From contig CANQDL010000004.1 in NCBI GenBank assembly GCA_947591105.1, positions 1 to 46,101 of the forward strand: DNA of 46,101 nt, given 5' to 3'. How positions within the stretch are numbered: the stretch's first letter is position 1; each line of letters starts with the position of its first letter. Positions 1 through 46,101 of this stretch are shown piece after piece. The position numbers and the translations under genes are program-made. The notes under the pieces are model-generated. The model did not search any database and was not told the origin of the DNA. It saw only the letters and a list, made by a program, of their open reading frames with translations. The DNA comes from an uncultured Oscillospiraceae bacterium. GTDB lineage: Bacteria > Bacillota > Clostridia > Oscillospirales > Oscillospiraceae.

Positions 1-2535
1 GCCGCGGCGGGCTATTCCTCCTACGGCAACCAGATCGGCCTGGCCACCGGCCACGTGGCCGAGATGTACCACGAGGGATACGTGGCCAAGCGGCTGGAGT
101 GCGGCGTGGTGGTGGCGGCGGCCCCGGCGGAGAACGTGCGCCGGGAGGAGCCCGCGCCGGGAGACGTGGTGATCCTGCTGGGCGGCCGCACCGGTCGGGA
201 CGGCATCGGCGGGGCCACTGGCTCCTCCAAGAGCCACGACCAGAAGTCCCTGCAGACCATGGCCTCCGAGGTGCAAAAGGGCAACGCCCCCGAGGAGCGG
301 AAGATCCAGCGGCTTTTCCGGGACGGGAACGTCACCCGCCTCATCAAGCGCTGCAACGATTTCGGCGCCGGCGGCGTCAGCGTGGCCATCGGCGAGCTGG
401 CGGACGGGCTGACCATCGATCTGGACGCCGTGCGCAAGAAATATGAGGGCCTGGACGGCACAGAGCTGGCCATCTCCGAGAGCCAGGAGCGCATGGCCGT
501 GGTGGTGGCCGCGCAGGACGCGGACGCCTTCATCGCCGCCGCCCAGGCGGAGAACCTGGAGGCCTACCGGGTGGCGGTGGTCACCGCCAGCCCCCGGATG
601 GTCATGACCTGGAAGGGGAGGACCATCGCCGATCTGAGCCGGGCGTTCCTCAACACCAACGGCGCGGTGAAGCACGCGGCGGTGTCCGTACTGGAAAAGG
701 ACAGGACGGCCATGGGCCAGCCCCGCTTTTCCAGCCTGCGGGAAATGGCAGGCAGCCTCAAGTGCGCCTCCCGCCGGGGCCTCACCGAGCGGTTTGACGG
801 CACCATCGGCGCGGGCAGCGTGCTCATGCCCTTCGGCGGCAGGACTCAGACCACCCCGGCCCAGGCCATGGCGGCGCTGCTGCCGGTGCTGCCGGGGCAG
901 CACACCGAGCAGGCCAGCGTGATGGCCTGGGGCTGCGACCCGGACAGGCTCACTGTGGACCCCTACGCCGGAGCTATGGACAGCGTGGTCACGTCCCTGA
1001 CCAAGATCGTGGCCGCCGGCGCGGACTACAAGGCCGCCTATCTCACCTTCCAGGAGTTTTTCGAAAAGCTGCGGGACGACCCGGAGCGCTGGGGCAAGCC
1101 CTTCCAGGCCCTGCTGGGGGCCTTGGACGCCCAGCTGGAGCTGGGGGCCGCCGCCATCGGCGGCAAGGACTCCATGTCCGGCTCGTTCATGGATAAGGAT
1201 GTGCCCCCCACCCTGATCTCCTTCGCCATCGCCCCCGTAAAAGCGGGGGAGGTGCTGTCCCCTGAGTTCAAGGAAGCCGGACATCCGGTGTACCTGTTCG
1301 CGGGCAATCCCGCTGCGGAGAGCCGGAAAGCCGCCTGGGAGACCTTCCACGCCCTGTGCCGGGCCGGCAAGGTCAAGGCCGCGTGGGCGGTGGAGAACGG
1401 CGTGGCCGAGGCAGTGATGAAGATGTCCTTCGGCAACCGCGTGGGCTTTGCCATGGACGAGAACGCAGAGTTTGACTGGTATGCCCCCTGGCCCCATGCC
1501 ATCGTGGCGGAGCTGTCGGAAGAAGTGGACTGCGGCTGCGCCATGAAGATCGGCATTACCACCGCCGAGCCGGTCATCGACCTGGGCGATGACAGCGCGT
1601 CCATCGACGAGCTGCTGGCCCTGAACGAGGCCGTGCTGGAGGACGTGTATCCCACCCGCACCGGGGAGACCGGCTCCGTGGAGGCCTTTTCCTATACTGC
1701 CAAGGAGCGCACCGCCCCCGCGGTGAAGCTCGCCCGGCCCCGGGCGCTGATCCCCGTGTTCCCCGGCACCAACTGCGAGTACGACACCGCCCGGGCCGTG
1801 ACCGAGGCCGGGGGAGAGGCGGAGATCCTGGTGGTGCGCAACCTGACCGCGGCGGACATCGCCGACAGCGTCCGGCAGGCGGCCCAGGCCATCCAGCGGG
1901 CCCAGATGATCGTGATCCCCGGCGGCTTCTCCGGCGGCGACGAGCCGGAGGGCAGTGCCAAGTTCATCACGGCATTCTTCCGCAGCGGGCCGGTGCGGGA
2001 GCAGGTGACAAAGCTCCTGGAGCAGCGGGACGGGCTGATGCTGGGCATCTGCAACGGCTTCCAGGCGCTCATCAAGCTGGGCCTGGTGCCCTTCGGAAAG
2101 ATCGTGGACACCGACGGGAGCTGTCCCACCCTGAGCTACAACACCATCGGCCGGCACCAGTCCAAGATCGTGCGCACCCGGGTGGTATCCAACAAGTCGC
2201 CCTGGCTGGCAGCCACGGAGCCAGGCCAGGTGTACTGCGTGCCTATCTCCCACGGCGAGGGCCGGTTCCTGGCCTCGGAGGAGACGGTACGCGCCCTGGC
2301 GGCGAACGGACAGATCGCCACCCAGTACGTGGATCTGGCCGGCGCGCCCTCCATGGACACCGCCCACAACCCCAACGGCTCCGTCTACGCCATCGAGGGC
2401 ATCACCAGCCCCGACGGCCGGGTGCTGGGCAAGATGGGACACTCCGAGCGGGTGGGCGAGCACCTTTACAAGAACGTTCCCGGAGCGTACGACATGGGCC
2501 TGTTCCGCTCCGCGGTGGAGTATTTCCGGAATTGA
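1..2535 (+). CDS. purL: Phosphoribosylformylglycinamidine synthase, 3' part (5' end outside window)
   Basis: Catalyses the ATP- and glutamine-dependent conversion of FGAR to FGAM in de novo purine synthesis. The reading frame is open from base 1, so the N-terminal part lies outside the window; 844 residues are visible. The fragment shows the glycine-rich [12 protein letters not shown] segment of the synthase (visible residues about 61-72) and a C-terminal class I glutaminase domain beginning near [16 protein letters not shown]. That domain has the nucleophile Cys in LGICNGFQ (visible residue 684) and the His of ISHGEGRF (residue 751). Synthase and glutaminase are fused in one chain, the long single-chain form seen in many Clostridia and Proteobacteria rather than the Bacillus PurL/PurQ/PurS split. 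The IMP dehydrogenase gene follows after 13 bases with an AAAGGAG site, indicating an operon. Confidence 0.96.
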
Positions 2536-2548
2536 AAGGAGAAGCAAT

Positions 2549-4051
2549 ATGGCGTATTTCTACAATGAGCCGTCCCACACCTTCAGCGAGTATCTGCTGA
2601 TCCCCGGCTATACCTCGGAAAACTGCGTGCCGGACAACATCAGCCTGAAAACGCCCCTGGTGCGCTACCGCCGGGGGGAGAAGCCGGCCATCAGCCTGAG
2701 CATCCCCATGGTGTCGGCCATCATGCAGTCCGTGTCCAACGACACCCTGGCCATCGCCCTGGCCAGGGAGGGGGGCATGAGCTTCATCTACGGCTCCCAG
2801 TCCATCGAGGACGAGGCGGCCATGGTGGCACGGGTGAAGAACTATAAGTCCGGCTTCGTGGTCAGCGCCTCCAACGTCACGCCGGACGCCACCCTGGGGG
2901 ACATCCTGGCCCTGAAGGCGAAAAACGGCTTTTCCACCGTGGCTGTCACCGACGACGGCACGGCAAACGGAAAGCTCTTGGGCATCGTCACCAGCCGGGA
3001 CTACCGGGTCAGCCGCATGGCCCCCACGGAGGTGGTCCGGGATTTCATGACCCCCCGGGAGAAGCTGGTCACCGCCCCCGAGGGCACCAGCTTGAAGGAG
3101 GCCAACGACATCATCTGGGACCACAAGCTCAACGCCCTGCCCATCGTGTCCGAGGACGGGCGGCTGCAGTACTTCGTCTTCCGCAAGGACTACGACAGCC
3201 ACAAGGAGAACCCCGACGAGCTGCTGGACGCCGGCAAGCGGCTGATGGTGGGCGCGGGCATCAACTCCCGGGACTACGCCAGGCGGGTGCCGGCCCTCAT
3301 CGAGGCCGGGGCGGACGCGCTGTGCATCGACTCCTCCGAGGGCCACTCCGTCTGGCAGAAGAAGACCATCGCCTGGATCCGGGAGCGCTACGGCGACAGC
3401 GTCAAGGTGGGCGCGGGCAACGTGGTGGACGAGGCCGGGTTCCGCTTTCTGGCGGCGGCCGGGGCTGACTTCGTGAAGGTGGGCATCGGCGGCGGCTCCA
3501 TCTGCATCACCCGGGAGACCAAGGGCATCGGACGGGGCCAGGCCACGGCGCTGATCGAGGTGGCCAAGGCCAGGGACGAGTACTTCGCCGAGACGGGCAT
3601 CTACGTGCCCATCTGCTCCGACGGCGGCATCGTGTACGACCACCACATCACCCTGGCGCTGGCCATGGGTGCGGACTTCGTCATGCTGGGCCGGTATTTC
3701 GCCCGCTTCGACGAGAGCCCCACCCCCAAGCTGAACATCAACGGCACCATCGTCAAGGAGTACTGGGGCGAGGGCTCCAACCGGGCCCGGAACTGGCAGC
3801 GCTACGACCTGGGCGGGGCGGAGAGCCTCAGCTTCGAGGAGGGCGTGGACAGCTATGTCACCTATGCCGGCGGCCTGCATGAAAACGTCCAGAAGACCCT
3901 TTACAAGGTCAAGTCCACCATGTGCAACTGCGGCGTGACCACCATCCCCGAGCTGCAGCGGGACGCCAAGCTCACCCTGGTGAGCGCCACCAGCATCGTG
4001 GAGGGCGGCTATCACGACGTGACGCTGCGCACCACCAGCTCCATCAAGTGA
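2549..4051 (+). CDS. guaB: IMP dehydrogenase, Tritrichomonas-like type with CBS domains
   Basis: Oxidises IMP to XMP with NAD+, the committed step of GMP synthesis. The protein has 500 residues: a TIM barrel interrupted by a CBS pair (about residues 100-220). The catalytic loop reads [11 protein letters not shown] with the nucleophile Cys at residue 319, and the mobile flap carries ARNWQRYD with Arg418-Tyr419. From memory, these numbers and the surrounding words ([31 protein letters not shown]) coincide with the Tritrichomonas foetus enzyme rather than with the usual bacterial GuaB. The ATG follows AAAGGAG by 8 bases. The gene sits 13 bases after purL and 13 bases before fhs, so the three are probably co-transcribed. 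The family is certain; the subtype assignment rests on recalled sequence. Confidence 0.95.
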
Positions 4052-4064
4052 GGAGGAAGCCTCT

Positions 4065-5732
4065 ATGACCGACATCGAGATCGCCCAGGCTTGCCAGATG
4101 CAGCCCATCGCCGCCATCGCCGACAAGGCCGGCGTGGACGAAAAATATCTGGAGCCCTACGGCAAGTATAAGGCTAAGGTGGACTACGCCCTGCTGGACG
4201 AGTGCCACCGGCCGGACGGGAAGCTCATTCTCGTGACCGCCATCACCCCCACCCCCGCGGGGGAGGGCAAGACCACCACCAGCATCGGCCTGGCCGACGG
4301 CCTGCGCCGCATCGGCAAAAACGCGGTCCTGGCCCTGCGGGAGCCCTCTCTGGGCCCCGTGTTCGGCGTCAAGGGCGGCGCGGCCGGCGGCGGATACGCC
4401 CAGGTGGTGCCCATGGAGGACATCAACCTCCACTTCACCGGGGACTTCCACGCCATCGGCGCGGCCAACAACCTCTTGGCCGCCATGCTGGACAACCACA
4501 TCTATCAGGGCAACGCCCTGCACATCGACCCCAAGACCGTCACCTGGAAGCGGTGCGTGGACATGAACGACCGGCAACTGCGGCACGTCATCGACGGCAT
4601 CGGCGGGCGGGTCAACGGCGTGCCCCGGGAGGACGGCTACGACATCACCGTGGCCACGGAGATCATGGCGGTGTTCTGCCTGGCAAGCTCCATCCATGAC
4701 CTCAAAGAGCGCCTGGGCCGGATCGTGGTGGCCTACACCTACGACGGCGCGCCGGTGACCGCCAAGGATCTGAAGGCGGTGGGCGCCATGGCCGCCCTTT
4801 TGAAGGACGCGCTCAAGCCCAACCTGGTGCAGACCCTGGAGGGCACCCCGGCGTTCGTCCACGGCGGGCCCTTCGCCAACATCGCCCACGGGTGCAACAG
4901 CGTGCTGGCCACCCGTATGGCCATGCGCCTGGCCGACTACACCGTCACGGAGGCCGGCTTCGGCGCGGATCTGGGGGCGGAGAAGTTTTTGGATATCAAG
5001 TGCCGTTACGCGGGCCTGACCCCCTCGGCGGTGGTGGTGGTGGCCACCATCCGGGCGCTGAAAATGCACGGGGGCCTGGCCAAGACCGAGCTGGGCCGGG
5101 AGGATCTGGCGGCGCTGGAAAAGGGCATGCCCAACCTTTTGCGGCATGTGTCCAACATCAAAAACGTGTACGGCCTGCCCTGCGTGGTGGCGGTCAACCG
5201 CTTCCCCACGGATACGGACGGGGAGGTGGCCCAGGTCATCGAAAGCTGCGCCAAGCTGGGCGTGAAGGCCGTGCTGGGCGACTTCTGGGCCAAAGGCGGC
5301 GAGGGCGGCATGGAGCTTGCCCGGGAGGTGGTGCGTCTGTGCGCGGAGGAAAAGCCCGATTTCCGCTTCAGCTATGAGCTGGACATGCCGCTGGACAAGA
5401 AGATCGAGGCGGTGGTGCAGAAGGTCTACGGCGGCGAGGGCGTCTCCATCCTGCCCGCCGCCCAGAAGCAGATCGACCGGCTCACCGAGCTGGGCTTCGG
5501 AGGCCTGCCCATCTGCATCGCCAAGACCCAGTACAGCTTCTCCGACGATCCGGCAAAGCTGGGAGCGCCGGAGGGCTTCACCGTGACGGTGCGGCAGGTC
5601 AAGGTCTCCGCGGGCGCCGGCTTTGTGGTGGTGCTCACCGGGGACATCATGACCATGCCCGGCCTGCCAAAGGTTCCCGCGGCGGAGAAGATCGACGTGG
5701 ACGACCGGGGCGTCATCTCCGGCCTGTTCTGA
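4065..5732 (+). CDS. fhs: Formate--tetrahydrofolate ligase
   Basis: ATP-dependent synthesis of 10-formyl-THF from formate and THF. It supplies the formyl groups used in purine synthesis and, in acetogens or purine fermenters, works in the Wood-Ljungdahl or glycine branch. The protein has 555 residues, the normal family length. It shows the P-loop [16 protein letters not shown] (about residues 60-75), followed by the [37 protein letters not shown] region (partly quoted family hallmark, about residues 88-126), and the C-terminal [11 protein letters not shown] near the end. Start ATG is preceded by GAGGAGG at good spacing. It is the last gene of the purL-guaB-fhs run; a hairpin follows after about 20 bases. 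FolD, FchA and FolC of the same pathway are encoded further along at 37.0-39.7 kb. Confidence 0.97.
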
Positions 5733-5751
5733 AAAAAGCATAAAAACAGAA

Positions 5752-5781
5752 AGAAGGCTGTCCCGTTGGGGGCAGCCTTCT
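5752..5781. terminator. Bidirectional hairpin between fhs and the minus-strand amidase
   Basis: AGAAGGCTG (5752-5760) pairs with CAGCCTTCT (5773-5781), with three more possible CCC/GGG pairs in the loop. Read on the plus strand it has only a weak T run. Read on the minus strand it is followed by a T-rich stretch (opposite the A runs at 5732-5750), so it should end the long minus-strand block and perhaps also fhs. Confidence 0.75.
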
Positions 5782-5787
5782 CCCTTT

Positions 5788-5858
5788 AAGGAGGAACTAT
5801 CATGACTCAATCCAGAGGTGGGACGGGTCTGTGGTCGTATGCCTGTTCCAGAGAATAG
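5788..5858 (+). other. Stranded ribosome binding site and start codon with an 18-codon remnant
   Basis: AAGGAGG (5788-5794) lies seven bases before an ATG at 5802, an ideal plus-strand translation start just downstream of fhs. The frame beginning MTQSRGGTGLW stops at TAG 5856-5858 after 18 codons. From base 5807 on, the DNA is the 3' end of the minus-strand amidase. The simplest reading is that a gene once following fhs was cut off when the minus-strand block arrived, leaving only its start. A genuine short peptide or chance cannot be excluded. Confidence 0.4.
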
Positions 5859-7270
5859 GCGATCTGAAGCAGGGTGGGCTCCGCGTATGGTCTTGCCATA
5901 AACTCGATGCCGATGGGAACGCCCGCGGGGGCGTCCCCATCCGGCGCGGAGGTTCCGGCAGGAAGGGTAATGGCCGGGAACCCCAGTACGGAGGCCAGAA
6001 TGCCGTTTCGCCCATTCTGTGTACCGCTGGAGATGAGCTCTGCCACGATTTGCTGGTGCGGATAACAAAGAGCGTCCAAATGATTTTTTGCCATCAGGTC
6101 GTATGTGAATTCCCGCACGGCCTGGGCCCGCCGCAGACGGGCCTGGTACGCCGCCTGCTCCAGCGGGTTTTCCAACACGGCGCAGCGAGAGATCTCGTCC
6201 TGCAGGGGCGCGGACAGCTTTCCCGACGCGGCCAACTGCTTCACATCCCGCACGGGGCAGTGGGGGACGGCGGAAAAGTACTGATTCAGCAGCGGGCCCA
6301 ATTCAAAAAACTGCACGTCGCATTCGGCGAACACCCGCCCGCTGTCCAGCTCCGGCGCGTTCAGCGGCACGATCGTTGTGCCCAGAGAGCGCATCCGGTC
6401 AAGGGCGTCGTCCATGGCCGCCAGAACGTCTCTGTCGCTGCCAAAGATGTTGGTGAGCAGGCCGATGCGCTTGCCGCGCAGCCCATCCCGATCCAAAAAG
6501 GCGGTGTAGGGCCTGTCCGGCCGCCGGCCGATCTGCTCGGCGGTCTTTTTGTCCCGGCTGTCATACCCGGCGCAGATGTCCAGCAGCAGGGCCGCGTCCG
6601 AGACGTATTTTGCCATGGGCCCTGCGGTATCCTGGGTGGTGGAGCAGGGCACGATCCCGCTGCGGGAGAGAAGGCCCGTGGTGGGCCGCAGGCCTACCAG
6701 GCCGGTGGCGCTGGCAGGACTGCGCACAGAATTTGCGCTGTCGCTGCCCAGCCCCGCCGCGGCCATGTCCGCGGCCAGGGCCGCGCCTGTGCCGCCGGAG
6801 GAACCGCCGGGGGTGCGCCGCAGATCATAGGGATTGCGCGTCTGGCCGATAAGCGAGCCGAGGGTCAGGCCGTTTCGGGCAAATTCGGAGAGATTTGTCT
6901 TGAGTAAAATGATGGCTCCCGCCTGCCGCAGACGGTCGATCACAAAGGCGTCCCGTGCCGGCCGGCTCCCCGCCAGGGCGGCGGAGCCGGCGGTGGTGGG
7001 CATGTCGGCGGTGTCAAAATTGTCCTTTACCGCCAGAGGGATGCCGTGCAGGGGCGAGAGTACCCGGCCCTGTTTTCGCAGCTCGTCCAGTCTCTTCGCC
7101 TGCTCCAGCGCCCGGGTGTTGACATGGATGACGGCGTTCAGGGCGGAACCCTTCTTGTCCAGACGCTCAACCCGCGCAAGATATGCCTGCACCAGTTGCT
7201 CGGAGGTGGTCTCTCCCCGGCGCAGGGCGTTGCTGATATCGCCGATGCTCTTTCCGATCAACTCCTGCAT
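5807..7270 (-). CDS. Amidase signature family hydrolase (module 1)
   Basis: Hydrolyses an amide bond in a small molecule; the substrate cannot be read from sequence. The protein has 487 residues from the chosen ATG at 7270 (MQELIGKSIGD), which follows the dctM stop by four bases; the longer upstream frame lies inside dctM. The Lys-cisSer-Ser triad of the amidase signature family is visible: Lys in IPLAVKDNF (about residue 81), the cis-Ser region TPGGSSGG (about 152-158) and the nucleophile Ser in SANSVRSP (about 179). No GatB or GatC partner is nearby, so this is not likely to be the Glu-tRNA amidotransferase. It is the last gene of the long minus-strand block, coupled to the TRAP permease, which suggests that the imported compound is its substrate. 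The family is sure; the role is inferred. Confidence 0.9.
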   Translation of the reverse strand: MQELIGKSIGDISNALRRGETTSEQLVQAYLARVERLDKKGSALNAVIHVNTRALEQAKRLDELRKQGRVLSPLHGIPLAVKDNFDTADMPTTAGSAALAGSRPARDAFVIDRLRQAGAIILLKTNLSEFARNGLTLGSLIGQTRNPYDLRRTPGGSSGGTGAALAADMAAAGLGSDSANSVRSPASATGLVGLRPTTGLLSRSGIVPCSTTQDTAGPMAKYVSDAALLLDICAGYDSRDKKTAEQIGRRPDRPYTAFLDRDGLRGKRIGLLTNIFGSDRDVLAAMDDALDRMRSLGTTIVPLNAPELDSGRVFAECDVQFFELGPLLNQYFSAVPHCPVRDVKQLAASGKLSAPLQDEISRCAVLENPLEQAAYQARLRRAQAVREFTYDLMAKNHLDALCYPHQQIVAELISSGTQNGRNGILASVLGFPAITLPAGTSAPDGDAPAGVPIGIEFMARPYAEPTLLQIAYSLEQAYDHRPVPPLD

Positions 7271-7274
7271 GGGC

Positions 7275-8555
7275 CTATTTCCCCAAAAGGTTCGGCAGGA
7301 ACATGACCAGCGGCTCGGCATAGGTGACGATCAGCAATACGATCAGCTCCGCAATGAGCATGGGCACCACCGCGCGCAGCATTTTTCCGAAATCCACTTT
7401 GGAGATCCCCCTGACCACGTAAAGGCACATGCCGACGGGCGGGGTGATCAGGCCGATGTTGATGTTGACGATCATGATGATACCCAGCAGCACAGGGTCA
7501 ACGCCGACGCTGGACATGATGGGCACGAAGATGGGCGTCAGGATCAGAATGGCCGCGTTGGTCTCCATAAAGCAGCCGGCGATCAGCAGAATGCCGTTGA
7601 CGATGAGCAGCAGCAGGTTCTTGTTCTGGGTGACGCTCAGCACGGCGGTGGTGATCCGCTGGGGGATCTGCAGACCGGTCAGCACCCAGGAAACGCTTGC
7701 CGCCACAGCGATGACGATCATAATGGCCGCGGAGCTTATGGCGGAATCGACCGCGATCTGGAAGAGCTCCTTTGCGCTCAGCTGCTTGTACACCAGCACC
7801 TCCAGCAGCAGACCGTATACCACCGCCACCACGGCGGCTTCACTGGGGGTGAAGATACCGCCGTAAATGCCGCCCAAAATGATCAGGGGCATCAGCAGCG
7901 CGGGAAACGCGTGCCAGAAGCTCTTGAGACGATCCTTCCAGGGCAGCTTTTCCGCAACGGGGTACTTGCGCTTTTTCGCGGTGAAGTAGCTCACCACGGC
8001 CAGCGACACACCCAGCAGAATGCCGGGCACAATGCCGCACATGAACAGCGTGGCGATCGAGGCGCCGGAGGCGACGCCATAGACGATCATTGGCACGCTG
8101 GGCGGGATGATAGGCCCCATAACGGAGGCGCTCGCCACCAGGGCGGAGCTGAAATCGTCGTCATAGCCCCTCTCCCGCAGGGTGGGGATCATCATGGCGC
8201 CGATGCAGGCCGCCGTGGCCACGGCGGAGCCGGACAGCGCGGCGAAGAACATACATCCGAGCACTGCCACCATACCGAGGCCGCCCCGCACATGGCCGAC
8301 CAGCGCGTAAGCGAAGTCGATCAGTTTTTTGGAGAAGATGCTTCGACTCATGATGGAGCCGGCAAAGATGAAGAAGGGAATCGCCATCAGGGGGAAGGAA
8401 TCAATACCCGTGAACATCCGCTGCACGATCACCACCGTGGGGAGGGTCGTCTGCATCTTGAGAAGCATCAGGGCCAGAGAGCCAAGCACATACGCAACAG
8501 GCACGCCGCAGATGATCAGAACGATCATGAGCACGCAAAAGATCAAAAATTCCAT
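7275..8555 (-). CDS. TRAP transporter large permease, DctM type (module 1)
   Basis: Large membrane subunit of a tripartite ATP-independent periplasmic transporter, which uses an ion gradient to import substrate delivered by the DctP protein. The protein has 426 residues, the family's normal size, and is almost wholly hydrophobic with about 12 membrane segments. Family words are visible, for example GSAVATAACIGAMMIPTL, LVASASVMGPIIPPSVPM and a late NINIGLITPPVGMCLYV. ATG at 8555 follows GAGGAGA. It lies 30 bases after dctQ and 4 bases before the amidase start. TRAP systems usually carry carboxylates, sialic acids or related anions; the true substrate is unknown. Paralogue of the permease at 11651-12925. 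Confidence 0.95.
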   Translation of the reverse strand: MEFLIFCVLMIVLIICGVPVAYVLGSLALMLLKMQTTLPTVVIVQRMFTGIDSFPLMAIPFFIFAGSIMSRSIFSKKLIDFAYALVGHVRGGLGMVAVLGCMFFAALSGSAVATAACIGAMMIPTLRERGYDDDFSSALVASASVMGPIIPPSVPMIVYGVASGASIATLFMCGIVPGILLGVSLAVVSYFTAKKRKYPVAEKLPWKDRLKSFWHAFPALLMPLIILGGIYGGIFTPSEAAVVAVVYGLLLEVLVYKQLSAKELFQIAVDSAISSAAIMIVIAVAASVSWVLTGLQIPQRITTAVLSVTQNKNLLLLIVNGILLIAGCFMETNAAILILTPIFVPIMSSVGVDPVLLGIIMIVNINIGLITPPVGMCLYVVRGISKVDFGKMLRAVVPMLIAELIVLLIVTYAEPLVMFLPNLLGK

Positions 8556-8585
8556 ACTATGTCTCCTCTCATTCCGATGTGCCCG

Positions 8586-9077
8586 TCACTCGGCCTTGCT
8601 GTCGTTCTTTTTCGCGGAAAGGATCTTTTTTACATACTTTTCCACGATGTAATACAGCGCCACAAGCGCGCCCACCGGCAGGGCCAGATATACCAGGCCC
8701 ATGGGGATGCCGATGGCGGGGGAAGTCTGACGCATGGTCGCGCTCACCAGCGTAAAGCCCTGCCATACCGTAAAGCCGGAGAAGAACGCGACCACCGCGT
8801 CGGCGAAGAACACAAATCCGTTGTAGACCGCCTTTGGAAGACGTCTTACGACGTCTTCCATGGCGATATGTGCTCCTTTTTTGATGGCGTACCCTGCTCC
8901 CACAAAGGTCATCCACGCCTGCAGGTACCTGGCAGACTCCTCTGTCCACGAAAGGGACATATTGATGAAATAGCGGAAGATAATCTGTAGGAGAACAAGG
9001 CCGGTCATAACGATTAGAACCGTACCCAGAAGTATCTCCAGCGCCTTGTCCAGAACGCTTTTTTCTGAATTATGCAC
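8586..9077 (-). CDS. TRAP transporter small permease, DctQ type (module 1)
   Basis: Small membrane subunit of the TRAP importer, pairing with the large permease encoded just downstream. The protein has 163 residues and about four membrane helices, with the family's typical RYFINMSLSWTEESARYLQAWMTFVGAGYAIKKG region (quoted in part: W-EE-AR then G-A-Y-AIKKG, about residues 38-68). The start is a GTG at 9077 with AAAGGA nine bases upstream; no in-frame ATG fits better. It follows dctP after a 75-base gap that contains an intercistronic hairpin. Identification rests on size, topology, the W/E/R motif and neighbours. Confidence 0.9.
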   Translation of the reverse strand: MHNSEKSVLDKALEILLGTVLIVMTGLVLLQIIFRYFINMSLSWTEESARYLQAWMTFVGAGYAIKKGAHIAMEDVVRRLPKAVYNGFVFFADAVVAFFSGFTVWQGFTLVSATMRQTSPAIGIPMGLVYLALPVGALVALYYIVEKYVKKILSAKKNDSKAE

Positions 9078-9093
9078 GTCTCATCATCCTTTC

Positions 9094-9132
9094 AAAAAAC
9101 GCTGCTTCGTACAATCTAACCGTTCCCGAAGC
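9094..9132 (-). terminator. Intercistronic hairpin between dctP and dctQ (module 1)
   Basis: On the minus strand GCTTCG (opposite 9127-9132) pairs with CGAAGC (opposite 9104-9109), then a run of six T (opposite 9094-9099) follows. The short stem suggests partial termination or 3'-end protection of the abundant dctP message. The second module has a comparable hairpin in the same place. Confidence 0.55.
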
Positions 9133-9152
9133 CACAAATCTTTATTTATGGG

Positions 9153-10133
9153 TTACTCGACAGCCTGAATCTCGGCGATCAGATCCGCGCCGAACTCCTC
9201 GGCGTACTTGTCGTAGATCGGCTGCACGGCCTCACGCCAGACCTTCGGATCGGTCTCGTTGATCTCGACGCCCAACTGCTCCAGCTGATCCAGGCACTCC
9301 TCGTCAGCCTTCTGGCACAGCTCTCTCTGATAGTCGATGGCCTTGTCCAGCGCCTCCTGGACGATCTGCTGCTGCTCCTCGGACAGGCTGTCCCAGGCCT
9401 TGTTGGAGATGGTCACCGCGAAGGGATCCCACACGTGGCCGGTCAGGGACAGATAGGGCTGCACCTCATAGAACTTGGAGGACACGATGGTGACAAGGGG
9501 GTTCTCCTGGCCGTCCACGGTCTTCTGCTGCATGGCGGTGAACAGCTCGCCGAAGGCCATGGCGGTGGGGTTGGCGCCCAGACCCTCAAAGGTGTCCAGC
9601 ATGACGGGGATCTCAGGAGTACGGATCTTGATGCCCTCCAGATCCTCGGGCACCACGATGGGTCTCTTGGAGTTGGTGATGTGGCGGAAACCGTTCTCAT
9701 AGGAACCGAGGATCTTCACATCGGCGTCGATGCAGCTGTAGATCTCCTCGCCGATGGGGCCGTCCAGAACCTCATAGGCGGCTTCCCGGCTGTTGAAGAG
9801 GAAGGGCAGGAAGAACAGCTGCAGCTTGTCGTTGTACACCCGCAGACCGCCGGTGCCCAGCAGAGCCATCTCCATGGTGCCCAGTTCCAGACCCTCGGCC
9901 ATATCGCGCTCGCCGCCCAGCTGGCTGTTGGGGTACAGCTGGATCTCTACCGCGCCGTTGGTCTTTTCCAGAACCTCGTCGGCAAACTGCTTGCTGGCGA
10001 TATAGTTGGGGTGATCTTCGTTGTTGGTGAAGCCCAGCTTCAGGACGATGTGCTCGTCGTCAGCCAGAGCGTAGGAGCTCACAAGTGCGGTGAGCATGAT
10101 GAGCGCAAGGAGAAAAGCAAAAATACGTTTCAT
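9153..10133 (-). CDS. TRAP transporter substrate-binding protein, DctP family (module 1)
   Basis: Extracytoplasmic receptor that binds the substrate and hands it to the DctQ/DctM permease. The protein has 326 residues from ATG 10133, chosen because it begins a clean signal peptide (MKRIFAFLLALIMLTAL, cleavage probably after YALA) and has AAAGGA upstream. Family features include the N-terminal LKLGFTNNEDHPNY strand, VEIQLYPNSQLGGERDMAEGL, and the RTPEIPVMLDTFEGLGANPTAMAFGE region (shown in part) with the Arg that usually contacts a substrate carboxylate. There is no lipobox, unusual for a binding protein of a Gram-positive cell; it may be held by the permease or lightly retained. The signal peptide and 5' leader are almost identical to those of the second DctP (13549-14547), although the mature proteins differ strongly. 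Confidence 0.94.
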   Translation of the reverse strand: MKRIFAFLLALIMLTALVSSYALADDEHIVLKLGFTNNEDHPNYIASKQFADEVLEKTNGAVEIQLYPNSQLGGERDMAEGLELGTMEMALLGTGGLRVYNDKLQLFFLPFLFNSREAAYEVLDGPIGEEIYSCIDADVKILGSYENGFRHITNSKRPIVVPEDLEGIKIRTPEIPVMLDTFEGLGANPTAMAFGELFTAMQQKTVDGQENPLVTIVSSKFYEVQPYLSLTGHVWDPFAVTISNKAWDSLSEEQQQIVQEALDKAIDYQRELCQKADEECLDQLEQLGVEINETDPKVWREAVQPIYDKYAEEFGADLIAEIQAVE

Positions 10134-10220
10134 TTTTATCAATCCTTTCTTTTTCGTATTGTTTTTGCTTGCTCTGATGGGTGCGCGCGGGTACAGTGTT
10201 TTTTCCGGCCTCACCTCCAT
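10134..10220 (-). repeat. Conserved dctP leader, copy 1
   Basis: The bases upstream of this dctP align, with few changes, to those upstream of the second dctP (14548-14638). Shared blocks are GGAGGTGAGG, AAAACACTG, AAGCAAAAACAA and AAAGGA just before the ATG. The similarity runs on through the signal-peptide codons and then fades. It points to duplication or exchange of a leader and secretion unit. Confidence 0.75.
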
Positions 10221-11626
10221 GCGTATACCGGAAGGCCGGTTTGACTGTATACCGACTCCAGTTGATAGGCTATGCGGTAGAGCAGCCGCTCGTCGAATTC
10301 CTTGCCGAGAAGCTGCAGACCAATGGGAAACCCGTTGTCCGTCATGCCGCAGGGAATGCTCAAGGAGGGGAAGCCCAGCCCGGTGCTGTAGATGGTATAG
10401 AGGCTGAACATGAGAAACAGGGGATACATCTTTCCGTTTACTTCCACCTCCCGGGCGTTGATGGGGGAGGGGAGCATGGGCACGGTGGGCATGATCCACA
10501 GATCCACATCCTCCATGCTCCGGCGCACCATGTCCTTAAACTGCCGGGCGAGCTTTTGCGCCTCCACATATTCCCAGGCGGCGCAGTCCTTGCCGCTGCT
10601 CATGTGCTTGCGCGTTTCCGGGAAGAAAAGATCGGGCACCTGATCCAGATTTTTCCGGTTGTTGGCATATATCTCGGAGATACGTATGACCTGGAACGCC
10701 TGGTTGTATGTCCTGTCCGGATCGGGGTCGGGCACCTGCCGCAGGGTGGCGCCCATGTCCGTGAGAAGGTTTATCGCGCTGTCCACCGCGTCCCGGATGC
10801 GCCTGTCGGCGCTGTCGGCGTAGAGCACTCTGGGCACGCCGATGGTGAGATCATGCAGGGGCTTTTCGATGTCCGCGGTGTAGTCCTGCCGGGGCACATC
10901 CGCGGAGCCGGGATCACGGGGATCATACCCGGCCATGACGGTGAGCATGATGGCGTTGTCCCGCACCGTTCTGGTCATGGGGCCAACGCAGTCCACGCTG
11001 TCGCTGGCGGGATATACCCCATAGCGGCTGACAAGACCGAAGGTCGGACGCATACCCACCACGCCGCAGATGGCGCTGGGGATGCGCAGCGAGCCGGAGC
11101 AGTCTGTGCCCACGGAGGCCGGGCAGGCGTGCACGGCCAGGGCCGCGGCGTTGCCGCCGCTGGAGCCGCCGGGGATCATCTCCGGGTCAAAGGGGTTCCG
11201 GATGGGGCCGAAGATGGAACGGTCGCATGTGGCCGCGCTGGCAAACTCATGGGTATTCAGCTTGCCCAGCAGCACGGCGCCGGCCTGCTCCAGACGATCC
11301 ACGACGGCGGCGTTGTAATCGGGGACAAAGTCCTGATAGATGCGGCTGCACATGGTGGTGCGCACGCCCTTTGTATAGATGACGTCCTTCATCCCGTAGG
11401 GAATGCCGTCCATTGGCCCCAGCGGCGCTCCCTGACGGAACCGGGCCTCTGACTGGCGGGCCTGGGACAGCGCCAGCTCATCGCTCACGGTCGCCCAGGC
11501 GTTTATATCCTTGCGCTGTCCGATGACCTCCAGCAGCCGCTGGGTGACCCGAACAGGGGAGAGAGAACCGTCCCGATATTTGGCGGCCAGTTCACTGATG
11601 GAGAGTTGTTCGATCGTTGTGTCCAT
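10211..11626 (-). CDS. Amidase signature family hydrolase (module 2)
   Basis: Second amidase of the block, 471 residues, diverged from the one at 5807-7270 but with the same architecture. Lys in GIPYGMKDVIY (about residue 80), PGGSSGGNAAA (about 150) and the nucleophile Ser in TDCSGSLRIPS (about 177) form the Lys-cisSer-Ser triad. ATG 11626 follows AAGGGGGA. It lies 24 bases after dctM of module 2 and just before dctP of module 1, so each transporter is followed by its own amidase. Two transporters and two amidases suggest related but distinct amide substrates or two steps on one. The substrate is unknown. The absence of GatB/GatC argues against a role in tRNA amidation. Confidence 0.9.
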   Translation of the reverse strand: MDTTIEQLSISELAAKYRDGSLSPVRVTQRLLEVIGQRKDINAWATVSDELALSQARQSEARFRQGAPLGPMDGIPYGMKDVIYTKGVRTTMCSRIYQDFVPDYNAAVVDRLEQAGAVLLGKLNTHEFASAATCDRSIFGPIRNPFDPEMIPGGSSGGNAAALAVHACPASVGTDCSGSLRIPSAICGVVGMRPTFGLVSRYGVYPASDSVDCVGPMTRTVRDNAIMLTVMAGYDPRDPGSADVPRQDYTADIEKPLHDLTIGVPRVLYADSADRRIRDAVDSAINLLTDMGATLRQVPDPDPDRTYNQAFQVIRISEIYANNRKNLDQVPDLFFPETRKHMSSGKDCAAWEYVEAQKLARQFKDMVRRSMEDVDLWIMPTVPMLPSPINAREVEVNGKMYPLFLMFSLYTIYSTGLGFPSLSIPCGMTDNGFPIGLQLLGKEFDERLLYRIAYQLESVYSQTGLPVYAWR

Positions 11627-11650
11627 TTACATTCCCCCTTCCGCCGGCGG

Positions 11651-12925
11651 TCAATTCAGCAGTGTGGGCAGCAGCATGGAAAACGCCGGGACATACGTGA
11701 CCAGCAGCAGTACCAGCAGGCCCATGAGGAAGAACGGCAGACAGGATTTGAACACGCCGCCGATACCAGCTTGCCCTATTTTGGAACCGACCAGGATGGA
11801 TACGCCCACAGGCGGCGTGATCACGCCCAGGTTGATATTGACGGAGCAGATCATGCCGAACTGGATCAGATCCATGCCCAGAGACTTGATGAGGCTGAGC
11901 ATCAGGGGCACCATCATAACCAGAATGGCGGTGGAATCCATCAGGCATCCGAGGATCAGCAGGATGATGTTGATGATGATCAGTATGACGACTTTGTTCG
12001 AGGTGAGGCCGGTCATGAACTCCATAAACAACTGGGGAAGCCTGTCCGCGATGACCACGTAGGACGACGCCTTGGAGATACCGATCAGGATCATGATGGT
12101 GGCGACCGAGACGGCGGAGGTGAACAGAGCGTTGCACAGCTGCTTAAAGGTCATTGTCCGGTACACGAACATATTGATGACGACGGAATAGATGACGGAA
12201 ACGGCGGCAGCTTCGGTGACCGTGCAGATCCCGGCGAAAATGGAGCCGAGCACGATAATGGGCATCAGCAGCGCCCATATGCTGCCCCGAAGGGTGCGGG
12301 CGATCTGCTTTCCGGAGGCCTTTTCCTGCCGGGGCAGGTTGTGCCGTTTGCCGTAGATCAGGCAGTAGCCCAGAAACAGTACGGCCAGCAGCAGCGCCGG
12401 CGCTATTGTGGCGATGAATAGCTTTTGTACGGATGTCTCGGTCAGGCTTGCGTAGACGATCAGCACGATCGACGGCGGCACAAGCGGCCCTAACACCGAG
12501 GAGCTTGTGGCGCATCCGGAGGCGAAATGGCGGTCGTAGCCATTCTCGATCATGGCGGGGATGGTCATACCGCCAATGGCGGCGCAGGTGGCCACAGCGG
12601 AGCCGGAGATGGCGCCGAACAGGGCGGAGGCCAGAACGGTCACCGCGGCCAGGCTGCCGCGCACCCGCCCCAACAGGACGTTTGCCGTGTCCAATAGCTT
12701 TTGCGTTATACCAAAGGACATGACGTTGCCTGCCAGGATGAACAGGGGGATCGACAGCAGCGCCGAGGAGTTCAGACCCGAGAAGGTCTTTTGTACGATG
12801 ACCTCCATGGGGAAGCCCGCCGAGGCGAGTCCCGCCATGGTGGCAATGCTGATTGCCAGATAGATGGGCAGGCCGAGGAGGGATAAAACCAGAAGCAGAA
12901 TGAAAACGAGCAGTCCTGCGTTCAT
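11651..12925 (-). CDS. TRAP transporter large permease, DctM type (module 2)
   Basis: Large membrane subunit of the second TRAP importer. The protein has 424 residues and about 12 hydrophobic segments. It shows SGSAVATCAAIGGMTIPAM, SSSVLGPLVPPSIVLIVY and NINLGVITPPVGVSI, the counterparts of the motifs in the first permease. ATG 12925 overlaps the dctQ stop (ATGA) and is preceded by AAAGGAGGAG, so the two permease genes are translationally coupled. In module 1 the same two genes are instead separated by 30 bases. It works with the DctQ at 12922-13443 and the DctP at 13549-14547. Confidence 0.95.
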   Translation of the reverse strand: MNAGLLVFILLLVLSLLGLPIYLAISIATMAGLASAGFPMEVIVQKTFSGLNSSALLSIPLFILAGNVMSFGITQKLLDTANVLLGRVRGSLAAVTVLASALFGAISGSAVATCAAIGGMTIPAMIENGYDRHFASGCATSSSVLGPLVPPSIVLIVYASLTETSVQKLFIATIAPALLLAVLFLGYCLIYGKRHNLPRQEKASGKQIARTLRGSIWALLMPIIVLGSIFAGICTVTEAAAVSVIYSVVINMFVYRTMTFKQLCNALFTSAVSVATIMILIGISKASSYVVIADRLPQLFMEFMTGLTSNKVVILIIINIILLILGCLMDSTAILVMMVPLMLSLIKSLGMDLIQFGMICSVNINLGVITPPVGVSILVGSKIGQAGIGGVFKSCLPFFLMGLLVLLLVTYVPAFSMLLPTLLN

Positions 12926-13443
12926 ACCTTCTCCTCCTTTCCGGGGAGCTGTCCGTTATGTTTGAACATGATAAAATTCTTTATGATATTTTCCAGTGAA
13001 AACAGGATCACAAGGGTGCAGCCGATGGGGAAGGCGAGGTAGACCTGCCACATTGTGATCGGCAGCGTGGGCGAAACGCCCGTGGCGATCTTCATCAGAC
13101 TCAAGGCATACCGAATAAAGAAAATCATGACAACGATTGCGATGATGGAGGTGATGGCCGTCATGAGTGCCTTGATACGCGGGCTGTAGAATTTGAGAAG
13201 AATATCGACCTGCAGGTGGCTGTCCTTGCGCACGGCAATGGACAGACCCAGCAGCACGCAGTAAAGGCACATGTACAGCGCCAGCTCCTCACACCAGGGG
13301 AGAGCGGCATTGAAGCCGTACCGCAGGACGGTCTGCATGAACATGATGAGCACGATTCCTGCGAGAAGGATGATGAGGATCACGCGGATGATCTTCTCCA
13401 GAACGTCGATTACTTTTGAATACTTTTCTAAAAAGGCCATCAT
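12922..13443 (-). CDS. TRAP transporter small permease, DctQ type (module 2)
   Basis: Small membrane subunit of the second TRAP importer, about 173 residues with four predicted helices. The W-CEE-A motif (ALPWCEELALYMCLYCVLLG, about residues 45-64) and the following VRKDSHLQVDILL are typical of DctQ. The start is placed at the first of two adjacent ATG codons (13443 or 13440), both served by GGGAG; a longer frame upstream runs back into a hairpin and lacks a good SD. The last codons overlap dctM by four bases. Confidence 0.9.
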   Translation of the reverse strand: MMAFLEKYSKVIDVLEKIIRVILIILLAGIVLIMFMQTVLRYGFNAALPWCEELALYMCLYCVLLGLSIAVRKDSHLQVDILLKFYSPRIKALMTAITSIIAIVVMIFFIRYALSLMKIATGVSPTLPITMWQVYLAFPIGCTLVILFSLENIIKNFIMFKHNGQLPGKEEKV

Positions 13444-13476
13444 ATCATCTCCCGATATGTTGTACATAAAACGAAG

Positions 13477-13515
13477 GCAGCCGCACCGGTCAGCATCACC
13501 GAACGGCGCGGCTGC
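13477..13515 (-). terminator. Intercistronic hairpin between dctP and dctQ (module 2)
   Basis: GCAGCCGC (13477-13484) pairs with GCGGCTGC (13508-13515) across a 23-base loop, between the end of dctP and the start of dctQ. On the minus strand only a weak TTTT run follows. It is probably an mRNA-stabilising or partly terminating element that keeps binding protein above permease, as in module 1. Confidence 0.5.
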
Positions 13516-13548
13516 GGATATCACGTGTGTGCGCCGTCAGACGGCGGC

Positions 13549-14547
13549 TTATTCGGCAGCGGGATCAGCGGCGGCGATCAGCTCGGCGTACTCCATCAGG
13601 TAGGGGTACTTTTCCTCCAGGAAGCCGTCCATGGCGTCCATCCACTCGGAGATGTCGGTCTCGATGATGGTGCAGCCGGCGTCCACGAACACCTGCTTTT
13701 TCTCCTCGGTCAGCTCGATGGCCAGATCGGTCAGATACTTGGTGGCCTCGTCGGCGGCCTCGGCGATGGCGGTCTGGTATTCCTCGGGCAGATTGTTGAA
13801 GTAGGTCTCGTCAAAGGTGAAGGTGTCGGTGCCGTAGACGTGGTTGGTTTCGGTCACGTACTTGCAGCAGTCCTGCATGGACAGACCCACGGAAGCGCCG
13901 TAGGGGTTTTCCTGCCCGTCCACCTGACCCTGCTGGATGGCAGTGAAGGCGTCAGCGGCGGCGATGGGGGTGGGCGTGGCGCCCAGCCAGGACCAGGTGT
14001 CGATGTACATGTCGGAGGTGGGAACCCGCAGCTTCAGGCCCTTCACGTCCTCAACGGAGTACACGGGGGTGTTGGTGGTGGTCACGCGAACGCCCTGCAG
14101 GCCCGCGCCCAGCAGCACCTTGCCGCTCTCCTTGCCGATGTCCTCCAGGATCTTCTTGCCCACTTCGCCTTCCCAGACGGCCCGATAGTGGTCGATGCTG
14201 GAATACAGATAGGGGGCGGCGTTCAGGTTGGCAAGCTTGCTCCAGGCGGCCAGGTTGTCGATGGGGTCGAATACGATGTTGCAGATGCCGATAGACAGTC
14301 CCTCGATGCAGTCGGCGCTGGTGCCGAGAGCGGAGTTGGGGTACAGCTCGATCGTGACCTTGCCGTCAGTCTTTTCATTGACCAGCTCTGCAAACTTTTC
14401 GCCTGCGGTGTAAACGTAGTCAGAAGTACCGCAGTTCATGTGCATCTTCATGGTCATCTCTTCCAACCCGTCATCAGCCAGGGCGTAAGTGCTCATAAGC
14501 GCGGTGACCATAATGAGCGCGAGGAGAAAAGCAAAAATACGTTTCAT
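13549..14547 (-). CDS. TRAP transporter substrate-binding protein, DctP family (module 2)
   Basis: Receptor of the second TRAP importer, 332 residues. The signal peptide MKRIFAFLLALIMVTAL ending in YALA is nearly identical to that of the first DctP. The mature part shares only the family framework: KVTIELYPNSALG, LKLRVPTSDMYIDTW with its Arg, GATPTPIAAADAFTAIQQGQVDGQENP (in part, about residues 185-210). Start ATG 14547 has AAAGGA ten bases upstream. The divergence of the binding faces suggests that the two receptors do not recognise the same ligand. It has no lipobox. It follows the gene of unknown function at 14639-15274 after a 91-base leader. Confidence 0.94.
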   Translation of the reverse strand: MKRIFAFLLALIMVTALMSTYALADDGLEEMTMKMHMNCGTSDYVYTAGEKFAELVNEKTDGKVTIELYPNSALGTSADCIEGLSIGICNIVFDPIDNLAAWSKLANLNAAPYLYSSIDHYRAVWEGEVGKKILEDIGKESGKVLLGAGLQGVRVTTTNTPVYSVEDVKGLKLRVPTSDMYIDTWSWLGATPTPIAAADAFTAIQQGQVDGQENPYGASVGLSMQDCCKYVTETNHVYGTDTFTFDETYFNNLPEEYQTAIAEAADEATKYLTDLAIELTEEKKQVFVDAGCTIIETDISEWMDAMDGFLEEKYPYLMEYAELIAAADPAAE

Positions 14548-14638
14548 TTTGTTCGGTCCTTTCTTTCTAATTTATTTTTTTGTTTTTGCTTGGTCTGACG
14601 GTTTCGCGGCCCAGTGTTTTCCCCATCCTCACCTCCAG
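14548..14638 (-). repeat. Conserved dctP leader, copy 2, with a possible 19-codon leader frame
   Basis: Counterpart of the leader at 10134-10220. In this copy GGAGG (14632-14636) lies five bases before an ATG at 14626 that opens a 19-codon frame ending with TAG at 14567-14569. Copy 1 has no ATG at that point, so translation of this mini-frame is doubtful. The conserved GGAGGTGAGG may instead matter for RNA structure or reflect shared descent. Confidence 0.55.
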
Positions 14639-15274
14639 TTAATCTGCGGGTGCGTCCGCCATGGCCTGGAACAGCTTCGCGCCCCGGGCGGGGTTGAACG
14701 CGCCGCAGATGCACAGCTTGCAGACAGACTCGGACGCCTGCTCCGCCGTCTCCAGTCCCTTGCGGATGCGATTTACATGGTACAACACCATTTCTCCTGT
14801 GATCATACCGTGGCCGCACATGGTGGTGATCTCCCGTTCCTTGTCGCCCACAAGCTTTTCCCGCTTGCCAAACACGCCCAGCGACATGTTCACGGTGTGA
14901 ACCTTCAATCCCACCTGCTCGCAGCAGGCGGCCACTTCATCCATGAGCCCGGACACGACCACGCTCATGCCCAGATCTTCCTTCTTCAGCGCCTGGAGAA
15001 AGCCGATCAGGTTCTTCTCGTCGTCAAAGACCACCAGGCATACGCAGCCGTCGTCGGTCTTGTTGACGATGGTGTCATAGTCGAAAGCGGGCAGAGCGCC
15101 GGTGTTCTTGTTCTCGCCGATGTTGACGGGGTGGAACTGGCGCGCCAGCTCGAAATAGCGGCGGAATTTGGGGCCGGAGCCCTCCACGTTGTGGCCCTGG
15201 GCGGCCATGGTCAGGACGACAAAGTCGTTTTTCAGACTCTCCACGGAGCCCTCTCTGTGCAGTGTGTGAGACAT
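14639..15274 (-). CDS. Conserved Cys-motif protein of unknown function
   Basis: I do not recognise an experimentally known family. The 211-residue soluble protein starts MSHTLHREGSVESLKNDFVV and has an alpha/beta look. Its C-terminal third holds TMCGHGMITGEM (about residues 150-161) and a CKLCICGAFNPARGAKLF motif (about 184-201), that is C-x2-C-x-C plus one earlier Cys, which could bind a metal or an iron-sulfur cluster. ATG 15274 follows TAGGAGGAG. It sits 16 bases after the ferredoxin-domain gene, and the pair lies directly behind the pyruvate:ferredoxin oxidoreductase. That suggests that the two work together in electron transfer or in activating or processing the imported compound. This is inference from position only. 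Confidence 0.7.
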   Translation of the reverse strand: MSHTLHREGSVESLKNDFVVLTMAAQGHNVEGSGPKFRRYFELARQFHPVNIGENKNTGALPAFDYDTIVNKTDDGCVCLVVFDDEKNLIGFLQALKKEDLGMSVVVSGLMDEVAACCEQVGLKVHTVNMSLGVFGKREKLVGDKEREITTMCGHGMITGEMVLYHVNRIRKGLETAEQASESVCKLCICGAFNPARGAKLFQAMADAPAD

Positions 15275-15290
15275 ATGTTCTCTCCTCCTA

Positions 15291-15995
15291 CTACTTGTCT
15301 ACATGGCCGAGGCCCACGTTGTTTTTGCCGTTGGGACGGTACCAGATGCCCGCCTTGTCCAGGATCTCGCGGGCGTCGTTGGTGCCGTCCTCGTTGTTGA
15401 CGCACACCACGTCCAGACTGAACACCGTATCCAGCTGGTCTGCCGCGGCGATGAGCGCCTCCACGTTCTCCTGGAGCCGGTCGATGGGCACGGTCACCTC
15501 GATGATGCCGGAGATCACCCGCTCGTCCAGAATGGAGGGGTCGATCTTGCCGGTGGAGCGGTCGACGATGTAGCTTGTGATGGGGTTGCAGTCCTCAAAC
15601 TCGGCGCCGTGCTGGGCGAATACCTTCGTCATCTTTTCCAGGTCGCGCAGGGTGGAGGACACCTGGGGGCGGCCCATCTCCACGGCGATGCCGGCATAGC
15701 CCTTCTTAAAGCGGCCGGTGACATCGTTGGTTTTCATCTCCTCCGTGCCGCGGCCGTTGACGCCCCGGTATACCGTGGTCACATCGCTCATCTGGGAGCG
15801 CACCACCCGGGGCCAGGTCAGAGGCACCTTTTGCAGCGCGTCCCGGGGGCAGACCTTCGCCCGCTGGCAGTTGGCGCATTCTGTGCACAGATCCTGGTCA
15901 ATGACGGCTTTTTTGTTCACGACCTGGATCGCAGAGACCGGACAGTAGATCCGGCACATGCCGCAGCCAACACATTTTTCTGCATCAACAATCAT
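15291..15995 (-). CDS. Two-cluster ferredoxin-domain protein with a C-terminal domain of unknown function
   Basis: The protein has 234 residues. The N-terminal part carries two Cys sets, CVGCGMCRIYCP (about residues 8-19) and CTECANCQRAKVCP (about 37-50), typical of a 2[4Fe-4S] ferredoxin although the second set has one extra residue in the last gap. The remaining 170 residues (GRFKKGYAGIAVEMGRPQVS onward, then VISGIIEVTVPIDRLQENVEAL) look like an alpha/beta ligand-binding or ACT-like domain that I cannot name. ATG 15995 follows AAAGGAG. It lies 51 bases after nifJ, so it may accept electrons from that enzyme, or serve as an electron donor to its neighbour at 14639-15274. The ferredoxin part is sure; the rest is not. 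Confidence 0.8.
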   Translation of the reverse strand: MIVDAEKCVGCGMCRIYCPVSAIQVVNKKAVIDQDLCTECANCQRAKVCPRDALQKVPLTWPRVVRSQMSDVTTVYRGVNGRGTEEMKTNDVTGRFKKGYAGIAVEMGRPQVSSTLRDLEKMTKVFAQHGAEFEDCNPITSYIVDRSTGKIDPSILDERVISGIIEVTVPIDRLQENVEALIAAADQLDTVFSLDVVCVNNEDGTNDAREILDKAGIWYRPNGKNNVGLGHVDK

Positions 15996-16046
15996 TTTGT
16001 AGTCTCCTTTACGTTTAATCTGTGGGTTTACGGTGATGAAAGCGCG

Positions 16047-19000
16047 TCAGTCGGCCCCGCCGGCCAGACGTCGGTACTGCGCCAGACGCTCGTCTGCGTC
16101 GGCGGCCGCCTTGGCATACAGGGTGTCCGCTGTCTCGGGGAAGGAGAGTTTCAGCGCGGCATAACGGTTCTCCCCCTGTAAAAACGCCTGCAGATCGCCG
16201 GAGGGCGCCTTGGAGTCCAGCTGGAAGGGATTCCTGCCTTGGGCTTTCCTGTCAGGATCAAAGCGATACAGGTGCCAGTATCCGGCCTCCACGGCGCGCT
16301 TTTCCTCCAGCTGGCTAAGTCCCATGCCGCACTTCATGCCGTGCTCGATGCAGGGGCAGTAGCAGATGACCAGGGAGGGGCCATTGTAGGCTTCCGCCTC
16401 CCGGATGGCCCGCAGCGTCTGTGCCGGGTCGGCGCCCATGGCGACCTGCGCCACGTACACGTAGCCGTAGCTCATGGCCATCATGCCAAGATCCTTTTTC
16501 CCGGTCACCTTGCCGCCCGCGGCAAACTTTGCGATGGCGCCCGCGGCGGTGGCCTTGGAGGACTGGCCGCCGGTGTTGGAATAGACCTCCGTGTCCAGAA
16601 CCAGGATGTTGATATCCCGGCCAGAGGCGAGAACATGATCCAGCCCGCCGTAGCCGATGTCGTAGGCCCAGCCGTCGCCGCCGAAAGCCCACACGCTCTT
16701 TTTGGTCAGATATTCCCGATTCTGCCGGATGAAGGCAGCCTCTTCGCTCTTGTCACCCTCCAGAGCGGCCAGCAGCCCATCGCTGACGGCCCGGGAGAGA
16801 GCGGCGTCGTTGCCGTTGGCCAGATAGGCCCGGCACGCCTCCGGGGCCACGCCCCGCTCTGCCAGCGCCGTGACCTTTTGGGCCAGCTGGCGCTTGACGG
16901 CGTCCTGCCCCAGCAGGTAGCCGTAGGCGTACTCGGCGTTGTCCTCAAAAAGGGACATGGCCCAGGCGGGGCCGCATCCGTTTTGATCGGTGCAGTAAGG
17001 AGAGGAGGGAGTGGAGCCGCCGTAAGCGGAGGAACAGCCGGAGGCGTTGGCGATATACATCCGCTGGCCGAACAGCTGGGTGACCAGCTTGATGTAGGGG
17101 GTCTCGCCGCATCCGGCGCAGGCGCCGGAAAACTCAAAGTACGGCTTGGCAAACTGGGAGTTTTTCACCGTCCTGTCGTTGACGGCGTCGGCCTTGATGG
17201 CCACATCCTCTACCCCGAAATGCCAGTTCTCCGCTTGCGCCAGCTGGGAGTCCAAAGAACGCATCACCAGGGCCTTCTCCTTGGCGGGGCAGACGTTCAC
17301 GCAGCTGCCGCAGCCGGTGCAGTCGTAGGGGGACACCTGCACCCGGTACTGATACTTGCCCAGGCCGGCGCCGGAGGCCTTTTTCGTGAGGAAATCCGCC
17401 GGGGCGCGCCGGGACTCTTCTTCATCCAGAAGAATAGGCCGAATGGCGGCGTGGGGGCAGACCAGAGAGCACTGGTTGCACTGTATGCAGTTATCAGCCA
17501 GCCAGGCGGGCACCTCTACGGCCACGCCCCGTTTTTCGTATTTCGTGGTGCCGGCGGGCCAGGTGCCGTCCTCCAGCCCGTATTTTTTCAGCGCGCCCAC
17601 GGAGAGCCGGTCGCCCTGCTGACGATTCATGACGTTGACGATGTCCCGGATGAAGGCGGGTGCGTCGTCCGGGGCCTGCTCGTCCGAGGCGTTTGCCCAC
17701 TCGGCGGGTATGGCCACCTGATGCAGGCCCTCCAGACCGTACTGGATGGAGACGATGTTCCGATCCACCACTGCCTGACCCTTCTTCTTGTAATAGGTCT
17801 TATATATGGCGTCCTTCATCTCTTCCACGGCCTGGTCGAGGGGGATGACCCCGGTCAGCTTGAAAAAGGCCGCCTGCAAAATGATGTTGGTACGGCTGCC
17901 CAGCCCAAGGGAGCGGGCGATGCCAATGGCGTCGATGGTGTAAAACCGCGCGTGCTTTTTTGCCAGGGCGCGCCGCATCTCCGCGGGAAGATGGCTTTCC
18001 AGCGCGCTGTCGCTCCAGGGACAGTTGAGCAGAAATATGCCGCCGCTCTTCAGGTTTTGAAGCATATCGTACTTGCCCACGTAGGAGGGGGCGTGGCAGG
18101 CCACAAAGTCGGCGCTGTTTACCAAATAGGGCGCGCGGATGGGCTCCTTGCCGAAGCGCAGATGGGATTGGGTAAGGCCGCCGGACTTTTTGGAGTCGTA
18201 GACGAAATAGGCCTGGCAGTAGAGGTCTGTGGAGTGGCCGATGATCTTGATGGAGTTCTTGTTGGCGCCGATTGTCCCGTCGGAACCCAGTCCCCATATT
18301 TCCGCGCTGGACTGGCTGGCGGGAGGCGGCACCGTCACATCCGGAACCGGCAGGGAGGTGAAGGTCACGTCGTCCACGATGCCCACGGTGAAGCTGTTTT
18401 TTGGTTTCTCCTGATCCAGGTTGTCAAAGACAGCCAGGATGTGGGCCGGCGTGGTGTCCTTGGAGCTGAGGCCATAGCGGCCGCCGTATATCTCCGCCGG
18501 CAGGCTGTTCTCCCCGCAGACAGCGCGCACGTCCTGGTAAAGGGGCTCGCCCATGGCGCCGGGTTCCTTTGTCCGATCCAGCACGGCGATGCGGCGCACG
18601 GTGGAGGGCAGGGCCGCCAGGAAGTGACGGGCGGAGAAGGGTCGATAGAGATGCACGTTGATAAGGCCGGCCTTTTTCCCCTGGGAGAGCAGGTGATCCA
18701 CTGCCTGCATGGCGGTCTCCGCCGCAGAGCCCATTAGGATCACGACCTGCTCCGCGTCGGGCGCGCCGTAGTAGTCAAAGATATGGTATTCCCGGCCGGT
18801 GAGACGGGATATCTCGCCCATGTAGTGTTCTACGGCGTCGGGGATCTGGCCGATCTTCTCGTTGCACGCCTCCCGGCACTGGAAGAAGATGTCCGGATTG
18901 ACCGTGGTGCCGCGGGTGGCCGGATGCTCCGGATTGAGGGCGTGACGGCGGAAGGCGCGCAGCGCGTCCATATCCACCAGGCCCCGCAGATCCTCATAGT

Positions 19001-19559
19001 CCAGAGCCTCGATCTTCTGTATCTCGTGGGAGGTGCGGAAGCCGTCGAAAAAATGGAGAAACGGCATCCGGCAGTGGATGGCGGCCAGATGGGCTACCGC
19101 CCCCAGATCCATGACCTGCTGGGGCGAGGAGGAGGCCAGCAGGGAAAAGCCCGTGCTGCGTACAGCCATCACGTCGGAGTGGTCGCCGAAAATGCTCAGC
19201 GCGTGGGAAGAGAGGGTGCGGGCAGAGACATGGAACACGCCCGGCAGCATCTCCCCGGCGATCTTGTACATGTTGGGGATCATGAGCAGCAGACCCTGGG
19301 AGGCGGTATAGGTAGTGGTCAGAGCGCCGGACTGCAGGGAGCCGTGAACTGTCCCGGCGGCGCCGCCCTCTGACTGCATCTCCACCACCTGTACGGGCTG
19401 GCCGAACAGATTCTTTTTTCCGTTGGCAGCCCACTCGTCCACATGCTCCGCCATAGGGGAGGAGGGGGTGATGGGGAAGATGCCAGCTACTTCTGTGAAT
19501 GGGTAGGAGATATAGGCAGCGGCCTGGTTGCCGTCCATAATTTCGATCATCTTGCTCAT
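16047..19559 (-). CDS. nifJ: Pyruvate:ferredoxin (flavodoxin) oxidoreductase
   Basis: Oxidatively decarboxylates pyruvate with CoA to acetyl-CoA and CO2, reducing ferredoxin. The single chain has 1170 residues from ATG 19559 (MSKMIEIMDGNQA, SD GAGGGA); an upstream TTG at 19574 is less likely. Domains in order: the pyruvate-binding domain with FPITPSSPMAE and the VSARTLSSHALSIFGDHSDVM Arg loop, the domain III/II region, the EKR region, two [4Fe-4S] sets CIQCNQCSLVCP (about 690) and CTGCGSCVNVCP (about 745), and the TPP domain with CAGCGETPY, GDGWAYDIGYGG (about 960) and EVYSNTGGQ. The Thr, Arg and Asn known to contact pyruvate are kept, so pyruvate is the likely substrate. It is the first gene of the minus-strand catabolic block, behind a regulated promoter. 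Confidence 0.97.
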   Translation of the reverse strand: MSKMIEIMDGNQAAAYISYPFTEVAGIFPITPSSPMAEHVDEWAANGKKNLFGQPVQVVEMQSEGGAAGTVHGSLQSGALTTTYTASQGLLLMIPNMYKIAGEMLPGVFHVSARTLSSHALSIFGDHSDVMAVRSTGFSLLASSSPQQVMDLGAVAHLAAIHCRMPFLHFFDGFRTSHEIQKIEALDYEDLRGLVDMDALRAFRRHALNPEHPATRGTTVNPDIFFQCREACNEKIGQIPDAVEHYMGEISRLTGREYHIFDYYGAPDAEQVVILMGSAAETAMQAVDHLLSQGKKAGLINVHLYRPFSARHFLAALPSTVRRIAVLDRTKEPGAMGEPLYQDVRAVCGENSLPAEIYGGRYGLSSKDTTPAHILAVFDNLDQEKPKNSFTVGIVDDVTFTSLPVPDVTVPPPASQSSAEIWGLGSDGTIGANKNSIKIIGHSTDLYCQAYFVYDSKKSGGLTQSHLRFGKEPIRAPYLVNSADFVACHAPSYVGKYDMLQNLKSGGIFLLNCPWSDSALESHLPAEMRRALAKKHARFYTIDAIGIARSLGLGSRTNIILQAAFFKLTGVIPLDQAVEEMKDAIYKTYYKKKGQAVVDRNIVSIQYGLEGLHQVAIPAEWANASDEQAPDDAPAFIRDIVNVMNRQQGDRLSVGALKKYGLEDGTWPAGTTKYEKRGVAVEVPAWLADNCIQCNQCSLVCPHAAIRPILLDEEESRRAPADFLTKKASGAGLGKYQYRVQVSPYDCTGCGSCVNVCPAKEKALVMRSLDSQLAQAENWHFGVEDVAIKADAVNDRTVKNSQFAKPYFEFSGACAGCGETPYIKLVTQLFGQRMYIANASGCSSAYGGSTPSSPYCTDQNGCGPAWAMSLFEDNAEYAYGYLLGQDAVKRQLAQKVTALAERGVAPEACRAYLANGNDAALSRAVSDGLLAALEGDKSEEAAFIRQNREYLTKKSVWAFGGDGWAYDIGYGGLDHVLASGRDINILVLDTEVYSNTGGQSSKATAAGAIAKFAAGGKVTGKKDLGMMAMSYGYVYVAQVAMGADPAQTLRAIREAEAYNGPSLVICYCPCIEHGMKCGMGLSQLEEKRAVEAGYWHLYRFDPDRKAQGRNPFQLDSKAPSGDLQAFLQGENRYAALKLSFPETADTLYAKAAADADERLAQYRRLAGGAD

Positions 19560-19623
19560 AGATCCCTCACTCAATCATAAAGATTTGCCCGCAGGAAGCC
19601 GTAAATGGTGAAAACTGGAACGT

Positions 19624-19692
19624 TTGAATGCAACTAATATCTATCAAATGGATGCGCAGGAATTACATGGAATTATCACGGATTGCATTCAA
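19624..19692. promoter_or_regulatory. Pair of dyad sites in the nifJ leader
   Basis: TTGAATGCAA (19624-19633) and its exact reverse complement TTGCATTCAA (19683-19692) lie 49 bases apart. Each is itself a short dyad of the form TTG-N4-CAA. The second would sit at about +5 to +14 of the nifJ transcript, the first further into the leader. They may be operators for the divergent GntR regulator, perhaps with looping, or could form an RNA stem. Confidence 0.5.
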
Positions 19693-19703
19693 TCTTGATG
19701 AAA

Positions 19704-19732
19704 AATATAGCACAGCTTGTTGGATCTGTCAA
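19704..19732 (-). promoter_or_regulatory. Promoter of the nifJ-TRAP-amidase block
   Basis: On the minus strand TTGACA (opposite 19727-19732), a 17-base spacer, then TATATT (opposite 19704-19709). This is close to the sigma-A consensus and predicts a start near 19697, leaving a leader of about 140 bases before nifJ. Confidence 0.85.
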
Positions 19733-19736
19733 CAAG
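19716..19736. promoter_or_regulatory. Operator-like dyad over the -35 box
   Basis: CTTGTTG (19716-19722), seven bases, CAACAAG (19730-19736): a perfect seven-base inverted repeat that covers the -35 box of the minus-strand promoter. A protein bound here would block transcription. The divergent GntR/FCD regulator at 19892 is the obvious candidate. Confidence 0.6.
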
Positions 19737-19817
19737 GCTGGGCGGAATAATGGAACAAGTAGTGCAATTTTGTCAAAAAGACGGAGTTTATATCGAAAAA
19801 TTGTGCATAACTACCAA

Positions 19818-19847
19818 TTGACTCTGCGTTATAGGATATAATATCAT
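19818..19847 (+). promoter_or_regulatory. Candidate promoter of the GntR regulator gene
   Basis: TTGACT (19818-19823), an 18-base spacer, TATCAT (19842-19847). A better -10 word, TATAAT at 19837-19842, is only 13 bases from the -35 box. The region is AT-rich, and the start would lie about 35 bases before the coding region. Confidence 0.45.
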
Positions 19848-19891
19848 TTAATAATAAAAGTACCTCAGCCAAAGGAGCGATCATCAGAAAT

Positions 19892-20539
19892 ATGTTGCCA
19901 CAGGGTGAAATCGCGTATCGGCAGATCAAGGATATGATTTTCCACATGAGATTTTTACCGGGGAACCATATTTCGGCGCTCCAACTGTCCAAGGAACTGA
20001 AGGTGAGCCGCACGCCGATCCATGAGGCGATACGTCAGCTGGTGGCGGAGGGACTTGTGGTGAGCAGCCCTAACAAGGGCGCGTCGGTGCGGTTCTTCTC
20101 GGAGGATGAGATCCAGGAGATCGGCACGATCCGTTTGCAGCAGGACATCCTCTCCAGCCAGCTTGCCTCATATTACGGCAGTATGTCGGATTTTGAGCGG
20201 CTCTATGATCTGGCCAGCACCTGCGAGCAGTTTGCCTCCCAGGGCGATGTGTACGGACGTATCTTTAAGGACATTGAGTTTCATATGGGCATTGCGGAGT
20301 TGTCCGGAAACTCGCTCTTGGTCAAGCAGCAGCATATCGTCTATCAGCAGATCGCGCTGATCCAGATCTACAAGTACACGGACATACAGGACAGTCTGCG
20401 GCAGATCTATCACCACCGTCTTATCGTCGACGCCATCAAGGCGGGGGATCTGAACATGATCCGGAGCCTCTGCTGTCAGCATCTGGGCGATTTCTATTCT
20501 ATCTCCCCCTACGTTTTGAAGTGCTGCAAGGGTGAATGA
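19892..20539 (+). CDS. GntR family transcriptional regulator, FCD (FadR-like) type
   Basis: DNA-binding regulator of 215 residues. The N-terminal winged helix-turn-helix reads GEIAYRQIKDMIFHMRFLPG, then LSKELKVSRTPIHEAIRQLVAEGLV (in part, about residues 33-58), the classic GntR motif. The all-helical C-terminal FCD domain follows, with FHMGIAELSGN and the HHRLIVDAIKAGD motif near the end; such domains usually bind a carboxylate and often a metal. It is transcribed away from nifJ, with dyad operators between them, so it probably controls the catabolic block in response to its substrate or product. One oddity: AAAGGAG (19871-19877) is 14 bases from the first ATG, longer than usual, and no closer in-frame start exists. 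Confidence 0.92.
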   Translation: MLPQGEIAYRQIKDMIFHMRFLPGNHISALQLSKELKVSRTPIHEAIRQLVAEGLVVSSPNKGASVRFFSEDEIQEIGTIRLQQDILSSQLASYYGSMSDFERLYDLASTCEQFASQGDVYGRIFKDIEFHMGIAELSGNSLLVKQQHIVYQQIALIQIYKYTDIQDSLRQIYHHRLIVDAIKAGDLNMIRSLCCQHLGDFYSISPYVLKCCKGE

Positions 20540-20561
20540 TTTCCCGCCGAACACAAATAGC

Positions 20562-20599
20562 GCGCCGCTCCCGCGGAAGGTTTTCCCCGGGAGCGGCGC
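20562..20599. terminator. Strong bidirectional terminator
   Basis: GCGCCGCTCCCG (20562-20573) and CGGGAGCGGCGC (20588-20599) form a perfect 12-base-pair stem. TTTCTCT follows on the plus strand and a T-containing stretch on the minus strand. It sits between the convergent ends of the GntR gene and the lipoprotein gene. Confidence 0.85.
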
Positions 20600-20621
20600 T
20601 TTCTCTGTATCCCGCGCTGGG

Positions 20622-21647
20622 TCAGGCGTCGGGGCTGGCGGCCATGTTCGCGGCCATCGCGTCCTGCACGCCGTACAGTATGGAACCGGCAAAGGAGGCT
20701 ACGTCGCTGAGAAGCTGCTCCAGCGCCGAATCGGCGTTTTGCGTTTGCAGCAGCACGGCGTCGGAGGTGTCAAACGCCAGCCAGGGCGCCTGGGCCACGG
20801 TCTGGCCGGCGCAGTTGAGGGACAGGCTGCCCAGCGGCTCGTTGTCCGACAGAAGGGCCAGGGCCAGGCTGGCCACGTCCGGCTCCGTCATGTCCAGACT
20901 CAGCCCCACCAGGATCTGGCCGATGTCGGGACTGTCCACCAGGGCCCGCAGCTCCAGCATACCGGCGTCCCCCGCGGTGTACAGCTCCCCGTCCAGGGCC
21001 ACGGTGCTGCCGCTGTCCTGAAGCTTCTGGGCGGCCTGGCGGGTGTCCTTTTGCAGCTCCAGCAGCTCCAGAAGCTGCTCATATTCCACGTCGATCACGG
21101 TGGTCTCATATGTCACGCCGTCGATCTCCGTCGGCTCTCCGGGGTAAAAGCAGCTGTCGAGAAGCTGCTCCAGCTGGTCTATGGCGTCGGCCGTCTTGTC
21201 GGGATCGGTCTGGGGGAGCTGATCCAGCAGAGACTGCAATTGCTCCTTCATCTCCGGCAGCGGGTCTGTCCCGGCGTCCGCGCCGAAGAGAAGCTCGTGG
21301 ATGGCCCCGGTCAGCGCGTCGGCTATCGGGGCGTTGTCAAGGGCATAGACCGGGGCCAGATCTCCGCTGTCCAGCTTCAGGGCAAGCCTTTCGCCGGCGG
21401 CGGACAGGATGGCCTGGCCGTATACCTGATCCTCCGTCTCAAAGACAAGGCGCATACCGGCTGCGCCGTCCTGCTCCGCCATTTCCAGGCGGACGTCGAA
21501 GCCGGTCAGATCGAGCTGGATCTGCTCGTCCAGCGCGGCGACCAGGTCGCCCAGACGGAAGCTCATGCCGGCGTCCGTCCCGGAGGGGGAGGCGCACCCG
21601 CACAGCGCCAAGAGCAGACACAGAACCAGTGCGGCGATCCTCTTCAT
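20622..21647 (-). CDS. Lipoprotein of unknown function
   Basis: Predicted secreted and lipid-anchored protein of 341 residues. MKRIAALVLCLLLALCGC gives a signal peptide with the lipid-modified Cys at residue 18 (LCGC box). The mature part is acidic and rich in Asp, Leu and Gln, with alternating strand-like and helical stretches (TGFDVRLEMAEQDGAAGMRL, LEQLLDSCFYPGEPTEIDGV). I recognise no catalytic motif; the shape recalls lipoproteins that bind hydrophobic ligands, but that is only an impression. ATG 21647 follows AAAGGAG. It has its own promoter at 21724-21751 and forms a single-gene unit ending at the shared terminator. Confidence 0.85.
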   Translation of the reverse strand: MKRIAALVLCLLLALCGCASPSGTDAGMSFRLGDLVAALDEQIQLDLTGFDVRLEMAEQDGAAGMRLVFETEDQVYGQAILSAAGERLALKLDSGDLAPVYALDNAPIADALTGAIHELLFGADAGTDPLPEMKEQLQSLLDQLPQTDPDKTADAIDQLEQLLDSCFYPGEPTEIDGVTYETTVIDVEYEQLLELLELQKDTRQAAQKLQDSGSTVALDGELYTAGDAGMLELRALVDSPDIGQILVGLSLDMTEPDVASLALALLSDNEPLGSLSLNCAGQTVAQAPWLAFDTSDAVLLQTQNADSALEQLLSDVASFAGSILYGVQDAMAANMAASPDA

Positions 21648-21723
21648 AAGCGGGCTCCTTTCGTCACGTCAGGCGTCGGATAAAATGCGGCGAACGGCGG
21701 GGAAAGCGTGCCGGGTCACTGAA

Positions 21724-21751
21724 ATTATAGCATAACCGCGCGGCACGTCAA
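21724..21751 (-). promoter_or_regulatory. Promoter of the lipoprotein gene
   Basis: On the minus strand TTGACG (opposite 21746-21751), a 16-base spacer and a perfect TATAAT (opposite 21724-21729). The start would be near 21717, giving a leader of about 70 bases. Confidence 0.8.
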
Positions 21752-21816
21752 TGGCTATTTCTGGCAGAGACGGGCGGCAAAAAGGGGCTTTTGCGGGGAT
21801 ATATGGCCCGCGGCAC

Positions 21817-21846
21817 TTGCAATCCCAGCCGCCGGGATGCTATTAT
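21817..21846 (+). promoter_or_regulatory. Promoter of the small membrane protein and methyltransferase genes
   Basis: TTGCAA (21817-21822), an 18-base spacer, TATTAT (21841-21846). It is divergent from the lipoprotein promoter and lies about 40 bases before the ATG at 21886. Confidence 0.7.
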
Positions 21847-21885
21847 AGACACAGCCGCCCGCCGGGCGGGGGAGGGAAACCGGAT

Positions 21886-22185
21886 ATGGAAGAGAAACCG
21901 AAATATAACGTACAGAGACACCGGAAGGCCACCGTGAATATGTCCCTGCGGACGGTCATGTCGCTCTACCTGGCCTATATGGGCTGGCAGGTGGCCAAGA
22001 CCAGCGGCGGGGACTCGCCCATCAAGCCCTGGCTGGGGTGGCTCATTTTCGCCCTGTTCGGCGGCATCGCCATCGCCTTTGGAGTGTATACCTATAAGAA
22101 CTACAAGGCGGATCTGAAGGACGCGGAGGTTCGTCCGGAGGAGCTGGAGGCGGAAAAACAGGAGCAGCAGGAGCAGGAGCCATGA
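21886..22185 (+). CDS. Small membrane protein of unknown function
   Basis: The protein has 99 residues from ATG 21886 (MEEKPKYNVQRHRKATVNMS), chosen because GGAGG lies about ten bases upstream and the promoter ends just before it; an in-frame ATG at 21751 lies upstream of that promoter. It has two hydrophobic segments (about residues 20-40, MSLRTVMSLYLAYMGWQ, and 51-72, WLGWLIFALFGGIAIAFGVY) and an acidic, Glu/Gln-rich cytoplasmic-looking tail ending EKQEQQEQEP. I see no known motif. It lies 28 bases before the RNA methyltransferase gene and is probably co-transcribed with it. Confidence 0.8.
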   Translation: MEEKPKYNVQRHRKATVNMSLRTVMSLYLAYMGWQVAKTSGGDSPIKPWLGWLIFALFGGIAIAFGVYTYKNYKADLKDAEVRPEELEAEKQEQQEQEP

Positions 22186-22213
22186 CGGCCTCCGCCGCCC
22201 GGAGGGCGAGTCT

Positions 22214-23029
22214 ATGAGCCGGATCATTGAGATCGAGAGCCCCTCTGCGCCGGAGCTGGACGTATACGCCCGGCTGACCGAGGCCCAGCTGCGAAACCGC
22301 CTGGAGCCGGAGAAGGGCCTTTTTATCGCGGAGAGCGCCAAGGTCATCCGCGTGGCGCTCCAGGCCGGGTGCAGGCCGGTCTCGCTGCTGATGGAGCGGC
22401 GGCATCTGGAGGGCCAGGGGGCGGCGCTGGCGGCGCAGTGCGGGGACGTGCCGGTGTATACGGGGCCCCGGCAGGTGTTGCAGGCGCTGACCGGCTATAC
22501 GGTGAACCGGGGCATCCTGTGCGCCATGGCCCGGCCCGCGCCAAGAACGGCTGAGGAGGTCTGCGCCGGGGCACGGCGCCTGGCGGTGCTGGAGGGCATC
22601 ACGGACAGCACCAACGTGGGGGCCATATTCCGCTCCGCGGCGGCCCTGGGAATGGACGGGGTGCTGCTCTCGCCCACCTGCTGTGACCCGCTGAACCGGC
22701 GGGCGGTGCGGGTGAGCATGGGCACGGTGCTGCAGGTGCCCTGGGCGGTTTTGGAGGACTGGCCCCAGGCGGCGCTGGAGCGGCTGGGGCGGCAGGGGTT
22801 TAAGACCGTGGCGCTGGCGCTGACGGAGCGGGCGCTGGATATCGACGACCCTGTGCTGGCCGGCCAGGAGAAGCTGGCGCTGCTGCTGGGCACGGAGGGG
22901 GACGGCCTGGCCGCCCACACCGTGGCCGCCTGCGATTACACCGCCCGTATCCCCATGGCCCGGGGCGTGGACTCGCTGAACGTGGCGGCGGCCAGCGCCG
23001 TGGCCTTCTGGCAGCTGCGGGTTCGGTGA
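22214..23029 (+). CDS. TrmH/SpoU family RNA 2'-O-ribose methyltransferase
   Basis: SAM-dependent methylation of a ribose 2'-hydroxyl in rRNA or tRNA. The protein has 271 residues: an N-terminal substrate-binding region (EKGLFIAESAKVIRVALQAG) and a C-terminal SPOUT knot. The three SpoU motifs are all present: TDSTNVGAIFRSAAALG (about residues 130-146, with the catalytic Arg and Asn), LLGTEGDGL (about 223-231) and IPMARGVDSLNVAAASAV (about 246-263). ATG 22214 follows GGAGGGC. Which nucleotide is modified cannot be told. A perfect hairpin terminator lies shortly after the stop codon. Confidence 0.94.
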   Translation: MSRIIEIESPSAPELDVYARLTEAQLRNRLEPEKGLFIAESAKVIRVALQAGCRPVSLLMERRHLEGQGAALAAQCGDVPVYTGPRQVLQALTGYTVNRGILCAMARPAPRTAEEVCAGARRLAVLEGITDSTNVGAIFRSAAALGMDGVLLSPTCCDPLNRRAVRVSMGTVLQVPWAVLEDWPQAALERLGRQGFKTVALALTERALDIDDPVLAGQEKLALLLGTEGDGLAAHTVAACDYTARIPMARGVDSLNVAAASAVAFWQLRVR

Positions 23030-23082
23030 AAAAAGAGCCCCGGAGCAGACCGGGACAAGGGAGAATATGTTTTCATTTTCAA

Positions 23083-23112
23083 AAACGGCGCGGCCACTCG
23101 GCCGCGCCGTTT
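23083..23112. terminator. Perfect 13-base-pair bidirectional terminator
   Basis: AAACGGCGCGGCC (23083-23095), loop ACTC, GGCCGCGCCGTTT (23100-23112). The minus strand continues into a T-rich stretch, the plus strand into TTTGCGTCTGT. It separates the convergent methyltransferase and glycosidase genes. Confidence 0.9.
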
Positions 23113-23122
23113 GCGTCTGTCC

Positions 23123-24787
23123 TCACGCGCCGGCGGGGGTCAGCAGCGCCACCGAGTACATGGGCAGGGTGAGCTGCTCGCCCTCCAGCGCCGGGGCCTC
23201 GGGGGTGGACACCAGGCAGCCGGAGAGCACGGGCGCCATACCCAGCGGGGAGAGATCCACCGTCTGGCTCTCGGGGGAGATGTTGAACACCAGAAGGGCC
23301 TGTTGGCCTTCATAGCGCTTTTCCAGCACGCACACGTCCTGCGAGGACAGCTGTTCGTGAAAGACCGCCTGCCCGTGGGACAGGGCCGGCCAGGCGCCGC
23401 GCAGGCGGATGGCCTGCCGGACGAAGTTGAGGATGGAGTTTCCGTCGGCGTCCTGCCCGTCGAAGCCGGCAAAGCGCATGGCCACGTCCTCCATATCCGG
23501 GGGCCCGGCGCACATTCCCGCCTGGCCGGGATCTTCCGACCAGAACATGGGCGCGCGCTTGTTCTCGTCCTTGCCCGCGCCCTTCATGCCCAGTTCCTCC
23601 CCGTAGTAGAGAAACGCGCTTCCGCTCATGAGCAGATTCATGGCCTGGGCCATTTTCACCTGGTTTTCGCACAGCTGGCCGGGGTAGTATCCGGCGCTGC
23701 GGCCCATGTCGTGGTTGGTGTAAAACGGCGCGTCGATATAGCTGTCGGCGTAATCGGCCACGGTCTGCTGGAAATTGACGATGGCCCTGCCGTAGGTGGA
23801 GGCGTTGGCGTTTTGCAGGCGCTTGATGGAATTTGCGATGGTGCCCTGGCTGTCGGCAAAGGCGAAGTTGAAGCAGCTGTCGATACCGGAGGCGTAGTAA
23901 GGGGCGTAGGAGGACAGGGCCGTCCACACCTCCGCCACGATGTAGGCGTCGGGGCGCTTGGACTTCACCATGTCATTGAACCAGCTCAGGGTCTGCACGT
24001 TGGCGTCCGGGTCGCCGGAGAAATACTCCTTGGCCCCGTCCAGGCGAAATCCGTCCGCGCCCTGGGCCAGCCAGAAGTCCACGATGGCGTCAAATTCCGC
24101 CCGCACCGCCTGGCAGTTCAGATCAAGATCCGGCATCTCGCTCCAGAAGGGGGCCTCGTAGTACCAGTCCGTGCCCTCCAGGGCGTAGCGGCCCGAGCCG
24201 GAGTCCCGGGAGAAGTTGTAGTAGTCCACATAGGGGCACGCCTCCGGGTCGGGCTCCGCCCCCGGCTCCAGGGAGCGCAGGTATTCCGCCGCCTGGGTGA
24301 ACCAGGGGTGGCTGGAGGAGGTGTGGTTCATCACCAGATCCACGAGCAGATACATCCCCCGGGCGTGGCAGGCGTCCGCCAGGGCCCGGAAATCGTCCAG
24401 CGTGCCGTAGGCCGGGTCAATGGCGCAGTAGTCCGTCACGTCGTACTTGTGATAGGTGGGGGAGGGGCACACGGGCATGAGCCACAGGCCGGTGCAGCCC
24501 AGATCGGCGTCGGTGGCCGGGTCGCCGTCGTTTATGTAGTCCAGCTTCTCCAAAAGCCCGGGCAGATCCCCCACGCCGTCCCCGTCGCTGTCATAAAAGC
24601 TGTAGACGAACACCTCGTAGTAGGTGCGGTAATTGTCCTGGGGATCGACGGGCAGGGCGGTATTGATCTGGCGCATGACGTCAAGGGCCGTCTGCCCCTC
24701 CGCCTCCGCCGCCAGCGCCTGGCCTCCCAGTCCGGCCAGCAGCCCGGCCAGCAGGAGCAGCGCCGTGATCTTTCGCAGCGCGGTCAT
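23123..24787 (-). CDS. Secreted GH13 alpha-amylase family glycosidase
   Basis: Exported alpha-glucan hydrolase of 554 residues. The signal peptide (MTALRKITALLLLAGLLAGLGGQ) ends with ALAA. The GH13 conserved regions are present: VDLVMNHT (region I), GFRLDGAKE with the nucleophile Asp about residue 250, IVAEVW with the acid/base Glu about 285, and FYTNHDMGR with the third Asp about 360. The Asp-rich DSDGDGVGDL loop near residue 70 is the calcium-binding style seen in oligo-1,6-glucosidase and related subfamilies. A beta-sandwich C-terminal domain ends the chain. No cell-wall anchor or carbohydrate-binding module is seen. ATG 24787 follows GGAGGGAAA. It is a single-gene unit with its own promoter. 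The exact specificity (alpha-1,4 or alpha-1,6 links) is open. Confidence 0.94.
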   Translation of the reverse strand: MTALRKITALLLLAGLLAGLGGQALAAEAEGQTALDVMRQINTALPVDPQDNYRTYYEVFVYSFYDSDGDGVGDLPGLLEKLDYINDGDPATDADLGCTGLWLMPVCPSPTYHKYDVTDYCAIDPAYGTLDDFRALADACHARGMYLLVDLVMNHTSSSHPWFTQAAEYLRSLEPGAEPDPEACPYVDYYNFSRDSGSGRYALEGTDWYYEAPFWSEMPDLDLNCQAVRAEFDAIVDFWLAQGADGFRLDGAKEYFSGDPDANVQTLSWFNDMVKSKRPDAYIVAEVWTALSSYAPYYASGIDSCFNFAFADSQGTIANSIKRLQNANASTYGRAIVNFQQTVADYADSYIDAPFYTNHDMGRSAGYYPGQLCENQVKMAQAMNLLMSGSAFLYYGEELGMKGAGKDENKRAPMFWSEDPGQAGMCAGPPDMEDVAMRFAGFDGQDADGNSILNFVRQAIRLRGAWPALSHGQAVFHEQLSSQDVCVLEKRYEGQQALLVFNISPESQTVDLSPLGMAPVLSGCLVSTPEAPALEGEQLTLPMYSVALLTPAGA

Positions 24788-24810
24788 GACCTTTCCCTCC
24801 TTTACAGAAA

Positions 24811-24836
24811 TTGGTATATATATATTGGTATATATA
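24811..24836. repeat. Tandem TTGGTATATATA repeat in the glycosidase leader
   Basis: Two exact copies of TTGGTATATATA (24811-24822 and 24825-24836) at a 14-base period, just downstream of the -10 box of the minus-strand promoter. They could be tandem operator half-sites for a sugar-responsive repressor; no regulator gene is adjacent. Confidence 0.55.
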
Positions 24837-24837
24837 C

Positions 24838-24866
24838 AGTATACGGCATCCGGCCGGCAAAGTCAA
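24838..24866 (-). promoter_or_regulatory. Promoter of the glycosidase gene
   Basis: On the minus strand TTGACT (opposite 24861-24866), a 17-base spacer and TATACT (opposite 24838-24843). The start falls near 24831, inside the tandem repeat. Confidence 0.85.
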
Positions 24867-24914
24867 ACGGGTGGACACCTCCTCGCCCAGGGAGGCTGTG
24901 GGCCGGCGGCGCTC

Positions 24915-24944
24915 TTGACAAGCCGGCGGCGGGCGGGATAGAAT
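24915..24944 (+). promoter_or_regulatory. Promoter of the cobalamin transport operon
   Basis: TTGACA (24915-24920), an 18-base spacer, TAGAAT (24939-24944). Transcription would start near 24951, inside an inverted repeat CTTGCGCCG/CGGCGCAAG (24948-24956 and 24974-24982) and ahead of the riboswitch. Confidence 0.8.
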
Positions 24945-25004
24945 AGGCTTGCGCCGGCGGGCCAGACGCGCGGCGGCGCAAGCGGCCCCAGGAAAAACAG
25001 AATA

Positions 25005-25110
25005 CGTTCTACGGGCAGTCGTCTGTCAGAGAAGTGGGGTGAAAATCCCCCGCGGTCCCGCCACCGTGATGCGCGCGCGGCGCGCTAAGCCGGATCGCTG
25101 AGCTGTCCTG
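25005..25110 (+). promoter_or_regulatory. Cobalamin riboswitch
   Basis: The core GAAGTGGGGTGAAAATCCCC followed by CGCGGTCCCGCCACCGTGA (about 25031-25069) is the conserved heart of the cobalamin aptamer. A variable GC-rich arm and then AAGCCGGATCGCTG, a B12-box-like word, follow at 25086-25100. GGGCAG (25013-25018) can pair with CTGTCC (25103-25108) as the closing stem. The aptamer senses cobalamin in the leader of the BtuFCD-like operon. Its 5' border is approximate. Confidence 0.92.
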
Positions 25111-25198
25111 TACAGGTTCACGATGGATGGATTTGTGCATAAGAAGAAGCGCGGCGGACAGTGAGCAGGACTGGCCCGCCCGGTTCCGTGTTGCATGA

Positions 25199-25236
25199 AA
25201 CGCCCTTTTGTCGTCAAAAAGGGTGTTCTGTTTTTT
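25199..25236 (+). terminator. Riboswitch expression-platform terminator
   Basis: AACGCCCTTTT (25199-25209) pairs with AAAAGGGTGTT (25217-25227, one G-T pair), followed by six T at 25231-25236. It lies between the aptamer and the first gene, so control is by premature termination when cobalamin is bound. Confidence 0.88.
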
Positions 25237-25271
25237 CGGGGGAGAAAAGAAATCAATATGGAGGAAAGAAC

Positions 25272-26198
25272 ATGAAGAAGATCACATCGTTTGTCTTGGC
25301 CCTGATCCTGCTGCTGGGCCTGTGCGCGTCCGCCCTGGGGGCGGAGGAGCCCGCCGGGGAGATCCCCACGGAAGATCCCAGCGGCGCGGCCATAGAGGTG
25401 CCGGAGAAGATCGAGTCCATCGTGACCCTGGGGCCCTCTCTGGCGGAGATGGTGACGGCCCTGGGCCGCGCCGATCAGATCGTGGGGTACGACACCAACT
25501 GCCAGGGCCTGGAGGGCCTTGACCCGGACGCGGCGGTCTTTGACCTGATGGAGCCGGATATGGAGCAGCTGGCGGCCCTGGAGGCGGATCTGGTGCTGGT
25601 GACCAACATGTCCCTGTACGACGAGCAGAGCCCCTTCCAGCCGCTGGTGGATCTGGGGGTGTGCGTGGCGTGCGTGCCCAACAGCGACAGCATCCAGGGC
25701 ATCGAGCGGGACATCGCCTTCGTGGCGGCCGTGCTGGGCGAGCAGCAGGCCGGCCAGGAGCTGATCGGCCAGATGCAGGAGAAGATCGACCGCATCGCCG
25801 CCATCGGTCAGACCATCCCGGATGGGGAGCGCAAGAGCGTCTATTTTGAGATATCCGCCGCGCCCTATATGTACAGCTTCGGCTCCCAGGTATACCTGGA
25901 CGAGATGATCGAGATCATCGGCGCGAAGAACATCCTGGCCGGCCAGGAGGGCTGGCTCTCCGTGGAGGCGGAGACGGTGGTGGCCGCCGACCCGGACGTG
26001 ATACTGACCAATGTGAACTATATCGACGACCCGGTGGGGGAGATCCTGTCCCGGGACGGCTGGGACGGGGTGCGCGCCGTGGCGGACGGGCAGGTCTATG
26101 CCATCGACGCAAACGCCTCGTCCGTGCCGGATCAGAACATCGTCACGGCCCTGGAGCAGATGGCCCAGGCCGTGTATCCGGAGTACTTCCAACCGTGA
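25272..26198 (+). CDS. btuF: ABC transporter cobalamin-binding protein, BtuF type
   Basis: Extracellular receptor that delivers corrinoid to the BtuCD-like channel. The protein has 308 residues from ATG 25272 (SD GGAGGAAAG); a longer upstream frame lies within the riboswitch terminator. MKKITSFVLALILLLGLCASALG is a signal peptide, probably cut before AEEPAG. The mature part shows the periplasmic-binding fold of class III: IESIVTLGPSLAEMVTALG, then IVGYDTNC, DLVLVTNMSLYDEQSP, and a C-terminal VRAVADGQVYAIDAN. The Cys at residue 18 follows Leu and is not a good lipobox, so anchoring is unclear, which is unusual in a Gram-positive cell. Siderophore binding would look similar; the upstream riboswitch favours cobalamin. 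Confidence 0.88.
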   Translation: MKKITSFVLALILLLGLCASALGAEEPAGEIPTEDPSGAAIEVPEKIESIVTLGPSLAEMVTALGRADQIVGYDTNCQGLEGLDPDAAVFDLMEPDMEQLAALEADLVLVTNMSLYDEQSPFQPLVDLGVCVACVPNSDSIQGIERDIAFVAAVLGEQQAGQELIGQMQEKIDRIAAIGQTIPDGERKSVYFEISAAPYMYSFGSQVYLDEMIEIIGAKNILAGQEGWLSVEAETVVAADPDVILTNVNYIDDPVGEILSRDGWDGVRAVADGQVYAIDANASSVPDQNIVTALEQMAQAVYPEYFQP

Positions 26199-27223
26199 AG
26201 ACCCGGGGAAAAATGGCGCTGCTGGCGGCCGCCGCGCTGGCAAGTCTGGCGGCGGGCGTGGCCGTGGGCAGCGTCAATATCCCCCTGGGGGACGTTATCT
26301 CCATTCTGGCAAGCCGCCTGTTCGGGGCGGCTTTGCCGGAGCGGATCGGCGCGGTGTTTCCCGCCATGGTGATGGACATGCGCCTGCCCCGGGTGCTGCT
26401 GGCCTTTCTCACGGGGGCGGCTCTGGCCGCCTCCGGCACGGTCATGCAGTCCGTGCTGCAAAATCCGCTGGCCTCGCCCTTCGGGCTGGGGGTGTCCTCC
26501 GGAGCCGGGCTGGGCGCGGCCATCGTGATCGTGACGGGCCTGGGCGCCGGGGCGGGGCGGATGTTCGCCCTGCCGGCGGCCAGTCTGGCGCTGGCGCTGG
26601 GGACGGTGTTTTTTGTGCTGTGGGCGGCGGGACGGATCGACCGGAGCCTGGGCGGGGTGACCATCGTGCTGGTGGGGATGGTGGCGAGCCTTTTCTTCAA
26701 CGCCGTGATGAATATGCTGGCCACCCTGTCCCCCTCCTACGCCCAGCGGATCAACCTGTGGCTGCTGGGCAGCTTCTCCATGCGGGAGTGGCCCAGCGTG
26801 TGGGTGCTGCTGCCGGTGACCGGGCTGGGGCTGTGCTATTTTCAGCGGTATGCCCGGGAGCTGGACGTGATGAGCTTCGGCCAGGAGCAGGCCCAGGCCC
26901 TGGGGGTGGATCTGCGCCGGTGCAAGATCGGGCTGATATGCGCGGTGGCAGTGCTGACCGGCACGGCGGTGTCCTTCGTGGGTGTCATCGGGTTTGTGGA
27001 TCTGATCGCGCCCCACGTGGTGCGCCGGTTCTTCGGCGCGTCCCACCGGAAGACCCTGCCCGCCAGCGCCCTGTTCGGCGGCACGTTCATGGTGCTGTGC
27101 GACCTGGCCGCCCGGACGCTGACGCCGCCCCGGGAGATCCCCATCGGCTCCATCACCGCGCTGCTGGGGGCGCCCTTTTTCCTGTATATCTATTTTTCCG
27201 GCAGAAGGAGGCGGGGGCCATGA
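26195..27223 (+). CDS. btuC: ABC transporter permease, FecCD/BtuC family
   Basis: Membrane channel of the corrinoid importer, 342 residues with about ten helices. Family words include MDMRLPRVLLAFLTGAALAASG (in part, about residues 59-80), MQSVLQNPLASPFGLGVSSGAGLGA (in part), VGVIGFVDLIAPHVVR and the coupling-helix region that precedes it. The frame begins with a GTG at 26195 that overlaps the btuF stop by four bases; an ATG at 26213 with GGGGAAAA in front is an equally good start, giving 336 residues. Its end overlaps the ATPase start (ATGA). Confidence 0.93.
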   Translation: MKTRGKMALLAAAALASLAAGVAVGSVNIPLGDVISILASRLFGAALPERIGAVFPAMVMDMRLPRVLLAFLTGAALAASGTVMQSVLQNPLASPFGLGVSSGAGLGAAIVIVTGLGAGAGRMFALPAASLALALGTVFFVLWAAGRIDRSLGGVTIVLVGMVASLFFNAVMNMLATLSPSYAQRINLWLLGSFSMREWPSVWVLLPVTGLGLCYFQRYARELDVMSFGQEQAQALGVDLRRCKIGLICAVAVLTGTAVSFVGVIGFVDLIAPHVVRRFFGASHRKTLPASALFGGTFMVLCDLAARTLTPPREIPIGSITALLGAPFFLYIYFSGRRRRGP

Positions 27224-27978
27224 TGCTGCAAGCGCGGGGACTGACCTGCGGCTACGGCGGCCCGGCCGTGGTGCGGGACGTGTCCTTTGACCTGGGGGAG
27301 GGGGAGCGGCTGTGCGTGCTGGGGCCCAATGGCTGCGGAAAGACCACCCTGCTGCGGGCCCTGGCGGGACTGCTGCCTTACAGCGGACAGGTGCTGGTGT
27401 GCGGCGCGGACGCAAAGGGACTCTCCCGGCGGGAGCTCTCCCTGCGGGTGGGGATGATGAGCCAGCTCTCCCCGGTGTACTTTGCCTATACGGTCTATGA
27501 GACGGTGATGCTGGGCCGCTACGCCCACCAGAGCGGGGGACTGCTGGAGCGGGAGTCGGAGGACGACCGGCGGGCCGTGCGCCGGAGTCTGGAGCGCACG
27601 GGACTGTGGCCTCTGCGGGATCGGCTGATCACCCACCTGTCCGGCGGACAGCTGCAGCGGGTGTTTCTGGCCCGCACCTTCGCCCAGGAGCCGGCGGTGA
27701 TATTGCTGGACGAGCCCACCAACCACCTGGATCTGAAATACCAGGCGGAGCTGACGGAGAGTCTGCGGGACTGGTCTGCCCGGGAGGGCCGGGGCGTGGT
27801 GGGGGTGTTTCACGACATCAGCCTGGCCCTGGATTTCGCCGACAGGGTGCTGCTGATGCGGGACGGGACGATCCTGTCCCAGACGCCGGCGGCGGCGGTG
27901 GAGCGGCGGACGCTCAGCCGGATCTACGACATGGACGTGGGGGCGTATATGCAAAAGCTGCTGGGACGGTGGCAGTGA
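27220..27978 (+). CDS. btuD: ABC transporter ATP-binding protein, BtuD/FepC type
   Basis: ATPase that powers the corrinoid importer, 252 residues. Walker A is GPNGCGKTT (about residues 35-43), the signature LSGGQLQRV (about 138-146), Walker B VILLDEPTNHLD (about 159-170) and the switch His is in VGVFHDISLAL. ATG 27220 overlaps the permease stop and follows AAGGAGG; a second ATG lies directly after it. It is the last gene of the riboswitch-controlled operon. A moderate promoter for the next operon lies 65 bases downstream; no clear terminator separates them. Confidence 0.94.
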   Translation: MMLQARGLTCGYGGPAVVRDVSFDLGEGERLCVLGPNGCGKTTLLRALAGLLPYSGQVLVCGADAKGLSRRELSLRVGMMSQLSPVYFAYTVYETVMLGRYAHQSGGLLERESEDDRRAVRRSLERTGLWPLRDRLITHLSGGQLQRVFLARTFAQEPAVILLDEPTNHLDLKYQAELTESLRDWSAREGRGVVGVFHDISLALDFADRVLLMRDGTILSQTPAAAVERRTLSRIYDMDVGAYMQKLLGRWQ

Positions 27979-28043
27979 GGCGAAAAGGGCGGCCGTCGGG
28001 GAAAAATTAAAGATTTCTTAAGAAGAATCGGGCTCCCTGGGTG

Positions 28044-28072
28044 TTGCGCGAAAGGGTGTATCGTGGTAAAAT
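28044..28072 (+). promoter_or_regulatory. Candidate promoter of the surface-modification operon
   Basis: TTGCGC (28044-28049), a 17-base spacer, TAAAAT (28067-28072), about 30 bases before the first start codon. A ten-base palindrome TTCTTAAGAA lies just upstream near 28015-28024. Confidence 0.55.
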
Positions 28073-28109
28073 AAGTAGTTGTGAATACGCAGACGGGAAG
28101 GTCAACGAT

Positions 28110-29465
28110 ATGCCCCAGAACAATACCCAGGACAACAGAGACAGGCAGGCGGCCAGACGGGCGGCGTACCTGCGCCGCCGCCGGGCGCACCGGCGGGCGG
28201 TGGCGAGTATGCTGCTGTGCCTGGTGCTGGCTGTCGTCGCCGTCGTGCTGGCGGTACGGACGCTGCGCCCGGTGCACGGCGCTACTGTGGAGGCGGGCCA
28301 GAGCGTGACGCCGGCGATGTTTGTCCGATCGGTGGGCGCGGACACGTCCTTCGGGCCGAACAACCCCGCCATCGACACGTCTGTGCCGGGGGAGTATGAT
28401 ATACAGATCTTTCACAACGGCAAGCTCCACGATGTGACTCTCAAGGTGCGGGACACCACCCCGCCCGCCGCCGAGGGCAAGACGGTGGTGGCGCCCTTCG
28501 GGGAGCTTCCGGCGGCGGCCGACTGCGTGGAGAACGTGCAGGACGTGAGCGCCGTGACGGCCCAGTGGAAGAAGGAGCCCGACATGGAGAAGGTGGACGA
28601 GCCCCAGTCCGCCGTGGTGCGCCTTACGGACGCCCAGGGCAACCGGGCCGACGTGCCGGTGCAGGTCACGGTGCGGTATGACGCCGTGCCGCCGGTGATC
28701 ACCGGGGCGAAGGATATCAAGGCCTTTCTGGGGGACAGCATCGCCTACCGGGACGGGGTGACCGTGACGGACGACACCGACGCGGCCCCGGAGCTGTCCA
28801 TCGACAGCAGCCAGGTGAATATCAACGCCGAGGGGGTCTACACGGCTACCTATACCGCCGCCGACCAGTCCGGCAACACCACCAGCGTGAGCGTGAACGT
28901 GTCGATCACGGAAAAGCCCTCGGACTACGTGGAGGAGGAAGAGGCCTACCAGGTGGCCCAGGAGTACTACGATCAGCTCATTGACGAGGACATGACCGAC
29001 TTTGAGAAGGCCTATGCCATCTACCACTGGGTGAAGGACTATATCTACTATGTGGATCACTCCGAGCACGAGTACTGGACGGTGGGCGCCAAGCAGGCGT
29101 TCACGGAGTTGGCGGGGGACTGCTTTATCTACTATTCCGCGGCCAAGTGCCTGCTGAACATGGCGGGGATCAAAAATTACGACGTGGTCAAGAGCGACAC
29201 CTCCCGCTCCTCCCACTTCTGGCTTCTGGTGGATCTGGGCTACGGCTGGTACCACTTTGACGCCTGCCCCCGGGTGGGGGATACGCCGGATCACACCTTC
29301 ATGCTGACGGACGAGGAGATGCAGACCTACTCCCAGCTGCACGACAACAGCAACGTATTCGATCCCACCCTCTATCCGGAGCGGGCCACCCAGTCCGTGC
29401 AGCAGTGGGTGCATTATGAGAGCAACACGGTCTCCGAGCCAAAGCTGGCGGGCGCGAACGGGTGA
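28110..29465 (+). CDS. Membrane-anchored transglutaminase-like protein with Ig-like domains (copy 1)
   Basis: The protein has 451 residues. A basic N-terminus (RRRRAHRRAV) precedes one membrane helix (about residues 32-51), leaving the rest outside the cell. Two beta-sandwich repeats follow, the second of the DUF5011 type (FLGDSIAYRDGVTVTDD ... GVYTATYTAADQSGN). The C-terminal domain is transglutaminase-like, with a Cys-His-Asp triad: GDCF (Cys338), SSHFW (His369) and YHFDACP (Asp384). Such domains act as cysteine peptidases, cross-linkers or amidases on the cell surface; the reaction is unknown. ATG 28110 was chosen over an upstream in-frame ATG because of GGGAAGG and the promoter. It overlaps the next gene by four bases and is its tandem duplicate. 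Confidence 0.88.
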   Translation: MPQNNTQDNRDRQAARRAAYLRRRRAHRRAVASMLLCLVLAVVAVVLAVRTLRPVHGATVEAGQSVTPAMFVRSVGADTSFGPNNPAIDTSVPGEYDIQIFHNGKLHDVTLKVRDTTPPAAEGKTVVAPFGELPAAADCVENVQDVSAVTAQWKKEPDMEKVDEPQSAVVRLTDAQGNRADVPVQVTVRYDAVPPVITGAKDIKAFLGDSIAYRDGVTVTDDTDAAPELSIDSSQVNINAEGVYTATYTAADQSGNTTSVSVNVSITEKPSDYVEEEEAYQVAQEYYDQLIDEDMTDFEKAYAIYHWVKDYIYYVDHSEHEYWTVGAKQAFTELAGDCFIYYSAAKCLLNMAGIKNYDVVKSDTSRSSHFWLLVDLGYGWYHFDACPRVGDTPDHTFMLTDEEMQTYSQLHDNSNVFDPTLYPERATQSVQQWVHYESNTVSEPKLAGANG

Positions 29466-30832
29466 GCGGCAGTCATTCTGAACCGGCGCGCCGGGGCACG
29501 TCCCGGGCGGGCGCCGGACGACGCCGCTCCCCCGGACGGCGGGCCCTTGGCTGGCTGGGGCGGCTTCTGGCCGGTCTGCTGGTGCTTCTGGGCGGGGCGG
29601 TGCTGCTGTCCCAGCCGGACGCGGTACGGGGCGCGGTCATGGAGGCGGGCGATACCCTCAGCCTGGATATGTTCATGAATGAGAGCGTAAAGGACGGCGG
29701 CCTGGGCCAGGATCTGTTCGACATCACCGAGGACACCAGCTTCGGCCCCGGCGTCGCCTCCATCGACACCACCCGGCCCGGCCGGTACGAGGTGCAGATC
29801 CTCCACCGGGGGGCCATGTACCGGGTGCCCCTTCTGATCGAGGACACCACGGCCCCCGCCGCGGACGCCAAGCCCCTCACCCGGCTCTATGACGGGGTTC
29901 GGGTGGACGTATACGACTGCCTGGAGAACATCCGGGACGTCACCGCCGTGACGGCTGTCTGGGCCCAGGAGCCCGACATCGAGCGGGACGGGGAGCAGAC
30001 CGCCGTGGCGCGCCTGACGGACGAGGCCGGCAACAGCACCGACGTGACGGTGCCGGTCACCATCATCCACGACACCACCGCCCCCGTGATCCAGGGCGCC
30101 CATGACATTGACATCTTCCTGGGGGACAGCATCGCCTACCGGGACGGGGTGACCGTGACGGACGACATCGACCCCAACCCCACCCTGACCATCGACAACA
30201 GCGGGGTGGATCTGAACGCCGAGGGGACGTATACGGCCACCTACACCGCCGCCGACCAGTCCGGCAACACCTCCAGCGTGTCCGTGACGGTGACCATCAC
30301 GAAAAAGATCGTGATCCCTCCCGCGGAGCAGGAGGTCTACGCCCTGGCCCAGCCCTATTACGACGACATCATCACCGACGATATGACCGATATGGAGAAG
30401 GCGTTCGCCATCTACTGGTGGGTGCTGACCCATATCAACTACAGGGACAGTTCCGATCACGCCAGCTGGACGGACGGGGCCAAGCAGGCCTTCACGAAGC
30501 GCTACGGGGACTGCTTCACCTTCTTTGCCGCGGCCAAGTGTCTGCTGAACATGGCGGGGATCGAGAATCTGGACGTGGTCAAAAGCGACACCTCCCATTC
30601 CTCCCACTTCTGGCTTCTCATCAATCTGGGCTACGGCTGGTACCACTTTGACGCCTGCCCACGGCTGGGCAGCGGCGATAATTTCTTCATGGTGACGGAC
30701 GAGGAGCTGGAGGCCTATTCCTCCCGGCATTACAATTCCCACGTATTCGACCACTCCCTCTACCCGGAGCGGGCCACCCAGTCGGTGCAGGATAAGATCA
30801 GCTATAGCCAACGCAAGATCCTGGAGCCGTGA
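29462..30832 (+). CDS. Membrane-anchored transglutaminase-like protein with Ig-like domains (copy 2)
   Basis: The protein has 456 residues with the same layout as its upstream neighbour. The N-terminus is Arg-rich and twice as long before one membrane helix (about residues 26-49); two beta-sandwich repeats and a transglutaminase-like domain follow, with Cys351 (GDCFTFF), His382 (SSHFW) and Asp397 (YHFDACP). The start is a GTG at 29462 overlapping the previous stop, so translation is coupled. Some stretches are identical to copy 1 at the DNA level (see 30119-30167), while the N-terminal half has drifted. All triad residues are kept in both, so both are probably active. It leads directly into the DltA-like gene, suggesting that the substrate or product of the transglutaminase step meets the esterified amino acid. 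Confidence 0.87.
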   Translation: MSGSHSEPARRGTSRAGAGRRRSPGRRALGWLGRLLAGLLVLLGGAVLLSQPDAVRGAVMEAGDTLSLDMFMNESVKDGGLGQDLFDITEDTSFGPGVASIDTTRPGRYEVQILHRGAMYRVPLLIEDTTAPAADAKPLTRLYDGVRVDVYDCLENIRDVTAVTAVWAQEPDIERDGEQTAVARLTDEAGNSTDVTVPVTIIHDTTAPVIQGAHDIDIFLGDSIAYRDGVTVTDDIDPNPTLTIDNSGVDLNAEGTYTATYTAADQSGNTSSVSVTVTITKKIVIPPAEQEVYALAQPYYDDIITDDMTDMEKAFAIYWWVLTHINYRDSSDHASWTDGAKQAFTKRYGDCFTFFAAAKCLLNMAGIENLDVVKSDTSHSSHFWLLINLGYGWYHFDACPRLGSGDNFFMVTDEELEAYSSRHYNSHVFDHSLYPERATQSVQDKISYSQRKILEP

Positions 30833-30864
30833 GAGGCGTTCCGCTTCCGACAGAAAGGCGCGAT

Positions 30865-32388
30865 ATGCAGCAGACGAACGTATTGGAATATCTGGAGCAG
30901 ACGGTGGGCCGGGTGCCGGACAAGACCGCCTTTGCCGACGACACCGAGGCCATGACCTTTGCCCAGGTCTATAGGGACAGCCGCGCCATCGGCAGCGCCC
31001 TGGCCCGGCGGGGCCTGGAGCGGGAGCCGGTGGTGGTGTTCATGCCCAAGCACCCCCGGACGGTCACCGCGTTTTTCGGCTGCGTCTACGGGGGGAGCCA
31101 CTATGTGCCCATCGACGAGGAGATGCCCCGCTTCCGTATCGAGCTGATCCTGGAGAATCTGCGCGCCCGGATGATGATATGCCACAGCGAGAGCGACCGG
31201 CAGCTGGCCCGGGACTTCGGCTTTGACGGGGAGATCGCCCTGTACGAGCAGCTGGCCGCCGAGCCGGAGGACGAGGCGCTTCTGGCCCAGATCCGGGATC
31301 GGCAGCTGGACACCGATCCCATCTATGTGGTGTTCACCTCCGGCTCCACGGGCATACCCAAGGGGGTGGCCGCCTGCCACCGGTCGGTGATCGACTACAT
31401 CGAAAACCTCAGCCAGGTGCTGGGCTTTGACGAGAATACCCGGTTTGCCAACCAGACGCCGCTGTATTTCGACGCCTGTCTGAAGGAGCTCTATCCCACG
31501 CTGAAATTCGGCGCCACCACCTACCTGGTGCCGAAGCAGCTTTTCATGTTCCCCGTAAAGCTGGTGGAGTATCTCAACGAGCACCGGATCAACACCATCT
31601 GCTGGGTGGTCTCGGCGCTGACCACGATCTCCGCCCTGCGCACCTTTGAGAAGGTCAAACCCCAGTACCTGCACACCGTGGCCTTCGGCAGCGAGGTGTT
31701 TCCCATCCGCCAGTTCGATCTCTGGCGGCAGGCCCTGCCCCAGGCGCGGTTTATCAACCTCTACGGCCCCACCGAGGCCACCGGCATGTGCTGCTATTAT
31801 GAGGTGGATCGCCCCTTTGCCCTGGACGAGGTCATGCCCATCGGCCGGCCCTTCCACAACACGGAGATCCTGCTGCTGGGCCAGGACGACAAGCCCGTGG
31901 CCCCCGGCCAGGTGGGGGAGATCTGCGTGCGGGGCACGTCCCTGACCCTGGGCTACTACCGGGATTTTGCCCGGACAGGGGAGGCGTTCGTGCAGAACCC
32001 TCTCAACGACCGGTACCCGGAGCTCATATACCGCACGGGGGATCTGGCCCGGCGCAACGAGCGGGGCGAGCTGGTGTTCGTCTCCCGGAAGGATCACCAG
32101 ATCAAACACATGGGCCACCGGATCGAGCTGGGGGAGATCGAGGTGAACGTCGATCTGCTGGAGCCCATACGGGCCTCCTGCTGCATCTATGATAAGCAGA
32201 AGGGAAAGATCATCCTCTATTACGAGGGGGATATGACCGCCGCGGAGCTGGTGTCCGCCCTGAAACAGCGGCTGCCCCGCTATATGCTGCCCAATCTGGT
32301 GCTGCCTCTGGAGCGGATGCCCCTGACGGCCAACGGAAAGCTTGACCGCACCGCCCTGCAGCGGATGTATGAAGACGGGAAAGAATGA
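30865..32388 (+). CDS. DltA-like amino acid adenylating ligase
   Basis: Activates an amino acid with ATP and loads it on the carrier protein encoded next. The protein has 507 residues from ATG 30865 (SD AAAGGCG). ANL superfamily motifs are all present: TSGSTGIPKG (about 158-167), NLYGPTEATG, YRTGDLARRN, and the C-terminal NGKLDRTAL with catalytic Lys492. LYFDACLKELYPTL retains the Asp (203) expected to hold the substrate amino group. In known DltA enzymes the pocket segment reads FCGE, with a Cys that contributes to D-alanine selection; here it reads FGSE (Gly275). The gene is therefore DltA-like by sequence and context, but D-alanine as substrate is not assured. Confidence 0.85.
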   Translation: MQQTNVLEYLEQTVGRVPDKTAFADDTEAMTFAQVYRDSRAIGSALARRGLEREPVVVFMPKHPRTVTAFFGCVYGGSHYVPIDEEMPRFRIELILENLRARMMICHSESDRQLARDFGFDGEIALYEQLAAEPEDEALLAQIRDRQLDTDPIYVVFTSGSTGIPKGVAACHRSVIDYIENLSQVLGFDENTRFANQTPLYFDACLKELYPTLKFGATTYLVPKQLFMFPVKLVEYLNEHRINTICWVVSALTTISALRTFEKVKPQYLHTVAFGSEVFPIRQFDLWRQALPQARFINLYGPTEATGMCCYYEVDRPFALDEVMPIGRPFHNTEILLLGQDDKPVAPGQVGEICVRGTSLTLGYYRDFARTGEAFVQNPLNDRYPELIYRTGDLARRNERGELVFVSRKDHQIKHMGHRIELGEIEVNVDLLEPIRASCCIYDKQKGKIILYYEGDMTAAELVSALKQRLPRYMLPNLVLPLERMPLTANGKLDRTALQRMYEDGKE

Positions 32389-32411
32389 AAATAGGGAAAG
32401 GAATTTGAACC

Positions 32412-32639
32412 ATGGACGAACTGCTGGAGATACTGCGGAGCCTGCACCCGGATGTGGACTTTGCCGAGAGCGACCGGCTGGTGGACGACAAGATCCTGGA
32501 CTCCTTTGACATCGTCACCATCGTCGCGGAGATCTACGACGTATTCGGCGTGGCCGTGCCGGCGGAGGAGATCGTGCCGGCCAACTTCAACTCCGCCGAG
32601 GCGCTGTACGCGCTGGTGGAGCGGCTGGAGGACGAATAA
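32412..32639 (+). CDS. Acyl carrier protein, DltC-like
   Basis: Small acidic carrier of 75 residues. The phosphopantetheine attachment site is Ser31 in LDSFDIV, as in DltC and unlike the DSL motif of fatty-acid ACP. It would accept the aminoacyl group from the ligase encoded 23 bases upstream and present it to the MBOAT membrane protein encoded 6 bases downstream. The start ATG is preceded by AAAGGAA. A holo-ACP synthase encoded elsewhere must activate it. Confidence 0.9.
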   Translation: MDELLEILRSLHPDVDFAESDRLVDDKILDSFDIVTIVAEIYDVFGVAVPAEEIVPANFNSAEALYALVERLEDE

Positions 32640-32645
32640 GCCGGT

Positions 32646-34220
32646 ATGCTGTTCACGTCCTACGCCTTTGTGGGGTTTCTGGCGCTGGTGCTGCTGGGCT
32701 ATTATCTGGTGCCCGGCCGCTGGCAGTGGCCGCTGCTGCTGGCGGCCAGCTACGGGTTTTACTTTGCGGCCAGCCCCTATTACCTGCTGTTCATCCTGGT
32801 GACCACGGCGTCCACCTGGGTGGTGAGCGGCAGGCTCTCGGCCCTGACGGCGGAGCAGCAGGCGTATCTTGCCGCCAACGGCCAGCTGTCCCGGGAGGAG
32901 AAAAAGACCTACCGGGCCAGGATCAAAAAACGCAAGTGGGCGTGGCTTCTGGCCTGCCTCATTTTGAACATCGGCATCCTGTCCGTGACGAAGTACACCA
33001 ATTTTGTCATCCGCAACATCAGCCATCTGGTGGGTGGCGGGCTCAAGCCGGTGGATATGATCGTGCCCATGGGCATCTCCTTTTACACCTTCCAGACCAT
33101 GGGCTATATCATCGACGTGTACCGGGGCAAGCAGCAGGCCCAGCCCAATTTCTTCAAGCTGGCGCTGTTTGTCTCTTTCTTCCCCCAGCTGGTACAGGGG
33201 CCCATCAGCCGGTACGGCCAGCTGGCCCCGACCCTGTTCTCCCCCCACCGATTCGAGGAGAAGACCTTCTCCTTCGGCCTGATGCGCATACTTTGGGGCT
33301 ACTTCAAAAAGGTGGTGCTGGCCGACCGCATCCTGGCCGGCGTGAACACCCTGGTGCGCGATCCCGCCTATACGGGGGCGTATGTGTTCGTGGCCATGCT
33401 GTTTTACGCCTTTGAGCTCTACTGCGACTTCACCGGCGGCATCGACATCACCATCGGCATCGGCGAGGCCATGGGCATCCGCTTGCCGGAGAACTTCGAC
33501 TTGCCCTACTTCTCCAAAAACATCAAGGAGTACTGGAACCGCTGGCACATCACCATGGGTACTTGGTTTACGGACTATATCTTCTATCCCATCTCCGTGT
33601 GTGCGCCCATGCTCCGGCTGTCCAAGTGGTCGCGGGAGCATCTGGGACAGCAGGTGGGCAAGCGGGTGACGGTGTATCTGTCCAGCTTTGTGGTGTGGCT
33701 GGCCACCGGCATATGGCACGGGGCGGCCTGGAACTTTGTGGTTTGGGGCCTGGCGAACTATGTGGTCATCATGATCTCCCAGGAGCTGGAGCCGCTGTAT
33801 GAGCGGTTCCACCGGCGCTTTGCGGTGCGGGGCAAGGCTCCCTACGAGATCTTTCAGGTGGTGCGCACGATCCTTCTCATGAGCATGATCCGCATGTTCG
33901 ACTGCTACCGGGACGTGCCCCTGACCTTCGCCATGGTGGGCAGCATGTTCACCCGGTTCGACCCGGGGATCTTTGCCGACGGCTCTCTGCTGCAGATCGG
34001 TTTGAGCGGCGCGGACTATCTGGTGCTGGCTGTGGGATTTGCGGTGGTGCTGGGCGTGAGCCTCTTTAAGCTGAAGAGAGGCAGCGTGCGCCAGGCGCTG
34101 TATCAGAAGCCCGCCGGGGTATTTTACGGGACGATGGCGCTGCTGCTGGTGTGCACGGTGGTGTTTGGCGCCTACGGCGCCGGGTACGACTCGGCCCAGT
34201 TCATCTACAACCAGTTTTGA
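32646..34220 (+). CDS. MBOAT family membrane O-acyltransferase, DltB/AlgI type
   Basis: Integral membrane acyltransferase of 524 residues that transfers the carrier-bound acyl or aminoacyl group across or at the membrane. It has about ten or more helices and the family motifs EYWNRWHITMGTWF (His about 301) and GIWHGAAW (catalytic His358). It is longer than typical DltB and its wording is closer to AlgI/PatA-type enzymes, including FVSFFPQLVQGPISRY. It starts six bases after the carrier gene; a GGAGG lies inside the end of that gene. With the flanking ligase, carrier and SGNH protein it forms a complete Dlt-like set, though a DltX-type short peptide gene is not seen. Confidence 0.92.
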   Translation: MLFTSYAFVGFLALVLLGYYLVPGRWQWPLLLAASYGFYFAASPYYLLFILVTTASTWVVSGRLSALTAEQQAYLAANGQLSREEKKTYRARIKKRKWAWLLACLILNIGILSVTKYTNFVIRNISHLVGGGLKPVDMIVPMGISFYTFQTMGYIIDVYRGKQQAQPNFFKLALFVSFFPQLVQGPISRYGQLAPTLFSPHRFEEKTFSFGLMRILWGYFKKVVLADRILAGVNTLVRDPAYTGAYVFVAMLFYAFELYCDFTGGIDITIGIGEAMGIRLPENFDLPYFSKNIKEYWNRWHITMGTWFTDYIFYPISVCAPMLRLSKWSREHLGQQVGKRVTVYLSSFVVWLATGIWHGAAWNFVVWGLANYVVIMISQELEPLYERFHRRFAVRGKAPYEIFQVVRTILLMSMIRMFDCYRDVPLTFAMVGSMFTRFDPGIFADGSLLQIGLSGADYLVLAVGFAVVLGVSLFKLKRGSVRQALYQKPAGVFYGTMALLLVCTVVFGAYGAGYDSAQFIYNQF

Positions 34221-34231
34221 GGAGGCGGGCG

Positions 34232-35308
34232 ATGAAAGGCAAACGTTGGCTCGCCGCCCTGCTGACAGCGGCGGTCACGGTGGGCGTGCTGTATGCGGCC
34301 CAGCGCCTGCTGGTGCCCAAGTACCAGAGAGGCATCGTGGAGGGCTCCATGGTGGAGGAGTACTACCGGGAGACGGTGGATCACGACGTGCTCTTTATCG
34401 GCGACTGCGAGGTATATGAGAACTTCTCGCCCATCACCCTGTGGGAGGACTACGGCATATCCAGCTACATCCGGGGCAGCGCCCAGCAGCTGGTGTGGCA
34501 GTCCTACTACCTGCTGGAGGACACCCTGCGCTATGAGACGCCCAAAGTGGTGGTGTTCAATGTGCTGGCTCTGAAATTCAACGAGCCCCAGAACGAGGCG
34601 TATAACCGGATGTCCATCGACGGGATGCGCTGGAGCATGTCCAAGGTGCGCAATATCCTGGCCTCCATGACGGAGCAGGAGCACTTTGTGGAGTATGTGT
34701 TCCCGCTGCTGCGCTATCACGACCGGTGGAGCGATCTGAAGCATGACGACGTGGCCCACTGGTTCGGCAAGGATCTGGTCACCCACGCGGGCTACTATAT
34801 GCGGGTGGACGTGGAGCCCGAGCTGGGCTTTCCCGATCCCCAGCCCCTGGCGGATTACACCTTGGGCGACAAGGCCATGGACTACTTGCAGCGCATGACG
34901 GATCTGTGCCGGGAAAAGGGCATCGAGCTCGTGCTCATCAAGGCGCCCACCGAGTATCCCCACTGGTACGAGCAGTGGGATCAGCAGGTGGCGGACTTTG
35001 CCCGGGAAAACGGCGTGCCCTATATCAACTATATCCCCCTGCAGGGGGATATCGGCCTGGACATGGCCCAGGACACCTACGACGCCGGGCTGCATCTGAA
35101 CACCCAGGGCGCGGAAAAGATGGCGGCCTACTTCGGGGCCTATCTGAAGGAGAACTACGACCTTCCAGACCGGCGGGACGATCCGGTCTACGCCGCCGCC
35201 TGGCAGGAAAAGACGGACGCTTACGAGCGCATGAAAAAGCAGCAATATGACGAGCTGGCGCAGTACGGACAGCTGGTCTCTTTCGGCGCCAACGCCATAG
35301 AGGAATAA
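34232..35308 (+). CDS. SGNH/DltD-like exported protein with Cys at the nucleophile position
   Basis: The protein has 358 residues from ATG 34232 (SD GGAGG). It has an N-terminal membrane anchor (KGKRWLAALLTAAVTVGVLYAA), with the rest outside. The block-I motif of SGNH hydrolases is VLFIGDCEVYENF, so Cys59 stands where these enzymes normally have the nucleophile Ser. The catalytic D-x3-H is kept as DAGLH (Asp284, His288). Similar proteins accompany MBOAT acyltransferases and act as the final O-acyl transferase or esterase, like DltD or AlgX/AlgJ. It is the natural partner of the MBOAT gene 11 bases upstream. Whether Cys59 is catalytic or the site is dead is unknown. Confidence 0.82.
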   Translation: MKGKRWLAALLTAAVTVGVLYAAQRLLVPKYQRGIVEGSMVEEYYRETVDHDVLFIGDCEVYENFSPITLWEDYGISSYIRGSAQQLVWQSYYLLEDTLRYETPKVVVFNVLALKFNEPQNEAYNRMSIDGMRWSMSKVRNILASMTEQEHFVEYVFPLLRYHDRWSDLKHDDVAHWFGKDLVTHAGYYMRVDVEPELGFPDPQPLADYTLGDKAMDYLQRMTDLCREKGIELVLIKAPTEYPHWYEQWDQQVADFARENGVPYINYIPLQGDIGLDMAQDTYDAGLHLNTQGAEKMAAYFGAYLKENYDLPDRRDDPVYAAAWQEKTDAYERMKKQQYDELAQYGQLVSFGANAIEE

Positions 35309-35322
35309 GGAGGATACGAGAT

Positions 35323-35907
35323 ATGAAAAAGACGATCGCTATGCTGATGTGCGCGCTGCTGATATGCGCGCTGCTGGCCGGCTGCGGCGGCTCCGGCAAG
35401 TCCGGGGGCACCGCGCCCACCACGTCCGAGAGCATCACGCCCGGCGGCGCCGGCGGCGCGTCCGACGCGGCGGAGCAGGGCGGGGAGCAGACCCCCGGCG
35501 CGGCCGGGAGCAAGTACACCTTCACGTTCAAGGACACGGAGGTGGCTGTCAACGGGGATATGGCCCCGCTGGCGGAGAAGCTGGGGGAGCCTGGGGACTA
35601 TTTTGAGTCGGAGTCCTGTGCCTTCCAGGGCCTGGACAAGGTCTACACCTACGGCAGCGTCATCATCCGCACCTACCCCAAGGACGGGAAGGACTACGTG
35701 CTGTCCGTGGAGCTGAAGGACGACACCGTGACCACCCGGGAGGGGGTCTATATCGGCCAGACCCGGGACGACGTGACCGCCGCCTACGGCGATCCCGGGG
35801 AGGAGACGGCCGCAGCGCTGCGGTATGTGGACGGGGACTGCACCCTGACCTTCCTGCTGACGGACGGCAAGGTGACGGACATCACCTATACCTCCGACGC
35901 GGCGTAA
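35323..35907 (+). CDS. Small lipoprotein of the surface-modification operon
   Basis: Lipid-anchored protein of 194 residues. The signal peptide ends in a clear lipobox LLAGC with Cys21, followed by a long Gly/Ser/Thr/Pro-rich linker (about residues 22-65). A compact beta-rich domain follows, with YTFTFKDTEVAVNGD, LGEPGDYFESESC and GVYIGQTRDDVTAAYGDP, the last being a repeat-like motif seen in small beta-lactamase-inhibitor-like or SmpA/OmlA-like folds. I cannot name the family with confidence. ATG 35323 follows AAGGAGG. It closes the operon before a strong terminator and may hold or sense the modified polymer. Confidence 0.83.
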   Translation: MKKTIAMLMCALLICALLAGCGGSGKSGGTAPTTSESITPGGAGGASDAAEQGGEQTPGAAGSKYTFTFKDTEVAVNGDMAPLAEKLGEPGDYFESESCAFQGLDKVYTYGSVIIRTYPKDGKDYVLSVELKDDTVTTREGVYIGQTRDDVTAAYGDPGEETAAALRYVDGDCTLTFLLTDGKVTDITYTSDAA

Positions 35908-35926
35908 AGAAGAGGATATAAATGAT

Positions 35927-35967
35927 AAAGCCAAGACCTCCGGGTTTGCCGGAGGTCTTGGCTTTTT
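35927..35967. terminator. Strong 17-base-pair terminator
   Basis: The arm at 35927-35943 (AAAGCCAAGACCTCCGG) pairs perfectly with 35949-35965 across a five-base loop and runs into five T (35963-35967). It ends the surface-modification operon and, in reverse, the Spo0A-C-like gene. Confidence 0.95.
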
Positions 35968-36012
35968 GCACGCAAAATGTCGGGACGACGGCTCGCCCCG
36001 ACCCCATCTGTT

Positions 36013-36396
36013 TTACGCCTTCCCCAACTGGTACGCCAGACCCGCGGCCTGCCATGGCAAAGGGTCGGGCGGAGATATACCGGCGGCCAGAATGGAGAGA
36101 AGAAGCCCGTTTTCCGGCTGCCGCTCCAGCGGCCGACGGGCAAGCTCTTCCAGCATCGGCCGGCTCTTCTGCCATAGAACGCCGCCGACTGCGCCGATGT
36201 CCTGCGCCACGGTGCGCCAGTCCGTGCCGTACCGCCGGGCCACGTCCGGGTACACCCATTGGGTGACGCACAGCAGCCTCTCCGGCTGCTCGGCGCACAG
36301 ACGTATGGCATAGGAGATATAGAGAAATCCCACGCACCGGGCGGTGACGCCCAGCCGGTACAGCAGATCGTATATCCGAAGGCTTATATCGTCCAT
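36013..36396 (-). CDS. Spo0A C-terminal-domain-only protein
   Basis: The protein has 127 residues. IYDLLYRLGVTARCVGFLYISYAIRLC followed by LLCVTQWVYPDVARRYGTDW matches the DNA-binding domain of the sporulation regulator Spo0A (three-helix bundle, then HTH), but there is no phosphoreceiver domain and no room for one. The segment corresponding to the Spo0A recognition helix (S-R-V-E-R-A-I-R in Spo0A) reads T-V-A-Q-D-I-G here, so DNA contacts must differ or be lost. The start overlaps the XRE regulator gene by 13 bases, with GAGGAAG in front. It may modulate a regulator or bind a different site. Fold assignment is by recalled sequence. Confidence 0.8.
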   Translation of the reverse strand: MDDISLRIYDLLYRLGVTARCVGFLYISYAIRLCAEQPERLLCVTQWVYPDVARRYGTDWRTVAQDIGAVGGVLWQKSRPMLEELARRPLERQPENGLLLSILAAGISPPDPLPWQAAGLAYQLGKA

Positions 36397-36617
36397 TCCG
36401 CTTCCTCATCCTCTGTGTTCAGCAGTTCGGCGACCGTGATCCCCATACAGGAGGCGATCTTCTGTATGGTGCTCAGTTTGGGGTCGGTCTTGCCGCGCTC
36501 CAGCAGGCTCAATTCCTCCTCGCTTATCCCTATTTCAGAGGACATCTCGAATTGCGTCATGTCTTGCGCTTGCCTATATCGCTTTATCTGCTTGGCCAAT
36601 ACGTCTACTTCCGGCAT
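36384..36617 (-). CDS. XRE family transcriptional regulator
   Basis: Small DNA-binding protein of 77 residues, essentially one helix-turn-helix domain: IKRYRQAQDMTQFEMSSEIGISEEELSLLERGKTDP (in part, about residues 11-46), followed by LSTIQKIASCMGITVAELLN. ATG 36617 (MPEVDVLAK) is chosen because the longer frame upstream has no family similarity. The SD (GAAGG) is modest. The stop lies inside the start of the Spo0A-C-like gene, so the two are coupled. It probably represses its own transcription, given the inverted repeat around its putative -10 box. Confidence 0.85.
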   Translation of the reverse strand: MPEVDVLAKQIKRYRQAQDMTQFEMSSEIGISEEELSLLERGKTDPKLSTIQKIASCMGITVAELLNTEDEEAEWTI

Positions 36618-36629
36618 ACCTTCGACCCC

Positions 36630-36662
36630 TTTTGCATCAAGTATACAAAAGGACATGCAAAA
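36630..36662. promoter_or_regulatory. Inverted repeat around the presumed XRE promoter
   Basis: TTTTGCAT (36630-36637) and ATGCAAAA (36655-36662) are exact inverted repeats. Between them on the minus strand lies TATACT (opposite 36640-36645), a good -10 box with no clear -35 partner. This may be an autoregulatory operator. Confidence 0.45.
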
Positions 36663-36834
36663 GTCCACGGACTGCAATACGGATTTGACCGCAGGAAGGG
36701 GGAGCGCCGAAAAATGGGCGCGGTCTGCTCTGCATTGGCGCCGCCCGGATCTTTGACTGCAAAGCCCGGTCGGATCGGGCCTCTGTCCGATACCGCCGGC
36801 TTGGAGCGCCTTGGGAAAGCCGGCCAAAAATGAA

Positions 36835-36869
36835 AAAAGCCTTGCGGCCTCAAAGGCTGCAAGGCTTTT
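36835..36869 (-). terminator. Terminator of the tRNA-Ser gene
   Basis: AAAAGCCTTGC pairs with GCAAGGCTTTT, extended by inner GCCT/AGGC, giving a stem of about 16 pairs with a three-base loop. On the minus strand it is followed by TTTTTTC, directly downstream of the tRNA. Confidence 0.9.
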
Positions 36870-36871
36870 CA

Positions 36872-36964
36872 TGGCGGAGAAGGGGGGATTCGAACCCCCG
36901 ATACCCTTTTGGGGTATACACGATTTCCAATCGTGCGCGCTCGACCAGGCTACGCGACTTCTCC
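36872..36964 (-). tRNA. tRNA-Ser(GGA)
   Basis: On the minus strand the gene begins GGAGAAGTCGCGTAGCC and ends CTTCTCCGCCA. The acceptor arms GGAGAAG/CTTCTCC pair fully. The anticodon arm CACGA-TTGGAAA-TCGTG gives anticodon GGA, reading UCC and UCU. A long variable arm (TATACCCC AAAA GGGGTAT-like) is typical of serine tRNAs, and the T arm has GGTTCGAATCC. CCA is encoded. Confidence 0.97.
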
Positions 36965-37001
36965 ATGCCTGCCGGACTTGCTATGCAATTCAAGCTTCCC
37001 T

Positions 37002-37030
37002 ATTATAATCGCCGGCGGCGGTAAAGTCAA
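37002..37030 (-). promoter_or_regulatory. Promoter of tRNA-Ser
   Basis: On the minus strand TTGACT (opposite 37025-37030), a 17-base spacer and TATAAT (opposite 37002-37007). The -35 box overlaps the stop codon of folD, so the tRNA is transcribed on its own even though it lies behind folD. Confidence 0.85.
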
Positions 37031-37896
37031 GAGGCAATTGTGCCCTTGGCCGCTTTTTCGGCCGCCTCCACCACGTGGCGCACCAGTACGGCGGTGGTCA
37101 CCGCCCCCAGCCCGCCGGGTACGGGGGTGATGGCGGCCACGGCGGGCTCTGCCTCGTCAAAGCGCACGTCGCCCCGGAGCTTTCCCGTGTCCGGGTCGGC
37201 GTGGATGCCCGCGTCCACCACCGCCGCGCCGGGGGCAAAGTGCTCCTGGCCGAAAAAGCCCATTTTGCCAACGGCCGCTACCGCGATGTCCCCCTGGCGG
37301 GTCTGGGCGGCCAGATCCCTTGTGGCGCTGTGGCAGAGGGTGACGGTAGCCCCCTGGGCCATCAGCAGCATGGCCGCCGGCCGGCCCACCACCAGGCTCC
37401 GGCCCGCCACCACCGCGTGGGCCCCCGTCAGGGGGATGTCGTAATATTTCAAAAGCTCCACCACCGCCTGGGCGGTGCAGGGGGCAAAGCCCTCGCCGCT
37501 GCCGGTGAACACCCCGGCCAGAGAGCCGTCGGTGATCCCGTCCACGTCCTTGGCGGGGGGAATGGCCCGGCGGGCGGGCTCCTCTTCCAGGGCCACGGGC
37601 AGGGGCCGCATCATCAGGATGCCGTGCACGGAGGGAAACTCCCCCAGCGCCTCCGCCGCCGCCATCAGCTGGCCCTGGGTGCACCAGGCGGGCAGCGTCA
37701 CCTGCCGCACAGCCACGCCGGCCTCGGCGCAGCGCTTCATGGCGCCCTTCTCATAGGAGATGTCCGCCGGCCGCTCTCCCACCCGCAGGATCGCCAGCTT
37801 GGGGGTGACGCCCCGGGCGGTGAGGGCGGCGGCCCTCTCCGCCGTCTGTGCCATCAGTGCCTGGGCCACAGGGGCCCCCTTGAGCAGAAGTGCCAT
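37027..37896 (-). CDS. folD: FolD-type methylene-THF dehydrogenase lacking cyclohydrolase residues
   Basis: NAD(P)-dependent interconversion of methylene- and methenyl-THF. The protein has 289 residues from ATG 37896, with GGAGG eight bases upstream; a TTG six bases earlier is too close to the SD. Family marks are GILMMRPLP, KDVDGIT, GAHAVVAGRSLVVGRP and ITPVPGGLGAVTTAVL. Aligned by eye to E. coli FolD, Tyr50 and Asp121 are kept, but Lys54 is Ala (SYEKGAMKRC) and Gln98 is Met (LMMRP). The Lys and Gln are essential for the cyclohydrolase step, so this enzyme is probably a dehydrogenase only. The overlapping upstream gene encodes FchA, which can supply the missing step. Confidence 0.92.
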   Translation of the reverse strand: MALLLKGAPVAQALMAQTAERAAALTARGVTPKLAILRVGERPADISYEKGAMKRCAEAGVAVRQVTLPAWCTQGQLMAAAEALGEFPSVHGILMMRPLPVALEEEPARRAIPPAKDVDGITDGSLAGVFTGSGEGFAPCTAQAVVELLKYYDIPLTGAHAVVAGRSLVVGRPAAMLLMAQGATVTLCHSATRDLAAQTRQGDIAVAAVGKMGFFGQEHFAPGAAVVDAGIHADPDTGKLRGDVRFDEAEPAVAAITPVPGGLGAVTTAVLVRHVVEAAEKAAKGTIAS

Positions 37897-38513
37897 CAGC
37901 AATACCTCCCGTAAATCTCGCTGTAGACCGTCTCGGCCCGCTGGCCGTACGCCTTGGTCAGCCGGTCGACCTCATCGTTGAGGGCATCGGCGCAGGCCCG
38001 GTCGGCCATGGCCTTGGTGTTCACCTTCACATTCACTGCCGCGCCGTACAGGGCGCCCCGGCACAGAGCGGCGCCGGCGGCGGCGTCGGACACCGCCAGC
38101 ACGCTGCCCATCCGGGCAAAGCCCTCCATCAGCTCTATGGCCTGGCAGCACAGACGCACCATCTCCATCGGCGGCTCCGCCGCCAGGCGCAGACAGCGCT
38201 CCATCTCCTCCGCCCGGCCGGGATCGTCCTTGGGGATGGCGTAGGCCCGGCTCAGGGGCAGAAAGGCCTGGGCGTCCGCATCCACCAGCGCCAGAAGCCG
38301 GCGGGAAAGATCCTTGGCCCGGGCCGTCAGATCGGCCATCTGCTCCTGCACGGCGGCATACCTGGGCTTGCCCAGGGTGAGCTCGCCCACCATGGAACCC
38401 AGCGCCGCGCCCAGAGCCCCTGCCAGCGCCGCGCCACCGCCTCCGCCCGGCACGGCCTTTTTGGAGGCGAGATCCCCGGTGAATTGGGCCAGGGTCATAT
38501 CCTGTGCTTGCAT
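37896..38513 (-). CDS. fchA: Methenyl-THF cyclohydrolase/cyclodeaminase, FchA type
   Basis: Interconverts methenyl-THF and 10-formyl-THF, or cyclodeaminates formimino-THF. The protein has 205 residues, all-helical, of the FTCD_C family: an N-terminal LAQFTGDLASKKAVPGGGGGAALAGALGAAL (in part; the glycine run is the hallmark, about residues 8-35), then the MVGELTLGKPRY segment. ATG 38513 follows AAGGAGGA. It lies three bases after folC and its stop overlaps the folD start (TGATG), so the three genes form one unit. It links fhs, which makes 10-formyl-THF, to FolD. Confidence 0.9.
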   Translation of the reverse strand: MQAQDMTLAQFTGDLASKKAVPGGGGGAALAGALGAALGSMVGELTLGKPRYAAVQEQMADLTARAKDLSRRLLALVDADAQAFLPLSRAYAIPKDDPGRAEEMERCLRLAAEPPMEMVRLCCQAIELMEGFARMGSVLAVSDAAAGAALCRGALYGAAVNVKVNTKAMADRACADALNDEVDRLTKAYGQRAETVYSEIYGRYC

Positions 38514-38516
38514 AGG

Positions 38517-39749
38517 TCAGTCCTCCTTCAGAAGCTTCCGCAGATAGCCGATATAGTAAAGCGAACCGCAGGCGCACACCGTCCGATCCTCCGCCCGGCA
38601 TAGGGCCAGCGCCTGGGGGAGGGTGTCCGCCGTCACGGCCGGAACGCCCCGCACAGCCGCCGCCAGCTCCGCCGCGGGAAGGGCGCGGGGCCCCTCCGGG
38701 GCGATGCAGACGAACCGGGCCGCCAGCGGCTCCAGCAGGGAGAGCATCCGCCGCCAGGGCTTGTCCTGCATGACGCCCATGAGCATGGTGAACCGCTGAC
38801 CGGGGAAGTAGTCCGCCAGCCCCCTCGCCAGCGCCGCGGCCCCGTGGGCGTTGTGGGCCCCGTCCAGCACGAAGGCCGGCTTGCCGGGGATGTACTCGAA
38901 CCGGCAGGGCCAAGCCGCGGCGGCCAGTCCCGCCCGGATGGCGTCCGGCCCCAGATCCAGAAGCCGGGCCGCCTCGATGGCGGCGCAGGCGTTCTCCAGC
39001 TGGTGGGCCCCCAGCAGGGGCAGGGTGAGATCCTCCATATCCCCGTAGGAGAAGTGCTGCCCGGCGGGGGAGTGGGAGAGGGGATGGAGATTATTTATGT
39101 CAACCAAGTGCAGAGGCGCGCCCAGCGCCTTGCAGCGTTCGGCGATCACCGCCTCCGCCTCCGGCCGCTGGGGGGCGCACACCACCGGGCGGCCGGGCTT
39201 TACGATGCCCGCCTTCTCCCCGGCGATGGCGGAGAGAGTGTCGCCCAGCAGGCTGGTGTGATCCAGGCCGATGGGCATGATGACGGACACAGCCGGGTCT
39301 TCGATCACGTTGGTGGCGTCCAGACGGCCGCCCAGGCCAGTCTCCAGCACCAGGTAGTCGCAGCCCTTTTCCCCGAAGTACAAAAACGCCGCCGCGGTCA
39401 TCTTCTCAAAATAGGAGGGCTCCGGAAGCCCGGCGCAGGCCCGGCGCACCCGGTCGGTGACGGCGGCAAAATCTGATAACGTTATGTAAACTTCATTCAG
39501 GCGGATGCGCTCCCGGGGGTCGGTCAGATCCGGGGAGGTGTAGAGCCCCGTGCTGTATCCCGCCGCCCGGAGCATGGCGTACACCATGGCCGCGCAGGAG
39601 CCCTTGCCGTTGGTGCCGGCGATGTGCACGCACCGAAGCCCGCGCTGGGGGTCGCCCAGCCGGGCGCACAGCGCCTGCATCACCTCCAGGCCGGGGGTGT
39701 GGGTGAACTTGGGGGTGTCGGTATAAAATTGGAGAAAATCCCTGTCCAT
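38517..39749 (-). CDS. folC: Folylpolyglutamate synthase/dihydrofolate synthase
   Basis: Adds glutamate residues to folates (and dihydropteroate), retaining them in the cell. The protein has 410 residues from ATG 39749 (MDRDFLQFYTDTPKF). It shows the Mur-ligase-type P-loop HIAGTNGKGSCAAM (about residues 42-55), the omega-loop region YTSPDL, LETGLGGRLDATN, GLDHTSLLGDT, and VLDGAHNAHG. There is no SD before the ATG: the -10 box TATACT ends six bases upstream, so transcription should begin at or beside the start codon. It is the first gene of the folC-fchA-folD unit. Confidence 0.94.
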   Translation of the reverse strand: MDRDFLQFYTDTPKFTHTPGLEVMQALCARLGDPQRGLRCVHIAGTNGKGSCAAMVYAMLRAAGYSTGLYTSPDLTDPRERIRLNEVYITLSDFAAVTDRVRRACAGLPEPSYFEKMTAAAFLYFGEKGCDYLVLETGLGGRLDATNVIEDPAVSVIMPIGLDHTSLLGDTLSAIAGEKAGIVKPGRPVVCAPQRPEAEAVIAERCKALGAPLHLVDINNLHPLSHSPAGQHFSYGDMEDLTLPLLGAHQLENACAAIEAARLLDLGPDAIRAGLAAAAWPCRFEYIPGKPAFVLDGAHNAHGAAALARGLADYFPGQRFTMLMGVMQDKPWRRMLSLLEPLAARFVCIAPEGPRALPAAELAAAVRGVPAVTADTLPQALALCRAEDRTVCACGSLYYIGYLRKLLKED

Positions 39750-39755
39750 ATGTGC

Positions 39756-39783
39756 AGTATAGCATATTTGCCGGCCAAGGCAA
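39756..39783 (-). promoter_or_regulatory. Promoter of folC giving a leaderless mRNA
   Basis: On the minus strand TTGCCT (opposite 39778-39783), a 16-base spacer and TATACT (opposite 39756-39761). The -10 box is six bases from the folC ATG, leaving no room for a leader or SD. It is divergent from the greA promoter. Confidence 0.65.
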
Positions 39784-39800
39784 AGCCCCCGGCGGGACGA

Positions 39801-39829
39801 TTGACATTTTTGGAGATTTGGACTACAGT
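39801..39829 (+). promoter_or_regulatory. Promoter of the greA-like gene
   Basis: TTGACA (39801-39806), a 17-base spacer, TACAGT (39824-39829). The start lies near 39836, only about a dozen bases before the ATG, just enough to include GGAGG at 39838-39842. Confidence 0.65.
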
Positions 39830-39848
39830 AGTCGCCGGAGGGATGCGT

Positions 39849-40352
39849 ATGCACGACGAATTGACGGCGGTGGATATCCGCAAGATGCAGGAAGAGATCG
39901 ACTACAGGGAGACGGAGCTGCGGCCCAAGCTCATCGAGGATGTGCAGACGGCCCGGGCCTTCGGGGATCTGTCGGAGAATTTCGAGTACAAGGCGGCGAA
40001 GCAGGCCAAAAACCGGAACGAGAGCCGCATTCGCTATCTGAAGCGGATGATCGCCTCGGCGGTGGTCATCGAGGATCATTCCGCCCAGGATGAGGCGGGG
40101 CTTTTCGACCGGGTGACCCTGTTCATGGAGGACGAGAACGAGCAGGAGGTCATCACCCTGGTGACGACCCTGCGGCAGAACCCGGCCAAGGGACGGATCA
40201 GCAAGGAGTCCCCGGTGGGACAGGCCGTGCTGGGCCACAAGGTGGGCGACCGGGTGTTCGTGCAGGTGGGGGAGAGCGGCGGCTATTACGCCCAGATCCG
40301 CGCCATCGAGAAGGGCGTGGACGACGATACCATGGAGATCAGTTCTTACTGA
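39849..40352 (+). CDS. greA: GreA/GreB family transcript cleavage factor
   Basis: Binds in the secondary channel of RNA polymerase and stimulates cleavage of backtracked RNA. The protein has 167 residues. The N-terminal coiled coil carries the family motif ARAFGDLSENFEYKAAKQAK (about residues 34-53), where Asp and Glu at the coiled-coil tip hold the catalytic magnesium; in most GreA proteins it reads DLSENAEY. A C-terminal FKBP-like domain with SPVGQAVLGHKVGD follows. ATG 39849 is preferred over ATG 39843 because GGAGG touches the latter. It could be a GreA paralogue rather than the housekeeping copy. It is followed after 16 bases by the flavin-reductase-like gene. Confidence 0.9.
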   Translation: MHDELTAVDIRKMQEEIDYRETELRPKLIEDVQTARAFGDLSENFEYKAAKQAKNRNESRIRYLKRMIASAVVIEDHSAQDEAGLFDRVTLFMEDENEQEVITLVTTLRQNPAKGRISKESPVGQAVLGHKVGDRVFVQVGESGGYYAQIRAIEKGVDDDTMEISSY

Positions 40353-40368
40353 GAGAGGAGTATGTCAG

Positions 40369-40848
40369 ATGGAGAGATTCGATGTGGACGCCTTCGGGGC
40401 GTTTGACCGGGACTGGGCGCTGGTGACCGCCGGGACGGCGGAGCATTTCAACACCATGACCATCAGCTGGGGCGGCCTTGGCACCCTGTGGAGCGTGCCG
40501 GTGGCCACGGTGTATGTGAAGAAGAACCGGTACACCCACGATTTTATGGAGGCAAACCAGCTTTTCACGGTGAGCTTTTTCCCGCCGGAGTACAAAAAGG
40601 CCTTGGGCTATCTGGGCTCCCATTCCGGCCGGGACGGGGACAAGGTGTCCGCCGTCGGGCTCACGCCGGTGGATCTGGACGGGGCGGTGGGCTTTGCCCA
40701 GGCCCGCGCCACGCTGGTGTGCCGGAAGATCTATGCCCACGATTTCGTTCTTGCCGATGTGCCGGCCCAGGCGGTCAAGGACTACTACGACGGCGGCGAG
40801 CCGCCCCACACGATGTATATCGGCCAGGTGGAGCGGATCATACAGTGA
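40369..40848 (+). CDS. Flavin reductase-like FMN-binding protein
   Basis: Likely FMN-binding oxidoreductase of 159 residues with the split-barrel flavin reductase fold. Visible features are the N-terminal WALVTAGTAEHFNTMTISWGGLGTLWSVP (in part, about residues 16-44), VYVKKNRYTHDFMEANQLFTVSFF and GYLGSHSGRDGDKV, the last two being typical of this family's flavin-contact region. Substrate and partner are unknown. ATG 40369 follows GAGAGGAG. It is probably co-transcribed with greA and ended by the hairpin at 40875. Confidence 0.85.
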   Translation: MERFDVDAFGAFDRDWALVTAGTAEHFNTMTISWGGLGTLWSVPVATVYVKKNRYTHDFMEANQLFTVSFFPPEYKKALGYLGSHSGRDGDKVSAVGLTPVDLDGAVGFAQARATLVCRKIYAHDFVLADVPAQAVKDYYDGGEPPHTMYIGQVERIIQ

Positions 40849-40874
40849 GGGACGGTTTTTGAATGACGTTGAAG

Positions 40875-40909
40875 CGGCGGCGCGGTGCCAAGCACCACGC
40901 CGCCGTTTT
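40875..40909. terminator. Terminator after the flavin reductase-like gene
   Basis: CGGCGGCG-C-GGTGC (40875-40888), loop CAA, GCACC-A-CGCCGCCG (40892-40905), with one mismatch, then TTTT. It lies between convergent genes and may also end the MMPL operon. Confidence 0.85.
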
Positions 40910-40916
40910 CCGCTTT

Positions 40917-42986
40917 TCAAAACAGGGCAATCAGCTTCTCCCAGAAGGTGGGGGTCTGCTCCGGGGCGGGCGACGGCTCCGGAGGGGCCGGCTTTTCGAT
41001 GGCCGGGGTGCGGATGACGAACTGCACCGCCGAGACGTTGGTGTTCCGCTCCGAGACGAAGGAGGCGGGCTGGCCCTGCTGGCCGGTGACGGAGGAGAGC
41101 ATCTGGTCGATCTTCTCCTGGATGGCCTCGTCCATGCCGTCCGTGCCCTCCGCCAGGGTCTGGGTGCCCTGCTTCATATCTCCTGCGCCCTCGTCCAGCT
41201 GGGCGATGCCGGCCTGCAGCTCCGCTATGCCGCTGTCCAGCGCCCCCGCACCGTCGGTGAGGGTGCCGGTGGCGTTATAGAGATCCGTGATGCCGCCAAG
41301 CAGGGCGGTGGTGCCCCCATAGAGCGTGCCGGCACCCTCCGCCAGGGCGGCGCTGCCCTCCGCCAGGGAGGACACCCCGCCGGCCAGCTGGGTGTAACCG
41401 GCGTATACCTCCGCTACGCCCTGGGTGTAGGCACCGATGCCGGCGTCCAGGGTGGCGTAATCCGCCGTGAGGGTGTCGATGCCGGTCTGGGCCGCAGTCA
41501 GGGTGCCGGGCAGACCGGACACCAGGGCGGAGAGCGCGCTCACGCCGGTGCTGATGGCCCCCAGATCCGTCTGAAGGGTGTTTGCCGTGTCGGACAGGGA
41601 GGCAAGCTGGCCCAGGACGGCGTCGAACTGGTCGTTGTTGGCCCGCAGATCCGCAGCCACGGCGGTGAGGGCGGAGGTGTCGATGGTGGGGGCGGGGGCC
41701 TCCGGGGGGAGACTGGGATCGGGCACGGCGGCCAGCCCGGCGATGGCCGCGTCCAGACGGTCGGCCAGCGCGCCGTAGGCGGCGCGCACCGCCGCCAGCG
41801 TGCCCACCGCCGTCACCGCGCTTGTCAGATCGGCTGACAGACTGCCCAGACTGGTCTGGGCGGAGGCCAGCGCGCCGTTGAGGGCGTCTATATCCTCCTG
41901 GGTCAGCTGGACGCCGTCCAGGCCGCTCTGGATGGTCTGCAGGGCGGAGAGGACTTTGGCGGAGCCGTCCACCAGGGAGGGGGACTGGCTGTTGAGCTGC
42001 TCCAGACCGGAGCCCAGCTCGGTCATGCCGTCGTTGAGCGTCTGCACGCCCTCGTCCAGGGCGGCCGCCCCGGTGCTCACGTCGTAAGCGCCGGACTGTA
42101 CCGAGCTGCCCCCGGACTGGAGGGAGCTTGCGCCGCTGCGTAGGCCGGCTGCGCCGCTATAGAGCGCGCCCGCCCCCGCCAGGGCGCTGTCCGCGCCGCC
42201 CTCCAGGGAGGCGACTCCCTCCGAGAGAGAGCCCGCCCCCTCGTCCAGGGCGGAGATGGCGTCTGTCAGCTCTGTCACCTGCCCCAGGAGCGCCTCGTCG
42301 TCCACTTCCACGTCCAGGGCCAGCGGCACGCCGTTGATGGCCGCGGCGTCCATGGCAAAGTCTGTCACCTGGGCGGTCACGGAAATGTCCGCGCCCTTGC
42401 CGGGCAGAACGGTGAAGTTCAGCTGCTTGTCGCTGCCCACGTTGGCCACCGTGGCCCCCTCCGCCGTGATGTTCTGGCAGCGATCCCCGTCCAGAGTGAG
42501 GGAGATCTGCAAAGCGTAGCTCTGGAAAAAGTCGCCGGCGCAGAGGGGGTTTTCCTTTACGCTCATGCGTATCTCCAGCGCGCCGCTCATGCCGGCGATG
42601 TCCTCGGCGGCGTATTCCTGCCCGTCCATCAGGTAGTGCAGGCTGATCTGCCAGGGGATCTCCGCCTCGGGCAGGCTCCCCTCGTAGTACAGCCGCCCGG
42701 CCCCGGCGTCGATGGTGACGGTCTGGCCGTCCATGGTTATGGGCTCGGTGCCGGTCATGTTGCGCACGCTGGCATAGGCCCCGTGATCCACGATCCGCCC
42801 CGGCTGGGGCAGATCGAAGATGTTCACCACGTCCACAGAGTCCACGTCCCCGGCGGGGGAGAGATTTATGTAAACCACTTCCTCCTTGGACAGGGGCTCC
42901 TCCGCCCCCAGGGCGGGCACAGCGCCGGCGGCCAGAAGCCAGGCTCCAGCCAGCAGGGAAGCCAGGATGCGGTTTGTCTTTTTCAT
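40917..42986 (-). CDS. Exported heptad-repeat (LxxG-type) partner of the MMPL transporter
   Basis: The protein has 689 residues. A signal peptide (MKKTNRILASLLAGAWLLAAGAVPALG) leads to a beta-rich N-terminal domain of about 200 residues. A very long coiled-coil region follows, built of L-x-x-G-x-x-x heptads (SLSEGVASLEGGADSAL, LYSGAAGLRSGASSLQSG, ALDEGVQTLNDGMTEL), as in YhgE/Pip-type and actinobacterial MMPL-associated proteins. The C-terminus has a Pro-rich stretch and a short hydrophobic end (FWEKLIALF). ATG 42986 overlaps the transporter stop (ATGA), so the two proteins are made together. It may form an extracellular stalk or tether for the exporter. Cargo is unknown. Confidence 0.85.
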   Translation of the reverse strand: MKKTNRILASLLAGAWLLAAGAVPALGAEEPLSKEEVVYINLSPAGDVDSVDVVNIFDLPQPGRIVDHGAYASVRNMTGTEPITMDGQTVTIDAGAGRLYYEGSLPEAEIPWQISLHYLMDGQEYAAEDIAGMSGALEIRMSVKENPLCAGDFFQSYALQISLTLDGDRCQNITAEGATVANVGSDKQLNFTVLPGKGADISVTAQVTDFAMDAAAINGVPLALDVEVDDEALLGQVTELTDAISALDEGAGSLSEGVASLEGGADSALAGAGALYSGAAGLRSGASSLQSGGSSVQSGAYDVSTGAAALDEGVQTLNDGMTELGSGLEQLNSQSPSLVDGSAKVLSALQTIQSGLDGVQLTQEDIDALNGALASAQTSLGSLSADLTSAVTAVGTLAAVRAAYGALADRLDAAIAGLAAVPDPSLPPEAPAPTIDTSALTAVAADLRANNDQFDAVLGQLASLSDTANTLQTDLGAISTGVSALSALVSGLPGTLTAAQTGIDTLTADYATLDAGIGAYTQGVAEVYAGYTQLAGGVSSLAEGSAALAEGAGTLYGGTTALLGGITDLYNATGTLTDGAGALDSGIAELQAGIAQLDEGAGDMKQGTQTLAEGTDGMDEAIQEKIDQMLSSVTGQQGQPASFVSERNTNVSAVQFVIRTPAIEKPAPPEPSPAPEQTPTFWEKLIALF

Positions 42987-45067
42987 TGGACGGGCCTCCT
43001 TTGCATCTCATGTTTATGGGCGGGCTGGGCCTTTTGCCGGCGGCCCATGACCAGCCGGTCGGTCATGGACAGCAGCCCCGGCAGCACCAGCAGCACGGCG
43101 GCCAGGGAGAAGATGGCCCCCCGGCCCAGGAGCAGGCCCATCTCCGCCAAAAGCCGGTTGGAGGAGATAAAGCCCATCAGCAGTCCCACCACCGCCAGCA
43201 CGCTTCCGGAGGTGAGGATGGACACGGCCACGTCCGACACGGTCTTGACCAGAGCCTGGCCCTTTGGCAGGGCCTGCCGGTTCTCCCGGTAGCGGTCGGT
43301 CATCAAAATGGCGTAGTCCACCGTGGCCCCCAGCTGGATGGAGCTGATGATAAGATAGGTGATATAGAAAAGGGGCGTGTTCCTGAAATAGGGCACGGCC
43401 AGGTTGAGCCAGATGGCCGTCTCGATGACCAGCACCAGCAGCACGGGAAGCCACGCCGAGCGCATGGTCAGCAGCAGCACCAGAAATACCGCCCCCACCG
43501 CCACCAGATTCACCTTCACCAGATCGGATGTGACGGTGTTCATCAAATCGTAGGTGCTCACCCCCTGGCCGGCCAGGTAGGTCTGGCCGGGGTAGTACCG
43601 GTCGGCCACGGCCCGGATGTCCTCCACCAGGGCAAAGGTGTCCGCCCCCTCGTAGGGCACGTCCACGCTGAGCACCATGCGGCTGTAATCGTCGCTCATG
43701 AGCAGGGACAAGGTCGCCTCGTCCAGATAGGCGAGGGGGATCTCCGCCCCGGCCATGTCCACATAGGATATGATGCTGGTCACGTGGGGCAGGGCGTGCA
43801 GATCCCGGGAAAGGGCCGTCTGCACGGCGGTGTCCCGGCCGGGCACCAGCAGCACGTATGTGTCGCTCTTGCCGAAGGCGTCCTCGATGGCGGCGGTGTC
43901 GATGGTGTATTGGGACTCGGGGCCGAACATCTGGCCGGAGCCGTAATAGAACTGGTTGGCGTTGGAGGCCAGATACGCCGGGGCAATCACCAGCAGAAAC
44001 AGCACCGCCAGCGGCGCTGTGATCCGCCGCACCAGCCGGCCGAAGCCGGCGAAGCTGGGCACCAGCGGCCGGTGCCGGAGCTTGTCGGCCAGCCGGCAGG
44101 CGCACAGCAGCAGACAGGGCATGAAGAAAAACGCCGTGATCAGACTGATGGCGATGCCCTTGGCCAGGGCAAGGCCCAGATCGGCCCCCAGCCGGAAGCG
44201 CATGAGCACCAGCGCCGCGAAGCCGATGACGGTGGTCAGGCCGCTGGAGAGGATGGAGGAGGTGGACAGGCACAGGGCGTCCACCATGGCCTCCCCGTCC
44301 GGCTTGCCCGGGGCCCGGCACTCCTCGAACCGGTGCAGCAGAAATACCGAGTAGTCCAGACTCACGGCCATCTGCAAAATGCTGCCGGAGGCGTTGGTGA
44401 CAAAGGAGATGCTGCCGAAGATCAGGTTCGTGCCCCCGTTGAGGGCCACCGCCACGCCCAGGCCCGCCAGCACCAGCAGCGGCTCAAGCCAGGAGGTGGT
44501 GGTCACCGCCAGCACCACCAGGGCGAAGGCCACGCCGAAGGCGCCGATGAGCTGTACCTCGTCCATGGTGCCCGTGGCGGAGTTGGCCATGGACACGGCC
44601 GAGCCGGTCATGGCGCCCTCCGGGCCGATGATGTCCCGCATGGCCTGCACCGCCTGGACGTAATCCGCCTCGGAGAGGGTGACGGAAAACAGGGCGGCCC
44701 CGTCCCGGTAATAGGTCTGCAGGGTGTCGGCGTCCATGGCGGACAGGGGCACGGTCACGTCCGCGGCGTCGTCCAGCCAGGACACGGCCAACACCCCCGG
44801 CGCCTGGGCCAGCTTCTGCTTATATTCCAGCGCCTGGGGGATGGTCACGTGGGGCACCATCACCCGGGCGTTGGGAATGCCCCCGGGAAATTCCTCCCCC
44901 ATGACGCCGATGGCCAGGGTGGAGGGAGTGTCCGCCGGCAGGTAGTCGTTGATGTCGTAGTTGACCTGCACCAGGCCCCGCAGCACAAGGCAGGCCGCGC
45001 TTGCCAGCAGGAACAGCGCAAGCACCAGCCACCGGCAGCGCACCACCCCCGTATACAGCTTTCGCAC
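42983..45067 (-). CDS. MMPL/RND superfamily exporter
   Basis: Proton-driven membrane exporter, 694 residues, with about 12 helices and two large extracellular loops. The paired TM4/TM10 motifs with the proton-relay Asp are seen as AVSLDYSVFLLHRFEE (first half) and GATVDYAILMTDRYRE (second half). The start is set at GTG 45067 (protein VRKLYTGVVRCRW, made with Met) with GAGAGGGG nine bases upstream; the frame extends further upstream only through a TTG and past the promoter. MMPL proteins usually move lipids or hydrophobic compounds. Together with the heptad-repeat protein it forms a two-gene operon. Confidence 0.92.
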   Translation of the reverse strand: MRKLYTGVVRCRWLVLALFLLASAACLVLRGLVQVNYDINDYLPADTPSTLAIGVMGEEFPGGIPNARVMVPHVTIPQALEYKQKLAQAPGVLAVSWLDDAADVTVPLSAMDADTLQTYYRDGAALFSVTLSEADYVQAVQAMRDIIGPEGAMTGSAVSMANSATGTMDEVQLIGAFGVAFALVVLAVTTTSWLEPLLVLAGLGVAVALNGGTNLIFGSISFVTNASGSILQMAVSLDYSVFLLHRFEECRAPGKPDGEAMVDALCLSTSSILSSGLTTVIGFAALVLMRFRLGADLGLALAKGIAISLITAFFFMPCLLLCACRLADKLRHRPLVPSFAGFGRLVRRITAPLAVLFLLVIAPAYLASNANQFYYGSGQMFGPESQYTIDTAAIEDAFGKSDTYVLLVPGRDTAVQTALSRDLHALPHVTSIISYVDMAGAEIPLAYLDEATLSLLMSDDYSRMVLSVDVPYEGADTFALVEDIRAVADRYYPGQTYLAGQGVSTYDLMNTVTSDLVKVNLVAVGAVFLVLLLTMRSAWLPVLLVLVIETAIWLNLAVPYFRNTPLFYITYLIISSIQLGATVDYAILMTDRYRENRQALPKGQALVKTVSDVAVSILTSGSVLAVVGLLMGFISSNRLLAEMGLLLGRGAIFSLAAVLLVLPGLLSMTDRLVMGRRQKAQPAHKHEMQRRPVQ

Positions 45068-45120
45068 GGCCGGGCCCCCTCTCGGTTTTATATCTCTAAC
45101 GGCATTATTAATTATAAGCA

Positions 45121-45149
45121 ATTATAAGCGTCCCTCTGCCGTATTGCAA
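45121..45149 (-). promoter_or_regulatory. Promoter of the MMPL operon
   Basis: On the minus strand TTGCAA (opposite 45144-45149), a 17-base spacer and TATAAT (opposite 45121-45126). A second TATAAT lies ten bases further on (opposite 45111-45116), part of a direct repeat ATTATAAGC. The leader to the GTG is about 47 bases. Confidence 0.8.
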
Positions 45150-45170
45150 TGGACGGATGGGCCTGTTTGC

Positions 45171-45205
45171 CCAAACCGCCTCTCCGTCGGGGAGAGGCGG
45201 TTTGG
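45171..45205. terminator. 15-base-pair hairpin after the aminotransferase gene
   Basis: CCAAACCGCCTCTCC (45171-45185) pairs with GGAGAGGCGGTTTGG (45191-45205). The stem is strong, but neither strand has a T run after it. It may still end or pause transcription of the aminotransferase gene four bases away. Confidence 0.55.
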
Positions 45206-45208
45206 ATG

Positions 45209-46101
45209 CTATTGCAGAAGGGCTTTGAGCTTTTCCAGCCGGCGCAGGGCCTCGTCCATGGTGTCCTTCCGCCGGGCGAAGTGGAAGCGGATCAGGTTGT
45301 TCACCGGCTCCTGGAAGAAGCTGGAGCCGGGCACCGCCGCCACGCCGATCTCTTTTATGAGCCACAGGCAGAAGTCCAGATCCGTATAGCCGGCGAACTG
45401 GGGCAGGTCGAGAAGATCCTGGATGTCCACCAGCACGAAATAGGTGCCCTGGGGGACGTTGTGCTTCAGACCGATCCGGTCGAGGCCTGCCAGGAAGTAG
45501 TCCCTCTTTTGCAGGTACAGGGCGTTGAGCCCGTCGTAGTAATCCTGGGGCAGATCCAGCGCCGCCACAGCCGCCTCCTGCAGGGGAGCGGCCGCACCGA
45601 CCGTCAGAAAATCGTGCACCTTTTTCGCCGCCTCCGCCACGGCCTCCGGGGCGATGATATACCCCAGCCGCCAGCCGGTGGCGGAGAAGGTCTTGGACAG
45701 GGAGTTGCAGGTGATGGTGTGCTCGAACATCCCCGGCAGGGCGGACATGTATACGTGCCGGCTGGGGGCGTAGACCAGGTGCTCGTATACCTCGTCGGTG
45801 ACGGCAAAGGCGTCGTATTGGATCACCAGCGCCCCAATGGCCCGCAGCTCCTGCTCGGTGAACACCTTGCCGCAGGGGTTGGAGGGGTTGCAGATGATGA
45901 TGGCCTTGGCCCCGTCCTGAAAGCCCCGCTCGATCCGGCCGATGTCGAAGCCGTAGTCAGGGGGCGTCAGGGGGATATAGATGGGCTCCGCGCCGGAGAG
46001 GATGGCGTCCGCGCCGTAGTTCTCGTAGAAGGGGGAGAACACCATCACCTTGTCCCCGGGGTTGCATATGGTCATCATGGCGCACATCATGGCCTCCGTG
46101 C
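45209..46101 (-). CDS. Class I/II PLP-dependent aminotransferase, C-terminal part (5' end outside window)
   Basis: Transfers amino groups between an amino acid and a 2-oxoacid. About 296 residues are visible, ending at the natural stop; the frame continues past the window edge (TEAMMCAM...). The PLP-binding features are NPSNPCGKV, DEVYEHLVY with the Asp-x-x-Tyr that holds the cofactor, and the Schiff-base Lys in SLSKTFSATGWRLG. FHFARRKDTM contains the substrate-carboxylate Arg. The pattern is that of the aspartate/methionine/kynurenine aminotransferase branch (class I, fold type I). It is separated from the MMPL operon by a hairpin and the MMPL promoter. Confidence 0.93.
   Translation of the reverse strand, partial: TEAMMCAMMTICNPGDKVMVFSPFYENYGADAILSGAEPIYIPLTPPDYGFDIGRIERGFQDGAKAIIICNPSNPCGKVFTEQELRAIGALVIQYDAFAVTDEVYEHLVYAPSRHVYMSALPGMFEHTITCNSLSKTFSATGWRLGYIIAPEAVAEAAKKVHDFLTVGAAAPLQEAAVAALDLPQDYYDGLNALYLQKRDYFLAGLDRIGLKHNVPQGTYFVLVDIQDLLDLPQFAGYTDLDFCLWLIKEIGVAAVPGSSFFQEPVNNLIRFHFARRKDTMDEALRRLEKLKALLQ

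Follow-up and report, generated by a model that had tools for sequence, protein, structure and literature searches.

What might a bacterium gain from keeping a pyruvate:ferredoxin oxidoreductase (PFOR), a pair of cysteine-rich proteins, two TRAP importers and two amidases in one block of genes? The question is raised by a 46 101-nucleotide stretch of DNA (hereafter, the window) from an uncultured Oscillospiraceae bacterium, in which, as a preliminary description had reported, eleven minus-strand genes and a divergent plus-strand gene for an FCD-type GntR regulator occupy positions 5807..20539. Literature searches on the ingredients of the block, covering titles and the beginnings of abstracts, returned no paper on such a block. 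At the level of sequence, the block unites two TRAP importers, each with its own amidase, a dedicated PFOR and a conserved two-gene unit, here called FDX234–X211. The reading put forward here, to which we give a little less than an even chance, is that the block would be a horizontally acquired, GntR-controlled catabolic island, in which the ferredoxin-fed pair reduces an imported carboxylate and the amidases release ammonia.

Layout, regulation and recurrence of the block

The minus-strand genes are nifJ, FDX234, X211 and two DctP-DctQ-DctM-amidase modules. Neighbouring genes overlap slightly or stand up to about 100 nt apart, distances that vary with the starts chosen, the ORFs of amidase 2, DctQ1, DctP2 and nifJ being likely over-long at their starts. 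The strong promoter proposed ahead of the block is there: the best promoter-like site of the region (TTGACA-17-TATATT, extended TG, 11 of 12 matches) lies on the minus strand at 19704..19732, upstream of nifJ and the genes that follow it. The regulator gene (19892..20539, plus strand) encodes both a GntR helix-turn-helix (PF00392) and an FCD domain (PF07729). In the gap between it and nifJ, the palindromic, recurring box TTGNATNCAA is a candidate GntR operator, present just downstream of the promoter (19683..19692) and again at 19624..19633; these are the only two copies in the whole window, a count reached by 4 of 100 shuffles. Two terminator-like sites on the minus strand of the block, together with a terminator count at chance level (10 vs. 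10.9), keep co-transcription of the genes at the level of the plausible.

The preliminary description had tied the idea of a functional unit to joint occurrence of the genes in other genomes, and taken literally this was not found, a single locus among 102 related ones containing the whole block. That locus (L009, from goat omasum) has the same eleven genes and a divergent GntR gene, with 52–83% protein identity (53% for the regulator), and carries the TTGNATNCAA motif twice in its GntR gap and once elsewhere. Its TRAP-amidase modules stand in swapped order with their content kept, which argues that every importer is passed on together with an amidase of its own, as had been suggested along with the notion of one block under one regulator. 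That a distant host keeps this gene content, and that the modules have changed places, lead us to attribute the rarity to horizontal transfer rather than to chance; from its sequence, the block looks like a rare, transferred yet coherent unit.

Importers and amidases

Module 1, on the minus strand like module 2, consists of the solute-binding protein DctP1 (13549..14547; PF03480, 222 bits), the small permease DctQ1 (12922..13524, likely start near 13443), the large permease DctM1 (11651..12925; PF06808, 363 bits) and the amidase AMI1 (10211..11626; PF01425, 360 bits). Its counterparts in module 2 are DctP2 (9153..10133; PF03480, 310 bits), DctQ2 (8586..9077; PF04290, 114 bits), DctM2 (7275..8555; PF06808, 407 bits) and AMI2 (5807..7276, the ORF reaching 7321; PF01425, 333 bits). 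DctQ1 was assigned by similarity alone, to DctQ2 (E 4e-12) and to the L009 DctQ (63% identity). With that assignment, both sets combine P, Q and M components with the arginine that binds the substrate carboxylate, in the motifs LRVP (DctP1) and IRTP (DctP2). Such an arginine motif is the mark of carboxylate-binding TRAP receptors according to a passage of PMC4646407, which favours the earlier proposal that the importers serve carboxylates. At 37, 28, 40 and 31% identity between their P, Q, M and amidase components, the two modules are, judging by this divergence, old paralogues, and a recent duplication is ruled out.

Complete DctP/Q/M sets, the carboxylate-arginine motif and a divergent FCD-GntR gene are shared with known TRAP carboxylate-uptake operons. 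The block differs from these in having two non-identical tandem sets, each with an amidase-signature hydrolase, and in adding PFOR and the Fe-S pair. A hydrolase beside a TRAP/TTT transporter is not new in itself, since the example gene organisations in a figure legend of PMC5812351 include an amido-hydrolase gene. The same source describes Bordetella DctP receptors crystallised with a lactam carboxylate, pyroglutamate; the portions of it that concern these receptors make no mention of a linked amidase-PFOR block.

Both amidases match PF01425 over the full domain, with the GGSSGG and Lys/Ser regions aligned. The best PDB match of AMI1 is GatA, followed by others including biuret hydrolase, and that of AMI2 is the peptide amidase 1m21. 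In amidase-signature enzymes, the Lys, GGSSGG and nucleophile-Ser regions are catalytic. Each protein scores below the curated cut-off of all 25 NCBIfam models among the matches listed for it (for AMI1, these include the AtzE, PRK06169 and GatA models), and AMI1 can be described as AtzE/biuret-hydrolase/GatA-like and AMI2 as peptide-amidase-like. An identity of AMI1 as GatA was rejected, because the TIGR00132 score (327 bits) is below the cut-off of 481 and the neighbours are TRAP genes rather than gatB or gatC. Among 299 other genomes of the family, AMI1-like proteins were absent at E 1e-90 and AMI2-like proteins were present in three at E 1e-70. None of the three AMI2-like genes has a TRAP gene beside it (long flanks in L158 and L159, a short one in L156); hence, no further TRAP-amidase pairing was found.

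The pyruvate:ferredoxin oxidoreductase and the FDX234–X211 pair

NifJ (16047..19559, minus strand, the ORF extending to a TTG at 19574) is a canonical single-chain PFOR, matching the TIGR02176 equivalog over its full length (1807 bits vs. a cut-off of 911). Unlike the usual NifJ, it is an extra paralogue tied to a catabolic block, with 78% identity to the L009 nifJ product vs. 57% to the paralogue elsewhere in its own genome (contig C23). The terminal role first suggested for it, oxidation through pyruvate, needs revision: because one half of the neighbouring pair is a ferredoxin and ferredoxin-linked enzymes stand beside some other copies of the pair, a role as electron partner of the pair is at least as likely.

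The two cysteine-rich proteins encoded at 14639–15995 on the minus strand, rightly called uncharacterised, turned out to belong to a widespread gene family with recurrent neighbourhoods of its own. FDX234 (15291..15995) has a 2[4Fe-4S] ferredoxin domain, with Fer4-type matches only in Pfam and NCBIfam, followed by an uncharacterised C-terminal domain. Alignment of 51 sequences (52 non-redundant relatives minus L044 and L084, plus the window; a second alignment held 45 of these rows) revealed eight invariant cysteines in two four-cysteine cluster motifs, as expected of a ferredoxin domain, and the invariant polar residues R63, R66, R82, E86, K88, N90, E106, R109 and K224. Its model superposes on ferredoxins in Foldseek with an rmsd of about 2 Å over 55–60 columns, at an E value of only about 0.01. 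X211 (14639..15274; 211 aa) has exactly three invariant cysteines, C153, C188 and C190, and invariant H6, R7, D17 and H126 in an alignment of 61 sequences (drawn from 62 non-redundant relatives, with L084 and L085 left out). Set against aconitase-type enzymes with an open-site [4Fe-4S] cluster, the three-cysteine pattern was accompanied by no fold relationship.

X211 has only weak matches in Pfam, NCBIfam and the PDB sequences. Neither it nor the C-terminal domain of FDX234 fits a family described in these or among PDB folds, and the fold search with both models gave nothing at E 0.001 or better. Two relationships were discarded as too weak, namely proline-racemase-like chemistry for X211, based on an MCGHG motif (NF052296, E 0.0093, 2 of 61 members), and a glycerate-kinase relation of the FDX234 C-terminal domain (2b8n, E 0.0025).

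Mirror-tree comparison of 104 FDX234–X211 pairs (within length limits, identical ones removed) gave r = 0.88, which none of 2000 within-genome shuffles (mean 0.81) reached and which would also follow from co-inheritance of adjacent genes. In a natural fusion (L015), Fer4_20 and Pyr_redox_2 domains are inserted within FDX.

Distribution and gene neighbourhoods of the pair

The pair is a conserved, co-inherited and widely scattered family to which neither Pfam nor NCBIfam assigns a function. Record titles place it in eight or more phylum-level groups, and a single genome can carry as many as seven copies in differing gene contexts. Among 398 genomes sampled from the phylum of the window, X211 occurs in at least 26, its own included, a lower bound since few candidates per genome were scored. 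Full-length FDX234 was confined to its own genome among 35 of the genus (completeness 64–97%); the best match in each of the other 34 had an E value of 8e-10 or weaker, those listed being short Fer4 stretches, and a genus-wide core pathway is thereby ruled out. No plasmid-borne copies were found with FDX234 or the Sphingobium pair as queries.

Neighbourhoods were compared in 102 loci (L004–L008, L009–L087 and L129–L148, omitting L130 and L137 as copies of L025 and L023, and the window's own L001–L003), which include the best 80 of 102 relatives (79 distinct) and in some cases share one genome (e.g. L132–L136; L009 and L019). Carboxylate transporters led the list of neighbours (49 of 102 loci), counting TRAP, TctABC, MFS and GntP permeases only; the neighbour enrichment test is biased upward, as family representatives were picked from the operons themselves. 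Amide hydrolases (amidase-signature, amidohydrolase and M20/M42 together) accompanied the pair in 13 loci, the amidase-signature type in L009 only; a PF04199 cyclase, a class outside these counts, accompanies it in L162. Other copies lie near genes for Ldh_2, 3-hydroxyisobutyrate-type dehydrogenase, PdxA, FAA hydrolase, TctABC, MFS and GntR, some of which may be wrong frames because the ORFs come from mechanical calling in high-GC genomes.

Ferredoxin-linked genes (PFOR/Por, AOR, CODH-like or FNOR-type) were within the pair operon in 13 loci, not counting a fumarate-reductase-type class (2 loci), and absent from it in 89. No locus with an acidobacterial record title is among the 13, nor is the Sphingobium locus; a low-potential electron supply is therefore not universal. 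Among 200 genomes of the family, X211 is present in six, its own included, and in five of them a ferredoxin-linked gene is next upstream of FDX: nifJ (own genome), a nifJ remnant (G082), PorAB (G136) and a CODH-like gene (G119 and G023, which belong to one genus and are not independent). In the sixth (G100), just 604 bases of contig precede FDX. Upstream of FDX in L010, L011 and L047, three more loci whose record names are of Oscillospiraceae type, lie transporter, SDR, amidohydrolase or DUF1932 genes rather than a redox enzyme; L010 does contain nifJ, about 5.4 kb past a second pair. The L011 pair operon includes AllG, AllH, amidohydrolase, M42 and amino acid kinase genes, and a CoA-ligase-domain gene that we take to be FdrA-type.

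A possible pathway and its alternatives

In the proposed pathway, an inducer would relieve GntR repression of the block, and the TRAP systems would import two related carboxylates bearing amide or lactam bonds, which the amidases would cleave with release of ammonia. Low-potential electrons would pass through the two [4Fe-4S] clusters of FDX234 and on to X211, where an open-site cluster may be bound by the three invariant cysteines; the imported carboxylate, or the product of its hydrolysis, would be reduced by the pair. The PFOR would feed the pair with electrons from pyruvate, or balance it; part of this pyruvate may derive from the substrate, which would make the fermentation internally balanced. 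On this reading, FDX234–X211 would be a two-subunit Fe-S enzyme, probably ferredoxin-wired, that acts on the imported carboxylate. The pathway is supported by the recurrence in L009, the DctP arginines, the amidase motifs, the invariant cysteines, the redox neighbours, the L015 fusion and the mirror-tree result; against it stand the 89 loci without a redox gene, the similar situation upstream of FDX in L010, L011 and L047, and the restriction of amidase-signature genes to L009. We also consider, tentatively and with less than even confidence, that the pair may represent a new class of ferredoxin-wired two-subunit Fe-S enzymes for small carboxylates, of which the window would hold a PFOR- and amide-hydrolysis-coupled version, a new anaerobic gut route for amide or lactam acids. 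If the redox reading is true, the anaerobic carbon metabolism of gut and sediment would gain a new ferredoxin-dependent reaction. Because the transporters differ from locus to locus, the binding proteins beside different copies can reveal the chemical class of the substrate, a readout that makes this orphan family directly testable.

Some of the groups that carry copies of the pair usually have an aerobic lifestyle. This, the 89 loci without a redox gene, the three invariant cysteines of X211 and neighbourhoods that resemble hydroxy- or sugar-acid catabolism (Ldh_2, PdxA, FAA hydrolase, TctABC) would suit a non-redox Fe-S hydro-lyase or isomerase of such acids, with an aconitase-like cluster in X211, a structural ferredoxin domain and a PFOR that merely oxidises product pyruvate. 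We regard this as unlikely, though worth serious attention: the eight invariant ferredoxin cysteines, the ferredoxin-linked enzymes adjoining some loci and the L015 flavoprotein fusion all suggest electron flow. A redox role of another kind is exemplified by 6-hydroxynicotinate reductase, which reduces a ring with ferredoxin-type electrons in nicotinate fermentation, the cyclic amide then being hydrolysed; the block is likened to it in concept only. By analogy, heteroaromatic or lactam carboxylates would be imported, their ring reduced by the pair and the lactam opened by the amidases. Four structurally unrelated amide-cleaving or amide-related families accompany the pair (amidase-signature, amidohydrolase, M20/M42 and PF04199 cyclase), and the L011 operon would fit as well, but 89 of 102 loci have no amide hydrolase and no NCBIfam model named 6-hydroxynicotinate reductase was among the matches. 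The reductase is, moreover, reported from Bradyrhizobiaceae and Azorhizobium in a part of PMC3511419, so that it counts against this idea that only two of 289 genomes of the Sphingobium class, Sphingobium included, had the FDX234-type C-terminal domain (short ORFs of 292 and 357 aa). Overall, we consider it improbable.

If the pair were no enzyme but just an adaptor that carries electrons for PFOR and other oxidoreductases, the ferredoxin domain and the adjoining ferredoxin-linked enzymes would be accounted for. Nevertheless, the many invariant polar residues of the C-terminal domain and of X211 are typical of an active site, and the commonest neighbours are carboxylate transporters, which makes such a role quite improbable. 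A chance collection of unrelated genes that share no pathway seems very improbable as an account of the block: its confinement to one of 102 loci, and that of FDX234 to one genome of the genus, would agree with this, but the L009 locus repeats all eleven genes and the divergent GntR with its modules swapped, and its regulator gap carries the same operator-like motif.

Organization of the block and its amidase modules

Gene calls, family profile matches and a promoter scan bore out the coordinates and gene types of the preliminary description, including its observation of one block with a GntR gene opposite. From 19559 down to 5807 on the minus strand, the block comprises nifJ, the genes for the ferredoxin-domain protein FDX234 and its partner X211, and two TRAP-amidase modules, DctP1-DctQ1-DctM1-AMI1 and DctP2-DctQ2-DctM2-AMI2 (modules 1 and 2; AMI, amidase-signature hydrolase). 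As judged from sequence only, a single strong predicted promoter heads these eleven tightly packed genes, and the FCD-GntR gene is divergent. The GntR-nifJ gap contains two copies of TTGNATNCAA both in the window and in the related locus L009. No further copy occurs in the 46 kb of the window (two were reached in 4 of 100 shuffles); L009 has a third at position 3074.

L009, whose record is titled Lachnospiraceae bacterium RGIG2725 (goat omasum), contains the GntR gene, nifJ, FDX, X211 and both modules, with proteins 52-83% identical to those of the window, but module 2 precedes module 1. Since whole modules have been swapped with DctP-DctQ-DctM-amidase intact, the inverted order gives good grounds for regarding importer and amidase as one functional unit, and it strengthens the earlier proposal that each importer has its own amidase.

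Gene by gene, the two modules are only 28-40% identical; the importers and hydrolases have therefore long diverged, and recent copying of one module into two is ruled out. The 112-nt starts of the two dctP genes (10055-10166 and 14469-14580, covering the RBS region and signal peptide) are nevertheless 83% identical, despite 37% identity between the DctP1 and DctP2 proteins, and look like a shared or converted leader. The dctP leaders of L009 differ from these and are lipoprotein-like by eye.

Both DctP proteins retain the arginine motif of carboxylate-binding TRAP receptors, which pairs with the substrate carboxylate (PMC4646407). The nearest relatives of AMI1 are GatA and then, among others, biuret hydrolase, and that of AMI2 is a peptide amidase. 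The only two PF01425 matches in the window's own genome (assembly listed as 78% complete) lie inside the block, and no separate GatA was seen. Around an AMI2 relative in genome G177 (L159:5045-11881), genes for a CoA-ligase-domain protein (presumably FdrA-type), AllG, a PF04199 protein, an amidase and AllH are clustered; L011, a locus containing the FDX-X211 pair, has CoA-ligase-domain, AllG, AllH, amidohydrolase and amino acid kinase genes. All this gives a loose pointer to carboxylate-bearing nitrogen compounds of the ureide or amide type as the substrate class, with no single compound supported.

Probable transfer of the block

The block looks like a transferred unit. Full-length FDX234 was found in only one of 35 genomes of the genus (assemblies 64-97% complete), namely the window's own. 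In three of the eight congeners fetched (L179, L180 and L182), about 2.3 kb separates the left-flank fhs from the right-flank SpoU-type methylase gene, as against 16.5 kb in the window; the stretches fetched from the remaining five yielded no methylase gene, and none of the eight gave any tblastn match to block proteins. The block NifJ shares 78% identity with its L009 counterpart and 57% with a copy on another contig (C23) of the same genome, which contains additional NifJ stretches, and therefore belongs with the block. GC content in 2-kb windows is 0.56-0.63 over 6001-21000, compared with 0.655-0.69 to the left (1-5000) and, for the most part, 0.64-0.68 to the right (21001-31000); however, values of 0.60-0.63 recur outside the block at 32001-36000, so that GC by itself is weak evidence of transfer. 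The block is rare, and what is of broader interest is the Fe-S pair.

Distribution and co-inheritance of the FDX-X211 pair

In FDX234, a 2[4Fe-4S] domain is joined to a C-terminal domain some 175 aa long; X211 has 211 aa. By record title, the loci first gathered (the best 80 of 102 relatives, 79 distinct) belong to Bacillota, Chloroflexota, Acidobacteriota, Rokubacteria, Gemmatimonadetes, Synergistaceae, Deltaproteobacteria/Syntrophales, Acidimicrobiia and Sphingobium. With the window's own genome included, X211 occurs in at least 26 of 398 genomes of the phylum sample, at least 2 of 394 of the order sample (at E 1e-20) and 6 of 200 of the family sample; as many as seven copies occur in a single genome.

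Of 102 loci, 90 contain FDX and X211 together; the 12 exceptions include several short contigs or uncertain gene calls. FDX and X211 distances correlate (r = 0.88, 104 pairs), a value that was reached in none of 2000 shuffles (mean 0.81) confined to the 38 pairs from 14 genomes or loci with several copies, as expected for co-inherited partners. In L004 the two genes are parted by a transposase gene. In G082 (L160:10367-12963) a transposase gene of the IS110 type stands in this position, and there only a 132-aa N-terminal nifJ stretch was seen upstream; the G082 pair is probably a decaying copy. In the Bathyarchaeota locus L017, an X211 relative is present alone, with no match to the FDX C-domain in that genome and no Pfam match for the upstream ORFs of 540 and 97 aa.

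Possible function of the pair

When 61 X211 and 45 C-domain sequences were scanned one by one, no consistent Pfam or NCBIfam match emerged. AlphaFold predicts both proteins with confidence (pLDDT 93 and 89), and neither model has a structural match in the PDB with an E value of 0.001 or lower; the ferredoxin part of the FDX234 model superposes on ferredoxin folds at about 2 Å (E about 0.01). Invariant residues include, in FDX234, the eight cysteines of the ferredoxin domain together with a polar set and, in X211, C153, C188, C190, H6, R7, D17 and H126; the three cysteines of X211 hint at a cluster that has an open site.

Such a pair could be a ferredoxin-wired reductive enzyme or, for instance, a non-redox Fe-S hydro-lyase. 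In-operon neighbours at the 102 loci include carboxylate-type transporters (49 loci), ferredoxin-linked redox enzymes (13) and amide hydrolases (13). Within loci, transporters account for 82/390 in-operon versus 20/910 other genes, redox genes for 19/390 versus 6/910, and C-N hydrolases for 16/390 versus 5/910, contrasts that are inflated because the reference families were chosen from the operons themselves. A ferredoxin-linked gene type lies directly upstream of FDX in five of the six family genomes with X211: nifJ in the window, a nifJ remnant in G082, PorAB in G136 and CODH-like genes in G119 and G023, the last two being one genus; for the CODH-like proteins the PF03063 match is partial, and that of G023 is assigned by similarity only. 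In L015 (7864-9987; a Dehalococcoides-type MAG), a Fer4_20 + Pyr_redox_2 unit is inserted between the ferredoxin domain and the C-domain of the FDX protein. Against this, L010, L011 and L047, which bear Oscillospiraceae-type names, have other gene types upstream of FDX, and no acidobacterial title occurs among the 13 redox loci. On balance, the invariant residues, redox neighbours and L015 fusion favour a ferredoxin-wired reductive enzyme, though not strongly, over a hydro-lyase.

CODH-like proteins are encoded upstream of the pair in L161, L164, L138, L144 and L042. In L161, L138 and L144, X211 is followed by a gene for a flavoprotein oxidoreductase, which in L042 is placed between FDX and the gene for the CODH-like protein.
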